Assembly: GCA_947179485.1 (NCBI GenBank)
Contig: OX359246.1
Span: 10,540,001-10,604,000, forward strand
DNA from: Allacma fusca
Taxonomy: Eukaryota; Arthropoda; Collembola; Symphypleona; Sminthuridae
Length of the DNA stretch: 64,000 nt
Reading direction: 5' to 3'
In this document: piece by piece, positions 1 to 64,000 of the stretch
Layout: every line of letters starts with the position of its first letter
Position numbering within the stretch: the stretch's first letter is position 1
Notes under the pieces: model-generated
Databases searched by the model: none
Seen by the model: only the letters and a program-made list of their open reading frames with translations
Told to the model about the DNA's origin: nothing
Made by a program: the position numbers and the translations under genes

Positions 1-718
1 AAAAAGCCTGGCCCGGCCCGCAAAATTAAAAAAAGCCCGTAGCCCGCCCGCAAATACCATACATCTTAAATACTGGAAAACTGTATTTTAAAATATTGGT
101 GTTCTTGACGGTTACATACAGTCGTTAAACTATCTTGTTTATTAAGAAGGCAATACAAAAGCTTATGCTGCTATTTCGGCTTTGGTAAGCACTTCTGGTG
201 GCGTTCTTGAATTTATTACAATATTAACTTCTGGATTCTTATTACAAATACTTGCACTACTAGCAGGATTCATCTTATAGACTACAGTAAACGGAATTTT
301 CCACAGTAATGAAGAGAGAAATGAAACTTACTAAATAACAAATGCAGGTATGCAAGAAAAGTTTCTTGCATACCTGCCTTTGTTATTTATTAACAGTCGT
401 ACAGACGGGCACGGGCCTCAAATGTCCCACGGGGTGATGCTCTATCGTACACCAAGCGTTAGTTTGTTTGAAAGCTAAAATTGCAAACGTCTGAAATTCG
501 TTGTATGTACATTCACAACCGCTGCTCCTGCATTCACAACTAATGGAATTTCTCACGGGCTTTTACGGGCTTTCACGGTCTTTTTTAACCGCGATGAAAA
601 GACCGTACCCGCCCGTAACCCGTCAAACGTAATAATTTTTACCCGTACCCGCTCGAAGCCCGTGCGGGCCGGGCTTTTTGCGGGCTTACCCGTAAATTTT
701 AACCGCCCGAGATGCTCT
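1..718. mobile_element. Partial TIR element with GCCCG-rich arms
   Basis: The first 60 bases and bases 540-710 are packed with GCCCG, CCCGTA and CGGGC motifs in both orientations, around an AT-rich middle. Homology to the intron before the last CRAL-TRIO exon resumes at about 719-735, so this element replaced or interrupted the upstream exons of that copy. GATGCTCT occurs at both 437-444 and 711-718, but whether it is a target duplication is unclear. The left end may lie outside the window. No coding capacity was seen. Confidence 0.5.
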
Positions 719-906
719 ACTGTAAATATCTCTCCTGGAAACTGTAATCTCTAAAATGCTTATAAGTTTGCATATAGCGACTATAGATTTGTAATTAGTC
801 ATTTTTCTTTTACGGATTTTTTGTTTTCACGTGATTTATTTTGTCTCATGCTTCAAACGGCGTCGTGTACTAATGAATTTTTCTTATGAAATTTCTGAAT
901 GTTTAG

Positions 907-1100
907 CAAACGCCGTGGCTTTCCAGATGCTCAATCTGGCCCGACCAATTATCGGAAGTATGATGGAGCGAGTTGAGATATACGGAACTCAAAAGGATCA
1001 GTGGATACCGAAACTCCTCCGGAAAATACCTAGAGACCAGTTGCCAGCCTGGTATGGTGGGAATAAGGAGGGTTTCAATCCTGTGGCGATTTATGGTTAG
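907..1100 (+). pseudogene. CRAL-TRIO secreted protein, 5'-truncated copy (terminal exon only)
   Basis: This is the last exon of a secreted CRAL-TRIO (SEC14-like lipid-binding) gene. It follows a TTTAG acceptor and ends at TAG. It encodes 64 residues with the family's C-terminal signature: NAVA, NLARPIIGS, a GTQKDQWIPKLL block, then RDQLPAWYGG. The last corresponds to the QLP-x-x-YGG motif that closes CRAL-TRIO domains. The upstream intron is recognisable only back to about 719; beyond that a GCCCG-rich element occupies the place of exons 1-4. The exon itself has no stop or frameshift, and GNKEGF replaces the GNKEDF of the neighbouring copies. Exons 1-4 could lie left of the window if the element is an intron insertion, in which case the gene would not be broken. 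Its 3' flank (1140-1640) is shared with the other copies. Confidence 0.75.
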
Positions 1101-1640
1101 GAAGAGCAGCATTTTTGAAAAAATGAAGTGTGAGCCTATAATTTTAAGTTATTCAAAGTTAGTTATTCAATAACCTCAGGCTAAGGAACAAGCTGGCGAC
1201 TAAATTTTATTCCAACTGGGGCGGGAGTTTAATTCTCCTATTACACACTCGGGAATTTACAATATGTAATTATGTATTATCCATTGACAAACTCGATGGT
1301 TCTTTACTCATTACTTCTTTAAGCTCGTCCTCTCTAAAGCATCAATGTTAACATTTCTTGAATAAACCGCCTCGAGCGGAACAAGTTTAATTTACAGGCG
1401 CAACACCAAAGCACATTAAAATTGCATCACAAGTATTTTTTGAGGGGTTGATTGTGGCTGTGTAAAGTTCTTGTAGTTTTAATAATTTATAGCTGAAAAA
1501 TAAATACATCTCGTTCCTTCCAATTGTTCATTTTCTACATTTTGTGCCACCTGAGTTACAGTTGCAGAGACAAAGGTATACACATTTTTTGACGTCAATT
1601 TCGGATATACTTCACTATCTGGTAGACGCCCCCGAATTCA
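1101..1640. other. Duplicated 3' flank of CRAL-TRIO array (copy 1)
   Basis: This non-coding stretch is clearly similar to 7040-7480, 12370-12500 and 19990-20247. Shared landmarks are the AACCTSAGGCTAA segment, a TTACACTCGG segment, and GAACCGCCTCGAGCGGAAC or a close variant. It marks the boundary of the tandem duplication unit. An AATAAA lies near 1500. No gene was seen. Confidence 0.75.
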
Positions 1641-1745
1641 ATCCTGGTGTGATTATGCTGGTTCACACTACACTAAACTCCTTTTCTTATACCAGGTAAA
1701 ATACCTGGTACATTACATTGTACCAGACACGTATACTGAACCTCG

Positions 1746-2055
1746 AATATAGTTGGTATTAATTGAAGGAAAACTGGTACTGACAATACGACCGATTCAC
1801 GTAAGGCATACCAACTACATACTTTGACTCCATCGAGAATATACTTGGTATCAATTGAGAGAAAACTGGTGCTGGCAATGAAAAATCCCGTAAGTACCAC
1901 CAAATATAATTATTTTGACTCCACCGAAAATATAGTTGGTACTAATTGAAGAAAAACTGGTGCTAACAAAATGAGGAATCACGTAACTTCCATCAAGTAC
2001 CTATATTTTAGGAAATATAGGAAAACTGCTACTAACATTGAGGAATGACTAGAAA
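1746..2055. repeat. Short tandem repeat, about 92-bp unit, three copies and a partial one
   Basis: Diverged units start at about 1746, 1838, 1929 and 2014, each opening with AATATAGTTGG or a close variant. They continue through an AATTGAAG...AAAACTGGT segment and a TTTGACTCCA segment. The unit length is 91-92 bp. No ORF spans them. Confidence 0.7.
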
Positions 2056-2630
2056 ACATGGCTTCCGAGGGTACCTATGTATGTGTAGGCCAATAATAAC
2101 CGCAAAGTACATTTCAACCAATGAGATCAATGGAAAAGTACCAAAGCAAAGATGGCAGGGTCGTTTCAACGTGTAACAATTAAGTTTACACAAATACTAA
2201 TCAAGGGAATCAACATGACCGTAGCTGATATAGCCTAAATTTCTATAGGTACATACTCCCACTGTCCCACTGACTGAGAAGTATTTTGAGTTGAGTAGGG
2301 ATTCGAGTGTGAGTGAAGAAACTTGAAACCCAGCCTTAATCTTTCCATTAACTGAATTATAATCAGTGGTGCCTTCAGAGAGTATAAGCCACAAATGATT
2401 TACAGGTAATTAACTAAACAATCCACAGAACATTAGTAAGATTGACTTCTCCATTAGTGATTAGGTGTTTCAATGTTTTAATGCAAATCATTTGCCGGAA
2501 AACTTGCAATACGGGCGTGCATGTCAATGCAGAGTCAAAACATCTGTGCATTTTTATTCGATATATTTTCAACTAATAGTAAATGCATATAATTTTCCGT
2601 TTTTACTCTTCGGGAAAAAAACTTGAATTA
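2056..2630. other. Intergenic, nothing recognised
   Basis: AT-rich non-coding sequence between the 92-bp repeat and the hAT-like insertion. Its last 60 bases resemble 9020-9085, the corresponding position of the next duplication unit. Confidence 0.5.
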
Positions 2631-2638
2631 CCTCCTCT

Positions 2639-4368
2639 CAGTGCTCGGACTGGGTACAGAAACCGTGTACCCGTACCCATACCCGTACCCGAATATCGGG
2701 TACTACAAAATGTTGTACCTATACCCGTACCCATACCCGAGTACCCGGGTAAATTATTTCAGTACCCGTATCCGTACCTGAATATACAATGTAGTACCTG
2801 TACCCACAATTTACCCGTACCCGTAATGTACCCAAAACCTGTACCCGTACCCGAGTATTTATTGTGTGTACCCGGGTATTACTCGGGTACTGGAAGTTTG
2901 GCCGATTTAAAATCCCCGACGACATTAGCCTGCCCAGCTGAAAAATTTTAAGTTGTCAATTTTTTGACCTCCATTAAAAGTGTCCGGGATTTTGGGAATT
3001 TTCCCTAGGCGTTAAAGACATCCTATTTGAATTTTTTGAAAAAATTATTTAAGGCATTTTGGGATTTTTTTAATAAACACTGACGAAATTCAAATCCTAC
3101 TACCCCAAAATAATAACTTGCTGAATGAAATGAAATGTGTTCTCGCTAATTGGAATTGGGACGGATTCTTTAATACTAAACTCTCCATAACTTGCTTTTC
3201 AACTTGGAGAACAAGAAACAATTTTTTTCCCGGCTAATCGTGTCTCTGTGTATAGAAAATGTTATACGGAAAAATTGAGTTGATCATAATTTTTCCAAGT
3301 CAAATATTGCGGTTTGAGGAAATAAATGTGGGAGGCAATATTGAATATTTAATTTATATTACAGCTTTATAAAACAAACATTCGTAAACTGTCTCTCACA
3401 TTTATGAAGCCCCAGACGCAGATTTTCGAAAAATGCAGGCAAAATAGGACTAAAATGCAACCCCATGGAAGTTTCGAACGCCAAGTTCAGATGTCTGTCA
3501 AGTTCTTTTAACATCAAAATTATCAAGATTAATCAAAGGGACTGAAATATAAATATTGCGTGCAAGGAATGATATTTTTCATTCTAAAATGTTATAAATA
3601 TTCACCTCAATAAATACTCAAAGTGTCATAAATACCCAGAATTGAAAATGCTCAAATTGCCTGCATAAAATGCCTTGGCGTTTTCAAATGGGCAACCCTG
3701 GGTACTTGTAACGTTAAGAAATGGATCTGCTAATAAATGTAATTATATTTATTCCGATCTTATCTCGTAATACGTCTTCAAATAATTGTAATGTTACGTT
3801 CCCAATGAAGCTAATTAAATTGAATCCCAAGAACCTCCTTCTTGAAATTCTTCGTTGATGAGCTTCACTATTTAAATCGATAAACAGATGATTTCACTGA
3901 CTCTACGCTCTATTTCTTTATTAGATTCTTTGGATGAATTATTAGAAGCGTTAGATTGCAACTACCACGTAATCATAAATGAGACGAAGCCACTTGGCTC
4001 TGTCACTAACGCAAGTATCTGTATACTACGAAATAAGCAACTCCACGGTTGGTAGGTCTTATTGTTACCCATAGTACATAATCCATCCCATCAGGAACCC
4101 TTGAAGTACCCAAAAATACTCGGGTACAGCACCCACGGGTACAGGCATTTTACATAGTGATACCCGTACCCATTGGGTACTACCCGATTGCCACTGAGTG
4201 AGTACCCATACCCGTACCCGTACCTGTACCCACTTTATTGCCTAAAATCAAGAGTACCTGGGTAGTACCCGCGTACTTGCGAGTACGCAACTTATGTACC
4301 CGGGTAGTACCCATACCTGTACCCGTACCCATTTACCCGAGTATTACCCGTACCCAGTCCGAGCACTG
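2639..4368. mobile_element. hAT-like non-autonomous element, GGGTAC/GTACCC arms, TSD CCTCCTCT
   Basis: A 1,730-bp element with terminal inverted repeats CAGTGCTCGGACTGGGTAC on the left and the reverse complement (GTACCCAGTCCGAGCACTG) on the right. It is flanked by a perfect 8-bp target duplication, CCTCCTCT (2631-2638 and 4369-4376). Both arms (2650-2890 and 4080-4350) are dense in GTACCCG repeats. The core is AT-rich with no transposase. An 8-bp TSD and a CAGTG terminus fit the hAT superfamily. The duplicated flank at about 9078-9090 (TTGAATTATCTCC) is an empty-site relative. A second copy in reverse orientation lies at 15780-17438. Reading frames across the arms (VPIPVP-type low complexity) are translations of the repeat, not genes. 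Confidence 0.9.
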
Positions 4369-4376
4369 CCTCCTCT

Positions 4377-5690
4377 CTTGAAGTATGTATACCTCCATGT
4401 TCTTTTTCTGGAAAGAGGCAGTTTTGCTTTGAGTAAAACTCCCTCTAGACCCTGTTGCTTTAAATCGAAACTTATTTAGACCATGTGACCCCTTCACTAA
4501 TGACATATTAACAAGTTTTTCCTATCCCGTGAGAATGTACAATAAGCTCGAAAAAACTGTATAAATTAGCATTTCACGATGCTATGAATGTAGATATGTA
4601 ATTATATATACAATAATTAAATTAAATTTATAGGTGAAGCAAAAAAGGTGCAAGTATAATTTTTCCCTTTCAGATTTATTATTGAGTTAATATCTACATG
4701 CATATGAACGAAGTATCTACATATAAATACAGTCTACTCCCGCTATAAGAGACTCCCGGAACATTTCCTCGATGGAGACAAAATAATTTTTAAATATTCT
4801 CGTACTTACCACATTATAACGACATTTTCTTATGGAATATAAAAATTCTTTTTATTCATGGCTTGATCATTTTCTTATTTTAACTGCCAAATGACGCAAC
4901 ATTGGATGTATTTTTCACCGAGTGTTGTCAACCAATATACCATGTTCAATAAGAAATATGGAAGGTGGGTTGAATTTTTTAAAATTTATCAAAAATTGGT
5001 AGGAAGACAAAAAGGAAGGGTTATGAGTATATAGTATTCGGATGTATTAAAGGATTGCCCCTGGAAGTTCATTTCATTTGGACCTCTCTGTTCTGCCGAT
5101 AAAATACTTCTTTAAGGGGGTCACCCACATATAACGAGAGTGTAGACCCCTGGAATAAAAAAACAGACAGGGTAAAACATTTGCACCAATTATTCCTGAT
5201 GTAACAACATTATTATTAGATAACTATTTCTATGTATGTGTATAGTGTCATGTGGTGATACTGCGAGAAGTTTTTACAATTTGCACTTGAACGATAATTA
5301 ATTACTGCATCCACGCGCTGCATTTTCTCAGTGAAGGAAAACCTGTTTATAATGCCCTTGGTGAGCAGACAAAATGAAACTAGATGTGTTATACATTAAA
5401 AGGAAAATCCTCTGCATCCAGAAAAGCCCATCAAGTACCAGTTCATGCAAGTACAGGATTGTGGATTATTTAAAAATACATGCATTTATGCAACACTTTC
5501 CATTCGATTGAAAATGCAGCTTTATACCATTTTGACTCACTACTGACGATGTGCACGGATTGTAAATTACCTCACAAATGATTTGCTATATATACAAAAT
5601 GAAAATATCTTATATATGGCAGTCTGTTTCATTCATTCTATCTCTGGCATCTTCAGTTACCTTTGAATCCTCATTGGTTCATATTGTGCA
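4377..5690. other. Duplicated 5' region of CRAL-TRIO copy 2 with pogo-like remnant
   Basis: Collinear with 9086-10760 upstream of copy 3. It contains a degraded pogo/Tigger-like remnant from about 4730 (ACAGTCTACTCCCGCTATAA) to about 5146 (an inverted match at GAGAGTGTAGAC). The 60 bases before the start codon (about 5633-5693) are conserved in copies 2, 3 and 4, including CATTCTATCTCTGGC and CTTTGAATCCTC, so they are probably the promoter and 5' UTR. TATA-like runs lie at 5586 and 5611. Confidence 0.6.
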
Positions 5691-5693
5691 AAG

Positions 5694-6996
5694 ATGTTGA
5701 GCCTAATCGTAAGTTATATTTGCTTTGGCTTATTTGTCCTGGAAGTACTTTGCCACCCGGAAAATCAAATTGCTGCAAACGCTTCGACGCCCAATAATCA
5801 GGTCAAATTATTATAATTTTTACTACTACTTCGCAACTATATTCAAATCATTTGAAATCAAAGCATATTTTTTATTTTTGAACTAAAATTGTAGGAACAA
5901 AACTTTGACTTAGACAATTGGATAGCTTCCAAGAGCTTACGTACAAAGTGTCCATACTATATCAGTGGCTTTGATAACGAGAAAAGACCAAGTGAGATAA
6001 GACATAGTCACACACTATATATTGTAGATATTTCGATTTTGAATAATTACAAATAATTGGAGAAATTCTCAAAAATAATTACCACATCAAAATAAATTCC
6101 CCAGTATTTGTAATCGAGCTGGGGAAATGGCCAATAAGGGCTATTGTGGAAGCAGGTGGAGAGGAACTCCAGGAATTACATAAATACGTCCAGCAGATGT
6201 TCCATCGGGTTGATATTGGATCCAAAGCATTTTTAAATGCTAGCGAAATTGGTGCAGATGATGGCGTCTTGATAATGGACTGGGATCAGTTTAGTCTGAA
6301 ACAATTCATCCATGGACCAAGTAACAATTATATAGAAACAAATCTCCTGAAATATAATATTATTATAAATCAATGCTTCTTGTAAATGTTATTGTGAGTT
6401 GATGTTCAGATGTGATATTGGGAACACCATTTAAATTTAAAGAGGAAACCTTGTCACGGGTATCGTATCAAGTGTCATTTCATATCGATATCCTTTTTGT
6501 TTTTTTTACTCCAGCCACTAAATTTATCCTAAATCATTTTGCGGTCTTCCAAACACTCCAGAACAAAATGGCCTACGGGTTCTTTATTAATGGTAAATTT
6601 TTAATTATTGTTATCCAATGTAAAATATCTCTCATGGAAACTGTAATCTCTAAAATGCTTATAAGAGTGACTATAGACTTGTAATTAGTCAGTTTTCTTT
6701 TTTCTTTGACGGATTTTGTTTTCACGTGATTTATTTTGTCTCATGCTTCAAAAAGCGCGTGTAGTAATGAATTTTTGACTTTTGGAATTTCTAAATGTTT
6801 AGCAAACGCCGTGGCTTCCCAGTTGCTCAATCTGGCCCGTCCAATTATCGGAAGCATAATGGAACGAATTGAGATATACGGAACTCAAAAGGATCAATGG
6901 ATACCGAAACTCCTTCGGAAAATACCTAGAGACCAGTTGCCAGCCCGGTATGGTGGGAATAAGGAGGATTTCAAGCCTGTGGCGATTTATGGTTAA
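5694..6996 (+). CDS. Secreted CRAL-TRIO (SEC14-like) protein, copy 2, five exons
   Basis: Exons: 5694-5801, 5895-5991, 6105-6320, 6515-6592, 6803-6996. The lengths sum to 693 nt (230 aa plus stop) with intron phases 0,1,1,1. Exon 1 is a signal peptide (MLSLIVSYICFGLFVLEVLC). Exon 2 carries YYISGFDNEKRP, the strand that opens CRAL-TRIO domains. Exon 3 begins IFVIELGKWP and ends MDWDQFSLKQFIHGP. Exon 4 has FAVFQTLQ and YGFFIN. Exon 5 ends RDQLPARYGG. CRAL-TRIO domains bind small hydrophobic ligands (retinoids, tocopherol, phosphoinositides) and are usually cytosolic. Here the domain makes up nearly the whole mature protein, with no CRAL-TRIO-N or GOLD domain, and an N-terminal signal suggests secretion. 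All frames are open, so the copy looks functional. The ligand is unknown. The exon 1 donor is GTCAAA, weaker than in copy 3. Confidence 0.85.
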
Positions 6997-7486
6997 GAAG
7001 GGCAGCATTTTTGAAAAATATGAATCAGGCGGGCCTGGATTTTTGATCTCCAGTTATTCAAAAACCTGAGGCTAAGTAACAAGATGGCGACTAGATTTTG
7101 TCCCAACTGCGACCAGAGCTGCAATTTTCCTATTACACTCGGAAAACAATATGTAATTATGCATTATCCATTGACGAACCCGATGGTTTGTTACTTCTTT
7201 ATGCGCGTCCTCTATCATCAATGTTAACATTTCTTGAATGAACCGCCTCGAGCGGAACATGTCCAATTTGCAGGCGGAACACCAAAGCAGATGAAAATTG
7301 CTGCACAAGCATTTTTTGAGGCGTTGATTTTGGTTGTGTAAAGTTCCTTTAGTTTTACCAATTTATAACTGAAAAATAAATCTATCTCGTTGCTTCTAAT
7401 TTGCTCATATTTTAAAGTTTGTGACACCTGAGTTACAATTCCCGAGACATGGGCATACACATTTTTTTCGACGTAATTTCGCGTAC
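6997..7486. other. Duplicated 3' flank of CRAL-TRIO copy 2
   Basis: Similar to 1101-1640. Compared with copies 3 and 4 it lacks the roughly 250-bp block after the stop that contains the GTAGTAGCGGAAAAATAAAG poly(A) signal. The next AATAAA is near 7375. No gene was seen. Confidence 0.65.
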
Positions 7487-7494
7487 CTGTAAAC

Positions 7495-8712
7495 CAGAGC
7501 TGCGTTCAAGTCAAGTTATTTTAGACAACTTGACTTGAACTTGACTTGAACTTGAAAAAATTGTCTAAGCGAGGTATCCTCACTTGTATACTTGGTGAAT
7601 CAAGTTTCTCAAGCAACTTGAGTATTCAAGTACTCGATTTTCAAGTTCATTTTATTGAACTTGAACTTGATCATAACTTGACGTTCAAGTAAGGCACATA
7701 ACTTGACTTGAACGGAACCTTGAACTTGATTATTCAAGTAATTTTTTCGTAAATGAATAACCAATACTAAAAATTTCGTCCAGAACTATTATAGCTAATA
7801 ATGGCTAGGTCGTGATTAGGATAAACTAAACGGCTGATATTCTTTACTTTAAAATTGCTAAAAAATTGAAAATACTTGACCAAATAACTGTAAACATTGT
7901 AGTCCAATCTAATTTACTAATTTGCACTATTAAGAGTTTAGAAATCACATTACTGGCCTGTTGACATTAGTGTTGCACTCATCTGGTGAGTGTAACCAGC
8001 AGTTATATTCTTAAATATTTGGCGTCGTTAACTTTTTTTAACCAATGTAGATTTATAAGATTGTTGGTTGTTCGTCTGCGCCATTGTGTTTAATATCAGC
8101 AAAAATTATTTTTACATGAAATAATAAATTATTCTTACACTTCTTCTTAGCTTCAGGACAGGTGGAGTGAACAATCACTTCATTTTTATAATGGAACAAG
8201 AACTCCGAGTATCAAGAACATCTTTATAAAACAATAGGACGGAAATTTTAATTATTCAAAATTCAAAGTATGGAAACAGGACACAAGAATAATTATTCTC
8301 GACCACTGGCCATCGCGGAGGCGACTTCAATGTCGATGGAATGAAAACAAATACAAAGATGACATTATTATGATGATTGACGCCCAATAATATTTTTAGT
8401 GGAATTTAATAATGCCACTAATTAGGCATTGCTTTTACATTGCTTTTCAGTGATAAAAACTCAAGTTATACTCAAATTGTTTTCAAGTACTTCCATTCAC
8501 TGCACTTGAACTTGACTTGATTTTACAATCAAGTAATAAATTATTAACTTGAACTTGATCGAACTTGAACTTGAAAATTCAAGTTAAAATTATAATTTCA
8601 CTTGAACGTGTTGTTCAAGTTTTAAGTTACAAAATTGTCTGCACTTGACTTGACTTGAACTTGATACGCACTTGAACTATTCAAGTTATACTTGAACTTG
8701 AACGCAGCTCTG
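7495..8712. mobile_element. hAT-like foldback element with CAAGTT/AACTTG arms
   Basis: About 1.2 kb bounded by inverted repeats CAGAGCTGCGTTCAAGT (left) and ACTTGAACGCAGCTCTG (right). Both arms (7500-7740 and 8460-8705) are almost entirely built of CAAGTT, ACTTGA and TTGAACTTGA. The AT-rich core has no ORF of note. The flanks are CTGTAAAC on the left and CAGTGTAAAC on the right. The 8-bp target duplication is therefore imperfect (CTGTAAAC versus GTGTAAAC, offset by two bases), which suggests age or a small end rearrangement. Confidence 0.75.
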
Positions 8713-8771
8713 CAGTGTAAACAGCTGAATCTTAGATCACAAAAAATTATCTCTGATCTCTATGAAAAAAC

Positions 8772-9005
8772 TATGAGTATCCAGAGAACTAGTTATTTTT
8801 ATCTTTCAAGCTAGTTTTTGAACTGGAAAATTAAAGTGACCCATATCAACAAATTTATTTGAAAGCGTTCTTTCGGATGTAATGTTATTATAAACATACA
8901 ATTTTATATATTATTGCTTAGTTTACTTTGTATAGTAAAACCCGGTTTTTATCTCTGCAATATTACCCACCTCCAATTTGGCATTCATTGGTGCGCAGGG
9001 GATTT
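8772..9005. repeat. Segment shared with the IR 3' flank
   Basis: Similar over roughly 230 bp to 28911-29150: both have GAGTATCCAGAGAACTAGTT, TTTTGAACTGGAAAAT and CCAATTTGGCATWCATT in the same order. The 28.9-29.15 kb copy lies just downstream of the minus-strand IR gene. This is therefore a dispersed duplicate, either a segmental duplication or an unrecognised repeat family. Confidence 0.7.
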
Positions 9006-9085
9006 GTTTTTTTTATATGTATTTTCAATTTATAAAAAAATAGTAAAATCTTCCATTTCTACTCTGCAGGAACAAATTTGAATTA

Positions 9086-10760
9086 TCTCCTTTTTATGAC
9101 GTGTATACCATCATCCCCTATTTTTCTGGAAGAGGCCTCTCTGTGTACCATTTTGCCTTAAATCGAAAACACACTTAGACCATTTTACCTCTTCACCAAT
9201 GACATACAAACAAGTTGTTTCCCTCCCGTGAGAATGTGCAAAAAGCTCGAGAAAGCTGTATACATTAACATCACATGATGTTATGAATGTAGATATGTAC
9301 ATATTCAATAAATAAAATTAAATTTATAAGCGAAGGAAAAATTAGCACAAGTATAATTTTCGCCTTTAGATTTATTATTGAGTTAGTATCTAATTACATA
9401 CTTGCATACGAACCACAGTCTACCCTGGCTATAAGAGACTCCTTTAAAAGGGCATTTCCTCGATGAGGACAAAATAATTTTTGTATTTTCTCGTTCCTAC
9501 CACAGCATAACGACATTTTTTAGGGAACATATACATTCTGTATGTTCAAGGCTTGATCCTTATTAATCTTATTTTAACAGACAAATGACGCAACATTGGA
9601 TGTATTTTTCACCGAGTGTTTTCAACCAGACAAAAGAAGGGGGAAGGAAGAAAATTCTAAAATAAAACTACTTTTTTAACCCGTAGTTAGGATATGCGAT
9701 TGAAATTGCTCTGTTGTTTTTAACCCCCAGCTGGAAATGCTGGCTCGTGGAAATTTTGCTCTAAATAATTCACCATTATGTTTGTCAATATTAGCTGCAA
9801 ATGGACTGGGACGATATGTGGACCCGAACAAGCAATTCTGATATGTACAGTAAATCCACCTGAGCATGTCTCTTGGTTCAAGATAGGTAAAAAATATGGG
9901 ATGGTCCTCTGCTTTGACAAGACTGGACAAGCAAAAAAAAACCGGACATAATTTTTGTACGCGTGTTACATCTCGGTGTAAAAATGTGTACTTTACACGT
10001 GGCCCCATCGGGCTTTTATAATTATATTAGAATCAAGCTGGACATGAATATACTGTGGTTTCGAAAGAAAAACCCGTAATGTTGTTGTGCAAACGTGCTA
10101 TGTTAAAATTGTTCTGTCTCTCTCGATAAATTATACCTTTAAGGAGGTCTCCTATAGTGAGAATAGACTGTGCATATATGTGATCCTCATATATGTAGAT
10201 ACTCCCTGAATAATAAAACAGACAGGGAAATTATGAATTATTAATGAAATTATAAAAATGCCAATAATTATTCCTGAAGTAGCAACATTATTCTTGGATA
10301 CGTGTATCTACGTATAGTGTCATGTGATGTTACTCAGTCAGACGGTTTTCCAATTTGCAGTTGAACAATAAATGATTGCATCCAAAGCGTATTGCATTTT
10401 CTCAGTGTGAGAAAACCTGTTTACAATGTCCGTGGTGAGCAGGGACAATGAACATGATGCGTTATCCATTAAAATGAAAATCTTCTGTATCCAGAAAAAA
10501 CACATCAAGTACTATAGTTCGTGCAAGTATAGGATTTTGCATTTTTAAAAAAAATATAATTATGCATATATGTTCCACTTTTTTCTTGATTGAAAATACA
10601 GCTATAGAACTTTTCAACTCTCTATCGACGATGTGCACGGATTGTAGGTTACCCCATAAATGATTTGCAATGTATGTACAACAGTTTGGGCAGTCCCATT
10701 CATTCATTCTATCTCTGGCATCTTCAGTTATCTTTGAATCCTCGTTGGTTCATATTGTCG
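9086..10760. other. Duplicated 5' region of CRAL-TRIO copy 3 with pogo-like remnant
   Basis: Collinear with 4377-5690. A pogo/Tigger-like remnant runs from about 9415 (ACAGTCTACC...CTATAAGAGACTCC) to about 10171 (inverted GGAGGTCTCCTATAGTGAGA then AGACTGT). Bases 9660-10015 have no counterpart in copy 2. They hold a 110-codon minus-strand frame that I do not recognise and do not call as a gene. Confidence 0.6.
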
Positions 10761-10764
10761 GAGG

Positions 10765-12083
10765 ATGTTTAACCTAATCGTAAGTTACATTTTTTACCTT
10801 GGTTTATTTGGGCTGGAAGTACTTTGCCACCCCGAAAATCCAACTACTGTAGATGCTGTGACGCTCAATAATCAGGTAAAATTATTATAATTTTTACCAC
10901 TACTTCGTAACTATATGTAAATCATTTGAAATCAAACCATTTTTCTTAATTTTTGAATTAAAATTGTAGGAACGAAACTTTGGCCTAAAAAATTGGATAG
11001 CTTCCAACAGCTTACGTACAAAGTGCCCATACTATATCAGTGGTTTTGACCACGAGAAGAGACCAAGTGAGATAACGCATATATTCACACGCTATTAATA
11101 TGATATTTGGAACTTGAATAATAATAATTTGGACCAATTCTCAAAAGTAATAATTACCGTGTCAAAATAAATTCCCAGTATTTGTAATCGAGCTGGGGAA
11201 ATGGCCAATAAGGGCCATTGTGGAAGCAGGTGGAGAGGAACTCCAGGAATTACATAAATACGTCAAGCAGATGTTCCACCGGGTTGAGATTGGATCCAAA
11301 GCATTTTTAAATGCGAGCGAAATTGGTGCAGATGATGGGGTCTTGATAATGGACTGGGATCAGTTTAGTCTGAAACAATTCATCCATGGACCAAGTAGCA
11401 ATTATAAAGAAACTATTCTCCTCGTATATAACTATCTATACATAGTCAATGCATGTAAATGTTATTGTGATTTGATGTTACTAGCCTTTCAGATGTGATA
11501 TTGGGAACACCATTAAAGACGAAACCATGTCACGGGTATCGTATCAAGTGTCATTTAATATCGATATCTTTTTTGTTTTTTTTACTCCAGCCACTAAATT
11601 TATCCTAAAGCATTTTGCGCTCTTCCAAACACTCCAGGACAAAATGGCCTACGGGTTCTTTGTTAATGGTAATTTTTGTCATTACCATCCACTGTAAAAT
11701 ATCTCGCCTTGAAACTGTAATCTCTAAAATTTTTATAAGAGGACTATATATAGTGACTACAGATATGTAAATAGTCCAGCTACCTTTCATTTTTTCACGG
11801 ATTTTGTTTTCTCATGATTTATTTTGTCTCATGTTACAAACGGAACGTGTAGTAATCAATTTTTTCTTATGGAATATCTAAATGTTTAGTGAACGCCGTG
11901 GCTTCCCAGATGCTCAATCTGGCCCGTCCAATTATCGGAAGCATAATGGAAAGAGTTGAGATATACGGAACTCAAAAGGATCAGTGGATACCGAAACTCC
12001 TCCGGAAAATACCTAGAGACCAGTTACCAGCCTGGTATGGTGGGAATAAGGAGGATTTCAAGCCTGTGGCTATTTATGGCTAG
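10765..12083 (+). CDS. Secreted CRAL-TRIO (SEC14-like) protein, copy 3, five exons
   Basis: Exons: 10765-10875, 10970-11066, 11179-11394, 11591-11668, 11890-12083. The total is 696 nt (231 aa plus stop), with the same phases (0,1,1,1) as copy 2. The signal peptide reads MFNLIVSYIFYLGLFGLEVL. Exon 2 has YYISGFDHEKRP, exon 3 has MDWDQFSLKQFIHGP, and exon 5 starts with a VNAVAS join and ends RDQLPAWYGG. The exon 1 donor is a clean GTAAAA. The only differences from copy 2 are substitutions and one extra codon in the signal peptide. A poly(A) signal AATAAA at 12325-12330 lies 242 bp after the stop. I infer a secreted carrier of a hydrophobic ligand. The exact ligand cannot be read from sequence. 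Confidence 0.87.
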
Positions 12084-12500
12084 AATGAGCAGTGTTTTTG
12101 AAAAAAGCAAGTATGTGAGCCTGGATTTTTGAACTTAATAATCTCCCGGAAGCACTAAACGACGCTGGTGATGATGACAGATTGAATCTGGGATTATTCT
12201 GTGAGCAGGTACATATATGTAAATATGTACTAACATCCTACTCTTTTTATAAATATGTATTTATAAATATAATAAACTTTTGTACGCTTGTGAAATAATT
12301 CGTAGAATTTTGTAGTAGCGGAAAAATAAAGTGCTAATAAAATCTTGTTTCACAACTGATTTTGTTTCCAGTTATTCAAAAATCTTGAGGCTGATTAACA
12401 AGCTGGATACTAACTTTTATCAGAGCTATAACTTTCTGAATACACTCTGAAATTTACAATATATTTGTATGCATATTCCAATGGCGAAGCCAGTGGCTCT
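12084..12500. other. 3' UTR and duplicated flank of CRAL-TRIO copy 3
   Basis: Contains the shared GTAGTAGCGG...AATAAAG poly(A) block (12311-12331) also found at 19949-19966. The array's common flank then ends near 12503, where unrelated sequence begins (AGGGTGACCAGAAGTCCTC), probably an insertion breakpoint. Confidence 0.65.
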
Positions 12501-12915
12501 TTATGAGGGTGACCAGAAGTCCTCATTTAACCTAGGGTTACCTGATGACACCATTAGCTAGAATCTAGTAATGATTTCAAATTAGCTGACAAAATTATCA
12601 CGGTAGAATTTTTTGGTAAAGTGAATAAAATTTGTCATAACTTATCATGAATTCCTTCATACAGATAATGCTAACAGAAACTATACACACATATGAACCT
12701 AAATGCAGTCCTGTATGTAAAATAATTGTGATATTTGAAGTTTGAACCCTTTAATTTCGTAATGATCGACACTGCAGTTGTACGAAATAGTTCCGTAGTG
12801 TTGACTTGCAATTGTCAATAACAATTTATAATATCTAACAATTGCCTGCGCCCCTATCAAAAATTTAATTGGAAGATTTCGTTTCTGATTGTTAAGACCG
12901 ATAAAACTTGTGTAA

Positions 12916-13300
12916 ATGAAACTTTCGGAATGGCTAGGGAAAGTTGTCTTCACAATTTTCAGTGGAAAAAGGAACAGTTTTATTAAGTGCAGCACCAAAG
13001 GAGACAAGTATTTTTGGTGCAACATCTGTGAATTTGATGTAAGTTATGCTAATGGTGGGGTCACGGATTTTAAAAAGCATATTTTGACAGAAAATCATAA
13101 AACAAGAGCTACGTGTGTGAGTCCAGCAAATTTGTCTGTGCTTCAAGCATTTAAAAAACAGTGATGACAACTGCCGAATTAGCCCTGACGTATCATGGAG
13201 TAAAGAATCCCCATACTTTCAGAAGAGCGGGCTTTCTTTCTAGTTTAGTGAGACAAATATTTCCAGTTTTTAAAATAGCGGTTTTATTGACTTTAGGAAA
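12916..13300 (+). pseudogene. BED-like zinc-finger N-terminus of a hAT-type transposase, fragment
   Basis: An 82-codon frame encodes KYFWCNICEFDVSYANGG followed by a DFKKHILTENHK segment. This is a C-x2-C...H-x5-H arrangement of the kind found at the N-terminus of hAT-like transposases and their domesticated relatives. After the stop at 13164 a second frame continues with TTAELALTYHGVKNPHTF-like residues. That resembles the AEL...YHxVKHxxSF stretch that follows the finger in these proteins, implying a frameshift. Nothing of the DDE catalytic region follows, so this is a truncated relic. It is the only hAT coding trace I found, but I could not link it to any of the non-autonomous elements. Confidence 0.55.
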
Positions 13301-13898
13301 AATCAAAATTGTAGCTTGAGTTTAAAATATGCTGGCTCTTTTTTTCAACTTGAAACTTTGATAAATGAAATTATATCTTAAGAATGTTAATTTTCTTTAC
13401 AAGCAGATATACAAGAAATAAAAAACAATGAAGTGTTTTCCACTTGCTTTAAGATTTTTATGGTTAGATTTTTATGAAGGTCCGAAAGAATCAGAGTAAC
13501 AGTAATTATTTTCTATCACGGAGGAATATAAATTGTAGTACACTGTATTTTATAAAATAGTTCTATACAAGTTAAAATACAAAAAAATATTAAAAGAGCA
13601 ATTATAAGGTTGCGCAAAAAAATGCTGCAAGTTTCACGCTTTAAAGTTTGATTGCCCGAGTTAAAGTTTTCAAAAAAATAAGTCTAACACAGGGAAATTA
13701 ATCCGTGCCGGCTAATATTTTTCAGGTACATTGTGCATATGCATAACAATTCTCTTTGGACCAGCAATTGATCTCAAAGATTAACAATGAGTACCATTTT
13801 TAAACCCTCATCAACATTCAGTTTTATTAGTGGAAAGTCAACATAAATACTCGAATCATTTTTGTATCCCTTCCCCATTATCTAGTAGGAGTTAAAAA
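13301..13898. other. Intergenic, nothing recognised
   Basis: AT-rich sequence without convincing ORFs, repeats or splice-compatible exons. Confidence 0.4.
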
Positions 13899-14135
13899 TT
13901 ACTTTTCCGTCGTGGGACCGGGAACACAAACTTTGTGGAACGGGGTCGGGCCCAGAAAATTTACAATTTCTGGGTTCGGGAACAGGAACGGGTCCATGCC
14001 CGTATTTGTATTAAGTTCATGGGAACGGGTACCTAAAATACTGTTCCCACCATGACGGGAACGGGTCCGGGTACAGGAACACTTAACGGGAATAACCATT
14101 GAGCGGGAACGGGTACAAAAGGTTTGTGTCAAATT
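13899..14135. repeat. GGGAACGGG-motif repeat arm
   Basis: Many copies of GGGAACGGG, CGGGAAC and GGGTCCGGG within about 230 bp, with an internal inverted match (CGTCGTGGGACCGGGAAC near 13907 versus GTTCCCACCATGACGG near 14042). It resembles one motif-rich arm of the TIR elements seen elsewhere in the window. Ends and target duplication were not resolved. Confidence 0.5.
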
Positions 14136-14231
14136 TGTCAACAACTGAATGGTTAAAATAACTATAGCAGCATATTCATAATAATTGGTTTGGAGAGGTC
14201 TCAATAGTACAGGGCGGAGGGCGGGAAAGCT

Positions 14232-15100
14232 GGAACATGGAGTTCCTCACACTATATATATACATATTGTAACTCCCTAATGGAACTCTTTTAACCATTA
14301 GATTATAATGCAAGGATATCATCGGTGAAGAAGTAAAATGGTGTAGATACATTTTCCAATAAAAAAAACCTGTTTACATCCCCCTGGTTCTTCTAGTGTT
14401 CAAGGGTTGAGATTTTTAATTATTTTTAAAAGTTTCTTGTTTACAAGCCAGAATCAATGGAAGAATCATAAGTTAACAAACCCTGCGCGCTCATTTTATA
14501 TTTTAAACGAGAAATCCCCTAAATTCATAAAATTATTGAAGTTTCAAAATAGTATTTGTAGTATTAAAAATTGCACCTCCCACTCAGAAAAGAATGAGTG
14601 GAGTAGGGATTTGAATTGATTGATTGTGAAGTCATTTGAATACCAGCCTTAATCTTTCCATTAATTGATTTATAATACATGGAGTTTAAGTAATTATATG
14701 TCTACATATGTCCTTAAGTGAAGTCTTTAAAAAAATTCAAGAATTGTGGAAATTGATTGAGACAATTTAATGGGTTGAAAGTTATCCTCGGGCATTTTCT
14801 TCATGTTACGCGTGTGTATATAAAATCTTGATTGTGATACATTCTCACAAGAAATGGTATCATTTTTAGAACTTTTGGGACTTGACAATTAATTGTAGCG
14901 TTGCTTTCCAGCAGTTTCTGAAAAGTGTCTGGCAATTTCACTGAAGATTTTTCCAATATTGAACTGATTAGGGTCCCCCGGTACGTCACGGAAATGATGA
15001 TACAAAAGAATAGCCAAGGCATGAAGGCAACTCTGATCACGTCACTGTCATAAGGGAAAGTCTGTATGGACTGACACTCCTGATTTCAGCTCCGAAAAGC
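14232..15100 (-). pseudogene. Decayed IR copy with its 3' flank
   Basis: Bases 14801-15060 on the minus strand encode residues almost identical to the M3 region of the intact IR at 29381-31588: VIRVAFMPWLFFCIIIS then TYRGTLISSILE, ending LLESNAT. From there the sequence jumps to material matching the intact gene's 3' flank at about 29290-29345 (TAAAACTTGATTGTGATRCATT). About 900 bp covering the ligand-binding S2 half and M4 is therefore missing. Upstream, another deletion joins the pre-M3 sequence to the ACTCCTGATTTCAGCTCCGAAA segment. Bases 14232-14345 match 28688-28805. The order matches the parent locus, so this is a duplicated and then internally deleted copy. It cannot encode a channel. 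Confidence 0.85.
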
Positions 15101-15779
15101 TGCGTATATAAACCACATCATTCCGTATAATCACTATCTATTTAAAACAATTAATGTGTGAGGGCTAAGGACATAATAAATAGAGCCCGAGTACAATTAT
15201 TTAATAAATTAAAAAATTGTTATGCCCATTTATACAGGATGCACTTGTCCTTGGAAGAAACTAAAACTGTATTACACTATTTATTAAAAAATATTAACAC
15301 AAGCGCGCTCATGATAAAAATAAATGTCAAGTTTAAGTAACCAGTAAAATATCATCAAACATTCTACAACATGTGTTGATCCAGGTGATGACTGTTGATA
15401 ATTCCAGTACGTAGTTATGCTTTCGAAGGATTACAAATAAAAATAAATCTATTAGGATGTAATTATAGGTAAATTTGTGAAGTCAAAATGTCTTGGTAGC
15501 AGCTATTTTCATTTTGTGTTATTTTGTATATACCTTTAAATTAGTGCAATCGAAAATGCCCGGGTAGGTTCAGCTACTTTTAAAATATACTATACAGGTA
15601 CATTTTGGGTAATTACTTTTTGAGTACATGTACGTTTCAGGGACAGGTACTCCTGATTTAGTTTGAGTACAGTTACAGGTTCAGGAACATTGAACCCATG
15701 CATTCAGGTACATGTTCGAGTCCAGATAGAGGATTTTTGTACCCATGAGGGGTTCTAGTGTACATATATGCGTTCTCAA
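15101..15779. other. Intergenic; GTAC-rich repeat remnant at 15545-15740
   Basis: No gene was seen. The last 200 bases carry scattered CAGGTAC, GGTACTC and GGTTCAGG motifs like a worn arm of a motif-rich element. No inverted partner or target duplication could be fixed. Confidence 0.45.
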
Positions 15780-17438
15780 CAGTGCTCGGACTGGGTACGG
15801 GTAATACTCGGGTAAATGGGTACGGGTACAGGTACGGGTACTACCCGGGAACAGAAATTGCGCACTCGCAAGTACGCAGGTACTACCTGGGTAGTCTGGA
15901 TTTTAGACAATAAAGTGGGTACAGGTACGGGTATGGGTACTCACTCAGTGGCAATCGGGTAGTACCGAATAGATACGGGTATCACTACATAAAATATCTG
16001 TAGATACCCGTGCATGCTGTACCCGAGTATTTGTGGGTACTTCAACTTTTTCTATTGAGATGGATTACTATGGCTAAGATATGTCAACCTTTGAGCTTTG
16101 GCCTTTAAATCTACTTTGCTTCTTTGTACATATACAGGTACTCGTATCATTGACAGAGCATCGGGAATTCGTTTCATTTCTGATTACGTGGTAGTTGTAT
16201 TCCAACGTTTGTAATGATTCATCTCGGGGATCTAATAAAGAAATATATATAACGTAGAGTCAGTCAGATTGCTTATTTATCTACTTGTAGAATGAAACTC
16301 ATTACAAAAGAATTTCAAGGAGCGGGTGTTGAGTTTAAATTTAATTACCTTCATTATCTGTAGAAGCCGAAAATTAAATTTACTTACATATATTACTTAA
16401 AGAATGAATATACGTTTGTCATTTTCTTGCCAGATCCGTTTATTATTGCTACAAGTATCCAGGGTCGGCAATTTGAAAATGTCAAGGCATTTTCAATCCA
16501 GGGCATTTATGACACTTTGAGCATTTAAGGCATTTATTTCAGTGGATATTTATGAAATCTTGGACAATATCATTCCTTGCAGACAATATTTGGATTCCAG
16601 TCCCTTTGATTATGGTTGATAATTTTGATGTTAATAACGGAGGCATCTGTGCTTGACTTTCAAAGCTCTCACGGAACTATACATTTGAGACTAATTTCAC
16701 CTGTCTTGGTTTAACATTGTCATTTCAGTCAACAAATAAAATATTCAATCTTGCCCCCTAATTTATTTTCTTAAACCACAATATTTCCTATGAATAAAGA
16801 TGTTGAACTCAAATTAATTCGTATAATATTTTGTGAACAGTATTTAAATATATTGTTTTATAAATACATCAGATCGTTGATTAAAAAATGGCAAGATCAG
16901 AAAATCCTACTTTCCTCCTTCTTCACTAACCTTGAGTGCTGTTTTTAGTAATACTCACAATTCTAAACGTCGAGAACTACACCGAAGCTCCCTAAAAAGT
17001 CTCTTATAAACTCCTACGGACTTGCGCTGAAAGATGTTTGAAAATATTTCTTTAGATTGCAACAAACATTTTTGATGTTTGCGAAGTTGAAAAGCAAGTT
17101 TCCGGTTATAAAGATTTTGGTATTAAAGAATAATTCGTTCCAATTGGTTATTCTTACGCTATACAAGAATTATTATTCTTGTATGGTGTAATTAATTAAA
17201 ATTTAATAGCTTATTTTTGCGAGAGCGCATTTCATTGCATTCACCTGGTTATTATTTTGGCGTACTAGCAATTGAATTTCTTCAGTGTTTATTAAAAATA
17301 AACCAGAAATGATTTGAAAAGGTTTTTTAATGCCTAGGGAAAATGAATAAAATCCCGGGAATTATCATTAATGAGCAAAAATGGACAAAATGACATTCGG
17401 GTACGGGTACACGGTTTCTGTACTCAGTCCGAGCACTG
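15780..17438. mobile_element. hAT-like non-autonomous element, GGGTAC arms, TSD GTTCTCAA
   Basis: A 1,659-bp element of the same family as 2639-4368 but in the opposite orientation. The left end is CAGTGCTCGGACTGGGTACG and the right end is CAGTCCGAGCACTG. A perfect 8-bp target duplication GTTCTCAA occupies 15772-15779 and 17439-17446. Internal segments (for example ACTCAGTGGCAATCGGGTAGTA) match the other copy in reverse complement. No transposase is encoded, so it must have moved in trans. Confidence 0.9.
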
Positions 17439-17548
17439 GTTCTCAATTACAAGCACAATCATCTTCGAGGCAGTTACTTTTATTCATTCTATCTCTGGCG
17501 TCTTCAATATTTTACCATTGAATCCTCACTGGTTCAAAGTGTGGAAGG

Positions 17549-18880
17549 ATGTTGAGCCTAATCGTAAGTTACATTTGTCTTGGTTTAGTATTTGGGCTGG
17601 GAGTACTTTCCCACCCCGAAATACCAACAAGCCCCGACGCTGCGACCCCCAATAATCAGGTCAAATCAATTACATTTTTTCCTACTACTTCATAATTATG
17701 TAATTATGTATATCATCCGAAATCAAACCATTTGTATTGTTTTTGAATTAAAATTGTAGGAACAAAACATTGACCTGAACAATTGGCTAGCTTCCAAGAG
17801 CTTACGTACAAAGTGTCCATAAATGGCTTTGACAACGAGAAAAGACCAAGTTAGATAACTCAATCACACACTATTATAGATATTTCGAATTCGAATCATT
17901 ACTAATAATTGAATAAATTCTCAAAAAAGTAATTACCAAGCTAAACTATATTCCCCAGTATTTGTAGTGGAGATGGGAAAATGGCCAATAAGGGCCATTG
18001 TGGAAGCAGGTGAAGAGGAACTGGAGGAATTACATAAATATATAAATCAGATGTTCATCCGGTTTGAAATTGGATCTCGAGCGTTTTTAAATTCGAGCGA
18101 AATTGGTTCAGATGACGGTGTCATGATAATGGACTGGGATCAGTTTAACCTGATACAATTCATCCATGGGCCAAGTAGCAATTATATAGAAGCTATTCTT
18201 CTCATATATAACCATATATGTACATACGCTAATGCATGTAAATGTTATTATTGCGAGTTGATGTTACTAGCATTTCATATGTGATATTGGGATCACCATT
18301 TAAAGAGGAAACCATGTCACGGGTATCGTATCAAGTGTCATTTCATATCGATATCCTTTTTGTTTTTTTTTACTCCAGCCACTAAATTTATCCTAAATCA
18401 TTTTGCCCTCTTCCAAAAACTCCAGGACAAAATGGCCTACGGGTTCTTTGTTAATGGTAATTTTTGTCCTTACCATCCACTGTAAAATATCTCTCCTTGA
18501 AAATATAATCTCTAAAATGTTCATAAGAGTAGATATGTACTGTATAGTTACTATAGATATGCAAATAGTCGAACTAGCTTTCATTCTTTTACAGATTTTG
18601 TTTTTTTTTTATGATTTATTTTGTCACATGCTCCGAACAGCATGTCTAGTCATGAATTTATTCTGATGGAAAATCTGAATGTTTAGCCAACGCTGTGGCT
18701 TCCCAGTTGCTCAATCTGGCCCGTCCAATTATCGGAAGTATGATGGAGCGAGTTGAGATATACGGAACTCAAAAGGATCAATGGATACCGAAACTCCTCC
18801 GGAACATACCTAGAGACCAGTTGCCAGCCTGGTATGGTGGGAAAAAGGAAGATTTCAAGCCTGTGGCGATTTATGGCTAG
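17549..18880 (+). pseudogene. Secreted CRAL-TRIO copy 4, disrupted by a 7-nt deletion in exon 2
   Basis: Exons by homology: 17549-17659, about 17760-17849, 17959-18174, 18379-18456, 18687-18880. The signal peptide (MLSLIVSYICLGLVFGLGVL) and exons 3-5 are open and family-like: FVVEMGKWP, MDWDQFNLIQFIHGP, RDQLPAWYGG. In exon 2, copies 2 and 3 read CCATACTATATCAGTGG where this copy reads CCATAAATGG. The 7-nt loss removes the YYISG core and creates CCA-TAA, an in-frame stop after about 57 residues. The exon 2 donor is also altered (GTTAGA versus GTGAGA). A hAT-like element (19022-19892) sits between stop and poly(A) signal (AATAAA at 19961). A local assembly error is the alternative, but two changes in the same exon favour real decay. 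Confidence 0.85.
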
Positions 18881-19021
18881 GAAGAGCATTATTTTTTAAA
18901 ATGAAGGATGTGAGCCCGGATTTTTGAATTTAAGACTCTCCCATATACACTAGTAAACGACGATGATGACAGATTTATTGAGGGATAATTCCGTGAGCAG
19001 TGATATGTAATTAGTTATACT

Positions 19022-19892
19022 TAGGGTTTGTCAATTTTTAAATGCCTTAGGTATTTTGCCTGCCCGGTATTTTTTGCCCGTAGCAAGGCAAAAAAAAACA
19101 ATTTATGCCTTCGCCTTGCCCTTAAAAATAAATGCCGGGCAAAAAGGCAATAAATGCATGGCAAAAATGGCAAAAATGGCAAAAACTTATGGGAAAAAAA
19201 AACTTCTCGCGAAAAATCTTTGGTGGGGTATGTTGTGGTGCAGCATTGTGCCATGAAGAAGTCAAATCTGTTCAGCAGACTCAACAACAATGAGTATGCT
19301 TTCAAAAATGCCACCATTATAAATGAAAAATTTGAAACAAATGTGAGAATGCTGGTCTATTTGTTTTCAATTTGTAATTTTAGCATACATCCAAAAGTGT
19401 TTAACATTATAAAAACCGACAATACTCATCCAATTTGTCACTTTTTGGGAACTATTGTGTCTAAGTCGAAACTATCGCCTTATTTTTTCAACTCTTTTTC
19501 AACAATTTTCCAAATCACTATCAGAATACGGTTCCTTAATTATCAATATTGTTCATCGTCGGTTTTTTCGTCGCCTTCATCAATTTCATTGAGGCTATTA
19601 ACATCTGACAAAGTGTCTGCAAATAAGTAATTGTCCACGATCCCACATTCTTTTGCTTGTTTGAAAGCCTATTTTAAAGTTGGCCACGGTCGGAGCAAGC
19701 ACTAATGATGGCTGAAATAGAGCGTTCCATGAGCATAGTTATTTTATGCCTATTTTGCCAAGGCAAAAAATATTAAATGCCAATTCTGCCAGCATGGCAT
19801 AAAAAATCATTTTTTGCCCATGTGAATAAATGCCCTAAATGCCTGCCAAATTTGCCATTAATGCCATGGCATTTAAAAATCGACAAACCCTA
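19022..19892. mobile_element. hAT-like non-autonomous element with AAATGCC/GGCAAA arms, TSD GTTATACT
   Basis: 871 bp with inverted ends TAGGGTTTGTC...GACAAACCCTA and a perfect 8-bp target duplication GTTATACT (19014-19021 and 19893-19900). The arms are rich in AAATGCC, TTGCC and GGCAAAAAT. A reading frame crossing the middle (19154-19630) has no recognisable domain, and its N-terminal part is repeat translation. The element lies within the 3' UTR region of CRAL-TRIO copy 4: removing it restores the stop-to-poly(A) spacing seen in copy 3 (about 200 versus 242 bp). Confidence 0.9.
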
Positions 19893-19900
19893 GTTATACT

Positions 19901-20247
19901 ACCATCCAATATTATTATTACACCTGTGAAATAATTCATAGAATTTTGTAGTAGCGGAAAAATAAAGTCATATTATTTCACAATTGAGTTTATCTGCAGT
20001 TCTTCTCCAAAACACTTGAGGCTAATTAACAAGTTGGTGACTAACTTTTACTCCAACTGGGGCGAGAGCTGTAATTCTCTAATTACACTCGGGAATTTAC
20101 AACATGTATGTATGTTCCATTGGCGAAGCCGAATGCTCTTTATTCGTCCTTTAAATCCTTGATGTTAACATTTTTTGAATGAACCGCCTCGAGCGGAACA
20201 AGTCTTGTTTATGGGCTGAACACCAAAGCAGATAAAAATTGCTGCAC
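19901..20247. other. 3' UTR and duplicated flank of CRAL-TRIO copy 4
   Basis: Contains the poly(A) signal block (AATAAA at 19961-19966) and the array's common flank up to about 20247 (ATTGCTGCAC), where homology to copies 1 and 2 ends. Confidence 0.65.
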
Positions 20248-21157
20248 TATGATAATCCAGGGCTAATTATGCAGCCGTGGGTTTGTCACCACTTTGATTT
20301 GTAAATGCTAATAACACACAAATTAGCTTAACTCACACACTCTTTTGCTCCTACTCAATACAACTTTTCCCACCGTACATTGTAAAGACTTGTTTGGCAT
20401 TACGACTCATTATTTAAGATAAAATGTACTGATCTTTAAAACGAGAAAGGAATTGTTTCAACTAAACCTTTTATATGAGCACATGTACCTGTTAGATATC
20501 ATAAACGCCTATTCGGAACTGTAAATGAACACTACAGAACTGTTACGTACAATTATTGTAGTTTACATTATTACGAAATAAAAGCGTTCCAAATTATTAA
20601 AAACATTTTCCCTCCAGGACTATATTTGGGTTCATGTGCGTATAGTTACTATTTGTTACTATAGTAAATATAATTGGGGCAAAGTGACTTTATGATAAAT
20701 TATGTAAAATTTTATTCACTTTGCCTCGAAATGAAACAAAAGAATATTTTTTGCCACTCTGTGAAATCAGGACTAAATTCAAGCTCATCAGGTCAACAGG
20801 TGACCCTGGGTCAAATCAGGACTTCTTGACACCCGGGTACTGTGAAATGCGAAATGTGTGTTTTAAGAAGTTCTGCGTCAATTCCCAGGTTAAAATAGGT
20901 TTGCATTTGCATGTAATCTTAAAATGATATGCTTGAGCAATGGTACATATTTTAAACACACCGGATTTTGTGAAATTACTGGAAATGACTTAAATAAATA
21001 GGTCTCACTATGCAAGTTCTAAACCGGAATCCAGAACAGGGTCCGGCAAATGTAATTTTATTAATCGACATTTGTGCCATTATTAAATAAGTCTTATACA
21101 AAGTGAAACTTAATTTATTTTATTGATTTAATTAATTATTCAGTAGAAGCACGCTCA
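20248..21157. other. Intergenic, nothing recognised
   Basis: No gene was seen. A short inverted repeat (GGGGCAAAGTGA near 20676 with TTCACTTTGCCTC near 20714) could be a small hairpin. Confidence 0.4.
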
Positions 21158-21165
21158 CTTATACA

Positions 21166-22080
21166 TAGTGGTCCCAATCTTTCAATTCAATTCAAAATTT
21201 TCGTTTTGATTCAATTCAGCTTATGAATTGAATGACATAAAATGATTCGATTCAATTCACGATTCACAGGATTCCATTTGATTCATTTCTGCGTGCTGAA
21301 TAGAATCGAATGACGATTCAAATCATTCAGACAGTAAAAGGTGGTAACATAAACATTTTATTGAAGGATTTTATAACGACTACATAAAACAGCGGAAGAA
21401 TATAAGTCAGTTGCACTATCAATAAAATTGTCATTACAGTGACCTTCGCTATATAAGGGATACCCTTACAAGTGATTTTTTGATATAAGAGATTGGGATT
21501 TACAGTCCCGATTCCCATTTACACAATGTATAACACTGCATATAAGGGGTAATGTTTATAGGGGACAAATTTTGCCGGTGCCATGAGCTTCCCTTTTACC
21601 GAGAGTTGACTGTAACATTAGCAAATTCGAGTTGCATATCCTGCTAATTATTGTCCCATTATGACCTAAATTCTACCGTTAGTAAATGTTGTAAGTTGTA
21701 ATAATAATTAATAATAAATGATGTAATTAATATATAAAAATTATTGTTTACGAAATAATTGACTAACCGTTTTTCCAACAAAAATGTCTCAGAAACACGT
21801 GCGAGTTTTTTAATGTGGTGCGTTTCTAGCTACATTTTTTAGCGGGATATGCAAACAAATACGATGTACGTGAATCATTTGAATCGCGATTCAAGGCATT
21901 TCGTGTGATTTCATTCATGAAGTGAATTGAATGAAAAGATTCAATTCATCTTTTGAATTGAATCGAAAAATTATGAATCAGAATTGAATTGAATTGAATC
22001 GAAAAGTTATGAATCAGAATTGAATTGAATTGAATCGAATCGAGTTTTTTTCATTCAGAATTGAAAGATCGGGACCACTA
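21166..22080. mobile_element. hAT-like non-autonomous element with GAATTGAATT arms, TSD CTTATACA
   Basis: 915 bp with inverted ends TAGTGGTCCCAATCTTTCAA...TTGAAAGATCGGGACCACTA and a perfect 8-bp target duplication CTTATACA (21158-21165 and 22081-22088). The arms are iterated ATTCAATTC / GAATTGAAT. It lies about 34 bp downstream of the stop codon of the minus-strand Gr gene, so it falls in that gene's 3' UTR or just beyond. It carries a smaller TA-flanked insertion at 21437-21612. Confidence 0.9.
21437..21612. mobile_element. Small pogo/Tigger-like MITE nested in 21166-22080
   Basis: Imperfect inverted ends CAGTGACCTTCGCTATAT and GAGAGTTGACTG, each bordered by TA (21435-21436 and 21613-21614). 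The ends resemble those of TA-targeting pogo/Tigger-type elements. About 176 bp, non-coding. Confidence 0.5.
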
Positions 22081-22113
22081 CTTATACAGCATGCTCTCTT
22101 TTTTATCTACATT

Positions 22114-24836
22114 CTATGGATTCAGTAGCAAAAATGTGATTGTTTGGCTAACAATTATGTCAACCATAGTTAGGATCATTTCTCTGTCGATAATATATGC
22201 AAGACCCAGCTTAATGGACATTACGGGCACTGAGTCCAGCGCTCTTCGTAGCCATGGGTCTCTTATCCGGGAACCCTTCAAATATACTTTCAATGCTAAA
22301 CTACGAGCATGAACTTCAGCCAGAAGTGTATAAAATAACACAAGATACCCAAAGGCGAAAGAAGCGAGAAGTCCGAGCGCCAGGGATGGGATACCCTCCA
22401 TTTTGACCGCAGCGTACGTGCAAAATACACAACTTAGCATGCCTAAAAGTTTAGAACCCGGTAGTACGACAGCTGCATAAATCTCGCAGAAATGATCCAG
22501 TATCAAACAAAGCCATCTGAAGGTGGACACTATCGACGTTTGTCTAATTACAACTCCCTGAGATGCTGCTGGACTGTAAAAAAATTATTAAAATTTAATT
22601 TTAAATCGCCTAAAAGTGCTATACAAAAACATGCACACGTAGATCACCGTCATCATTTCATCATTGCCCCTTCAATGACGAAATAGTCACGGTGATTCAT
22701 AATTATTAGATATCATGAACGTTTAAAATCATACAGAATTTTATCTCTAAAATGTATTTGTGGTAATTGTCTATAATATTTAGCAACAAAAATTGTGTTA
22801 AAAAAGTATGGCTAAGGCTGCTAGTGAATATTTATGGGCCAGTAAAGTAAGCATTGCATATACATAGTTTCTGCATTTATTTAAATATATTGTAAATTAA
22901 TACATATAAGTTAAATATAATTATATAAGTACCCATATAGTCTGTGAAGAGGAAAAATGATCAAGGTGCACTTCCGATTAGAATCAAAATCATCTAAAAG
23001 TAAAATTAACTGACAATAAGTGCATACAATTTTAAAAACAAAATGATTTACACACAATTTCTAACAAACGAAATATACGAACTACTTTTTAAAACTGCTT
23101 TTAAGTTGCATTCGAGTTCAAACTCCAACTTGAAGATGTATTCGAGTTGAAGCTGAAATATCAAATTACGCTTAAGCAACAATTGATTTCAAACTCGAAT
23201 TACCAATTACTTCCAAGCTCAACTTGAAATTTCAAAGTCGACATGAGTTTCATACGTGTGCAAATTTGAATTTTAAGCTACAATTGAGTTCAGTCGCTAG
23301 TTTTAAGTTGCACTCGAGTTAAACTGAATTGTTACTCGAGTTTAATTAAATTTGACTTCAAAAACGAATTTTATATTGAGCTGATATTCTCATTTGAATA
23401 TGATGCGACACTTGAATGTAAGTTAAATAAATTTGAAGTTAAACTCGTTTTTTAAGTTGAACTTGAGTTAAACTACAGAATACAGCAAATTTGAAGTTAC
23501 AATTGAAATAACCTTGACTTCAAACTGGAATTTGTAGTTGATTTGAAGTTTGAGGTTACTGCCAAATTGTGACCTCAAATAGAAAACTTAAACCGGGCTG
23601 TTAAATGTACATCCGAGTTTAAGCTGTATTACCATACGTAAGTAAATTATTTTGGTATAACTGGGTGTGAAATATTTTGCTTGAAAAAGCTCTTTGTAGT
23701 GTATCATGTGGATCATTTTGCTTCTGAGATGCAAGAGATGCAGATGATTTTCTATACTAATTAATAATGAACCTAGATCATTTTACCTTTTCGGCCACTT
23801 TGCACAATCTATAATATCCAAAGACTTACGTTTTAATCTGATCAAGTACCGCCAAGCATGTAATATAAAATATAATTGTCTGTGTTGTGACAGAGCCGGA
23901 TGCGTAGAAAACGTAAATGATATGAGCCATGAATAGTCCATTGAAAATTAATACAATAATGTAAAACTGGCTTTGAGAGTCATCGTCCAAAAATATTGAT
24001 GAGAATTGCTCCTGCGATCTGGGCCTTGCTGATGCCAGAACCGTCATTACAACCCACACACCCCGAAAGCTGTGATTTACCAGTTGCATCATTACTTCAA
24101 TGAAAGTAATAATTTTTGGAGACCTAGCATTCCCATCGCCACATCTCCCTTCAATACAAGACATTTATGTAACCAAGCATTAACAAACTTCGGTGAACTC
24201 TCGAAATAACAGTGCTCGTAAAAGAAGCTGGAATGGACACTCATATGGAGATTAAACTAACTTGAGGTAACAAATGTCGAGCCCAACTATTTTTATAATT
24301 ATTAGGAAAACTATACTGGCGAGTAGAATGTACTTACGTTCAAAGTTTGCGATCGTTTCCATGTACTGGTTGATGAGTGCTACTATCTCAGTTCTCTTGT
24401 AAATTACTCCAGAATGAAACAAACAACCGAGTGAATAACACGCTGCCGTGAACCTCATGTAAAAGTGTTGGTATTTGGTTACAGGGATAATTTCCAGCTC
24501 AATCTGAATGCATCGAATGTAGACAAAAATTACATGAGACAATGCAAGGACCATATTCAACCGCCAGAGGACCTGTTGACGACTGGATCCCATTTCTGGT
24601 CTTTGAAGGTTTTTGTTCCATTTGAATGGTTGTGCACCTGTTGTCACTCCAATTGTTAGTGCTTTGCTGAGATACAATTTTATTTTACTTGTAATTATAA
24701 CGTTTGCGTCGTCCATTATATTATTGGTTTTATTTGATTCCACGAGTGATCGTCCGTTTATCACGCGGCTCTTTCTGGCTGTAAATATAATATTTATCAT
24801 GACAGAATATTCATACTTAATTTCTAAACCTTGCAC
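22114..24836 (-). CDS. Gustatory receptor-like seven-TM chemoreceptor, three exons
   Basis: Frame-consistent model on the minus strand: exon 1 24836-24262, exon 2 about 24123-23830, exon 3 22573-22114. The total is 1,329 nt, 442 aa, with intron phases 2 and 2. Exon 1 holds a short cytoplasmic start and the LYLSKALTIGVTTGAQPFKW segment, like the N-termini of arthropod GRs, then about three hydrophobic helices. Exon 2 has two more (IITFIEVMMQLV onward, and FYIIVLIFNGLFMAHIIYVF). Exon 3 runs from a loop with PAASQGVV through FGYLVLFYTLLAEV to a C-terminal helix ending FLLLNP. Length and topology fit insect-type GR ligand-gated cation channels (N-terminus inside). The ligand is unknown. The exon 2 acceptor (GGGAATGCTAG) lacks a pyrimidine tract and is the weak point. 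An upstream ATTCCAG acceptor would run into a stop. Intron 2 (1.26 kb) holds a CGAGTT/AAGTTG repeat. Confidence 0.7.
23090..23630. repeat. CGAGTT/AAGTTG motif-rich repeat inside Gr intron 2
   Basis: About 540 bp with dozens of loosely iterated GAGTT, AAGTTG, AACTCGA and TTGAAGTT motifs in both orientations. It is similar in style to the CAAGTT element at 7495-8712 but more diverged. No clear ends were seen. Confidence 0.5.
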
Positions 24837-24861
24837 CAGACTCCAAGTACCTTTGCCCTAA

Positions 24862-26660
24862 TGTGATGAATCACAATTGTGATAAATCATTTCCCGGCCC
24901 AAACTATTTTCTCAATTTTAAAAGTAATTTTTCGTACCTCTCATTTTGGACTCAAAATGTTTCGATCTAATAAATTATACAAATCCAATACAAACTGTAG
25001 AGATGAAATGATTCTGGATGCCATTCAATTGATTTTTGTATATAAGTATGCATTTTGTTTTAGATTCAGATGTTCTTATTTTGATCAATGTGCTTCCAAA
25101 AATTTAGGGGTTTACATTCTCCATTTCCAATAAATCCATTGCATCCAATTCCATAAAATATAATGTTATGAGTGATTTCAGTCGAATCCTATTACGACAA
25201 AGACTTTCTTACCTAATTATTAACTGTAGCTTCGTTGACCCAGTTCCTACTCCGACAAATGTTATAGCCCCATTTACCTGTCATCTTTATACGATTTGGT
25301 AATCCAAACAAGCGTGGGTTTCCAATATTCTACAGTTTACACGATTTAGATGAAACATGTGTGTAAATGATTTGCTTGGGTAAAATAAATCTATTGTTTT
25401 AGATTCAGATGTTCTTGTTTTGATCAACGGTCTTAACTAGATTTCAGTTGCTGAACTGATTTAAATATTTGCATGTTTATGTGGGCAAAATGAAAAATTG
25501 CAATAGTACTTTCAAATAATTTAGGGTTTTAATTTTCCCATTTCCAATATTCCAATTAAAGTCCTTGTATATCCCATTCCTCCACATTTTATAAAATGCG
25601 AAAGTAAACGTGAGCCGCAATATATATATCAAAAACTTTCTTACAAAGTTATTGATTCTCATTTTGTTGACTCAACTTGCACTTCGACACATGCAATTTG
25701 CCTGTCATCCTGTCACCTTTATGTCATTTTTTAATCCAAACGAGCGTGGGCTTTCCAATGTACCTAAGCATTAATTATTTTATGGGTGCTACCCGATTTT
25801 TGGAAGCGATGAGCTGAACTGCTACAGTTTGCTGGTTCACGGTTCTCAGATTAATTAATTATTGCAGTTTTGTTGACAAAATTCCTACTCCAACAAAAGT
25901 AATAACATTGTTTTCCAGTCATATTGTCATCTTATGCCATTTTGTAGTCCAAACAAGCTGCCATCTTCTAGTATATAATTACAATATGTGTATAGGTAAT
26001 GACGTGTTAAATTATATCAATTAAAAATGCGGTTATAATTATGTTGAATAAACAAAATTGCCCTTCAAAAAAATTATAACCACTAATAAAGTAATTGTAA
26101 TAAGCAAGGCTAAATGACAACTTCGATTTTCTTCTTCTGAGGTTGTATGACAGCCCAATTATACTGACAAAATCCCCAAATGGTTCGAATTGGAGGCATT
26201 GCCAATCATAGGAAGGCCCCTTATTATGCTTTGAAAGATTGAAATTCTCAAGCTGCCAGAACCCGTCAAATAATACCAGAAAAACGTGACTCAATTTCAC
26301 CTGTGACACCTTCATACGTTTTAAGATATGAGGTCAGGTTAACTCAGGTTTTTAAGGTCATAAAGACTATTGTCCATAATCATTTTGTAGAAGAGGACCT
26401 ACGAACAGTGCTGGTATCCTCGACTCTTCGTTTCCATAGACTCATTAAATCTCATTTTCCATAATTATCTGAATAGCCGTGCAAAAACATTCATATGCAG
26501 TACATTAGTATTGTTGGTAGCATGCGTCTCTTGACTATTCAATCGTTTAAACTACTCGGGTGACACTTAAACTCATCCCGACTTGTGCATTGATTGTAAT
26601 CTCCATGGACCAGGTACCTCACTCCAGAATATTACACGGTTTATAATAATCCCGGAAAAT
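24862..26660. other. Intergenic; about 350-bp degenerate tandem triplication at 25055-25965
   Basis: Three diverged copies begin near 25055, 25400 and 25845. They share TTAGATTCAGATGTTCTT (first two), a GTTGACYCARYTYCTACTCC-like segment, and a closing NATTTTGTARTCCAAACAAGC-like segment. No coding frame is conserved among them. The rest of the stretch shows nothing recognisable. Confidence 0.6.
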
Positions 26661-26670
26661 ATGTATGGGG

Positions 26671-27061
26671 CAGGGGTCGGATTTTTGTAAATCTCCCTGG
26701 AAGATTATTTCTGAATTTCCCTGCTGAGTAATATCTCCCTGGTGGTAAGCCCTCAAAAAATTCAAAAATCCCTGCTGAAAAAAAGGTCAACGATTTTCAA
26801 AATCCCTGTTTCCAAAAAAAATCTCTTACAAGACGTGAAATCCCTGCAAAATTTGGCCAATCAAGCCAAAAATCCCTGTTTGCTTAACAAATTTCCCTAA
26901 AACCCGTCAACAAATTTGAAAATCCCTGCCAAAAAAAAGGTCAACGATTTTAAAAATCCCTGTTTGTAAAAATAAATCCCTGCGCTTGGAGATTTTCCCT
27001 GCCAGAAATATTTTTTCCCTGGGAAGATTCTTCCCGTCTTCCTACAAAAATCCGACCCCTG
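26671..27061. mobile_element. hAT-like MITE with AAATCCCTG motif, TSD GTATGGGG
   Basis: 391 bp with near-perfect inverted ends CAGGGGTCGGATTTTTGTA...TACAAAAATCCGACCCCTG and a perfect 8-bp target duplication GTATGGGG (26663-26670 and 27062-27069). The body is a run of AAATCCCTG or AAATTTCCCTG units separated by short AT-rich spacers, mostly in one orientation. No coding capacity. Confidence 0.93.
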
Positions 27062-27069
27062 GTATGGGG

Positions 27070-28080
27070 AAATGCAATGTCAGCAACATTAATTTATACT
27101 CGCCTTAAAAATATTTACTATGATTGTATGGGCTCCACCCGAAAAGATTCATAAATATATATCATTGTACATGCCTTTGAAAGATTTCAAGACGGTTTAG
27201 CATACGGGTACGTTTTGAATGGTTAGCCCGTCAAATGCTGAATATTGTGAAAGACACGCGGGTCCGAAAGCTGTAAATATAATTTGTAAAATCAATTTTA
27301 GCTCGGGAATAAATTTAAGATGCCACACGGATTCCTGAATTGAAATTGGGATGGATTACAGTTACAGATGACCAGACGGGAGACTTCCCACTCTTTTTCA
27401 TGCAGGAAATTATTTGAAACATCTGTGAGTTAGATACGCAAGCCTTTCATGTGATCGACGCAAATTTCCGCTCATCTTAGACTCCTTGGTTTTTCTACGT
27501 TTTCAGAAAAAAAAAACCACGTCGTTTTGCATCTGCCCGCGCGAAAATCGTAGTACCTAAATAGTTTCGAATACATATGACTTTCTGCAAACGTGGGCGT
27601 AGACAAGAAAAGTCAGCTATCTGCGTCACGTATCTAATGATCCAGGGCCTGCAGGAAACTGCAGTGCAATATATTTGCTTGTATCCAAAAATTGGTACCG
27701 AAGCTAAAAAAGCAAATTATCGTCATAGAAATCAACCAATTACTAACGTCGGAAATGATCTGAGTAAATGGGCACACTATCATCAATTTAAGCAAACCAC
27801 GCTAACATATATGCTACACAAAAATAACACATAAAATATTTCAGAACTTTGAGTTTATATAGTAAAATTTTATTGACCCAAGTAAACTACTGTAAATTGT
27901 AGGAGTTCAAAATGTTTTCCTGCAAAACGTACTTTTTGCTGATGATGAGTTTTGAAATTTATGAACTATGGAATTCTTGCCAGTTTTAAATATTTTTGTG
28001 TTACAACTTTACAATAGTGTTTGCTCGCGAATTCACATAATTATACATCATCATGCATGGAAACGAGATATTACAACAAC
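27070..28080. other. Intergenic, nothing recognised
   Basis: An 85-codon open frame at 27577-27834 has no recognisable domain, signal or splice context. No other feature was seen. Confidence 0.4.
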
Positions 28081-28089
28081 ATTAAATAA

Positions 28090-28264
28090 AAAATAATAAT
28101 AGTTTGTGTCGCCTAATAGCGTCCCCATTCCGTCTTGAAATGAATGTAATCTGACGTAGTCTCTCCAAATTCGATTCTACCTGACCCATAGCTCTCAGTT
28201 TATTTGCTACCTTTAGGATAACAACATTTCCTGCAACTTTGAATTCATTTCCTAACACGAGCAT
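28090..28264 (-). pseudogene. IR fragment (S2 ligand-binding region)
   Basis: About 58 codons on the minus strand resemble the intact IR at residues 463-518: MLVLGNEFKVAGNVV versus MLVLDNEFKDIGNVV, then ANKLRAMGQVESNLE versus ALKLKSTCQAESSLE, then ITFISRRNGDAIRR versus AAFISSRKGAAIRA. A short deletion lies before ITFIS. Neighbouring DNA to 28.7 kb does not continue the alignment clearly. Lying 1.1 kb downstream of the intact IR in the same orientation, it is the remnant of a tandem duplicate. Confidence 0.8.
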
Positions 28265-29380
28265 CCCATAATTGATTATAAGTTTTTTTTACTTGAAAAA
28301 AAATTACAGCATCACTTTCCAACGGTCCCTCAAATGCTTCTGATTATTTCCAATAACAAGCTAATTCGAGTTCCCCGACATGTTTCAAAAGTGATGTTGA
28401 ACAAAAATTGTCGAGTAAATCAAAATTTTGTTCCTAAAATTTTACAAACAAATATTACAATTTTTTGTTCGGGTACTTTAATACAGTAATCATTGAGAGG
28501 TCACAACATTGAAATTGTTTGACCTTCTCATTGGACACTGAATCATATACAGTAGTAGAGGGATTGACTAGGTGACACATTATTTGCAAATCAAAACAAG
28601 GCAAATGTAACCTACAATTAACTTCGACATCTTCACAGAACATCACCAACCACAGACTCAAAGGTCTTACTAAAAATTTCTAGAGATTAGAAACATGGAA
28701 TTCCTCACACTATATACATATGTACATATTGTAATTGCCTAATGGAACTCTTGTACCCATTAGATTGTAATGCATGGATATCGTCGATGTGGAAGCAAAA
28801 TGCATTTTCCAATAAAAGCAAAATGGTTTGCAAGGATTTTCATCAAAAAAAGTCAAAAAAGTTATTCTTGACATATCTTGAGTCATAGCAAAAGGCAGTT
28901 CTAATGTCTGAGTATCCAGAGAACTAGTTGTTTTCATTTTTCAACCGATAGCTTTTGAACTGGAAAATTTAAATGACCCATGTCAAAAAAAATTTTGTAT
29001 TTGAAAGAATTCTTTCAGGTCCAATATTATTATAAACTTTCATAATTAAATATAATTATTAATATATACGAGATATGTAAAACCTGCCATTAGCTCCACA
29101 ATAATACCCACTTCCAATTTGGCATACATTAGGGCCTAGAGGAATTGAATTTTTGACATTTTGGATTTAACTTTGTACCCTTCTAGGGTCTTTGTAGGAG
29201 CACGTTGTACCCCCTGAATTTAGGAAAACTCGTCATCGGAATCAATGAACAATGCTCTACATCAGCAAATGAATCCGTCAAATAGAGCAATTTAACACGT
29301 GTCTATAAAAACTTGATTGTGATGCATTGTCCGAGAAATGGTAACATCTTCAAAATAGCTCAGAATTACTGCGCCACATT
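28265..29380. other. 3' flank of the IR, with two blocks duplicated elsewhere
   Basis: Bases 28688-28805 recur at 14232-14345 and bases 28911-29150 recur at 8772-9005. No gene was seen; a 68-codon minus frame at 28455-28661 is unrecognised. Confidence 0.55.
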
Positions 29381-31588
29381 TCACTGATCGAAAAACTCGA
29401 AGCTGTCATGGCGTTCAAGACAGTTGCAATTTTTACTCGCACTGTCGAAACCATTCTCATTGCTAGCAACACAAAGGTTGCTGGACCTCAACGCCCCAAA
29501 ATGTGGATCAAAAATGTAAAGCTCCGAGCTGTCCAGCACCGTAACCCTACTACTGCGTAACCACCTCCAAACCAGTTTGAATAAAGGAGACAGACTCTCT
29601 AAAGAAAAGGAAAACATGGAAATCAATAAGCCAATCCCGAGGAGGATGACTACAACCATCACATGTTGGAATTCCAAAATCCGATTCGCACTCCATTTCC
29701 GTCTTCCAGAGCATGCGCACGCCTTCTCATCCGGACATTCCTTTTCTGCAGGACATTCGGGCGCCCCAGGTGCATATGTTTCACTCGCATTAAGATTGTA
29801 CAGCGTCATATTGCGAAGACCTGCCAAAATGCTCTTCGTTTCGCTCAGCACTTGTTTATTCTCTCTAATTTTGAAGAGCCAGGTGTAAATTCCGGACTCA
29901 TATAATATTTGAAAAGTTTCTCGGATTTCTTTCAAATAAGGCACGCGCTTGATCATGACTGACAACGTCTTTTGAATGAACTGCCTCGAGGTTTTGATAA
30001 CCTGCCCTCCGTAACATACCGATGTGGCTGCCCGAATCGCGGCCCCCTTCCGGCTTGAAATGAACGCTGCCTGATTTTTCTGTAAGATCCGATGTATCAT
30101 CTCCAAACTGGATTCTGCCTGACAGGTCGATTTCAATTTAAGAGCAACCTCACGGTAAACTACATTCCCAATATCTTTGAATTCATTGTCTAAGACCAGC
30201 ATCGCAGAATTGATAAGGGTGTTTTTCTGGGACTTGACAAAAATCGTAGCATTGCTTTCCAGCAGTTCCTGAAATGTTTCTGGTAATGTGACTGAAGATG
30301 TTTCCAGGATCGAACTTATTAGGGTCCCTCGGTACGTCTCGGAAATGATGATACAAAAGAATAGCCAAGGCATGAAGGCAACTCTGATCACAATACTTTC
30401 ATAAGGGAAAGTCTCTATGGATTGATCCAGCAGAGGGCGAACTGTGGTTCCTATGGCGACGGTCGCAACATCTGTAGACATTCCTGATTTCAGCTCCGAA
30501 ACGATTATCATGGCAGAGACGATCACACCCGTTACAATAGCGGATAAAATAACTGGGAAATTGAGCGGGCCTAAAATGGCCGTCCAAGATAGTTTTGGCG
30601 CTCCTTTTCGAATCAGGAAAATAAGTTTGAAAGAGTTTCCCAATTGAAAGAACTCACTTCCACTGAGCATGGCAGTCGTAATTTGTGGAACCCCAAATGT
30701 GATAGGAACTAAGTGTCCCTGAACTATTTTCTTCAACGCAATTTTAGGCCAGTAAGATTGGACGGTGAAATTTAAATGTTCCCCCAGATACTTTAACATG
30801 TAAGTTTCCGGCGCATGTGTCAACTGTACAATGGACTTTTCCGATTTTCTGCCAGTGCTGGCGGGACTATTCAAACGGTTCACCACTCTCCATTCCAAGG
30901 TCTCAGCTCTCTGCTCACCGTTTATGGCCAATAGGGGGGCTCCGTTGTAGTTTCCCACACTGTCCGCTGGAATATTTGTTTCTTCAAATGTGACCTTAAC
31001 CCAAGGATCTTGGTTTTTGCAGGGGCAATAAAAGCAGAAGTGAGAAACGCTCTGTTTATTATTTTGGATCTCAAGACCATAGCGGAATTTCGGCCCTGCG
31101 GCGCATTTTAAAGAGGAAGCTACTGGTTTTAATTTGCAGCGCAGAGGGATAAAAACGTAATGGTCTATGGAACGATCAGAATTAAGGGGTTCTGCATCTT
31201 TATTGTAGACACTCTTAAAAAATCTTTCTGGCCAAAGCTCTGTCTCATAGATAAAAATAGTCGTTGAGGGACTGCCGAAGGTGAGGCGGTAAACGTTTAA
31301 AATTTTACGAGACCAAATGGCCCTTGACGTGGCCAATATGACCGCCGTATTTTCTAAGAGGAGTATTACAGCACTTAAGGCATCCACCTGGTAGTGGGAT
31401 TTTGAAGATTCATAAATTAAGTTAATAGAACTGGGATGGATATATTTAGGGAAGCTACTTAAAACAAGATGGAGGTTTTCGGTGATGTTCGCAAAATTGA
31501 ATTCTGAGGAGACGGGCTCCGTTGATGCTTGCATGAGCGTTAGGAGAAATAGAGGCGGAATTAGCGTTAATTGTGGGCTAAATTTCAT
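29381..31588 (-). CDS. Divergent ionotropic receptor (IR), single exon
   Basis: 735 aa uninterrupted on the minus strand. Residues 1-23 form a signal peptide (MKFSPQLTLIPPLFLLTLMQ). An amino-terminal domain of about 200 residues with a cysteine cluster (FCFYCPCK near 185) follows. Then comes the S1 lobe, ending in EFFQLGNSFKLIFLIRKGAP. M1 is at about 341-364 (FPVILSAIVTGVIVSAMIIV). The pore region is at about 372-392. M3 is at about 402-428 (MPWLFFCIIISETYRGTLIS, matching the YR-x-L motif of ionotropic glutamate receptor relatives). S2 covers about 430-600 and M4 643-665 (VMVVVILLGIGLLISMFSFS). The architecture is that of a variant IR, presumably a chemosensory cation channel of the plasma membrane. 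The ligand cannot be inferred. The absence of introns is common in lineage-expanded IRs. The segment before M4 has a short ECPAEKECPDEKACAC cysteine-proline repeat. Two decayed relatives lie nearby. Confidence 0.88.
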   Translation of the reverse strand: MKFSPQLTLIPPLFLLTLMQASTEPVSSEFNFANITENLHLVLSSFPKYIHPSSINLIYESSKSHYQVDALSAVILLLENTAVILATSRAIWSRKILNVYRLTFGSPSTTIFIYETELWPERFFKSVYNKDAEPLNSDRSIDHYVFIPLRCKLKPVASSLKCAAGPKFRYGLEIQNNKQSVSHFCFYCPCKNQDPWVKVTFEETNIPADSVGNYNGAPLLAINGEQRAETLEWRVVNRLNSPASTGRKSEKSIVQLTHAPETYMLKYLGEHLNFTVQSYWPKIALKKIVQGHLVPITFGVPQITTAMLSGSEFFQLGNSFKLIFLIRKGAPKLSWTAILGPLNFPVILSAIVTGVIVSAMIIVSELKSGMSTDVATVAIGTTVRPLLDQSIETFPYESIVIRVAFMPWLFFCIIISETYRGTLISSILETSSVTLPETFQELLESNATIFVKSQKNTLINSAMLVLDNEFKDIGNVVYREVALKLKSTCQAESSLEMIHRILQKNQAAFISSRKGAAIRAATSVCYGGQVIKTSRQFIQKTLSVMIKRVPYLKEIRETFQILYESGIYTWLFKIRENKQVLSETKSILAGLRNMTLYNLNASETYAPGAPECPAEKECPDEKACACSGRRKWSANRILEFQHVMVVVILLGIGLLISMFSFSLESLSPLFKLVWRWLRSSRVTVLDSSELYIFDPHFGALRSSNLCVASNENGFDSASKNCNCLERHDSFEFFDQ

Positions 31589-34500
31589 TTTTAAGATATT
31601 CGAATAATATCTGACTGATCCTTGTCAGTCTTTATTGACTCCTTGCCACTGTTTTAACAAAGCTGTTCCTTTGCAATTTGCAAACTTAGCAAATTTGTTG
31701 AGAGGGATACTTATTTTTGTCATTCCTCCAATTAATAAGGGAGTTGTTGGGCCTTATTAAGTATATGCACTTGGACTGTGATTAAATAAGCTCTCCTTTA
31801 CATGGAAACATTTTTTGAGGGCAATTTATTACGGTCTAACGTAACTGGAGTAGATACTGTCATGTGATAGGATCAGGTTTATAAACGAATTTCTTGTGTG
31901 CGTTTCTATTTTTTTTTTTTTTACAACTGGAAAGATATTGTAAATACTTTTATCTTGCACGTGTTGTGCTATGAAGTTTACAAGTAAGATTTGAATAGTA
32001 CTGTAATTTTCCCCTCGTTTTGAAAACACAGGAGTTATTTAAAAATTTATGAAATTTACTAAGAATAGCTGTCGGAGTTATGTAATTTGGTTCAAGCATG
32101 GAAATGAGCCTCAACTTTCCAACTAATTGAGGAAAATTACCGAATTGAGAGGAAAGTTTTGCACGTAGAGGCATCAGATATGGGATTCGTGTAGGAACGT
32201 TTTGTGCCCGCATGACGCCACAATGCAATTTATGTATACTTGTGAATAACTACTAACAAATGCCCAAGTTAATAATAAATGTTTTGCGTGTGCTCTGTAA
32301 TAGTTGTCGGAATACAAAAGACTATAAATTCTGAGGCGTAGATTAGATCCCATGACCATGATACCTAATAATTGTAAACCACCATGTGAATTCAATCTGT
32401 GTCTGGATTGGGAATAATTACAAGCATTGTTTTGAGGCTTGCAATTTGTATACAGCTGCAAACATTAAAAATAAAATAAACGTGACATTGTTCGATATTT
32501 TGTTTCAGGTGTTTATAATTTGATCAGAAATGTCCCTTCAGTAAAATTGCTTTAACGATTTCTGTTATTGCTCACGTCTTTGGTGTTCTTGGCATTGTGG
32601 GATATTAGCAATAAGCCAATATGTACATCAGTTAATTTTAATTGGGGAAGGCAAAGATAGATGGTGAGGTTTGGTAAGGTAATAATATAAAATTGGGTTG
32701 GTCAGAAAAGAATTAGTTAAGAAAAGAGTTAACAAGTGGAAAACCCGACAATGGTAACTCTATGAAAATAAAATATACTTGATATATAGTAGGTTATCAG
32801 CTATAAGATTTCCTTCAGAACATAATAATTTCTGCTGTAATGATTATATATCTAACATCAGATGCAGGATTTCTAGAGAGAATTTCTATTTTTCAACTTA
32901 AGTGACTTTATACTACGCCATACATAGTTTGCTGAAACTAATGAATAAGCCCATAAAAACTCCGAAGGGTTTTTTAAAAATCCTAATCCGCTCCCTGCAT
33001 TGTGGGCATGGGAGACGAAACTACCATGGTTGAAAAATTTATTGTTGGGAGAAGGAGGAAAATGACTAGGGGATCTTTTGAGTTTACAATTATGCAATAA
33101 ATTTGTGTAGTCATGAAAAAAAATTACATGTTGTTTCAACAAATTTTCCTTATCTTCAGGATTTTCCATAATATATGCTGGCGAAATAGTTTCCCTAGCT
33201 TGGCTTTGATGCTATTTTCATGTCGTAAAAATTATTTTATGGTATGAAATAACAATATTGAAATACTGTATTTGAATAATAATGAATTTGCGAATTGGTT
33301 AATTTAAGAGTCAAATGTTACGCCTATAAGGACGAAGGTTGACAAAATATTTTTCGCAAAATTGTTTCACTTAATAATATTTTGAAGGGTTCATTTAAAG
33401 TTGCGTCAGAGACGCATATGCTACACATTATCCCCGAAGGGATTTAGGACATAAAACCATCCCCCGTACCACATGATAGATTGTGTTAAAATTAAGAAAA
33501 ATATTGTCATATATGTGCTTTCGTTTTATTGTGTTCTTATCGATCGCAAGGCATATCTATGTCGTTAATAGCTCATTGAAAGGATATTTAATGACTCTAC
33601 AAGTTCAAATTTATAGCCGAAATTTTGAAATTATATCCACGGCGGGATATTTAAATGAACCTAATTTTCTACCAAATTTTTTCAAAATCTGAACGTTGGC
33701 TCAATATTAGAAAACAAGCCCCTACAAGGGTTTGTTTTTATGATCATTTGTAATGTTACATTTTATTAAGATGCTTTAGGAAAACTACCAGGAATAATCA
33801 GATAATCCAATCAAATAGGTACTGTAAAGCTTTCCATGCTACAATATTTATATATGTAAAGCTTCAAATCAATTTTCGATGTTCCTATTGGGTAAGAATT
33901 CCCACGAGGGAATAAATCTTTTAACCCCAGTAAAAGCTGCTTAACTTTAGTGTGGAACACTGCGAAATTGTTCCACAAGTACACCTAAGGATATGTGAGT
34001 ATACGTCTCTCTCTATATATATTTACAACAGCTTAACAATATATAACTACTGAATTAAATAATACAACGTCCTTATCTTGTTAAATAGACGTAATTTCTT
34101 CAGAGGCTAACCTAGCAGAAGAATGACGAGAATATGTTTGCCATTTACTCCGAATAACAAGTGTTGTTCCAGATTGACTGAAGCGATGGGAAAAGATTTG
34201 GCACAAACAAGTTCAATAATTATAGCTAGAAGATTTACAGAGAATGTAGTCCTCGATAGCACTCCAAGTTTTTTTGTTTGTTTACAGCAGAGACTAAGTA
34301 AATCTAAGCCTTGCAATGTCTCAATTTTTTCACATGGGAATCCTCTCACATGGATTTTATTTGAGCTATGCAGAAATGTAACCGTATCAGATGCGCTGTC
34401 ATGATTTATACATACGATATATCATAACATTAGAAGAGTAATTATATAGAGCCAAAAAAGTCTAGATTCATTTTCCAGAAATTCACAGACGAAACAAACT

Positions 34501-34957
34501 TTCCAATACAGACTTAAATGTTACAAATTAATTTGGATTTAAATTTCAACTCTGATCATTTTTAGTCCCTAAATATTTCACCTATACGCATATTCTTCTG
34601 GTGTATTTGTTCTTATGAAGTTCAATCAATGTAAAAAGGATTTATATACTATATCAAAGCTATGATTCTGTACTGTTTTGCATTTATTGACTAAAGCAAA
34701 ATTTTCGTTCTAATCCATGTAATTAAAAATACTGGTTATGTGTATCCATTGGTATTCCTGGTTAGAATTTATGATCTAAAAATATAAAATCTGTATCAAG
34801 CAATAGTACAAATAAATATTATTTTCACTCACAATCCGAAAACATATTATGAATTCATAGTTAATTCATTGTATTTGCGAGGAAAGTCATGTCAAAATAG
34901 TCATTTTGTGAGAAACTTCATAGTTTGAAATATTCAATTAAAAGTCCCTTCTTACAG
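31589..34957. other. Intergenic, no gene recognised
   Basis: 3.4 kb of AT-rich DNA. Short frames on both strands lack domains and are not conserved. Bases 33450-33510 (CCGTACCACATGATA onward) recur at about 42785-42840, and 34530-34955 resembles 49970-50490. These mark the downstream side of the duplication that produced the two minus-strand CRAL-TRIO genes. Confidence 0.55.
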
Positions 34958-36086
34958 TTATCCATAGGAAGCCACGGGTTTGAATTTATCGATAGCAGCG
35001 CCCCCATACCAGGGCGGAAGCTGATCCGCGCTAATTGTCCGGTGCAGTTTCGGGATCCAGGTACTTTTCTGGGTTCCTAAAATCTCCACTCGTTCCAGTG
35101 AGCTCCCCAAAATTGGTTTTGCCAGAGAAATGAAATGAGAAGCAACTGCGTTGACTTTGGGGAAAAATAAAGCATCACTTGATGATTTCGTTGTCTTACA
35201 TTCCTCCACTAAATTAATGGGGTTATTAGGGCTATGCAAAACCAGGGTTCACTTACCATTCACGTAATACCCGTAAGCAAAACTATCCTGGATTCTTTGA
35301 AAGCCCGCAAAATGACGCAAAATGTACTGCAGAGCTGGAAATATTAAAACAAAGCTTGATTATTTAAAGAATAATATTATTTTCATTTATGTTTTTTATA
35401 TACAAAAAATTTGTACAGATTTTTTTATTAATACAAAATTACAGGGCTTCATCCTATCTTACTTGGCGCATGAACAAGTTGTATCAGGCTGAATCCCTCC
35501 CAGTCAAGTATGGCTGCAGTATCGGGTGCGCCGATTTCACTGTCATTAAAAAATGCCCTCGGTCCGACTACTACCCGATGGAAAAATTGTTCCATATGCA
35601 TGTCTAGATTTTTTAAGTCCTCCCCACCCTTCTCCACAGTGTAGCGTATTGGCCACTTCCCAATCTCCATTATAAACACTGGAACATTTGTAAATAAAAA
35701 TTATTCCCTACCCCTTAAATCTCCCCCCCCACTCATTCATTATTGTATTGGGGAAAGGAATGGAGACTTTAAGGTTGTGTCCGTGAAAACGGAAATACCG
35801 TACCTGGCCTCCCCTCGATGTCAAATCCACTCACATAATAGGGAAATTTTTCTGTTATCTCCTTTGGAGCTTTCCACCTCTCCAAGACAGCATTTTGTTC
35901 CTAGAAGTATATAATTATGCGCAATTGAGTTAAAGAGCTACAAAATTTGTAAAAACCAAATTCAATGGGATTTTGTACCTTCTCGTTATCTATTTTAGAC
36001 TCCGCTGTGGACACTCCTGGATGAAAACATATCACTTGAAGTAGGAGTACACAAGTGATTAAAAATATTCTCATGTTGAGATTCAC
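34958..36086 (-). CDS. Secreted CRAL-TRIO (SEC14-like) protein, copy A, five exons
   Basis: Minus-strand exons: 36086-35979, 35900-35804, 35678-35463, 35334-35257, 35154-34958. The total is 696 nt (231 aa plus stop), with phases 0,1,1,1 and the same exon architecture as the plus-strand array. The signal peptide is MRIFLITCVLLLQVICFHPG, preceded by MNL N. The true start could be the first Met or the one four codons later, which matches copy B. Domain landmarks are FPYYVSGFDIEGRP, VFIMEIGKWPIRY, LDWEGFSLIQLVHAP, AYGYYVN, then ISADQLPPWYGG. This subfamily differs from the plus-strand copies (VEKGGEDLKNLD versus VEAGGEELQELH; PPWYGGAA insertion). A TTTAAT box and a TCAGTC initiator lie about 60-90 bp upstream. 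All frames are open. Confidence 0.88.
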
Positions 36087-36144
36087 TCTGGGTATCTTAT
36101 ATATTGAAGTTCACTGAATTCTTACGATCTGTAGGAGCTGCTCT

Positions 36145-36176
36145 GACTGATCGTCTCTCTCATTTGAGGATTAAAG
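36145..36176 (-). promoter_or_regulatory. Candidate core promoter of CRAL-TRIO copy A
   Basis: Read on the minus strand: TTTAAT (TATA-like) and, about 27 nt later, TCAGTC, an arthropod initiator-like sequence, followed by AGAGCAGCTC. The start codon lies about 60 nt further on. The same arrangement is conserved upstream of copy B (51695-51729), which supports function. Confidence 0.5.
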
Positions 36177-38030
36177 CTCTGAAATGAAGGCTTTATAGTC
36201 TTGCTGGAGTTTAAATGAGTTTAAAATTCAACACATCAAATTAGTAGAAGGGTATGTGGCGTGTGAACTGCTGTTTAATCCGGACTTTGTGTAAATTTTA
36301 AAGGTAACGTCTTACCTGTGTTCTAGATGTAATTACTGCAGTAATGTATGTATTTCTATGTACGGAAGTTGGGAGTCCTTTGTTGATATGAGCTTCCACT
36401 TCTTCAGTAAGTATTTTAAGATCAATTGATTGCAAGACAACACTGAGAATAACTAATAATCCAGGGTAGTCCTCAAGCGCTGGGAAGTTGGATCCTTCAT
36501 ATATGACAGTCCGTTCTCATAATGGTTCAAATTTATTTATACAAACAACTATTCTAGGATATTCAATTTGCATGATTGATATCCACGATTGCCCTGTCAC
36601 TTTGAAATGATTGGACTATCCTGTGAATATCTTACTGAATAAAAAGAACTGAGCTGGAATCGTGTGACTGGTTTCCATCACCCCTAACATTGAGCCTCAG
36701 TGGCTGGTTTAATTACGTGATGCTTGTTTACACTTGAAATGCAATAATTATTACTAGTTCTGTTACAGAATATGTAATGAATGCGTTAGTGCAATCAAAT
36801 ACTTGTGACTATTTGCTTTAATTTTCATTGTCCCTTGATACTATATACATTTTAAATTACATGCAGAAGGGTGTGAATCCAAAACGGCCTTTTTCTGATG
36901 ACGCTTTATTTCACAATTAGATATTACAGAGTGTAGGGTCATTTCCAAGTGAAATGATGATTAAGTTAACCGATATTTTGTCAACAATAAACGAAAATCA
37001 TGTATGGGATATATGGATGCATAATTGCAAAATTCTGCAGTACTGAATATATGTATGTGCATATATTTGAGCACACTTTCAATAATTATTGTAAGCTAAA
37101 TAATTTATTTTAAAATTGCTTAATCCTTACTCTTCGGTAATATCCTTTCATTTTTTTAAATATGTAATTTTATACTTATTGATTTATTTATAAATATTTT
37201 TTTGTAAAGTTTACAACTTCACCGACGTTATTTATTTTGCGATGGACTACAAGCGATTGATGGCTAAAGTTCCGGCTATGACATTATTGTGGGGTTATCG
37301 ACACTGGTATGGGTAATATTCGGGTAAACATGCAAGGGCAAAGGTACTACAAGGGTACCGATGTAATGTACCCAAATAATTTGGGTACATGGGTTTAAAA
37401 ATGGGTATATATACCCGCCGGATACGGATATATCTGGGTCAAATAATTACTTGTACCCGAGACCATTGTACCTGATTACTTAAATATGTTAAGAATTGAG
37501 AGATTTTGATGAATTTGAAACGATCATGCACGTACTTTATAAACTTCTATCGGTTGTTTTAATGTTTCTAAACATACGTAGCTTATTGTTAATACCCTTT
37601 TAGCCTTACAACGCACAGCACGTGAATGTAGGACTGTCCCAAGCAAAATCTGAAAATCAGTTATGTGAATGTACAGGAGTGCGTGTACACATGGGCTGGG
37701 TACCATAAAACGCTCCGCCCATAAACAATCACTGGGGAAACATACAGTATTTGACTTCCTTACTTTGTTGCAGTTTCTTCCAGATTTTTCAATATTAGTT
37801 CCATACTCATGGCTCAAAACCATACAGCTAGGGGTCATGAAAGTACAGCTGAAACTTTGCTTTACTATTTTGCTTACCGGTTTGCTCCTTTTGATTTACA
37901 GAATTGGTTGAAATGAATAATTAAATTCGGAAAACGTTTGATTTCCTCATCCGTTGTAACATTTCCACGGTTATTAGCCTATAGACCTATTTGGTAGCTG
38001 AAGGGCCGTGAAAATTTACAAATACATCAG
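36177..38030. other. Upstream flank of CRAL-TRIO A; GGGTA-rich remnant at 37310-37470
   Basis: 36100-37290 is alignable with 51650-52690 and then 57190-57250 across the later insertion. At 37310-37470 a patch of GGGTAATATTCGGGTA, GGGTAC and TACCCG motifs looks like a worn relative of the GGGTAC element family, without resolvable ends. No gene was seen to 38030. Confidence 0.5.
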
Positions 38031-38509
38031 AAGGTATTTTACTTTTAAAAATTCTGTGACTAAACCATTCCCAGTAAACCAAGACTGCTGGCGTTGTTTA
38101 GGGTTAAAGTTGGCTTTGCTGGGGAGACTATCCGCAGAAAAGTCATTGGCAAGCCAGCAACAAAAAGCAATCATTAAGACGGGAATAAGTTGGATTACTG
38201 TTGGCTTTTGTGGCAGAAGAAACAAAGTTTATTAGATGGCTTGCCGATGACGGGCCGTTTTCGTAATAATGAAGGGAATTGAGGCAACAAATTATATGGA
38301 AACATGTTGGCATGCCTACATAGGCCCATCGAAGGCTTTCAGGGCAAATAGAATGCATCGGAGGATTTTCGCCGGTAGCTATCACTAGCCATGCGTTACT
38401 TATTGAATCATATAAACTGCATGTAGTTTAAAGAAACGGCCACAATCGCCATTTCATTGATTCTCCTGCTCTTGAAGATTTTCCTTACGAGTCCCAAACT
38501 TTTTACAGC

Positions 38510-40202
38510 ATGAAGCCAATTTATTACGTTGTGTATTTTCCGGAAGATAATAGTGTCGAAGTGGTTCCGTCCAACTGGTTGTTTAATGATAATACCAAGT
38601 CACACTGGCCAATAAATGTTGAAGATTTAAAAATCGTAACACTAGTGCAGAAGGCAGTAGATCCAATAGAGTGCCCAAAAATAAATTGGAAAATATATGA
38701 CTGTGAAGTTCGTTATGGAGCAGGTAAGTAACAAAAATAGACAATATACTTACAACTAAATATTTAAACCTAAATCTAATTTGTACAAAACATTATTTCA
38801 CAATTCAATCACAATACAACAAACGGGAAAATAAAATGACAAGTGCAGCGATTAAACAATTTTGTCTTAAAAAATATATTTAATATTTTGAAATTTTTTT
38901 GGTTTTTAGATTGTTATGATAGAGCTACATCAGGATTAGAAAAAGCGTTGGACAACACCGAGTTTGAACTAACAGACACGGATTGTGAGGAAAAAACTCC
39001 AGGACGAAAACTTCGAAAAAGAGCAACCCGCAGCAAGCATCCACCGACAGTCAGCAAAGGCGATTTTCATTTCGTCACCGTTAATTCGCCCCCGTCAGTC
39101 ACGGCAAACCCACCTGAAGCTGCTTGCATTGGAAACCAGGATATAGTAACTGTGGCGGAGTTCGGCAATATTTTTGATAATGATACAGGAGGTTGGGATT
39201 TGTTTCGAAGGATATAATGCAAAAAGTCATTTAATTTGTTTCATATGCAATGCTTTTTTTGTTTAGGTCAAATTGAGGTTGTGATTCAAGACTCAGCTTT
39301 TGATTCCGTTGGCGAGAACCAACCATTTACTGATACCGGTACAAACGGCTGTCCAGTTAATTTAGTTTCGGAAACGCCGATATTTACGGATATTTCTTCA
39401 AAACTAGATTTGCTGACTCAGGAATTTAGAGGTAATTATATCAATAATTCATAGGTCAAAAACATGTGTAGTAATTATTACACTTGCTAATCTTTGAATG
39501 CTTTTGGTAATTCAATATTTTTGCAGACTTTCAGAAAATTACGCTTCGTCAACTGGTTAACATCGCATCGGATGTGTCACAAATTATTCGCGTAGTTTCT
39601 CAAAATTCGGATGTTTCCGTTGGCGACTCTTTTGTAATTCCTGGTGTTACAATTCCAGTAAATGAAAGCAGGGAATTCTACGTCCTTAATGACTGGCTTG
39701 TGAACCGAGAGAATAAGTCCCAGTTTGTAAGCCTCACATTACTAAATTATTATGTATGTAAGTGTAGTTATAACTTGTTTAATTCAGTTCTTACGTAACG
39801 CTTTCACGTGTACAGGTACGGTACTTGAAGGGAATTGGCGGAGTTGACACTGCAAATTTTGTCAAGCGCATTCTGAATCGAATTATTGGTGCCGATTTGG
39901 CAAATGCTGCGAACTTTTCTGGAACTAGGCAAAAAGTAAAATTTCAGGGACATGAAATTGTTCATTGTATAATAGGTAATTATTGCAGGATCAAAAACAG
40001 ATTTGTAATAATTATGTAAAATATAAGTATTATTAGCTTGCTGAACCTGTTCAAATGAATTCCAGCTGCAGTACGAAAGCGTTGCGAGGATACGTCGCCT
40101 ACTGAGAGTGATATCGAGGATTATATCAAAACTTGGCTCAGAGGTTCGGGAGATCGGCATGGAGGCCGCGCAGCAAGACAGAAGATAAAGCAGCAAGAAT
40201 AA
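38510..40202 (+). CDS. DUF4806-type protein, six exons, companion gene of a Tnp2-like transposase
   Basis: Exons: 38510-38723, 38910-39191, 39267-39431, 39527-39726, 39816-39975, 40066-40202. The total is 1,158 nt (385 aa plus stop), all junctions in frame. The N-terminus (YYVVYFPEDNSVEVVPSNWL, then SHWP) has the NSVEVVPSxWL...WP start typical of arthropod DUF4806 proteins. A basic, disordered middle follows (GRKLRKRATRSK). The C-terminal domain has LRQLVNIASDV, VRYLKGIGGVDTANFVKRIL, then NFSGTRQKVKF and a conserved CEDTSPTESDIEDYIKTWL end. The function of DUF4806 is unknown. I infer a DNA- or complex-associated role from the basic stretch and from its place beside a transposase. The exon 2 donor (GTTGGG) is weak. 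The AATAAA at 40198-40203 overlaps the stop codon. The gene looks intact. Confidence 0.8.
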
Positions 40203-40252
40203 AGCAACTTTACTTCATTCCGCGTAAAACATGGTTTAAATTTTAGTCAATA

Positions 40253-42237
40253 ATGAGTCTAACAATTAGTGATCGTTCAAAACGTCGCAAGACAGCTGAA
40301 TTAGTGGTTCAATTATTAGGAAGTATTAGAGAACACGGGCTTGAAAATATAAGTGCTGCGGTAACTCCAGATACAGAGCAAGTAATAAATTTAGATAACC
40401 TCAACGTCAACTACCATGTAAATAAAATATCAGATAGTGACCATGTTTCTGAAGAAATTAGTTCTTCGGATTCAGATACCCAGGATTTAGAGGTCGAAGA
40501 AGATTTACCATTGAATGTGAAACTTGCTCAATGGTGTACAAACTTTCAAGTATCTCATATTGCTGTCGATTCGTTGTTGAAAATTATAACTAAGCATGTA
40601 AATGATCCGCTTCCTCTTTGTACGAGAACACTTCTTTCAACGCCAAGAGTCATATGTATAAACAAATTAGGAGATGGCGATTTTTACTATTTTGGCATTG
40701 AGCCCAGCTTAAGATCCAAAATTAATGCAGGAATTGTACCCAATCATTTACCAATTTACTCCTCAGAATGTGAATCAAACTTAATAACAATGACGGTTAG
40801 TTGCGACGGGCTACCAATTGCAAAAGGCAGTAAAGATCAACTTTGGCCATTGATGGGTGTAGTGAATCAGTCTGTGTGTCGGAAACCATTTGTAATTGCA
40901 TTGTACAGTGGCAAATCAAAGCCCAAAGATTTGAATGCTTACTTAGAAAAATTTATTATTGAAACTAATATTCTGACAACATCAGGAATAGAAGTAAATG
41001 GAACCGTGTATACATTTAAAATCAGTCTCATTACAGCGGATGCTCCGGCGAGAAGTTTTTTGAAATGTGTAAAACCTCACAATGCCTACTTTTCTTGTGA
41101 CAAGTGTGAGCAAGAGGGTACCTGGTTTGAGCGACGCGTTGTATTTCCAGAATTTAATTCTCCACTAAGATCAGATAGTAGTTTTAGATTACAGAGTCAG
41201 GAAGAGCATCATGTTGGCATATCTCCATTGATAAATATTTCACTTGGAATGGTCAGTCAATTTGTATTGGATTATATGCATTTAGTATGTTTAGGCGTCA
41301 TGAGAAAAATGTTAAATTGCTGGATAAAGGGTTCTCTAAAAGTTAGGTTGCGGGCTAGAGACGTCGAAATTATTTCTGCGAGATTAAAATTACTACAAGC
41401 GCTGGTTCCGAATGAATTTGCAAGGAAGCCTCGTGCTCTAAGTGAAGTTGATAGATTTAAGGCTACGGAATTCAGATCATTCTTACTTTTTTACGGCATT
41501 GTTGTTCTTAAAGACGTTCTACCAGCTAACCTGTACAAACATTACCTGTTATTTCAAGCTGCGATTTTCATGCTTGTTAGCTCTCGTGCTCATGAACCCC
41601 CCGTGAATACTACTGCTAAAAATTTACTTGTAGAGTTTGTTAAGCAAGCTGCACCTCTATACGGCACAGAGTTTTTGGTGTACAATGTACACTGTTTGTT
41701 GCATCTTGCAGATGATGCTCTTAAATTCTCAAGCCTAGATAATTTTAGTTGTTTTAGTTTTGAAAATCACATGCAAAGTTTTAAAAAATGATCAAATCTA
41801 AACGAAATTATTTGCAGCAAGTTGTGAATAGAATTTCTGAGCAAAATTTATATGAGGAGACACATCTGATGAAAAAGCAAGGGTTTGTTAACTATTCTAA
41901 TAAAAAAAAGTTTTTTTACAATGGTACTCTTATATCTACAAATGACTCAGATTCGTGTTTTCTAACGAGGTCTCTGCAAGTTGTTAGAGTAATATCTTTA
42001 GACAATATAAGTGAAGGAACATTAGTATGTAAGCACTTTAGCTGTTTATCGTTAGTACCAGATTATCCTATTAATAGTAAATTGTTATGTATTTACCTAT
42101 GTTCTGGCTTGTCTGAAGTTAGTAGTATTTCTGTGAAAGATTTGAAGGAAAAATGTGTTTTATTTCCTAGCTTTAGTAATACTGGTAAATTTATAAGTGT
42201 ACCTCTGAATCAGAGCATTATTCATAGTAATTTGTAA
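40253..42237 (+). pseudogene. Tnp2-like DNA transposase (EnSpm/CACTA-related), one frameshift
   Basis: Two frames, 40253-41791 (512 aa) and 41788-42237, together form one transposase of about 660 aa interrupted by a one-base shift at the A-run near 41785. Landmarks are LWPLMGVVNQ and GKSKPKDLNAYLEKFI, then ITADAPARSF (likely first catalytic Asp). A zinc-knuckle-like YFSCDKCEQEGTW follows, then VLDYMHLVCLGVMRKML, KATEFRSFLLFYG, YNVHCLLHLADD, and FSFENHMQSFKK at the shift. The second frame continues YLQQVVNRISEQ, as expected for the family. An acidic serine-rich N-terminus precedes the domain. The start is 50 bp after the stop of the DUF4806-type gene, and an ATTTTAG acceptor-like site lies 6 bp before the ATG. 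Decay, a homopolymer error or slippage could each explain the shift. Confidence 0.8.
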
Positions 42238-42831
42238 AATGAACATTTTTTTAACATTGTCCCTATCACATAGTGTAATAATGTTGTAAATTTATAACAG
42301 CGTAATAAAATTGTTTCCTTTAATAATTGCTGGAGTATCAATAATTTTCTTTTTTAATGCAAGCATCAATATACCAAATACAATTGGGTTTGATCCGGGC
42401 AGCCATAATGCAAGAGGAAGTTTTAATAACGGCGGATTGCAGTTCATCCCCATGGTACCAACAATGGCCCATCATTGAACCATGTATAAACGAATGGCGG
42501 GGTTTTGAAGGTAACATGATGGCTCCGGCTTGGCATAAACTTTGTCTGGCCAGCAAAGGCCCTGCGGCCAAGACGTACATTCAGCCAGCATTGGCTATTT
42601 ACGTTGGCCCAGCATGGATCCTTAAAGTCGTGGTTTACTGGGTTAGCATTCTTGTAACCAAAATGCCGTGACAAATTTTTAGAAGCATTTGGAGAATATT
42701 GGGACATGCAACATTTTTCTACTCATCAATGAAAGTATGCAATATAAAAATACCTCTCGCTCTAGCTAGTTGAAATAACATCAACCCGTACCACATGATA
42801 CATTATGGTTAAGATTAAGAGAAATTTTGTG

Positions 42832-43170
42832 TCAAATCGTTGCTACAAACACTACGATAAATGGACGACAATCTAATAATAGTTTGTATTTAAACATTTC
42901 ACTTTCAACAATGCTTGAAGCATTGGTCAACGTTGTGCCCAAATGAGTACAGAAAACCAAGCATAGCTTTTTGGTAAAATTGGGCCAGACTTGATTGGAA
43001 CACTTGTTGGTAAAGACTAAACGTAGCAAATGTTCGTAATCACCGTAAGTATACTTGACGTAAAAATCCGATGTACCGGTAATCCTGTCTCCATGACATA
43101 CTTTTACCGACCCACAAATGATCAAATTTAACGAGTAATTAAATGTCAAGAAGGGAAATTTCGCCAACAA
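42832..43170 (-). other. Unrecognised 112-codon open frame, cysteine-containing
   Basis: A minus-strand frame with KFPFLTFNYSLNLIICGSVK, then CHGDRITGTSDFYVKYTYGD, and several N-glycosylation sequons (NFT, NAS). The composition looks more protein-like than neighbouring random frames. It has no recognisable domain, signal peptide or splice partner, and there is no clear counterpart in the paralogous flank at about 33.5 kb. It may be an exon fragment or chance. Confidence 0.2.
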
Positions 43171-43294
43171 ATCTTACAACGCTGGAAATTAACAGTAATG
43201 TTGTTATACTTTTGTAGGGTCATTTGCTGGAAATTAAAGTTACTCAGTCGCTGAAGGACACATGAAAAATTAATTACTAAATAGAGCTTCCAAT

Positions 43295-43455
43295 GTGGTC
43301 AACATTTTTGTTCCGTGGGAAATTCCGCTCCGTTCCGAAACCTACAAGTATTATTTTTCCCTGTTCCGTTCCGATTTAATCTTTTTTTGTAAAATCTTGT
43401 TCACGGTGGAAAATGTTCCGCTTCCCAACACAGAACTTTGGGATTTCGGAAACCC
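43295..43455. repeat. TTCCG-motif patch
   Basis: Iterated GTTCCG, TTCCGCT and CCGTTCCG, with an inverted GGAAAATGTTCCG-type match, in about 130 bp. It resembles a short motif-rich arm. Ends not resolved. Confidence 0.4.
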
Positions 43456-43940
43456 CCCGTGCGAAAAAGGTACTATAGATTCCTATAATTTTAAACTATA
43501 GGAAAATGGTATAGGAATTGCAGACGTTTAACTAAGGACATTTCCTATACTCAGGACTATGGATTCCTATAGCCGAGGTTTAGGAAATCTATAGGTATTC
43601 CTATCTACATCTATGTAATGAGTATGCTATTTTTATGTATTCTTTAAATTTGCAGTCATGGTTCATCAAGTAAAAATAAATGAAATCTAAAATTTTTGAT
43701 ACCAAAATAATGAAATTTATTTTTTAGTAGATGAACTTCAATCACTGACAAAAATAATTAATTTGTTAAACTTTGAATATTCTTGAACCGCTTTCTGGCG
43801 TCAGTGCAAATATTTGAAATGCTTCTCTGGAACTGCATCATTTTAGTCGTATTTCCATTGATCTTGCACTTGCGGATGTTGTATTCTGTAAAAATATTAA
43901 AATTACAAATTACATCACCGAGTTAATCAATGAATACCTG

Positions 43941-45453
43941 CAGGCACTCCGGAATAAGGGGGGACAGGAGGGTCATTGTCCCTCCCAAAAAACATCAGGG
44001 AGGGACATGCTATACTACTGTCCCCCCCACTTTTCAAGAATCAAATAAGACTTTTTCTGACTTTTTGCTGTCAAGACTGCAATAAAGCTTCAATTTTTTA
44101 AAAATCCTGCACAAATTGCTATTAGTTCTAAAAACATGAAAGAATTTATTTCTTCTAAACAAAAGTCTTAACATCGTGTTGCCAAATATCTTTTTCATCC
44201 TGGTGTATTCTTACTTGTGGAGATAGGTACATCTAGGTAATTACCAAAATTAAGTAGTCAAATCGATAATGTTTTGCTATTGTTGACATTTTTAAATTTG
44301 GAATATTGTTTCCCACTACCTGTGTCGAACAATTTGATCTCGCCTTACCAGATAGATTCAGACCAGGGGTGAGTATCTCGTTGGTTTTCAAATTCTCGTT
44401 TCTGAAAAAAATACGAGAACGAGATATATTGAGAACGAGAGTTGCGAGAGTAAGCAACGCACGAGACAAACGAGACAGGGCAAAAAAATGGTTTTTGTGT
44501 TGGAATACATGCAATTTAATTGTAGCCTGCACAAATTCTGGTGAGAGAACTACAAATTTATTTATTTTCACTAATCGGGACAATCCCAAGGCGTAAAGAA
44601 CGAGATAAACGAGATTCTCGTCTCCTTGTCTCGTTATACTCACCACTTGTTCAGACCAAAACCTTTTTTTGGATCAAAATTTTGAACAATTTGAAACTTT
44701 CGCTTTGAACTTTGTTCCAAATTCATGTCAGACCAATTCCAAAATGTCGGACCAGACAGTTAATACCATTTCTGTATTAGGAGAATAACGAACATTTTGG
44801 TCGGAGCAAATTATAAACTCGATAGGTTTTTGCGCGCTGATACTATTGCAAAGAATGCAACAGAGTATTGATATATCCATCAAAGGAGTTTATTTCAGGT
44901 TATTAATAATTACCATTAAATATACGTTGTTGGTAGAAACATTTCCTTCAAAGAGTTCATCGTCTCAAAATTTGGTCCATTTGGTCTGGTCCAACGGACG
45001 GACCAGGCCATGTACTTCTAAACAAGTAAATCTATCGGCGAAAGTTCCTTGAACCAAGATTGTGCAACAGATCTTGCCTGGAGCTGACCAGACCAAAAAT
45101 CAAAGAACAGATCGAACCATTTCAGTAGCTAGTTAGCAATCATTGCAATGAATGTATGATACCTCTAAATATTTGAAATCCATAAATTTTTACTAGTGTC
45201 TAATGTTTGTAAGAAACAGTTCCTAATATATGAGATTTGTGTTTTGTAAAAGTTCGTTCTTTTAAAACTGATTTAAAAAAAATAGAAGATCTATATTTTT
45301 ATTTGCACGTTAATATGATTAGCTAGCGAAAAATTATGTTACCATATATGTACATACATACATACATACGTTTGTATACAGTCGCTAGCAAATAAATTAA
45401 ACTAATTAAAAAATATTGTCCCCCCCACTTTGTCGGACGTTCCGGAGTGCCTG
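43941..45453. mobile_element. hAT-like element with GGGAGGGAC arms, TSD AATACCTG
   Basis: 1,513 bp with inverted ends CAGGCACTCCGGAA...TTCCGGAGTGCCTG and a perfect 8-bp target duplication AATACCTG (43933-43940 and 45454-45461). The arms carry GTCCCTCC/GGGAGGGAC and runs of C or G. The interior has TTTGGTCYGACC-type repeats (44650-45120). No transposase. It is nested in the Tnp2-like element and contains the smaller element 44365-44649. The family's second copy is at 52910-57114, in reverse. Confidence 0.9.
44365..44649. mobile_element. hAT-like MITE with ACGAGA/TCTCGT motif, TSD TTCAGACC
   Basis: 285 bp flanked by a perfect 8-bp duplication TTCAGACC (44357-44364 and 44650-44657). The ends are imperfect inverted repeats around GGGTGAGTAT and ATACTCACC. 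The body is rich in ACGAGA, GAGACAAACGAGA and TCTCGTCTC. It is the innermost of three nested elements. Confidence 0.8.
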
Positions 45454-45461
45454 AATACCTG

Positions 45462-46870
45462 CATGACATATGTAAGCCGTATTTGTAAGTGTTCAATATG
45501 TCTTGCTTTTTTTAGCACTCTACCCTTAAATTAACAAGTTCAATAAAATTGCATTAATGCTAACCTTTGCAGGCGTTGAAGCGCAAAACATTCAATCGTG
45601 GTCTTTGAGTTCTCAAAGTCCTGCATACGTGATGCTTAAGGGAAGTGGGCACAAGAAATTGTATTCAATGCGTCTAAGATTGACAGTCCTGTGAGGATCT
45701 GTTGTAACTGTGGCTGCCTGTACTGAGAAATAACTCGACTTTCAACAAGCGCTTAATACTCGAGTCATGTTTCACGCCCCCGTACGTACACGATCAATTT
45801 TTCAGGGGTCATTCATTTAATCCGTAAACCTAGAAATGACATATTCTACCCTACCCTTGACCCCTCGTAATGCTACCGCAACGTCTATTTATATGACTCT
45901 CTGGTAACGCAGGTTTAATTTTTGCATTAAAATATTTTAACAGCACTATTTTCTTGAAAATATTTATTTGTACAAAAAGACCTTTTTACCAATATCTCTG
46001 TAAAAGGATTTGCCATGCTTTCCTAATTATTGAACTAGACACTCAAGATCATCACTCAAAGTTTTAGCTCACGTCAGGAATGTTTTCCAATTGGCTAGAA
46101 TTGTTGGGATCACGACTATAAGGAACAGTCTGATATACTTGTTTTGCCCTTATTCCAGATGGATCAGTTATAGATGTGATGGAGTGGACAATATTTAACG
46201 TCCGCGTTTACTCAAAATTAGTCAGAGCGGAGTACCTGAGATTTTGCAAGGGGATTTTGAAGCGCGGAAGACAATGACTCAAGATATTACCTCCACACGC
46301 TAAAATAGGTTAACTAAGGAAAATACAGGAAGTACCATATTGAAATTTCGGGGTCATGAGTCGTGAGCTTGCATGCTTTAATCAACATGATAAAATATTA
46401 TGCACTACATTCGGAACTCAATTGAGCAAAATAAGATTGTAAATATTATCACAAGCGACAAAGAACCCTTACTCAACGGTACCCATAAGCGATCCCACTT
46501 AAGTACAACAACATTTCGGCGAATGTTTTTTTGTTAATATTATTTATGGTGGTATACACTTGCCTAATCAACGTTAGCAAATACTGGATTATTTCTTGCG
46601 GCAGTTTATAAAATCGAAGTCCCTCTTAAGTAACCACATCCTTTGCATCGATTTGTAACAAAACGATTACCCACTTCAACCCAGATAAAGTTACATAATA
46701 AATGAACGACCCCTTTCGCCCATGTCATAGCTCCAAGTAGCCACAGCTCAAATAATGGCAAACATAATACAATAATATTGGTTTGTTGGTCTGATTTAAA
46801 ATAATATTTCCGACCCATATAATTCACAGTGAAGAAACTAGTCAGTACATTATCCATCAGCTAAATTAGA
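45462..46870. other. Non-coding left interior of the Tnp2-like element
   Basis: No gene was recognised. It lies between the nested hAT-like element and the transposase exons. An 83-codon minus-strand frame at 46606-46857 shows no domain. Confidence 0.4.
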
Positions 46871-48938
46871 ATGGGAAAAGGAAATATTTCCAGGTTTAAA
46901 TGGAATGCCAACAATCCACGTCAAACACGATGGAGTCGAAAGAAAAGAGTAAATATAATTGGAAATGCAGACATAAAAATGTGCAAAACAAGTTTAAAAC
47001 AGTAGAATGACCCAAACGATATTTTTATATACTGTTACTTATTCATTATTTGTTAACATTCCAGAAAATCAAGAATGCATCCCAAATTGCTACTCCAGTC
47101 CGAATAAACTCATTTGACCTTCTGGATGACGATTCGGATGGTGTATCAATCACTGGTAAACATCCGTTGTATTTTTAATATCTAAATGCATAACAACAAT
47201 ATTTCAAGTAATTGTTACATAATAAAAATAAATTTCCGCCGACACAAAGATTATACCATGATTAATTTAGAATCTCGTTTTGTTGAAAACGATTGTTGCT
47301 TTTGTTTTTAGGTGATGTGCCGGGTAAGCTGGAATGGGATGTTTTAAGTGTGTCTAGTGTAGGGAGCCGTGACAATTTGGTTCTGTCAGATTCCGATGAA
47401 TATTGCGAAATCTCAAGTGACGAAAATTTTGATTTTGTTGAACAGATAAATGATTTTAGTAACTGGTGTTAACAATTCAAGATGATATGTATATATTTAA
47501 AATTATAATGTATACTCTACATACTATCCGATGTTATTTGAATACCAGGTTCTTCACGCGGACACACAATTAAGTTTAGCAGAAAGTTTACACCTAGTGC
47601 TAGCATTTTCTAGAAGGGCAAACTTGTCCAAGAAACTTACAGAAGACTCACTCAAATTAATTAAACTTCATCTGCCCAAAAGTGTGACATATACGGTTAC
47701 ATATTTTAGATTCGAAAAAGACCTGGGAATATCACACATCAAATGTGAGAACTTAGCGTACTGTGAAAATCAACATGTAATTACGAATGGACGCTGCAAT
47801 GAATGTGACGAAGCTTTTGATGAAAATATGTTAATTAAGCAAGGAAAATACTTTTTTATTTATGATGTGAGATCAACAAAAACATTAAGAACCATCTTAC
47901 TACCAGTATTCTTAACAGAGAGAGAATGGCAAAATCAGAAATCGTAAATACTTACGGCAGCAAGTATTGCGAGACTGTATTAAATTGGAACATATCGGCA
48001 ACATTCAATACGGACGGAGTACCCGTGTTCAAATCTTCAAAGCTATCGATTTGGCCCTGCTTACTTGCACTGGATGAATTGCCTTATGGAATTAGAAAAC
48101 GCAACATAATATTATCGGCATTGTGGAGCGGATCGTCAAAGATTAATTCAAAATTGGTTTTTTCTAAACTTGTCCCAGTGTTGAATAAGTTGTATGAAGA
48201 TGGAATAATTTGGGAGAATTCACTAGGATATTTATGCAACAACAACGTATTGATTCAACAATGCAGTGTGGACGCCGTTGCAAGGTGTATAATACAGGGT
48301 TTAACTCAATTTAATGGCGCCTATGGATGCAGCCACTGTAAAGAACAAGGAACAGTTGTACCCAAGGGAAGAGGAAGGTGCCGTGTCTTTCAAAATATTG
48401 ACAACTTGGAATTAAGGACTGAAGCTGAGCACCGTAGTTTAATTGAGAGTTCGGATTATAAATACGGTTCCACAATTTGTTTCGACTATGTTTTATATTA
48501 AACAGCCGTATAAGATTTTTAATTGTAATGACGTCATTTTGGAAAAATGTGCTGAGTTTGCGAATGTGCTTTGTATTTTTTCATCCAAGTCAGCTATTAT
48601 TAATGGTCATTTGTTTAAGCAAAGGGAAACGGAAAAACGTGCAGATTGCTACATTAAAATCAGTGATTTCGAAATTGGAACTGTAAAAAACTTTCTACAC
48701 ATTGAATGTTGTTGTGAGTTGGCCTGCAACTGCAGAAAAGATTTGGTAATAGTTGAAGTTTTTAAGGTATCCAAACTAGGATTCTCAGAATTTGCTTTCC
48801 AATGTAGTTTATCAGTGCGAAAACAAGTGAAAGTCATGGATATCAAAAATCTTAGCTGTGACAAGTTTTTTATAATGAAATATAATGATACACTATTTTT
48901 CCTTCATGTTTGTAACCTTTTCGAAATTGATGAAATCT
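46871..48938 (+). pseudogene. Second Tnp2-like transposase, frameshifted and internally deleted
   Basis: Possible 5' exons: 46871-46948, 47065-47155 and 47312-about 47465. The main body follows at about 47550-48490, and the 3' part at about 48490-48938. Recognisable blocks are ESLHLVLAFSRRANLSKKLT, a YCENQHVITNGRCNECD zinc-ribbon-like segment, then after a one-base shift near 47930 FNTDGVPVFKSSKLSIWPCL and KRNIILSALWSGSSK. Finally GAYGCSHCKEQG. After KYGST (about 48475) the expected LDYMH catalytic core is absent. The frame changes and only a C-terminal cysteine-containing segment (CCCELACNCRKDL) remains, so the catalytic domain is deleted. This belongs to a different Tnp2-like lineage from 40253-42237. 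It cannot be active, and the intron join before 47550 is unresolved. Confidence 0.7.
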
Positions 48939-49248
48939 AATAGCTACTGATGTTTATTGTACAGCTTTAAAATATTGAATAAAAACGCCAAATTATTGAC
49001 TACTTAATATGTCCCAGTTTACTAACTCGATAAATTATTAATAACGTGGCCATATTGTGTACTAGTACCTTTTGCAAAACATTATTTTGTATGAACTATG
49101 GTAAAATGTCAATCACTATAAAATCCTATAGCAGCAAAGTTTCGAGTTATGTATTCCTAAAGGCAACTAAAGGAAACTAAAGGAAGTTTTGATTACAATC
49201 CTATACACATTAAATCCTATAGTATCCCAAGCTATATTTTCGCACGGG

Positions 49249-50493
49249 CCTATTCCTAAGGCATTACAACATTCTAACAATAAGATAAATGTTTTTCTGG
49301 ACTTCCTTAAGATTTACAAGGGGATTCAATGATCTGTTGTAGATTTGTCAATGTTGAGTCATGACAGGTGAATACGTCCTCTCTCTTCAAAAAGTAGTCT
49401 CAGGAAAACCAGTTCTGTAATACCAAGCTTCTGGTACGCGAAGAGACATAGCTACAAAAGAACTTGATGACAAATCATGAATTACTGCAAATACACGAAT
49501 GTAGGTAAAAGAATTCAAATGTTACTTGTTGGAACTAGAAAATTAATTGCTTTATTTTACCTCATCAGTATTTGGAATATACCTACGAAACGCATAACTG
49601 TTTTAGAGTTAATACTAATGTATGAAGAAATCAATTGGCTGGATATCAAAATTTAAATAAAATTCTATTCAAATTTTTATACTTTTTTTTCCAAAGAAGA
49701 AAATATCTGAGACTTGGTCCCACTTCTAAGTACAAATTGTCTTTCCATGAAGTTTTTGAATGCATAAAAACATTTGAAATTTATGTCAGCTGTCAAACTG
49801 TTTTAACTTTGAATTGTATGTGTGTGATTTTACACTCACCTCAAACTCGAGCACTACACACACACTCACTACACAATTGCGACGAAGGGCCCTGGATAAT
49901 ATGATGATGAAGATGAGGAAAAAGAGACAAACTTTGCAAATTAGACGGCTTGAGACAGAATTGTGGCAAATTAATTTGGATTTAAATTTCATCTCTGAAC
50001 TTTTTGGTCCCCAAAAAACATCACCCATGCATTTTCCTCTGGTGATTTAATTATTTATTATGAAGTAACATCAATTTAAAAAAAGGATTTATCCAAAAGA
50101 TCAGAGCTTTGATTCTGTACTGTTTCTTTACATTTGTTGACTGAAGTAAAATTTTCATTCCAATCCATGTAATTAAAAATATACTGGCCATGTGTATCTG
50201 TTGTACTGTGCGATCTGTGTACTGGTCATGTTTTAATTGCATATAAAATGTCAAATAAACTTAAACTGTTTTTGCAATTGTGCATTTTCCATAAGTAATT
50301 CTTTTCAAGGGTCAAAATTGGCCCTTTATTGTTGCAAAACTATAGGGAAATTCTAGGGTTTTAAAGTTTAATAAACATTCATTGTTTATTCACTGTATGT
50401 ATTTGTTGGGAATGCGCGTAGTCCAATAATTATTGTCATTTCGTTAGAAAATTCACAGTTTGGGGATTTTCATCTAAAATAGCTTTCTTACAA
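49249..50493. other. Flank shared with 60.05-60.33 kb and with the 3' side of CRAL-TRIO A
   Basis: 49262-49620 aligns with 60046-60335 plus about 25 bp beyond the pogo-like element (GTAGATTTGTC, GTCTCAGG.AAACCAGTTCTG, TATTTGGARTATACCTAC). Its first 25 bp (AGGCATTACAACATTCTAAC) resemble a single unit of the 34-bp satellite. 49970-50490 aligns with 34530-34955. No gene was seen. Confidence 0.6.
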
Positions 50494-51627
50494 TTAACCA
50501 TAAGCAGCCACAGGTTTGAATTGATCGGTTGCAGCGCCCCCATACCAGGGCGGAAGCTGATCCGCGCTAATTGTCCGGAGCAGTTTGGGAATCCAAGAAC
50601 TCTTCTGGGTTCCCGAAATCTCTACTCGTTCAAGGGCACTCCCCAAAAGTGGTTTCGCCATGGTAATGAATTGGGAAGCAACTGCGTTGACTTTGGGGGG
50701 AAAATAAAGCAACACTTGATGATTCCCATTGTCTTAAATTACTCCACTAAATTATTATTTCATTTAATTACTGGGATTCGCCTACCATTCACATAATACC
50801 CGTAAGCAAAACTGTCCTGAATTCTTTGAAAGCTTGCAAAATGACGCAAAATGTACTGCAGAGCTGGAAATATTAAAACAAAATTCCATTATTTAAAGAA
50901 TACATAATTATTATTCGCATTTATATTTTTTATGCATAGAAAATTATAATGCGTACTGTATAAAATTATTATTTATACAAAACTAATGAGGCTTCATTCT
51001 ATCTTACTTGGTGCATGAACAAGTTGCGTCAAACTGAATCCCTCCCAGTCAACTATGGCTACAGTATCGGGTGCGCCTATTTTGCTGTCATTAAAAAATG
51101 CCCTCGGCCCGACTACTAACCTATGGAAAAATTGTTCCATATACCTGTCTAGGTTTTTCACGTCTTGGCCTCCTTTCTCCACAATGTAGCGTATTGGCCA
51201 CTTCCCAATCTCCATTATAAACACTGGAACATTTGTAAACAAAATTTATTCCCTACCCCTTAAATATCACCCCATTCATCCATTATTGTACAGGGGAAAG
51301 GAAGGGAGATTTTAAGGTTGGGTCCCTCCCTGTCCCTCAAAACGTAAGTACCGTACCTGGCCTCCCATCGAAGTCAAATCCACTCACATAATACGGGAAT
51401 TTATCTGTGATCTCCTTAGGAGCTTTCCACCTCTCCAAGACAGCATTTTGTACCTTTAAGTAATTATGCGTGGAATTGAGTTAAAATGCTACAAAATTTG
51501 AAAACACCAGAATATAATTGGGATTTTGTACCTTCTCCTTATCTACTTGAGACTCCGCTGTGGACACTCCTGTACGAAAACATATCACTTGAAGTAGGAG
51601 TAGCCAAGGGATCAAAAATATCCTCAT
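50494..51627 (-). CDS. Secreted CRAL-TRIO (SEC14-like) protein, copy B, five exons
   Basis: Minus-strand exons: 51627-51532, 51453-51357, 51223-51008, 50863-50786, 50690-50494. The total is 684 nt (227 aa plus stop), with phases 0,1,1,1. The signal peptide is MRIFLIPWLLLLQVICFRTG. Exon 2 starts VQNAVLERW where copy A has EQNAVLERW. Other landmarks are PYYVSGFDFDGRP-type residues, VFIMEIGKWPIRYIVEKGG, VDWEGFSLTQLVHAP, AYGYYVN, then ISADQLPPWYGGAA. It is the tandem duplicate of copy A, about 15.5 kb away; the separation is largely due to later transposon insertions between them. It looks intact. As in copy A, a signal peptide on a bare CRAL-TRIO domain implies an extracellular or luminal lipid-binding role. 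Confidence 0.88.
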
Positions 51628-51694
51628 GTTGTGAACCCCTCTCGATAGGTACAATAAAGTTCACTGAATTATTACTAACTGTCAGAGCTGCTCT

Positions 51695-51729
51695 GACTGA
51701 TGTGCGTCTCTGTCATTTGAGGATTAAAG
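51695..51729 (-). promoter_or_regulatory. Candidate core promoter of CRAL-TRIO copy B
   Basis: TTTAAT and, about 30 nt downstream on the minus strand, TCAGTCAGAGCAGCTC, conserved with copy A. The start codon is about 70 nt beyond. Confidence 0.5.
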
Positions 51730-52901
51730 CTCTGAAATGAAGGTTTTGCAGTCTTCCTGGAGTTTATATGAGTTTAAAATTCAAGGACAAATTAGTAGAA
51801 GGGCAGGTGGCGTGTGAACTGCTGAATAAACTGGACTTTGCTAAATGTAAATTCCTTATGTGACATCTTACCTGTTCCAGTAGTAATTACTGCAGTGATG
51901 TAATTAATGACAACAACTCGGAAAATAATAATAATTAATGATCGAAGATAGTCAGCATGCACCGGGAAGTTGAATCCTTTATATATGGTATAACTGGCTC
52001 GAATTTATTTATGAACAACAACTAGTATAGGATATGTTTAGGTAACTTAACAGGATTGATATCCGCGTGCATTCTCTGCCACGTAACTTTGAGACTGCTG
52101 GAAAATCATGTGAATATCATTCTATACAAACAGAATCGAGATGGAATCGTATGACTGGTTTTAATACTGTGAGTCAGTGGATGATTTAATTACTATTTGA
52201 TGTTTCTTCACACTGCAACTATCAGTTGTGTCACAGAATATATATGCAATGTGTTAGTAAAATAATACATTTGAGACTATTTGCCTTTATTTTCATTGTA
52301 CATACATTGACACTACATTTTATATTACATACAGAAGGTTATGAAACCAAAACCGCCTATCCATTTTCTGATGCCGCTTTATTTCACAATTAAATATTGC
52401 AAAGTCGAGGGTCATTTCCGAGTAAAATGATGAATGAGTTCACTGGTATTTAATTAACAATACATAAACTAGAGCACACACGCAACATACGTACAGTATA
52501 TAAAGACTTCTTTTAATTTTACTAAACAATGTTTACATTTTCCCGGGATGTATTTAGAATCCGCTCGTTATTCTTCATCACTGAACTTATGTACATACAT
52601 ATATTTGAGCACGCTTCCAATTAACATCGTAAACTAGATAATTGAATATGGAAATTCTTAATCAGTAAACCTAATCGTAAACCTTGCTTTAAAATTTTTA
52701 AAAGATAATCCTTTATCCCAGGTCAAATTTCTGTCCATTTTTGGTGACAACTTATTGATAGATATATCATACAACAAATCAAATTTTTTGGTTAAATTTG
52801 TTGGTTATAGCACCAGGGATCCGGGTAATTATTGTAATCCCGGGTTACTAGATAATAGTCACCCAGAACAGTAATCTCTCAATCAAAAAGTAATTTACGT
52901 A
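51730..52901. other. Upstream flank of CRAL-TRIO B
   Basis: Aligns discontinuously with 36177-37290. No gene was seen. Confidence 0.5.
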
Positions 52902-53907
52902 ATCTGTAACAGGCACTCCGGAACGTCCAAAAAAGTGGGGGGGACAGCCTTTTAAAATTAATTTTCGCTACTTTGCTATTGGCCAAATACAAACGTATGT
53001 ATGTACATAAGTATAGGGTTACACATTGTTTTTCGTTAGTTAGCTCATATAGCATGCAAAATATAGAACTTTTAATTTTTGTTCCATTTTTTTAAAGAAC
53101 AAGTTTTCATAGAAGACACCAACTAAATCTCATATATTAGAAACATTTTCTTACAAACACTAAATACTATCAAAATTTTACTGATTTCAAATAGAGGTAT
53201 CAAAGAATCATTGAACTGCTTGGCGATATGTTTCCGGGATTGGTTCAATCTGTTCTTTCATTTTTGGTCTGACATGGTCCAAGTGTAGAACCATGAACCA
53301 TTCCTCTAGATCTGTTCCACAATTTTCTCCAGTAGATTTACTGCTTTAGCCGTGCATGGCCTTTTCCATCCGTTGGAATAGACCAAATTTTGTGTCGGTG
53401 AATTTTTTGATGTAAATGTTTCACTAAACAACAATATTTCATGTTAATTATTATTATCCTGAAATAATCTCCTTGGGTGTTGTTTTAATACTCGGTTGTA
53501 CTCTTTTCAATAATATTGGTTTTCTAAAACCTATTGAGTTTATAAATTGCTCCTAGCAAATTTTCCGTTAAGCTCGTAATACAGGAATGGTATTACCTGC
53601 CTGGGCCCTATTTCATAAACATTACAATCCGACAATTACAAGTGAAAAGTGACAAATTGCCAATTGTCAATTGAAATATGATTTCATAAACAGCCGTGTG
53701 ACAATGACCAGTGACAGGAAAAATCGACTGACAATGACAGGAAATTGTAAAGGATTTACATTTATTACGTTTCATATACCAGTGTATTTACAAGTGACTT
53801 ACAATTGTCGCTCAAATGTGACAGTACTCCAGACCACTGTCAACTTGTAAAACGGAGTAAAATAAATTATAACCATAGTGATTAGATAGATTTCATGAAG
53901 TTAACCA

Positions 53908-55222
53908 TGAATTTGTTACTTGATACAAGTAGTGAAAGTGACGAAAATGAACGAATTATTCTTGAAAGAGCGGAGGAAATTTAAACCCCGAATCAATTTC
54001 GAAATTCCGAATTCATTCGACTTCAATGAACAATTCAGAATTTCCAAATGTGCATTTGAATATATTCTGGGTAAAATTGGTGGACAACTTTTGCTTAAAA
54101 CGTCTCGCAATTTCGCCTTAACACCCGATCAACAGCTCTTGACTGCAATGGCATGGTTTGGAAACGGGTCACAGTACCATGGGATTGGACGCCAGCTTGG
54201 TGTATCAAAATCCACAGTACACAGGTTATATAATTCAACTGTCAATTTGGAAATTTAATATTTATTGTCTAAACTTATTCCAACATTATTTTTTATTTTT
54301 TTAAATGTAAATCTGTGTCATTAATAATAGCGTTCATTCAATGTGCATTAATTTCAAATGTGATATTATCAGGTGCATCAAAAGTGTCTGTAAAGCGGTC
54401 ATAGAGACTCTGTTGGCAGATGAAGTTCGCTGGCCTTCGGAAAATAGTTTGGAAATTCCTATTAAGTTTATGCAGTTATCCCGACAAGGATTTCCGTGTG
54501 TAGCTGGATGTGTTGACGGAACGCTTATTAATGTTGATGCTCCCACTGTTCATGAAGAGTCATGTGGTCAGATACGGAAATCATTCTATTAATGCACTGA
54601 TGGTTTGTGGTCCGGACAGGAGAATCTATTACATTACTGCACGATGGCCGGGATCTGTACACGATGCGAGAATTTTGAGAAATAGCAGTTTGTCAAACAC
54701 TTGGGAAGCAGGGTGGAGACCCTTTAGTAACGCCGTAATTTTAGGAGACAATGCTTTTGGATTGAGAAATTGGCTCATTCCCCCAGTAATTCACGGTCCA
54801 GTTACTCCAAGTGGATTGCGATTCCTTAGAGCCCATCGATCAACCCGTAGAATTATTGAAAACTGCTACGGAGTTCTCAAAGAGAAGTTTCCTTGCCTTA
54901 ACCATCTCCGTCTGCGACCAGATATTGCTGGAAAAGTAATCTTAACTTTAGCCTGCGTTTTCAACATTGAAATAGGAATAAATGGAATACAGTGTGATAC
55001 AGATTGGGATTTGGGTAAGATAATTCGTTTAATCGATTTGTTCGTAAAATATATACCAACAATGTAAGAATCTGCTAACAATTATTACCAGAATAAAAAT
55101 CATTGGTTCTTTGTGAATACATATATTTAGAATTTAACATTGTGGATGAGGATCCAACAGGTGTGGAAGACGCAGATCCGGCCGCCCTGGAGAATCTCCA
55201 TCGCATCATCTCACTTTTTTGA
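53908..55222 (+). pseudogene. PIF/Harbinger DDE transposase (HARBI1-like), frameshifted
   Basis: Exons: 53908 (or 53947)-54224, 54373-55014, 55131-55222. The N-terminal helix-turn-helix part reads FNEQFRISKCAFEYIL, then LTPDQQLLTAMAWFGNGSQY and GVSKSTVHR. The catalytic part has CVDGT (first Asp), GSVHDARIL (second Asp) and ENCYGVLKEKF (Glu), the DDE_Tnp_4 signature. Two frame problems appear. If translation starts at 53908 (MNLLLDTSSESDENE), a one-base shift near 53975 is needed, although a start at 53947 avoids it. In exon 2 a one-base shift near 54563 separates DAPTVHEES from VRYGNHSINAL. The last exon adds EFNIVDEDPTGVEDADP. All catalytic residues persist, so loss of function is probably recent. 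Confidence 0.85.
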
Positions 55223-55480
55223 TCATTCCAAGTTCACTTCGGTTTCTGGCACAACGGTAATAAGCTCAACAACTAGAGCTGTAAAAATAATATATGGTTT
55301 GTACACAGTACATAACGCAAGAAATATTTATTTTATTTTTATTTATATGCATTTGAAAATTTTTCAACATTGTAGTACTTTATGAATAAGAACTTACGCT
55401 GAAAATAAAATTTCTGAATAAATTCTGAAGGCCCCATTCCAAGTTCTTTTTCTAACTTCAGTATTTGCAAATCCCTGATT

Positions 55481-56143
55481 CTATTTTCTCTTGATTAGTT
55501 CCACTTGCGCCTCAAACTTTTGTGTTCTGATCCTCTGTAATTCATCTAGTTTAGCAGCTTGACCAATCTTCGGCCCTGGTTTTTGACTCTTATAAGCCGG
55601 TTCTTCTAGTTCCTTGTCAGGCTCCGAATTTTCCTTATCGGTTTCATCACCCGGCAGAGCTAAGGTTGCTTCGGAGGTACCCGAAGACTCCGGCAAGTTT
55701 ATTCCGCCCAAAACGGGAGAGTCGATGCCAATGATATCGAATACTATGAGATCTGCTTCATCAAATTTGCAATTTTCCCCTCCACTGGCTCCAGTTTTCT
55801 TTTGATTAGCACGCTTGGCCTGAATTAAAAACAATGCTGTTTCAAACTATTACATCCCGTTTTACTAAATATTATGGACAATCATTTCAAATTTGATTTT
55901 TAAACAGTAATTTGATGTCATACCATCGTTCGCTTTCTCCAATTTTGCCATGTGGTATCCCCAAGATATTTAGCATCTTGCCCGGGTTTTAAAAAACCAA
56001 TGGATCTAGCCTTTTCAGCAACTTCGGTCCAAGCTGCAATTTTTTCTTCGTTTGTCAATTTGTCGCTTACTTTTGCAAACAGAACATTCTTGGCCTCCTT
56101 AATAAACGTGAGCACACTAATTTGCTCTTTCGTTTAGACATAG
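55481..56143 (-). pseudogene. Myb/SANT-like DNA-binding companion of the Harbinger transposase
   Basis: Minus strand. An N-terminal MSKRKSK start at 56143 is out of frame with the following VLTFIKEAKNVLFAKVSDKL, so a one-base shift lies near 56120. The domain continues NEEKIAAWTEVAEKARSIGF then WQNWRKRTM, the tryptophan-spaced Myb/SANT-like pattern. A donor (ATG|GTATGA, near 55922) and an acceptor (ATTCAG|GCC, near 55822) join it to a second exon with an acidic Ser/Pro-rich linker (LALPGDETDKENSEPD) and a basic coiled-coil-like end (LDELQRIRTQKFEAQVELIK). Harbinger Myb-like proteins bring the transposase to the nucleus and the element ends. Its converging position supports this role. Confidence 0.75.
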
Positions 56144-57122
56144 TAGAGAAATTTACAAGTACAAAAATTATAAAGATTTTACATGGGCTAAAATTTGGGC
56201 AATTCGAGGAAAATCTGCGGCTTGTGAAAACTGAGTCCTCAAATTGACAAACTTACTGTATGGTACTTCCCGCGTATTTTATATTTCTATACTCAATGAC
56301 AACTTGTAAATATGCGCCTGTCATAATGGCTGGTCTATGAATTGTTTGTGAAACGCCTGTACTTGTAAATTGTCAATTACACAATTGTACTTGTCAAATT
56401 GTCATTGTCGGGTTGTATGTTTTATGAAATAGGGACATATTGGAGCAGATTTATTGTTCTGGCATGAATTTGGAACGAAATTCAAAGCAAAAGTTTCAAA
56501 ATGTTCAAACTTTTGATCCAGGTCAAGATTTTGGCCTGAATTAATCTTGCAAGGGGAGGTCAATATTTTCGGCATACGGGCGGGAAATAATGTTCCAAAT
56601 TTAGCAATAGTAACGAATGTTGAATAGAAAAATATCTTCTAATTTTTTTATGGGCAGCGAATACCTTTACAATTTCAACCCTGAAAGTATTGCAATACTT
56701 GCATAAAATCGATTGAATAAGTTCAAAATCATTATCAAGGATGAAAACAGTAGCTTTAAAAAATCTAATTCGGACTGCAGTATAACCCACTACTTTCACT
56801 ACTCAATTTTGGTAGTTACCTAGATGAGCCGATCTTTACATGCATGCATGTACCAGGACGGAAAAGATATTTATCATTTAAGTAAACATTTTTGTTTAGA
56901 AGAGATTGTTTGTTGCGAGTTTTTTAAATGCAACTAACAGCAGTTTGTGGAGGATTTTTTAAAAAATGAAACTTCATAGGAGTTTTGACATCAAAAAGTT
57001 AAGAAAAGGTTAATTTGATTCTTAAAAATGGGGGGACAGCAGTATAGCCTGTCCCTCCTTGACTTTTTTGGGAGGGACAATGTCCCTCCTGTCCCCCTTA
57101 TTACGGAGTGCCTGATCTGTAC

Positions 57123-58685
57123 TCACTAATCCCAAGGGAATTTTATGAAAATGAGATCCTGTTTGTATTTGGAAATTCAGCTCTGTTTTAAACTGTACCG
57201 ATGTGATTTGTTCGATTATGTAATTGATGGTTAAAGTTCCGGATGTGATTGTTTATTATAATTTAAACTTTGCGAATTTACTCAAAGTGATAATGATGTC
57301 ATCAATGCAATATTAAAAATTGTATTTGTAATTTCTACAATTTATTTTCAGTGAAGAGTGCTTTCTCTTGTTATTCATGTCTGTAGGTAAATGCTGTTAG
57401 AATTCCACAGCATTGGCCTTGATGAGCTTTGGGTCCAGAGTTGTTGAGTGGATGGAACAATCATTGAGAAGAACAAATAAAACTTGGTACCTCACTGTAA
57501 TGTAATTTTCCTTTCTACCGGTATGGGGCCAGGAGATAATTGTTACTATTAATCACGTTCACATTTTTATATAGTGAATTATATGAGCATTAGTTTGAAT
57601 TTTGTTCGAGTTGTGAAAACGTATTTTTGTTATGGGAAATAACATAAAAATTCAACTGAGTAACGGTCCCTTCGCAGGGTGAAAAATTTCTGAAACTTCA
57701 AATGTCTGCAGTGAGGACATTTACTAACCAGAATGAATTTACTGGTGGCCCATCAGTAGTTTTAGAGCTGGAAAGCAGGTGTTGTTAAACACTGGATTTG
57801 GGCACTGTCCCCCGACTCAACCAAAATAACGAAAAACACTCAGCTAGCACTTAACCAGCTTGTTATTTCTTTGCTGGCATTTCGTGACGAAATTATTGTT
57901 CCCATTGTCCCCCATTACAAATGTACTGCTGGTTTTCTGGCATTTCACTGTTAATGAACGAATGTGACCATGCATAAAACGGAACGTTTTTTTGAATTTT
58001 TCAGTTATGAATTACCACAATGAACAGTCACAAGAAATAAAACAAAGTTGTCTGGAAGTATACATCTTTTTTACTTTGGAATCGAATGGGCATTTCATCC
58101 ATAGTAAAAATTATAGTATTAACATTTTCAATGCCTAATTTTAAAATGTCAAATGGATAACTATTTAGGTTACTCACTTCATTAAATATTTTAACATTCA
58201 ATTTTAAATAGGCTGAGCTAGTAGAATCACATGTTTAAGAACTTTTTTAAGCCTGTATGATTCCTGGTTGTCGGAGACAGTGCATCGCTTGGGTTCGGGT
58301 AGTACCCGAGTGTTTGAGCACAGGTTCAGGTTCAAAATGGGTACGATGTTTAAGTACTCAAAGTGATTCGGTGCTTTATGTGTACCAGATATATGTATGT
58401 ATCCAAATATTTTTGAAAATACTAAAATGTTTACTCTTTTATTTGATTTCAAATAGGCCTTTGATATTCAATCCCAATAAATTTAATCAAATTATCAATA
58501 ATTTTTTTTTAAATTTTTGATAATGCATATTGAAATGACAGGGTCTAAACAATTCCAGCAAACTTCTAGTAGGACAAAAACTAAAAACAAAAGTGTTCTA
58601 CTTTGTAGCTCATTTGCAGATAAATACGTTGATTCAGTCACTGATAGATGGAATAATATTGATGTCTGAGATATTAATTCCAGGT
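57123..58685. other. Intergenic; short GGTTCGGG/GTACCCGAG patch at 58285-58350
   Basis: 57190-57250 continues the CRAL-TRIO B upstream flank (TTGATGGTTAAAGTTCCGG matches about 37258). Otherwise no gene. The patch near 58.3 kb is a worn motif-rich arm. Confidence 0.45.
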
Positions 58686-58689
58686 ATAT

Positions 58690-60045
58690 TCTTTGAAATG
58701 CATTCCAATGCATTGCTAATTCTATGAAATGCATTCAAAGGCATTGCTAAATTCTATAAAATATGCATTTAAAGGCATTGCTAAATTCTATAAAATATGC
58801 ATTTATAGGCATTGCTAAATTCTATAAAATATGCATTTATAGGCATTGCTAAATTCTATAAAATATGCATTTATAGGCATTGCTAAATTCTATAAAATAT
58901 GCATTTAAAGGCATTGCTAAATTCTATAAAATATGCATTTATAGGCATTGCTAAATTCTATAAAATATGCATTTAAAGGCATTGCTAAATTCTATAAAAT
59001 ATGCATTTAAAGGCATTGCTAAATTCTATAAAATATGCATTTATAGGCATTGCTAAATTCTATAAAATATGCATTTAAAGGCATTGCTAAATTCTATAAA
59101 ATATGCATTTAAAGGCATTGCTAAATTCTATAAAATATGCATTTATAGGCATTGCTAAATTCTATAAAATATGCATTTAAAGGCATTGCTAAATTCTATA
59201 AAATATGCATTTAAAGGCATTGCTAAATTCTATAAAATATGCATTTATAGGCATTGCTAAATTCTATAAAATATGCATTTATAGGCATTGCTAAATTCTA
59301 TAAAATATGCATTTATAGGCATTGCTAAATTCTATAAAATATGCATTTAAAGGCATTGCTAAATTCTATAAAATATGCATTTATAGGCATTGCTAAATTC
59401 TATAAAATATGCATTTAAAGGCATTGCTAAATTCTATAAAATATGCATTTAAAGGCATTGCTAAATTCTATAAAATATGCATTTAAAGGCATTGCTAAAT
59501 TCTATAAAATATGCATTTAAAGGCATTGCTAAATTCTATAAAATATGCATTTAAAGGCATTGCTAAATTCTATAAAATATGCATTTAAAGGCATTGCTAA
59601 ATTCTATAAAATATGCATTTAAAGGCATTGCTAAATTCTATAAAATATGCATTTAAAGGCATTGCTAAATTCTATAAAATATGCATTTATAGGCATTGCT
59701 AAATTCTATAAAATATGCATTTATAGGCATTGCTAAATTCTATAAAATATGCATTTAAAGGCATTGCTAAATTCTATAAAATATGCATTTAAAGGCATTG
59801 CTAAATTCTATAAAATATGCATTTAAAGGCATTGCTAAATTCTATAAAATATGCATTTAAATTCATTGCTAAATTCTATAAAATATGCATTTAAAGGCAT
59901 TTCTAAATTCTATGAAATTCAAAGGTATTGCTCAATTCTGTAAGAAATGCATTCCAAACATTGCTAAATTCTATGAGAAATGCATTCCAAACATTGCCAA
60001 ATTATATGAGAAATGCATTAAAAGGCACTGCTAATATCTATGAAA
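58690..60045. repeat. 34-bp satellite array, roughly 38-40 units
   Basis: A head-to-tail 34-bp unit (GCATTGCTAAATTCTATAAA followed by ATATGCATTTAAAG). The central 1.1 kb (58752-59890) is nearly uniform, about 33 units, differing mainly at one position (TTTAAAGG versus TTTATAGG). Units at both edges are more diverged (AAATGCATTCC forms), as expected for an array homogenised by unequal exchange. There are no spacers, so it is not CRISPR-like. Confidence 0.95.
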
Positions 60046-60335
60046 TACTAAACTATTTTTGATTAAGTTTTACAAAGGGATTCAAAAACAAGATTTCGGA
60101 AACGGCTTGTAGATTTGTCGATGTTTGTCGATTCATGACATCATCTTAACAACAGTGGTCTCAGGGAAACCAGTTCTGGAATACCATATGTTTCTGGTAA
60201 ATTAAGATATAGCAAAATTTTAAATATAGCTACAACAGAATTTGAAAATTTATGGATGAGTGCTACTAACCTACAGGTGAAGGTAACGGAATCAAAAAAC
60301 TGTAGGAACAAGAAAATTATTTGTTTTATGTTATA
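60046..60335. other. Flank paralogous to 49.28-49.57 kb
   Basis: Matches the segment downstream of the Tnp2-like element (GATTTGTCGATG, CTCAGGGAAACCAGTTCTGG). Non-coding. Confidence 0.6.
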
Positions 60336-61163
60336 CAGTAAAACCTGTATATAGTGGTTTCTCTAGGGTACCTAATATTTGACCACTATGTACAGTCACC
60401 ACTATACTCAGTATAGTGGTCATGGACCACTATATAGGGTGCATATATTAAATGAATATTTTAACTCGTTTAAGATGACATAATTGAAACGGTCGCATTT
60501 TGTTTACATAATCACTCATTTCTGACCGTTTAAAATTTTTCAACGTGTGGTAGCAAGATATTCTGTATAACGATAATTCTATATAGTAATTCTAAATATT
60601 GTTTTTGAATACTACGTGAAATAGCTACCAAATATCGTAAAATTACTTTATTATTGACGCCAGCAGATTCTCCGCAAATATAATTTAAACAATAATTATA
60701 ATGTTTCTTCTTCCAAGATTCAATCCAGCCATTGCTTGCTGGCTACCCTGCCTACCACTTTCACTTTGAAATTTTCCAATAATTCTAATATTCTCTATTT
60801 TTTTGAAACGGAAATCAAAGTGTTTTTGAACTGTGCGTGGTATGGAGGTATGGTACCGGGAATATGCTTTATTTAAGAAACCGTAATCTAGAATAATCTT
60901 AGAAATCTATAGAAATTATGAGCGACGATTTCGTGTGCATATGGTTTTAAATGCTGACCACTGTATTCAGTTCGAAGCATGTATTTCGTAATGAATGGAC
61001 ATAAGCCCGGGTCCATTATTGACAGGGGACCACTATAGAGAAAACCACTGTATACAGGGTTAACGTAATGTTAAAACATAGGGCGCATGACGGGGACACA
61101 TGATACTGGCCACTGTGAACAGGAGACCACTGTATAGGTGGTCACTATATACAGGTTTTACTG
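60336..61163. mobile_element. Pogo/Tigger-like non-autonomous element, TA target
   Basis: 828 bp with inverted ends CAGTAAAACCTGTATATAG and CTATATACAGGTTTTACTG, flanked by TA (60334-60335 and 61164-61165). The ends match the CAGTA-AACCTC-type termini of Tigger/pogo elements. The arms repeat GACCACTATA/TATAGTGGTC. There is no transposase ORF. The paralogous locus near 49.56 kb lacks it (empty site), confirming insertion after that duplication. Confidence 0.88.
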
Positions 61164-61339
61164 TATTCGTCAATATTTGGAGTATACCTACCAACCGCAA
61201 CCAAGCTTTCAAAATAATGCAGGACATAATGTTCGAAACTATACGACGTTTATAATTATATAATGTGTCTTACCCACAGAAATGATAACGGACTAGAATA
61301 ATTATTATTACTATGATTGAATGTTATTTTTATTATAAT

Positions 61340-61440
61340 TGGTTGTTGCGAATTGTGATTCATTGGCCGAGAGTAAGGAACCAATCAGTTTGGAATACAA
61401 AGATTATAAAAGGGTAATTTGTAAGTCAGAGGAGCCAGTC
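61340..61440 (+). promoter_or_regulatory. Candidate polymerase II promoter or LTR-like promoter
   Basis: Two CCAAT-type elements on opposite strands (ATTGGCCG near 61363 and CCAATCAG at 61381) precede a TATAAAAG box at 61405. A GTCAGAGGAGCCAGTCACTC start-region candidate lies 20-34 nt further on. No ORF follows within 600 bp. It could be the 5' end of a gene beyond a long 5' exon or a solo LTR; I saw no TG...CA ends or duplication. Confidence 0.35.
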
Positions 61441-61669
61441 ACTCTGAACAGTCGGGGACTCTAATTTGTAAAGAGTAGTTAGAATATAAAAAATATAAAT
61501 ATAGAATGACCGTGAAATAACGTATTAATGCTTGAAGTAAAGGAGTAGACCTGAGCCAAGCAATTCTTTTACAAATATTACATAACATAATTTTATTATT
61601 TACAATACAATATTTTCATTTCATAACCTAGCAATCACTGTAACTGCTACTGCAACTGTGCACATCTAA

Positions 61670-62590
61670 ATACTATAATTTGAAGATGATGATGAAGTTG
61701 AGAGAGGGGCATTTTTAAATCTTCGCTCTCTCCTACGCGCGCTTTATAGGTTCGCGAGTACACACTACAATGAAAGCTAATTGGCTTAATGGTATACCAA
61801 AGCATTATACAGTAGCAAGGGCGGTGATATTGTCACGGGCTACATTTCTAACAACTTCCTCACAGTTTCCTATTACAGTATGCTTTGCAAAGTTTGTAAA
61901 GAGAGTTAATAAATTTCCGTCATTTTTTAAATGACAACCTTTTGATAAAGTTGACATTTATTTTAACATGGAAAACAGCAGGTAGCTTTTTCTAGGGCTA
62001 AGTCTAAAGAAAATATCAAGGGCGTTGTAACTGATACTGCCGAACAAGGTGAAACAATGGGAAAAGGTGAAGGCATATTCAAAAATAATTAGGTTTTTAA
62101 TTTGACATTTTGTAATTTGTTTGATTTTTAATTATTTCAAAACATGGAGTAAAAAAGGTCTTACTAAGGCTATTGGCTTTCTTCATACTAGAATTTGAAG
62201 ATGAGAGTTTATTTTTAAAACATCACTCTCTCTCCTAAACGCGCCTTATTGGTTCGTGAGTAAAATTGCAAATTGTGTTTTTTAAGAAGTTCTGGAATAT
62301 TAGATTATATATAATCATACCAAAATTTATTTCAGAAGCAAGTGTCATTATTTAAAAAATATTCTATTTGAATTTTTTTTATTTCCGCAATAGAATTTTA
62401 ATGCTGGTGGATTAAGCCACTGGACTGCGTCGGTGTTGTTATTGGGAAATGGGGGTTTACCACTGGCGTAGACGGTGGCTGGATCAGCGATCTGATAGCA
62501 TAATTTGACGATGATGAAAGTTCGCTCTCCCTCTTTTAGACTAAAAACTCCTATCGGTTTACGATTACGAGTACCAATTACCTTAAAGGC
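61670..62590 (+). repeat. Three dispersed copies of an AATTTGAAGATGA...CTCTCTCC motif block
   Basis: Diverged copies at about 61676-61770, 62190-62275 and 62500-62585. They share AATTTGAAGATGA, a TCGCTCTCTCC or CACTCTCTCTCC segment, a CGCGCYTTAT stretch and GGTTCGYGAGTA (the third copy is most diverged). Spacing is 300-500 bp. No coding frame is conserved. Confidence 0.55.
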
Positions 62591-63480
62591 TAACTACGCG
62601 GCTTATTTGCGGAATGTAATATTAATGTATTTACAATTGCCGTTTTTTATTTTCTATTGGCTAAGTAGATGGCTGTTTATGCATCTCATTATCCACATAT
62701 TTTCTAGAATATTTACATATATGTAAAAGCAGTCAGTTATTTCTGACTCATGTGATATGTAACTGAACCAAGACTATGAAGACTATCGATGCCAGCGATA
62801 GCTGGCTGTGCAACGCTAGTTTTAACTATAACAACACATTTTAGATATTCAATCAAACTGTAGAACCAAAAATATTAATGTTATTTTCCGTTTTTACAAA
62901 TCCCATGCATTGCCATCTTGTAAGCTCCAATAAAGCTTAAGCCTGATCCCAAAAGAGACAAAACGCTTCTATTTCGTTTCACGTGAACTAATCCTTTCAA
63001 CACTTGCTGTCCTTATGACATATGTACATATATAGAAATGCATAGCAACTACAGAAAGTCATTCCTTAGCTATTTACATTATGAAATTATTTACATATTT
63101 AAACTATGATGAAGCAACCGTAATTTTGGAAAACAGTTTTTACCAATAACCCTATCCCGAGATAGCTTAAACTATAACGTTAACGTAAATAATTGTGGCA
63201 GAAACATTAAGGTTGTTCGTGGTAGAATGAGTAAGTGTGAATGAGAATTGACTTAGTAGTTCGTGTTTAATTTTAAAACTCAACAAGAATCTAAGAATTT
63301 TATTTCTAGTAAAAATGGCAGAGTGACGGCAGGAATAAATTGGAGAAAATGCTCTCCGATTCTAAAGACACAACCTTTTATAGCTGAGCTCTTTGAATAA
63401 GCTGACAAATTTGGATACAATAATGTTACAGAACTACTTTAAGTTATATTCACACAGCAAGGGAACAAATTGACCTAAAA
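62591..63480. other. Intergenic, nothing recognised
   Basis: AT-rich. No gene, repeat or element ends were seen. Confidence 0.4.
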
Positions 63481-63539
63481 TTAAAACATTACAATATTCA
63501 AGTTAAGGTGAGACAGGGAAAAGGTACCCATCAAAGGCA

Positions 63540-64000
63540 TAGATGCACATTTTCTTTCGCACTCGCACTCCACTCACACTCAATACATATTGAATGAACT
63601 GCACTCATCCTCACACTGGTATGGTAAAATATGTCAAGTCTGCACTCACACTCGTCCTCATGAGGACAGAAGACTAGAATTTGATACTCGCACTCGCACT
63701 CATGAGTGCATTTGATATGTATATATGTATGCATACCTGACTTATCTCACTGAACGATTGCGTTTCGTTTTTTGAGTAATAATTGTACAAAATTGTGTAT
63801 ACATACGATATATACAAGCCTAAAATTAAATTAAATTTTTTGTACTAGAGTGCAGAGTATTGCATTTTTTTAAAAAAACGTGTGTATATTTTTGTGTTCT
63901 CGTCCTCGCACTCATTAATAAACATATCTGTGGCATGTACTCGCACTCATGAATATAAGTGCACGGTTGTAATAACATGCACTCGTCCTCAAAGTAAACT
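63540..64000. repeat. CACTCGCACTC-motif arms, element running off the window
   Basis: Iterated CACTCGCACTC, CACTCATCCTC and CTCGTCCTCA in two blocks (63575-63710 and 63898-64000) around an AT-rich core. The layout is that of the motif-armed TIR elements elsewhere in the window. The right end is outside. Confidence 0.5.

Follow-up and report, generated by a model that had tools for sequence, protein, structure and literature searches.

hAT-type transposons of Allacma fusca with arms rich in family-specific short words, putative binding sites of their transposases

The window analysed here, a 64-kb stretch of the Allacma fusca genome, contains nine elements of seven families (A–G) with hAT-type ends; Rfam and tRNA scans of the whole window returned zero matches. 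The terminal inverted repeats (TIRs) of hAT transposons are short and begin with C or T followed by A, with a G nearby. By this rule and by their 8-bp target site duplications (TSDs), the elements of A–G belong to the hAT superfamily: their TIRs start with CA or TA (CAGTGCTCGG, CAGAGCTGCG, TAGGGTTTG, TAGTGGTCC, CAGGGGTCGG, CAGGCACTCC and CAGGGGTGAG), and the TSDs are perfect in six of the nine elements and show a mismatch or a shift of 1–2 bp in the other three. The original prediction had described these elements as unrelated, a description that we dropped because all of A–G carry hAT-type ends. The short words that fill their arms are mostly specific to a family.

Family A (word GGGTAC) is represented by A1 (2639–4368), a hAT-like and apparently non-autonomous element with GGGTAC/GTACCC arms, TIR CAGTGCTCGGACTGGGTA and TSD CCTCCTCT on both sides (2631–2638 and 4369–4376), and by A2 (15780–17438), which has the same TIR, TSD GTTCTCAA on both sides and unequal arms, one long and A1-like, the other short. 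Element B (7495–8712) has ACTTGA/CAAGTT arms, TIR CAGAGCTGCGTTCAAGT and an imperfect TSD, CTGTAAAC versus GTGTAAAC, with a 2-bp offset. Perfect TSDs flank C (19022–19892; arms GGCA/AAATGCC, TIR TAGGGTTTGTC, TSD GTTATACT), D (21166–22080; arms GATTC/GAATTGAAT, TIR TAGTGGTCCCRATC, TSD CTTATACA) and the 391-bp element E (26671–27061; TIR CAGGGGTCGGATTTTTGTA, TSD GTATGGGG), whose word, AAATCCCTG, occurs all along the element, including its core. In family F (word GGGAC), F1 (43941–45453; TSD AATACCTG twice) has its words confined to near the ends, at 1.5 per 100 bp of arm, and F2 (52910–57114) is interrupted by a nested Harbinger-like element and has a TSD matching at seven of eight bases (ATCTGTAA/ATCTGTAC). 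The 286-bp element G (44364–44649; word ACGAGA) is nested inside F1; its two ends are unlike by one indel, and its TSD (ATTCAGAC/TTCAGACC, common part TTCAGAC) is shifted, as is that of B. No strand is assigned to any of these elements.

The short word of each family is found multiple times in both ends and is scarce inside elements long enough to have a core; the short cores of E and G are also rich in it. Arms were taken as 150 bp each, or one third of the element when shorter, and compared with 400 dinucleotide shuffles (floor P 0.0025). The best arm 6-mer exceeded the shuffles in all nine window elements (P 0.0025–0.01), most strongly in B, with 23 copies in 2 × 150 bp (shuffle maximum 6), and in A1, with 15 (maximum 6), and marginally in C (9, maximum 9), F1 (5, maximum 5) and F2 (6, maximum 6). 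With 200-bp arms and 300 shuffles, there was no support for C (11, maximum 12), F2 (6, maximum 7) or F1 (6, maximum 6, the top word not being the family word). The end of A1 was 3 bp too long in both shuffle tests, and in the 150-bp shuffle test as well as in the tandem-array, first arm-homology and word-specificity tests the left end of B was placed 4 bp late and that of G 1 bp late; the coordinates and TSDs given above and the second arm-homology test rest on corrected bounds. As a background, 4367 pairs of 150-bp windows from a random genome sample held at least eight copies of a word in 0.9% of cases and at least twelve in 0%. Words of other families occur in the arms at 0.87 times background (522 cells); a family's own words occur at 32 times background (29 cells), yet these were picked from the same data, and only the off-diagonal value is unbiased. 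The predicted saturation of the arms is real, with the words and at the places claimed, and the motifs are mostly family-specific; a difference between arm and core holds where the element is long enough, but not in E and G, and saturation is weak in F.

Two further elements in the window, neither of them of the hAT type, also have word-rich arms that beat shuffles, as had been proposed. The Harbinger-like element (53606–56434, no strand assigned) contains an open reading frame with a DDE_Tnp_4 match (54504–55067, plus strand, 79.7 bits) and has 67-bp inverted arms that are 73% complementary; TGACAA is present in eight copies in 2 × 150 bp (P 0.0025). The element at 60336 to about 61066 (right end approximate, no strand assigned), which we take to be pogo-like from its TIR and the family rule, is bounded by TA-CAGTAAAACCTGTATATAG on the left and TATACAGGGTTAACG on the right and has eight copies of ACCACT in its arms (2 × 150 bp, P 0.0025); it is not associated with a transposase. 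At 43456, the word-rich patch (TATAGGAA) is there as predicted and marks a candidate element. A GCCCG patch lies within positions 1–720 of the window.

Searches with the termini of six families found 946 exact matches genome-wide for A1 (18-bp pattern), 801 for B (17 bp), 166 for C (25 bp), 338 for D (23 bp) and 950 for E (19 bp), each with none in the reversed-pattern control, and 597 for F (14 bp, two in the control), although F is the least dense family; pattern lengths are unequal, so these counts are not comparable across families. Other copies of D show the expected motif enrichment: among the best-scoring 28 of 40 scored copies, all 28 carry 10–15 copies of GAATTGA in the arms and none in the core, and 25 have a perfect TSD. 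The word CGATTCA reaches 136–158 times background in D arms.

An autonomous partner, which the prediction had suggested looking for, was found for D. The locus L055 is an uninterrupted D-family element of 3477 bp, flanked on both sides by TSD GTCGAGAC, with the TIR and arms of D and the D word in both arms. Between these ends it encodes hAT transposase domains, namely a zf-BED domain scoring 33.7 bits and a Dimer_Tnp_hAT domain scoring 59.3 bits, each above cut-off, and a hAT RNase-H match under its cut-off; its transposase matches Hermes transposase structures in a phmmer search (E 3.8e-7). Family D thus belongs to hAT also by virtue of a coding element with the same ends. Gene prediction gives one gene in L055, the transposase, and an antisense open reading frame of 258 aa overlaps it. 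For family A, the 4.6-kb element L076 was considered as autonomous partner and rejected, as it has no open reading frame over 100 aa.

Word-saturated arms recur across the genome. Twenty random 10-kb pieces were scanned by TSD and TIR alone, with reversed sequence as the control, and yielded eight perfect-TSD elements against none in the control. An over-represented arm word was found in seven of these eight (6-mer versus shuffles, P 0.0025–0.005); the remaining element, of 137 bp, has no over-represented word and was kept in the count. Three calls with a 1-mismatch TSD (X1 and X2, in which no word was significant, and X3, with P 0.035) are probably due to chance and were set aside because the reversed control yielded seven such calls. 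The design itself is known from a few hAT elements; what is new is its scale, about 20 words within one genome.

Several of these words adjoin transposase genes. We read the 3′ flanks of 26 hAT transposase loci drawn from the 150 best-scoring matches, six chosen for long open frames and 20 for diversity. By eye, a word array adjoins the gene in 15 of the 26; these loci show about 11 words, and several of them share a family (L049/L074, L052/L053 and L058/L075); a clear array is absent from the other 11 within the stretch read. Seven of the 20 flanks of the diversity set pass a strict count (at least five of one 6-mer in 150 bp), two of which are not arrays by eye (L065, with an A+T word, and L067, with a long tandem repeat), and the same count fails six of the eleven by-eye positives in this set. 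The flank of L073 has a B-like end with TIR CAGAGCTG and the word AAGTCA. A TSD-based search for ends at six hAT transposase loci gave best candidates with 4–5 mismatches, none convincing, and a zf-BED search of the genome produced 35 matches.

Judging from sequence, we interpret families A–G as non-autonomous hAT-superfamily transposons whose arm words are subterminal repeats, those of each family putatively bound by its own transposase in the manner of Ac, Herves and Hermes, and assign this joint reading a probability of about 0.78. That known hAT transposases bind such repeats, as the original prediction stated, is confirmed by three papers: Ac transposase binds AAACGG repeats cooperatively within 200 bp of the maize element ends (PMC3260210), the transposase of Herves recognises CGATTCAT-type words at either end (PMC3143072), and in Hermes, whose transpososome is multimeric, AAGT subterminal repeats are the target of the BED domain (PMC10368747). 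A repetitive subterminal region is likewise described as essential for transposition of Tol2 (PMC3143072; PMC10368747). The literature covered reports binding words tested by experiment for few hAT transposases, namely Ac, Tag1, Herves, Hermes and Tol2.

The elements of A. fusca resemble Ac/Ds, as described in PMC3260210, in the 8-bp TSD, the short TIR, the roughly 200 bp of subterminal repeats and the many non-autonomous members, and the word AACGG, found at L049, L054 and L074, resembles AAACGG. They differ from Ac/Ds in that core words reach 4–8 per 100 bp in most elements measured and that about 20 words are found in one genome. The core of the Herves word, GATTC/ATTCA, recurs within the D word, and D arms are full of CGATTCA/GATTC. 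The Hermes word AAGT lies inside the B word (31 copies, 8 times background), and the arms of B and of sample element S7 are AAGT-rich; these Herves and Hermes matches were noticed after the fact. Unlike in Hermes, where sites beyond the first 50 bp are dispensable according to PMC10368747, saturation here spans 150–200 bp in several families and so exceeds what that model needs.

If the words are transposase-binding sites, the array of each family would present short sites to the BED zinc finger of its own hAT transposase, and several protomers would bind the multi-site array at each end. The bound array would mark the DNA as a substrate and bring the ends into the transpososome, with the short TIR serving as the cleavage site. 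New sites may arise via local and between-arm duplication, and well-read arrays would be copied, so that both ends come to hold the same word. BED binding, cooperativity and selection are the parts of this scheme that we infer. Both arms do hold the same word, in mixed orientation and with no inverted homology beyond the TIR, which fits recognition by one protein.

The strongest competing explanation is mutational amplification alone, in which element ends are prone to replication slippage, to duplication during repair or to between-arm copying, so that any short word present there expands without a binding function. Traces of such amplification are visible: tandem arrays cover 12.4% of arm versus 1.8% of core sequence in 17 elements, same-strand neighbouring words are often 5–6 bp apart, the L059 flank contains about seven copies of a unit of about 30 bp (by eye), and the halves of E form a direct repeat of about 80 bp. 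A 36-bp tandem unit lies in the right arm of D (21953–22039, no strand assigned); among the best-scoring 28 D copies its marker is present twice in two, the window copy included, and once or not at all in 26. The direct likeness of the two arms is weak in general and clear in E and D, where it was reached by 0 and 20 of 1000 shuffles, respectively, and all 17 elements fall within the better 35% of their own shuffles in this orientation, with a 12-bp block shuffle that breaks longer repeats and is biased toward finding likeness. This means that duplication between arms also contributes, and copying of segments between arms could also spread a word.

Against amplification alone, inversion is seen in 96 of 264 neighbouring words, tandem arrays at the threshold used leave about 88% of the arms uncovered, and the arrays are placed at element ends, including those of the coding D relative. 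Further, among three D lineages compared, word sites diverge less than spacers (5/159 versus 24/195 differences, Fisher P 0.0016; L022, in neither group, was left out). A McDonald–Kreitman-like comparison with private mutations pointed in the same direction without reaching significance (odds ratio 0.41, P 0.15), and scrambled words matched the performance of real words in about 10% of trials (14/149 and 17/140). In A arms, word and spacer divergence differ little (0.342 versus 0.356, in a set that contains the short A2 arm, and 0.129 versus 0.147). Simple-sequence expansion as the whole story is rejected on the D lineage test together with the tandem and orientation data, and we consider amplification alone unlikely. 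Of the slippage-driven arm amplification originally suggested, the tandem duplication is evident, but one word in both arms fits protein recognition; motif coevolution and amplification are non-exclusive explanations.

VANDAL elements constitute a superfamily different from hAT. According to PMC5735166, the targets of their VANC protein in Arabidopsis are family-specific short words that accumulate in tandem and change between related elements, much like the words described here, although what reads them is an anti-silencing protein. That the arrays of A. fusca bind such a transposon-encoded protein or a host factor, and not transposase, is very improbable: against it stand the single gene, a transposase, predicted in the coding D element, the location of the arrays at the tips, and the binding of such words by other hAT transposases. 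Degenerated long imperfect TIRs, with the common word as leftover inverted homology, would account for the inverted matches that a repeat search gave in the arms of several elements, but are rejected as extremely improbable, since past the first 25 bp none of the 17 elements showed more inverted likeness than its block-shuffled arms (lowest 185/1000 shuffles) and direct scored above inverted in 16 of 17 in the first arm-homology test (S7 inverted P 0.050).

Returning to transposase-binding arrays, the few transposase–word pairs at hand make coevolution of enzyme and word plausible. The transposases of L049 and L054 are 51% identical over 503 residues, and the two loci retain the segment AGNLK(S/T)HLR as well as the word AACGG; those of L052 and L055 are 32% identical over 323 residues and their words differ, and L053, the sister of L052, is unlike L055 in the corresponding segment. 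It is conceivable, though on balance doubtful, that each lineage replaces the word throughout its arrays, at both ends, in concert with the transposase, yielding dozens of orthogonal systems that coexist without cross-mobilising. With about 20 words in one genome, several of them adjoining a transposase gene, a BED recognition code could be inferable by comparison; the word set would also show whether related transposons evade cross-mobilisation by word change, and would yield enzymes paired with their own ends. A genome in which about twenty versions coexist would provide a test of how enzymes and their putative docking words evolve, and a short word saturating both arms offers a cheap annotation signature for hAT ends.

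Candidate cases of such a word switch come from ends beginning with CATA(G/C)ATG, which are accompanied by GAGGG at L062, GAGTAG in sample element S4 and GAGTG in the window, and from ACTTGA in B and S7 compared with AAGTCA at L073. The GAGTG word belongs to a single arm (63538–63700, plus strand); the patch noted at 63560 (CACTCGCACTC) in fact starts at 63538 with 16 bases, CATAGATGCACATTTT, identical by eye to the end beside the hAT gene L062. At about 14020, the likeness of GGGAACGGG to sample element S1 is confined to the word, with no BLAST match, and sequence related to the core of S4 lies at 61713–62811.

The seven families in the window (A–G, represented by nine elements) all have terminal inverted repeats (TIRs) starting with CA or TA and 8-bp duplications, as read from the flanks. 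The target site duplication (TSD) is perfect in A1, A2, C, D, E and F1, has one mismatch in F2 and is displaced by 1–2 bp in B and G. Two of the elements are interrupted by others: F1 contains G, and F2 contains a Harbinger-like element that carries a DDE_Tnp_4 gene. Judged by these hAT-type ends, A–G are members of a single superfamily, hAT, so they are not the unrelated elements of common design envisaged in the original prediction. The assembly (393 Mb, 91 contigs) was searched mostly by counting exact terminal patterns, which yielded 946, 801, 166, 338, 950 and 597 exact termini for families A, B, C, D, E and F, respectively, with reversed-pattern controls of 0 for A–E and 2 for F; owing to unequal pattern lengths, these counts are not comparable between families.

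The saturation of the arms with a family-specific word was confirmed, as the top 6-mer of the arms (2 × 150 bp, less in short elements) exceeded dinucleotide shuffles in all nine window elements. The excess was strongest in B, where the 6-mer occurs 23 times and no shuffle exceeded 6, and marginal in C, F1 and F2, which did not exceed the shuffle maximum with 200-bp arms. Core-word density in the arms ranges from 1.5 (F1) to 7.9 (A1, B) per 100 bp. Seven window elements have cores of measurable length, and these hold 0.03–1.0 per 100 bp; the core of S1, an element from a random sample of the genome, has 2.0. GAATTGA is found 10–15 times in the arms and never in the core of all 28 examined D copies. 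When 19 words were compared with 29 arms, including transposase-locus flanks whose ends were inferred by eye, there were 143 off-family matches versus 164 expected and 376 own-word matches versus 11.6 expected, the latter ratio being inflated because the words were taken from those very arms.

An unbiased scan of 20 random 10-kb pieces, which relied on TSD and TIR only and ignored the words, produced 11 calls, 8 of them with a perfect TSD, whereas the reversed-sequence control produced 7 calls, none with a perfect TSD. One word stood above shuffles in seven of these eight elements (P 0.0025–0.005), and word saturation recurs across this genome, if on few elements. The words were CGGGA-type, GGGTAC (family A), ACGATA, GAGTAG, TTTAAACC/AAACC, CGGTTC and ACTTGA (a relative of B); the eighth element, 137 bp long, had no word above shuffles. 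Further word-rich patches in the random sample fall outside the called elements, and thus the scan either misses some elements or the patches have other sources. Among the random pieces, L033 (7076–7400) and L035 (8851–9175) contain CTAGTC-saturated patches and L047 (4651–4925) an AGACTG-saturated one, all without a called element and possibly single arms of further families.

A profile search of the assembly for Dimer_Tnp_hAT gave 860 candidates, and all 150 scored matches were above the cut-off; by this measure the genome is rich in predicted hAT genes. One D terminus among 100 listed lies 3 kb from such a match, although proximity alone is no proof, with ~0.4 chance neighbours expected (100 × 150 × 10 kb / 393 Mb). 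The locus (L055) is a 3477-bp element with the TSD GTCGAGAC on both sides and D arms at both ends. Its predicted gene is uninterrupted and has four exons with GT-AG introns, and the product combines zf-BED and Dimer_Tnp_hAT domains and matches the Hermes transposase. The 3' flank was read at 26 further hAT loci, some of one family; judged by eye, a family-specific array follows the gene in 15 of them (4/6 and 11/20), with about 11 words in all, and is absent or unclear in the other 11. A strict automatic criterion (at least five of one 6-mer in 150 bp) passes 7 of the 20 flanks, two of which do not look like arrays on inspection; six of the eleven arrays recognised by eye in the same set fail it. 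At L059, a GAAGGA-bearing unit of ~30 bp is repeated head to tail about seven times, judged by eye, just downstream of the hAT transposase domain. Downstream of the hAT gene of L050, within the last 400 bases on the gene strand, CACCCACCCTG and its inverse enclose a stretch rich in ACAACA, and at L073 a GTGGTA-rich stretch, perhaps an arm of another family, directly adjoins an AAGTCA-type end.

The presence of one word in both arms would be expected if a single protein reads both ends. Copying of arm pieces between ends also contributes, or at least may do so, since arms are somewhat alike in direct orientation, which lowers the confidence in the single-protein reading: this likeness was equalled in 0 of 1000 shuffles for E and 20 of 1000 for D, and all 17 elements compared fell within the better 35% of their own shuffles. 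Local duplication is visible in the tandem arrays, which cover 12.4% of arm versus 1.8% of core, and in a 36-bp unit present in two copies in 2 of 28 D copies, including that of the window. Long inverted repeats would make a shared word trivial, but beyond the first 25 bp the inverted match between arms was no better than in block shuffles in 17 of 17 elements (lowest comparison, 185 of 1000 shuffles; 0.050 for the random-sample element S7 in a run with 200 shuffles). Words occur in both orientations, with 96 of 264 neighbouring pairs inverted.

Comparisons of transposases and words give few pairs, and these fit coevolution of the two. The L049 and L054 proteins (51% identity over 503 residues) both contain the segment AGNLK(S/T)HLR, and AACGG is the word at both loci; L052 and L055 (32% identity over 323 residues) have different words; in L053, a 92% relative of L052, the corresponding segment differs from that of L055. 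Pfam confirmed zf-BED only in L055 and L053, the scanned piece of L049 being without its first exon. Ends starting with CATA(G/C)ATG at L062, in the sample element S4 and at window position 63538 carry three different words, which hints at concerted word change. Among three D lineages (two subfamilies and the coding element), differences fall on 5 of 159 word sites versus 24 of 195 spacer sites (P 0.0016), or 4 of 145 versus 17 of 175 without CpG sites (P 0.013). Single D copies likewise have slightly fewer private mutations in words, and a ratio test that sets the lineage differences against these was not significant (P 0.15; 0.19 without CpG). A arms show little difference between words and spacers. 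Constraint on the words is therefore suggested but not proven.

According to the papers cited, repeats lie near the TIRs of most hAT transposons (PMC10368747), and transposases bind subterminal repeats in Ac (AAACGG; PMC3260210), Herves (CGATTCAT; PMC3143072) and Hermes (AAGT; PMC10368747), and BED-containing hAT-derived proteins are reported to have diverse sequence preferences (PMC8097297). The Herves core is contained in the D word and the Hermes core in the B word, likenesses that were noticed after the fact. As hAT families with subterminal repeats, the elements are of an ordinary kind; what is remarkable is how dense and how numerous their words are. Searches of open-licence literature, at the level of titles and abstract openings, turned up no survey in which many hAT families of a single genome carry different words, and the closest precedent found for tandem-duplicated words that diverge between relatives is Arabidopsis VANDAL/VANC (PMC5735166).

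Several other features of the window were recorded. Three similar ORF pieces bearing FVIELGKWPIRAIVEAGGEELQELHKYV (6047–6385, 11154–11498 and 17913–18284), about 5–7 kb apart, probably belong, as exons, to a tandem gene cluster; Pfam gave no match for the two that were tested. A 747-aa open frame at 29381–31624 (−), with a Lig_chan (ligand-gated ion channel) match below the cut-off, is probably an ionotropic receptor; chemoreceptor-like ORFs of this kind would point to an arthropod. The ORF at 47866–48501 (+) has DUF1258 and Transposase_21 matches just under the cut-off and resembles by eye the ORF at 40247–42237 (+), whose first part (40247–41791) had no Pfam match; perhaps both represent another type of DNA transposon. 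A patch at 43276–43650 is rich in TAGGAA/TATAGGAA in both orientations, and no element boundaries were found for it. Shortly before a pogo-like element, about 40 copies of a 34-bp unit (95% matches) form a tandem array at 58698–60047, in the 2-kb bin with the lowest GC content of the window (0.263).
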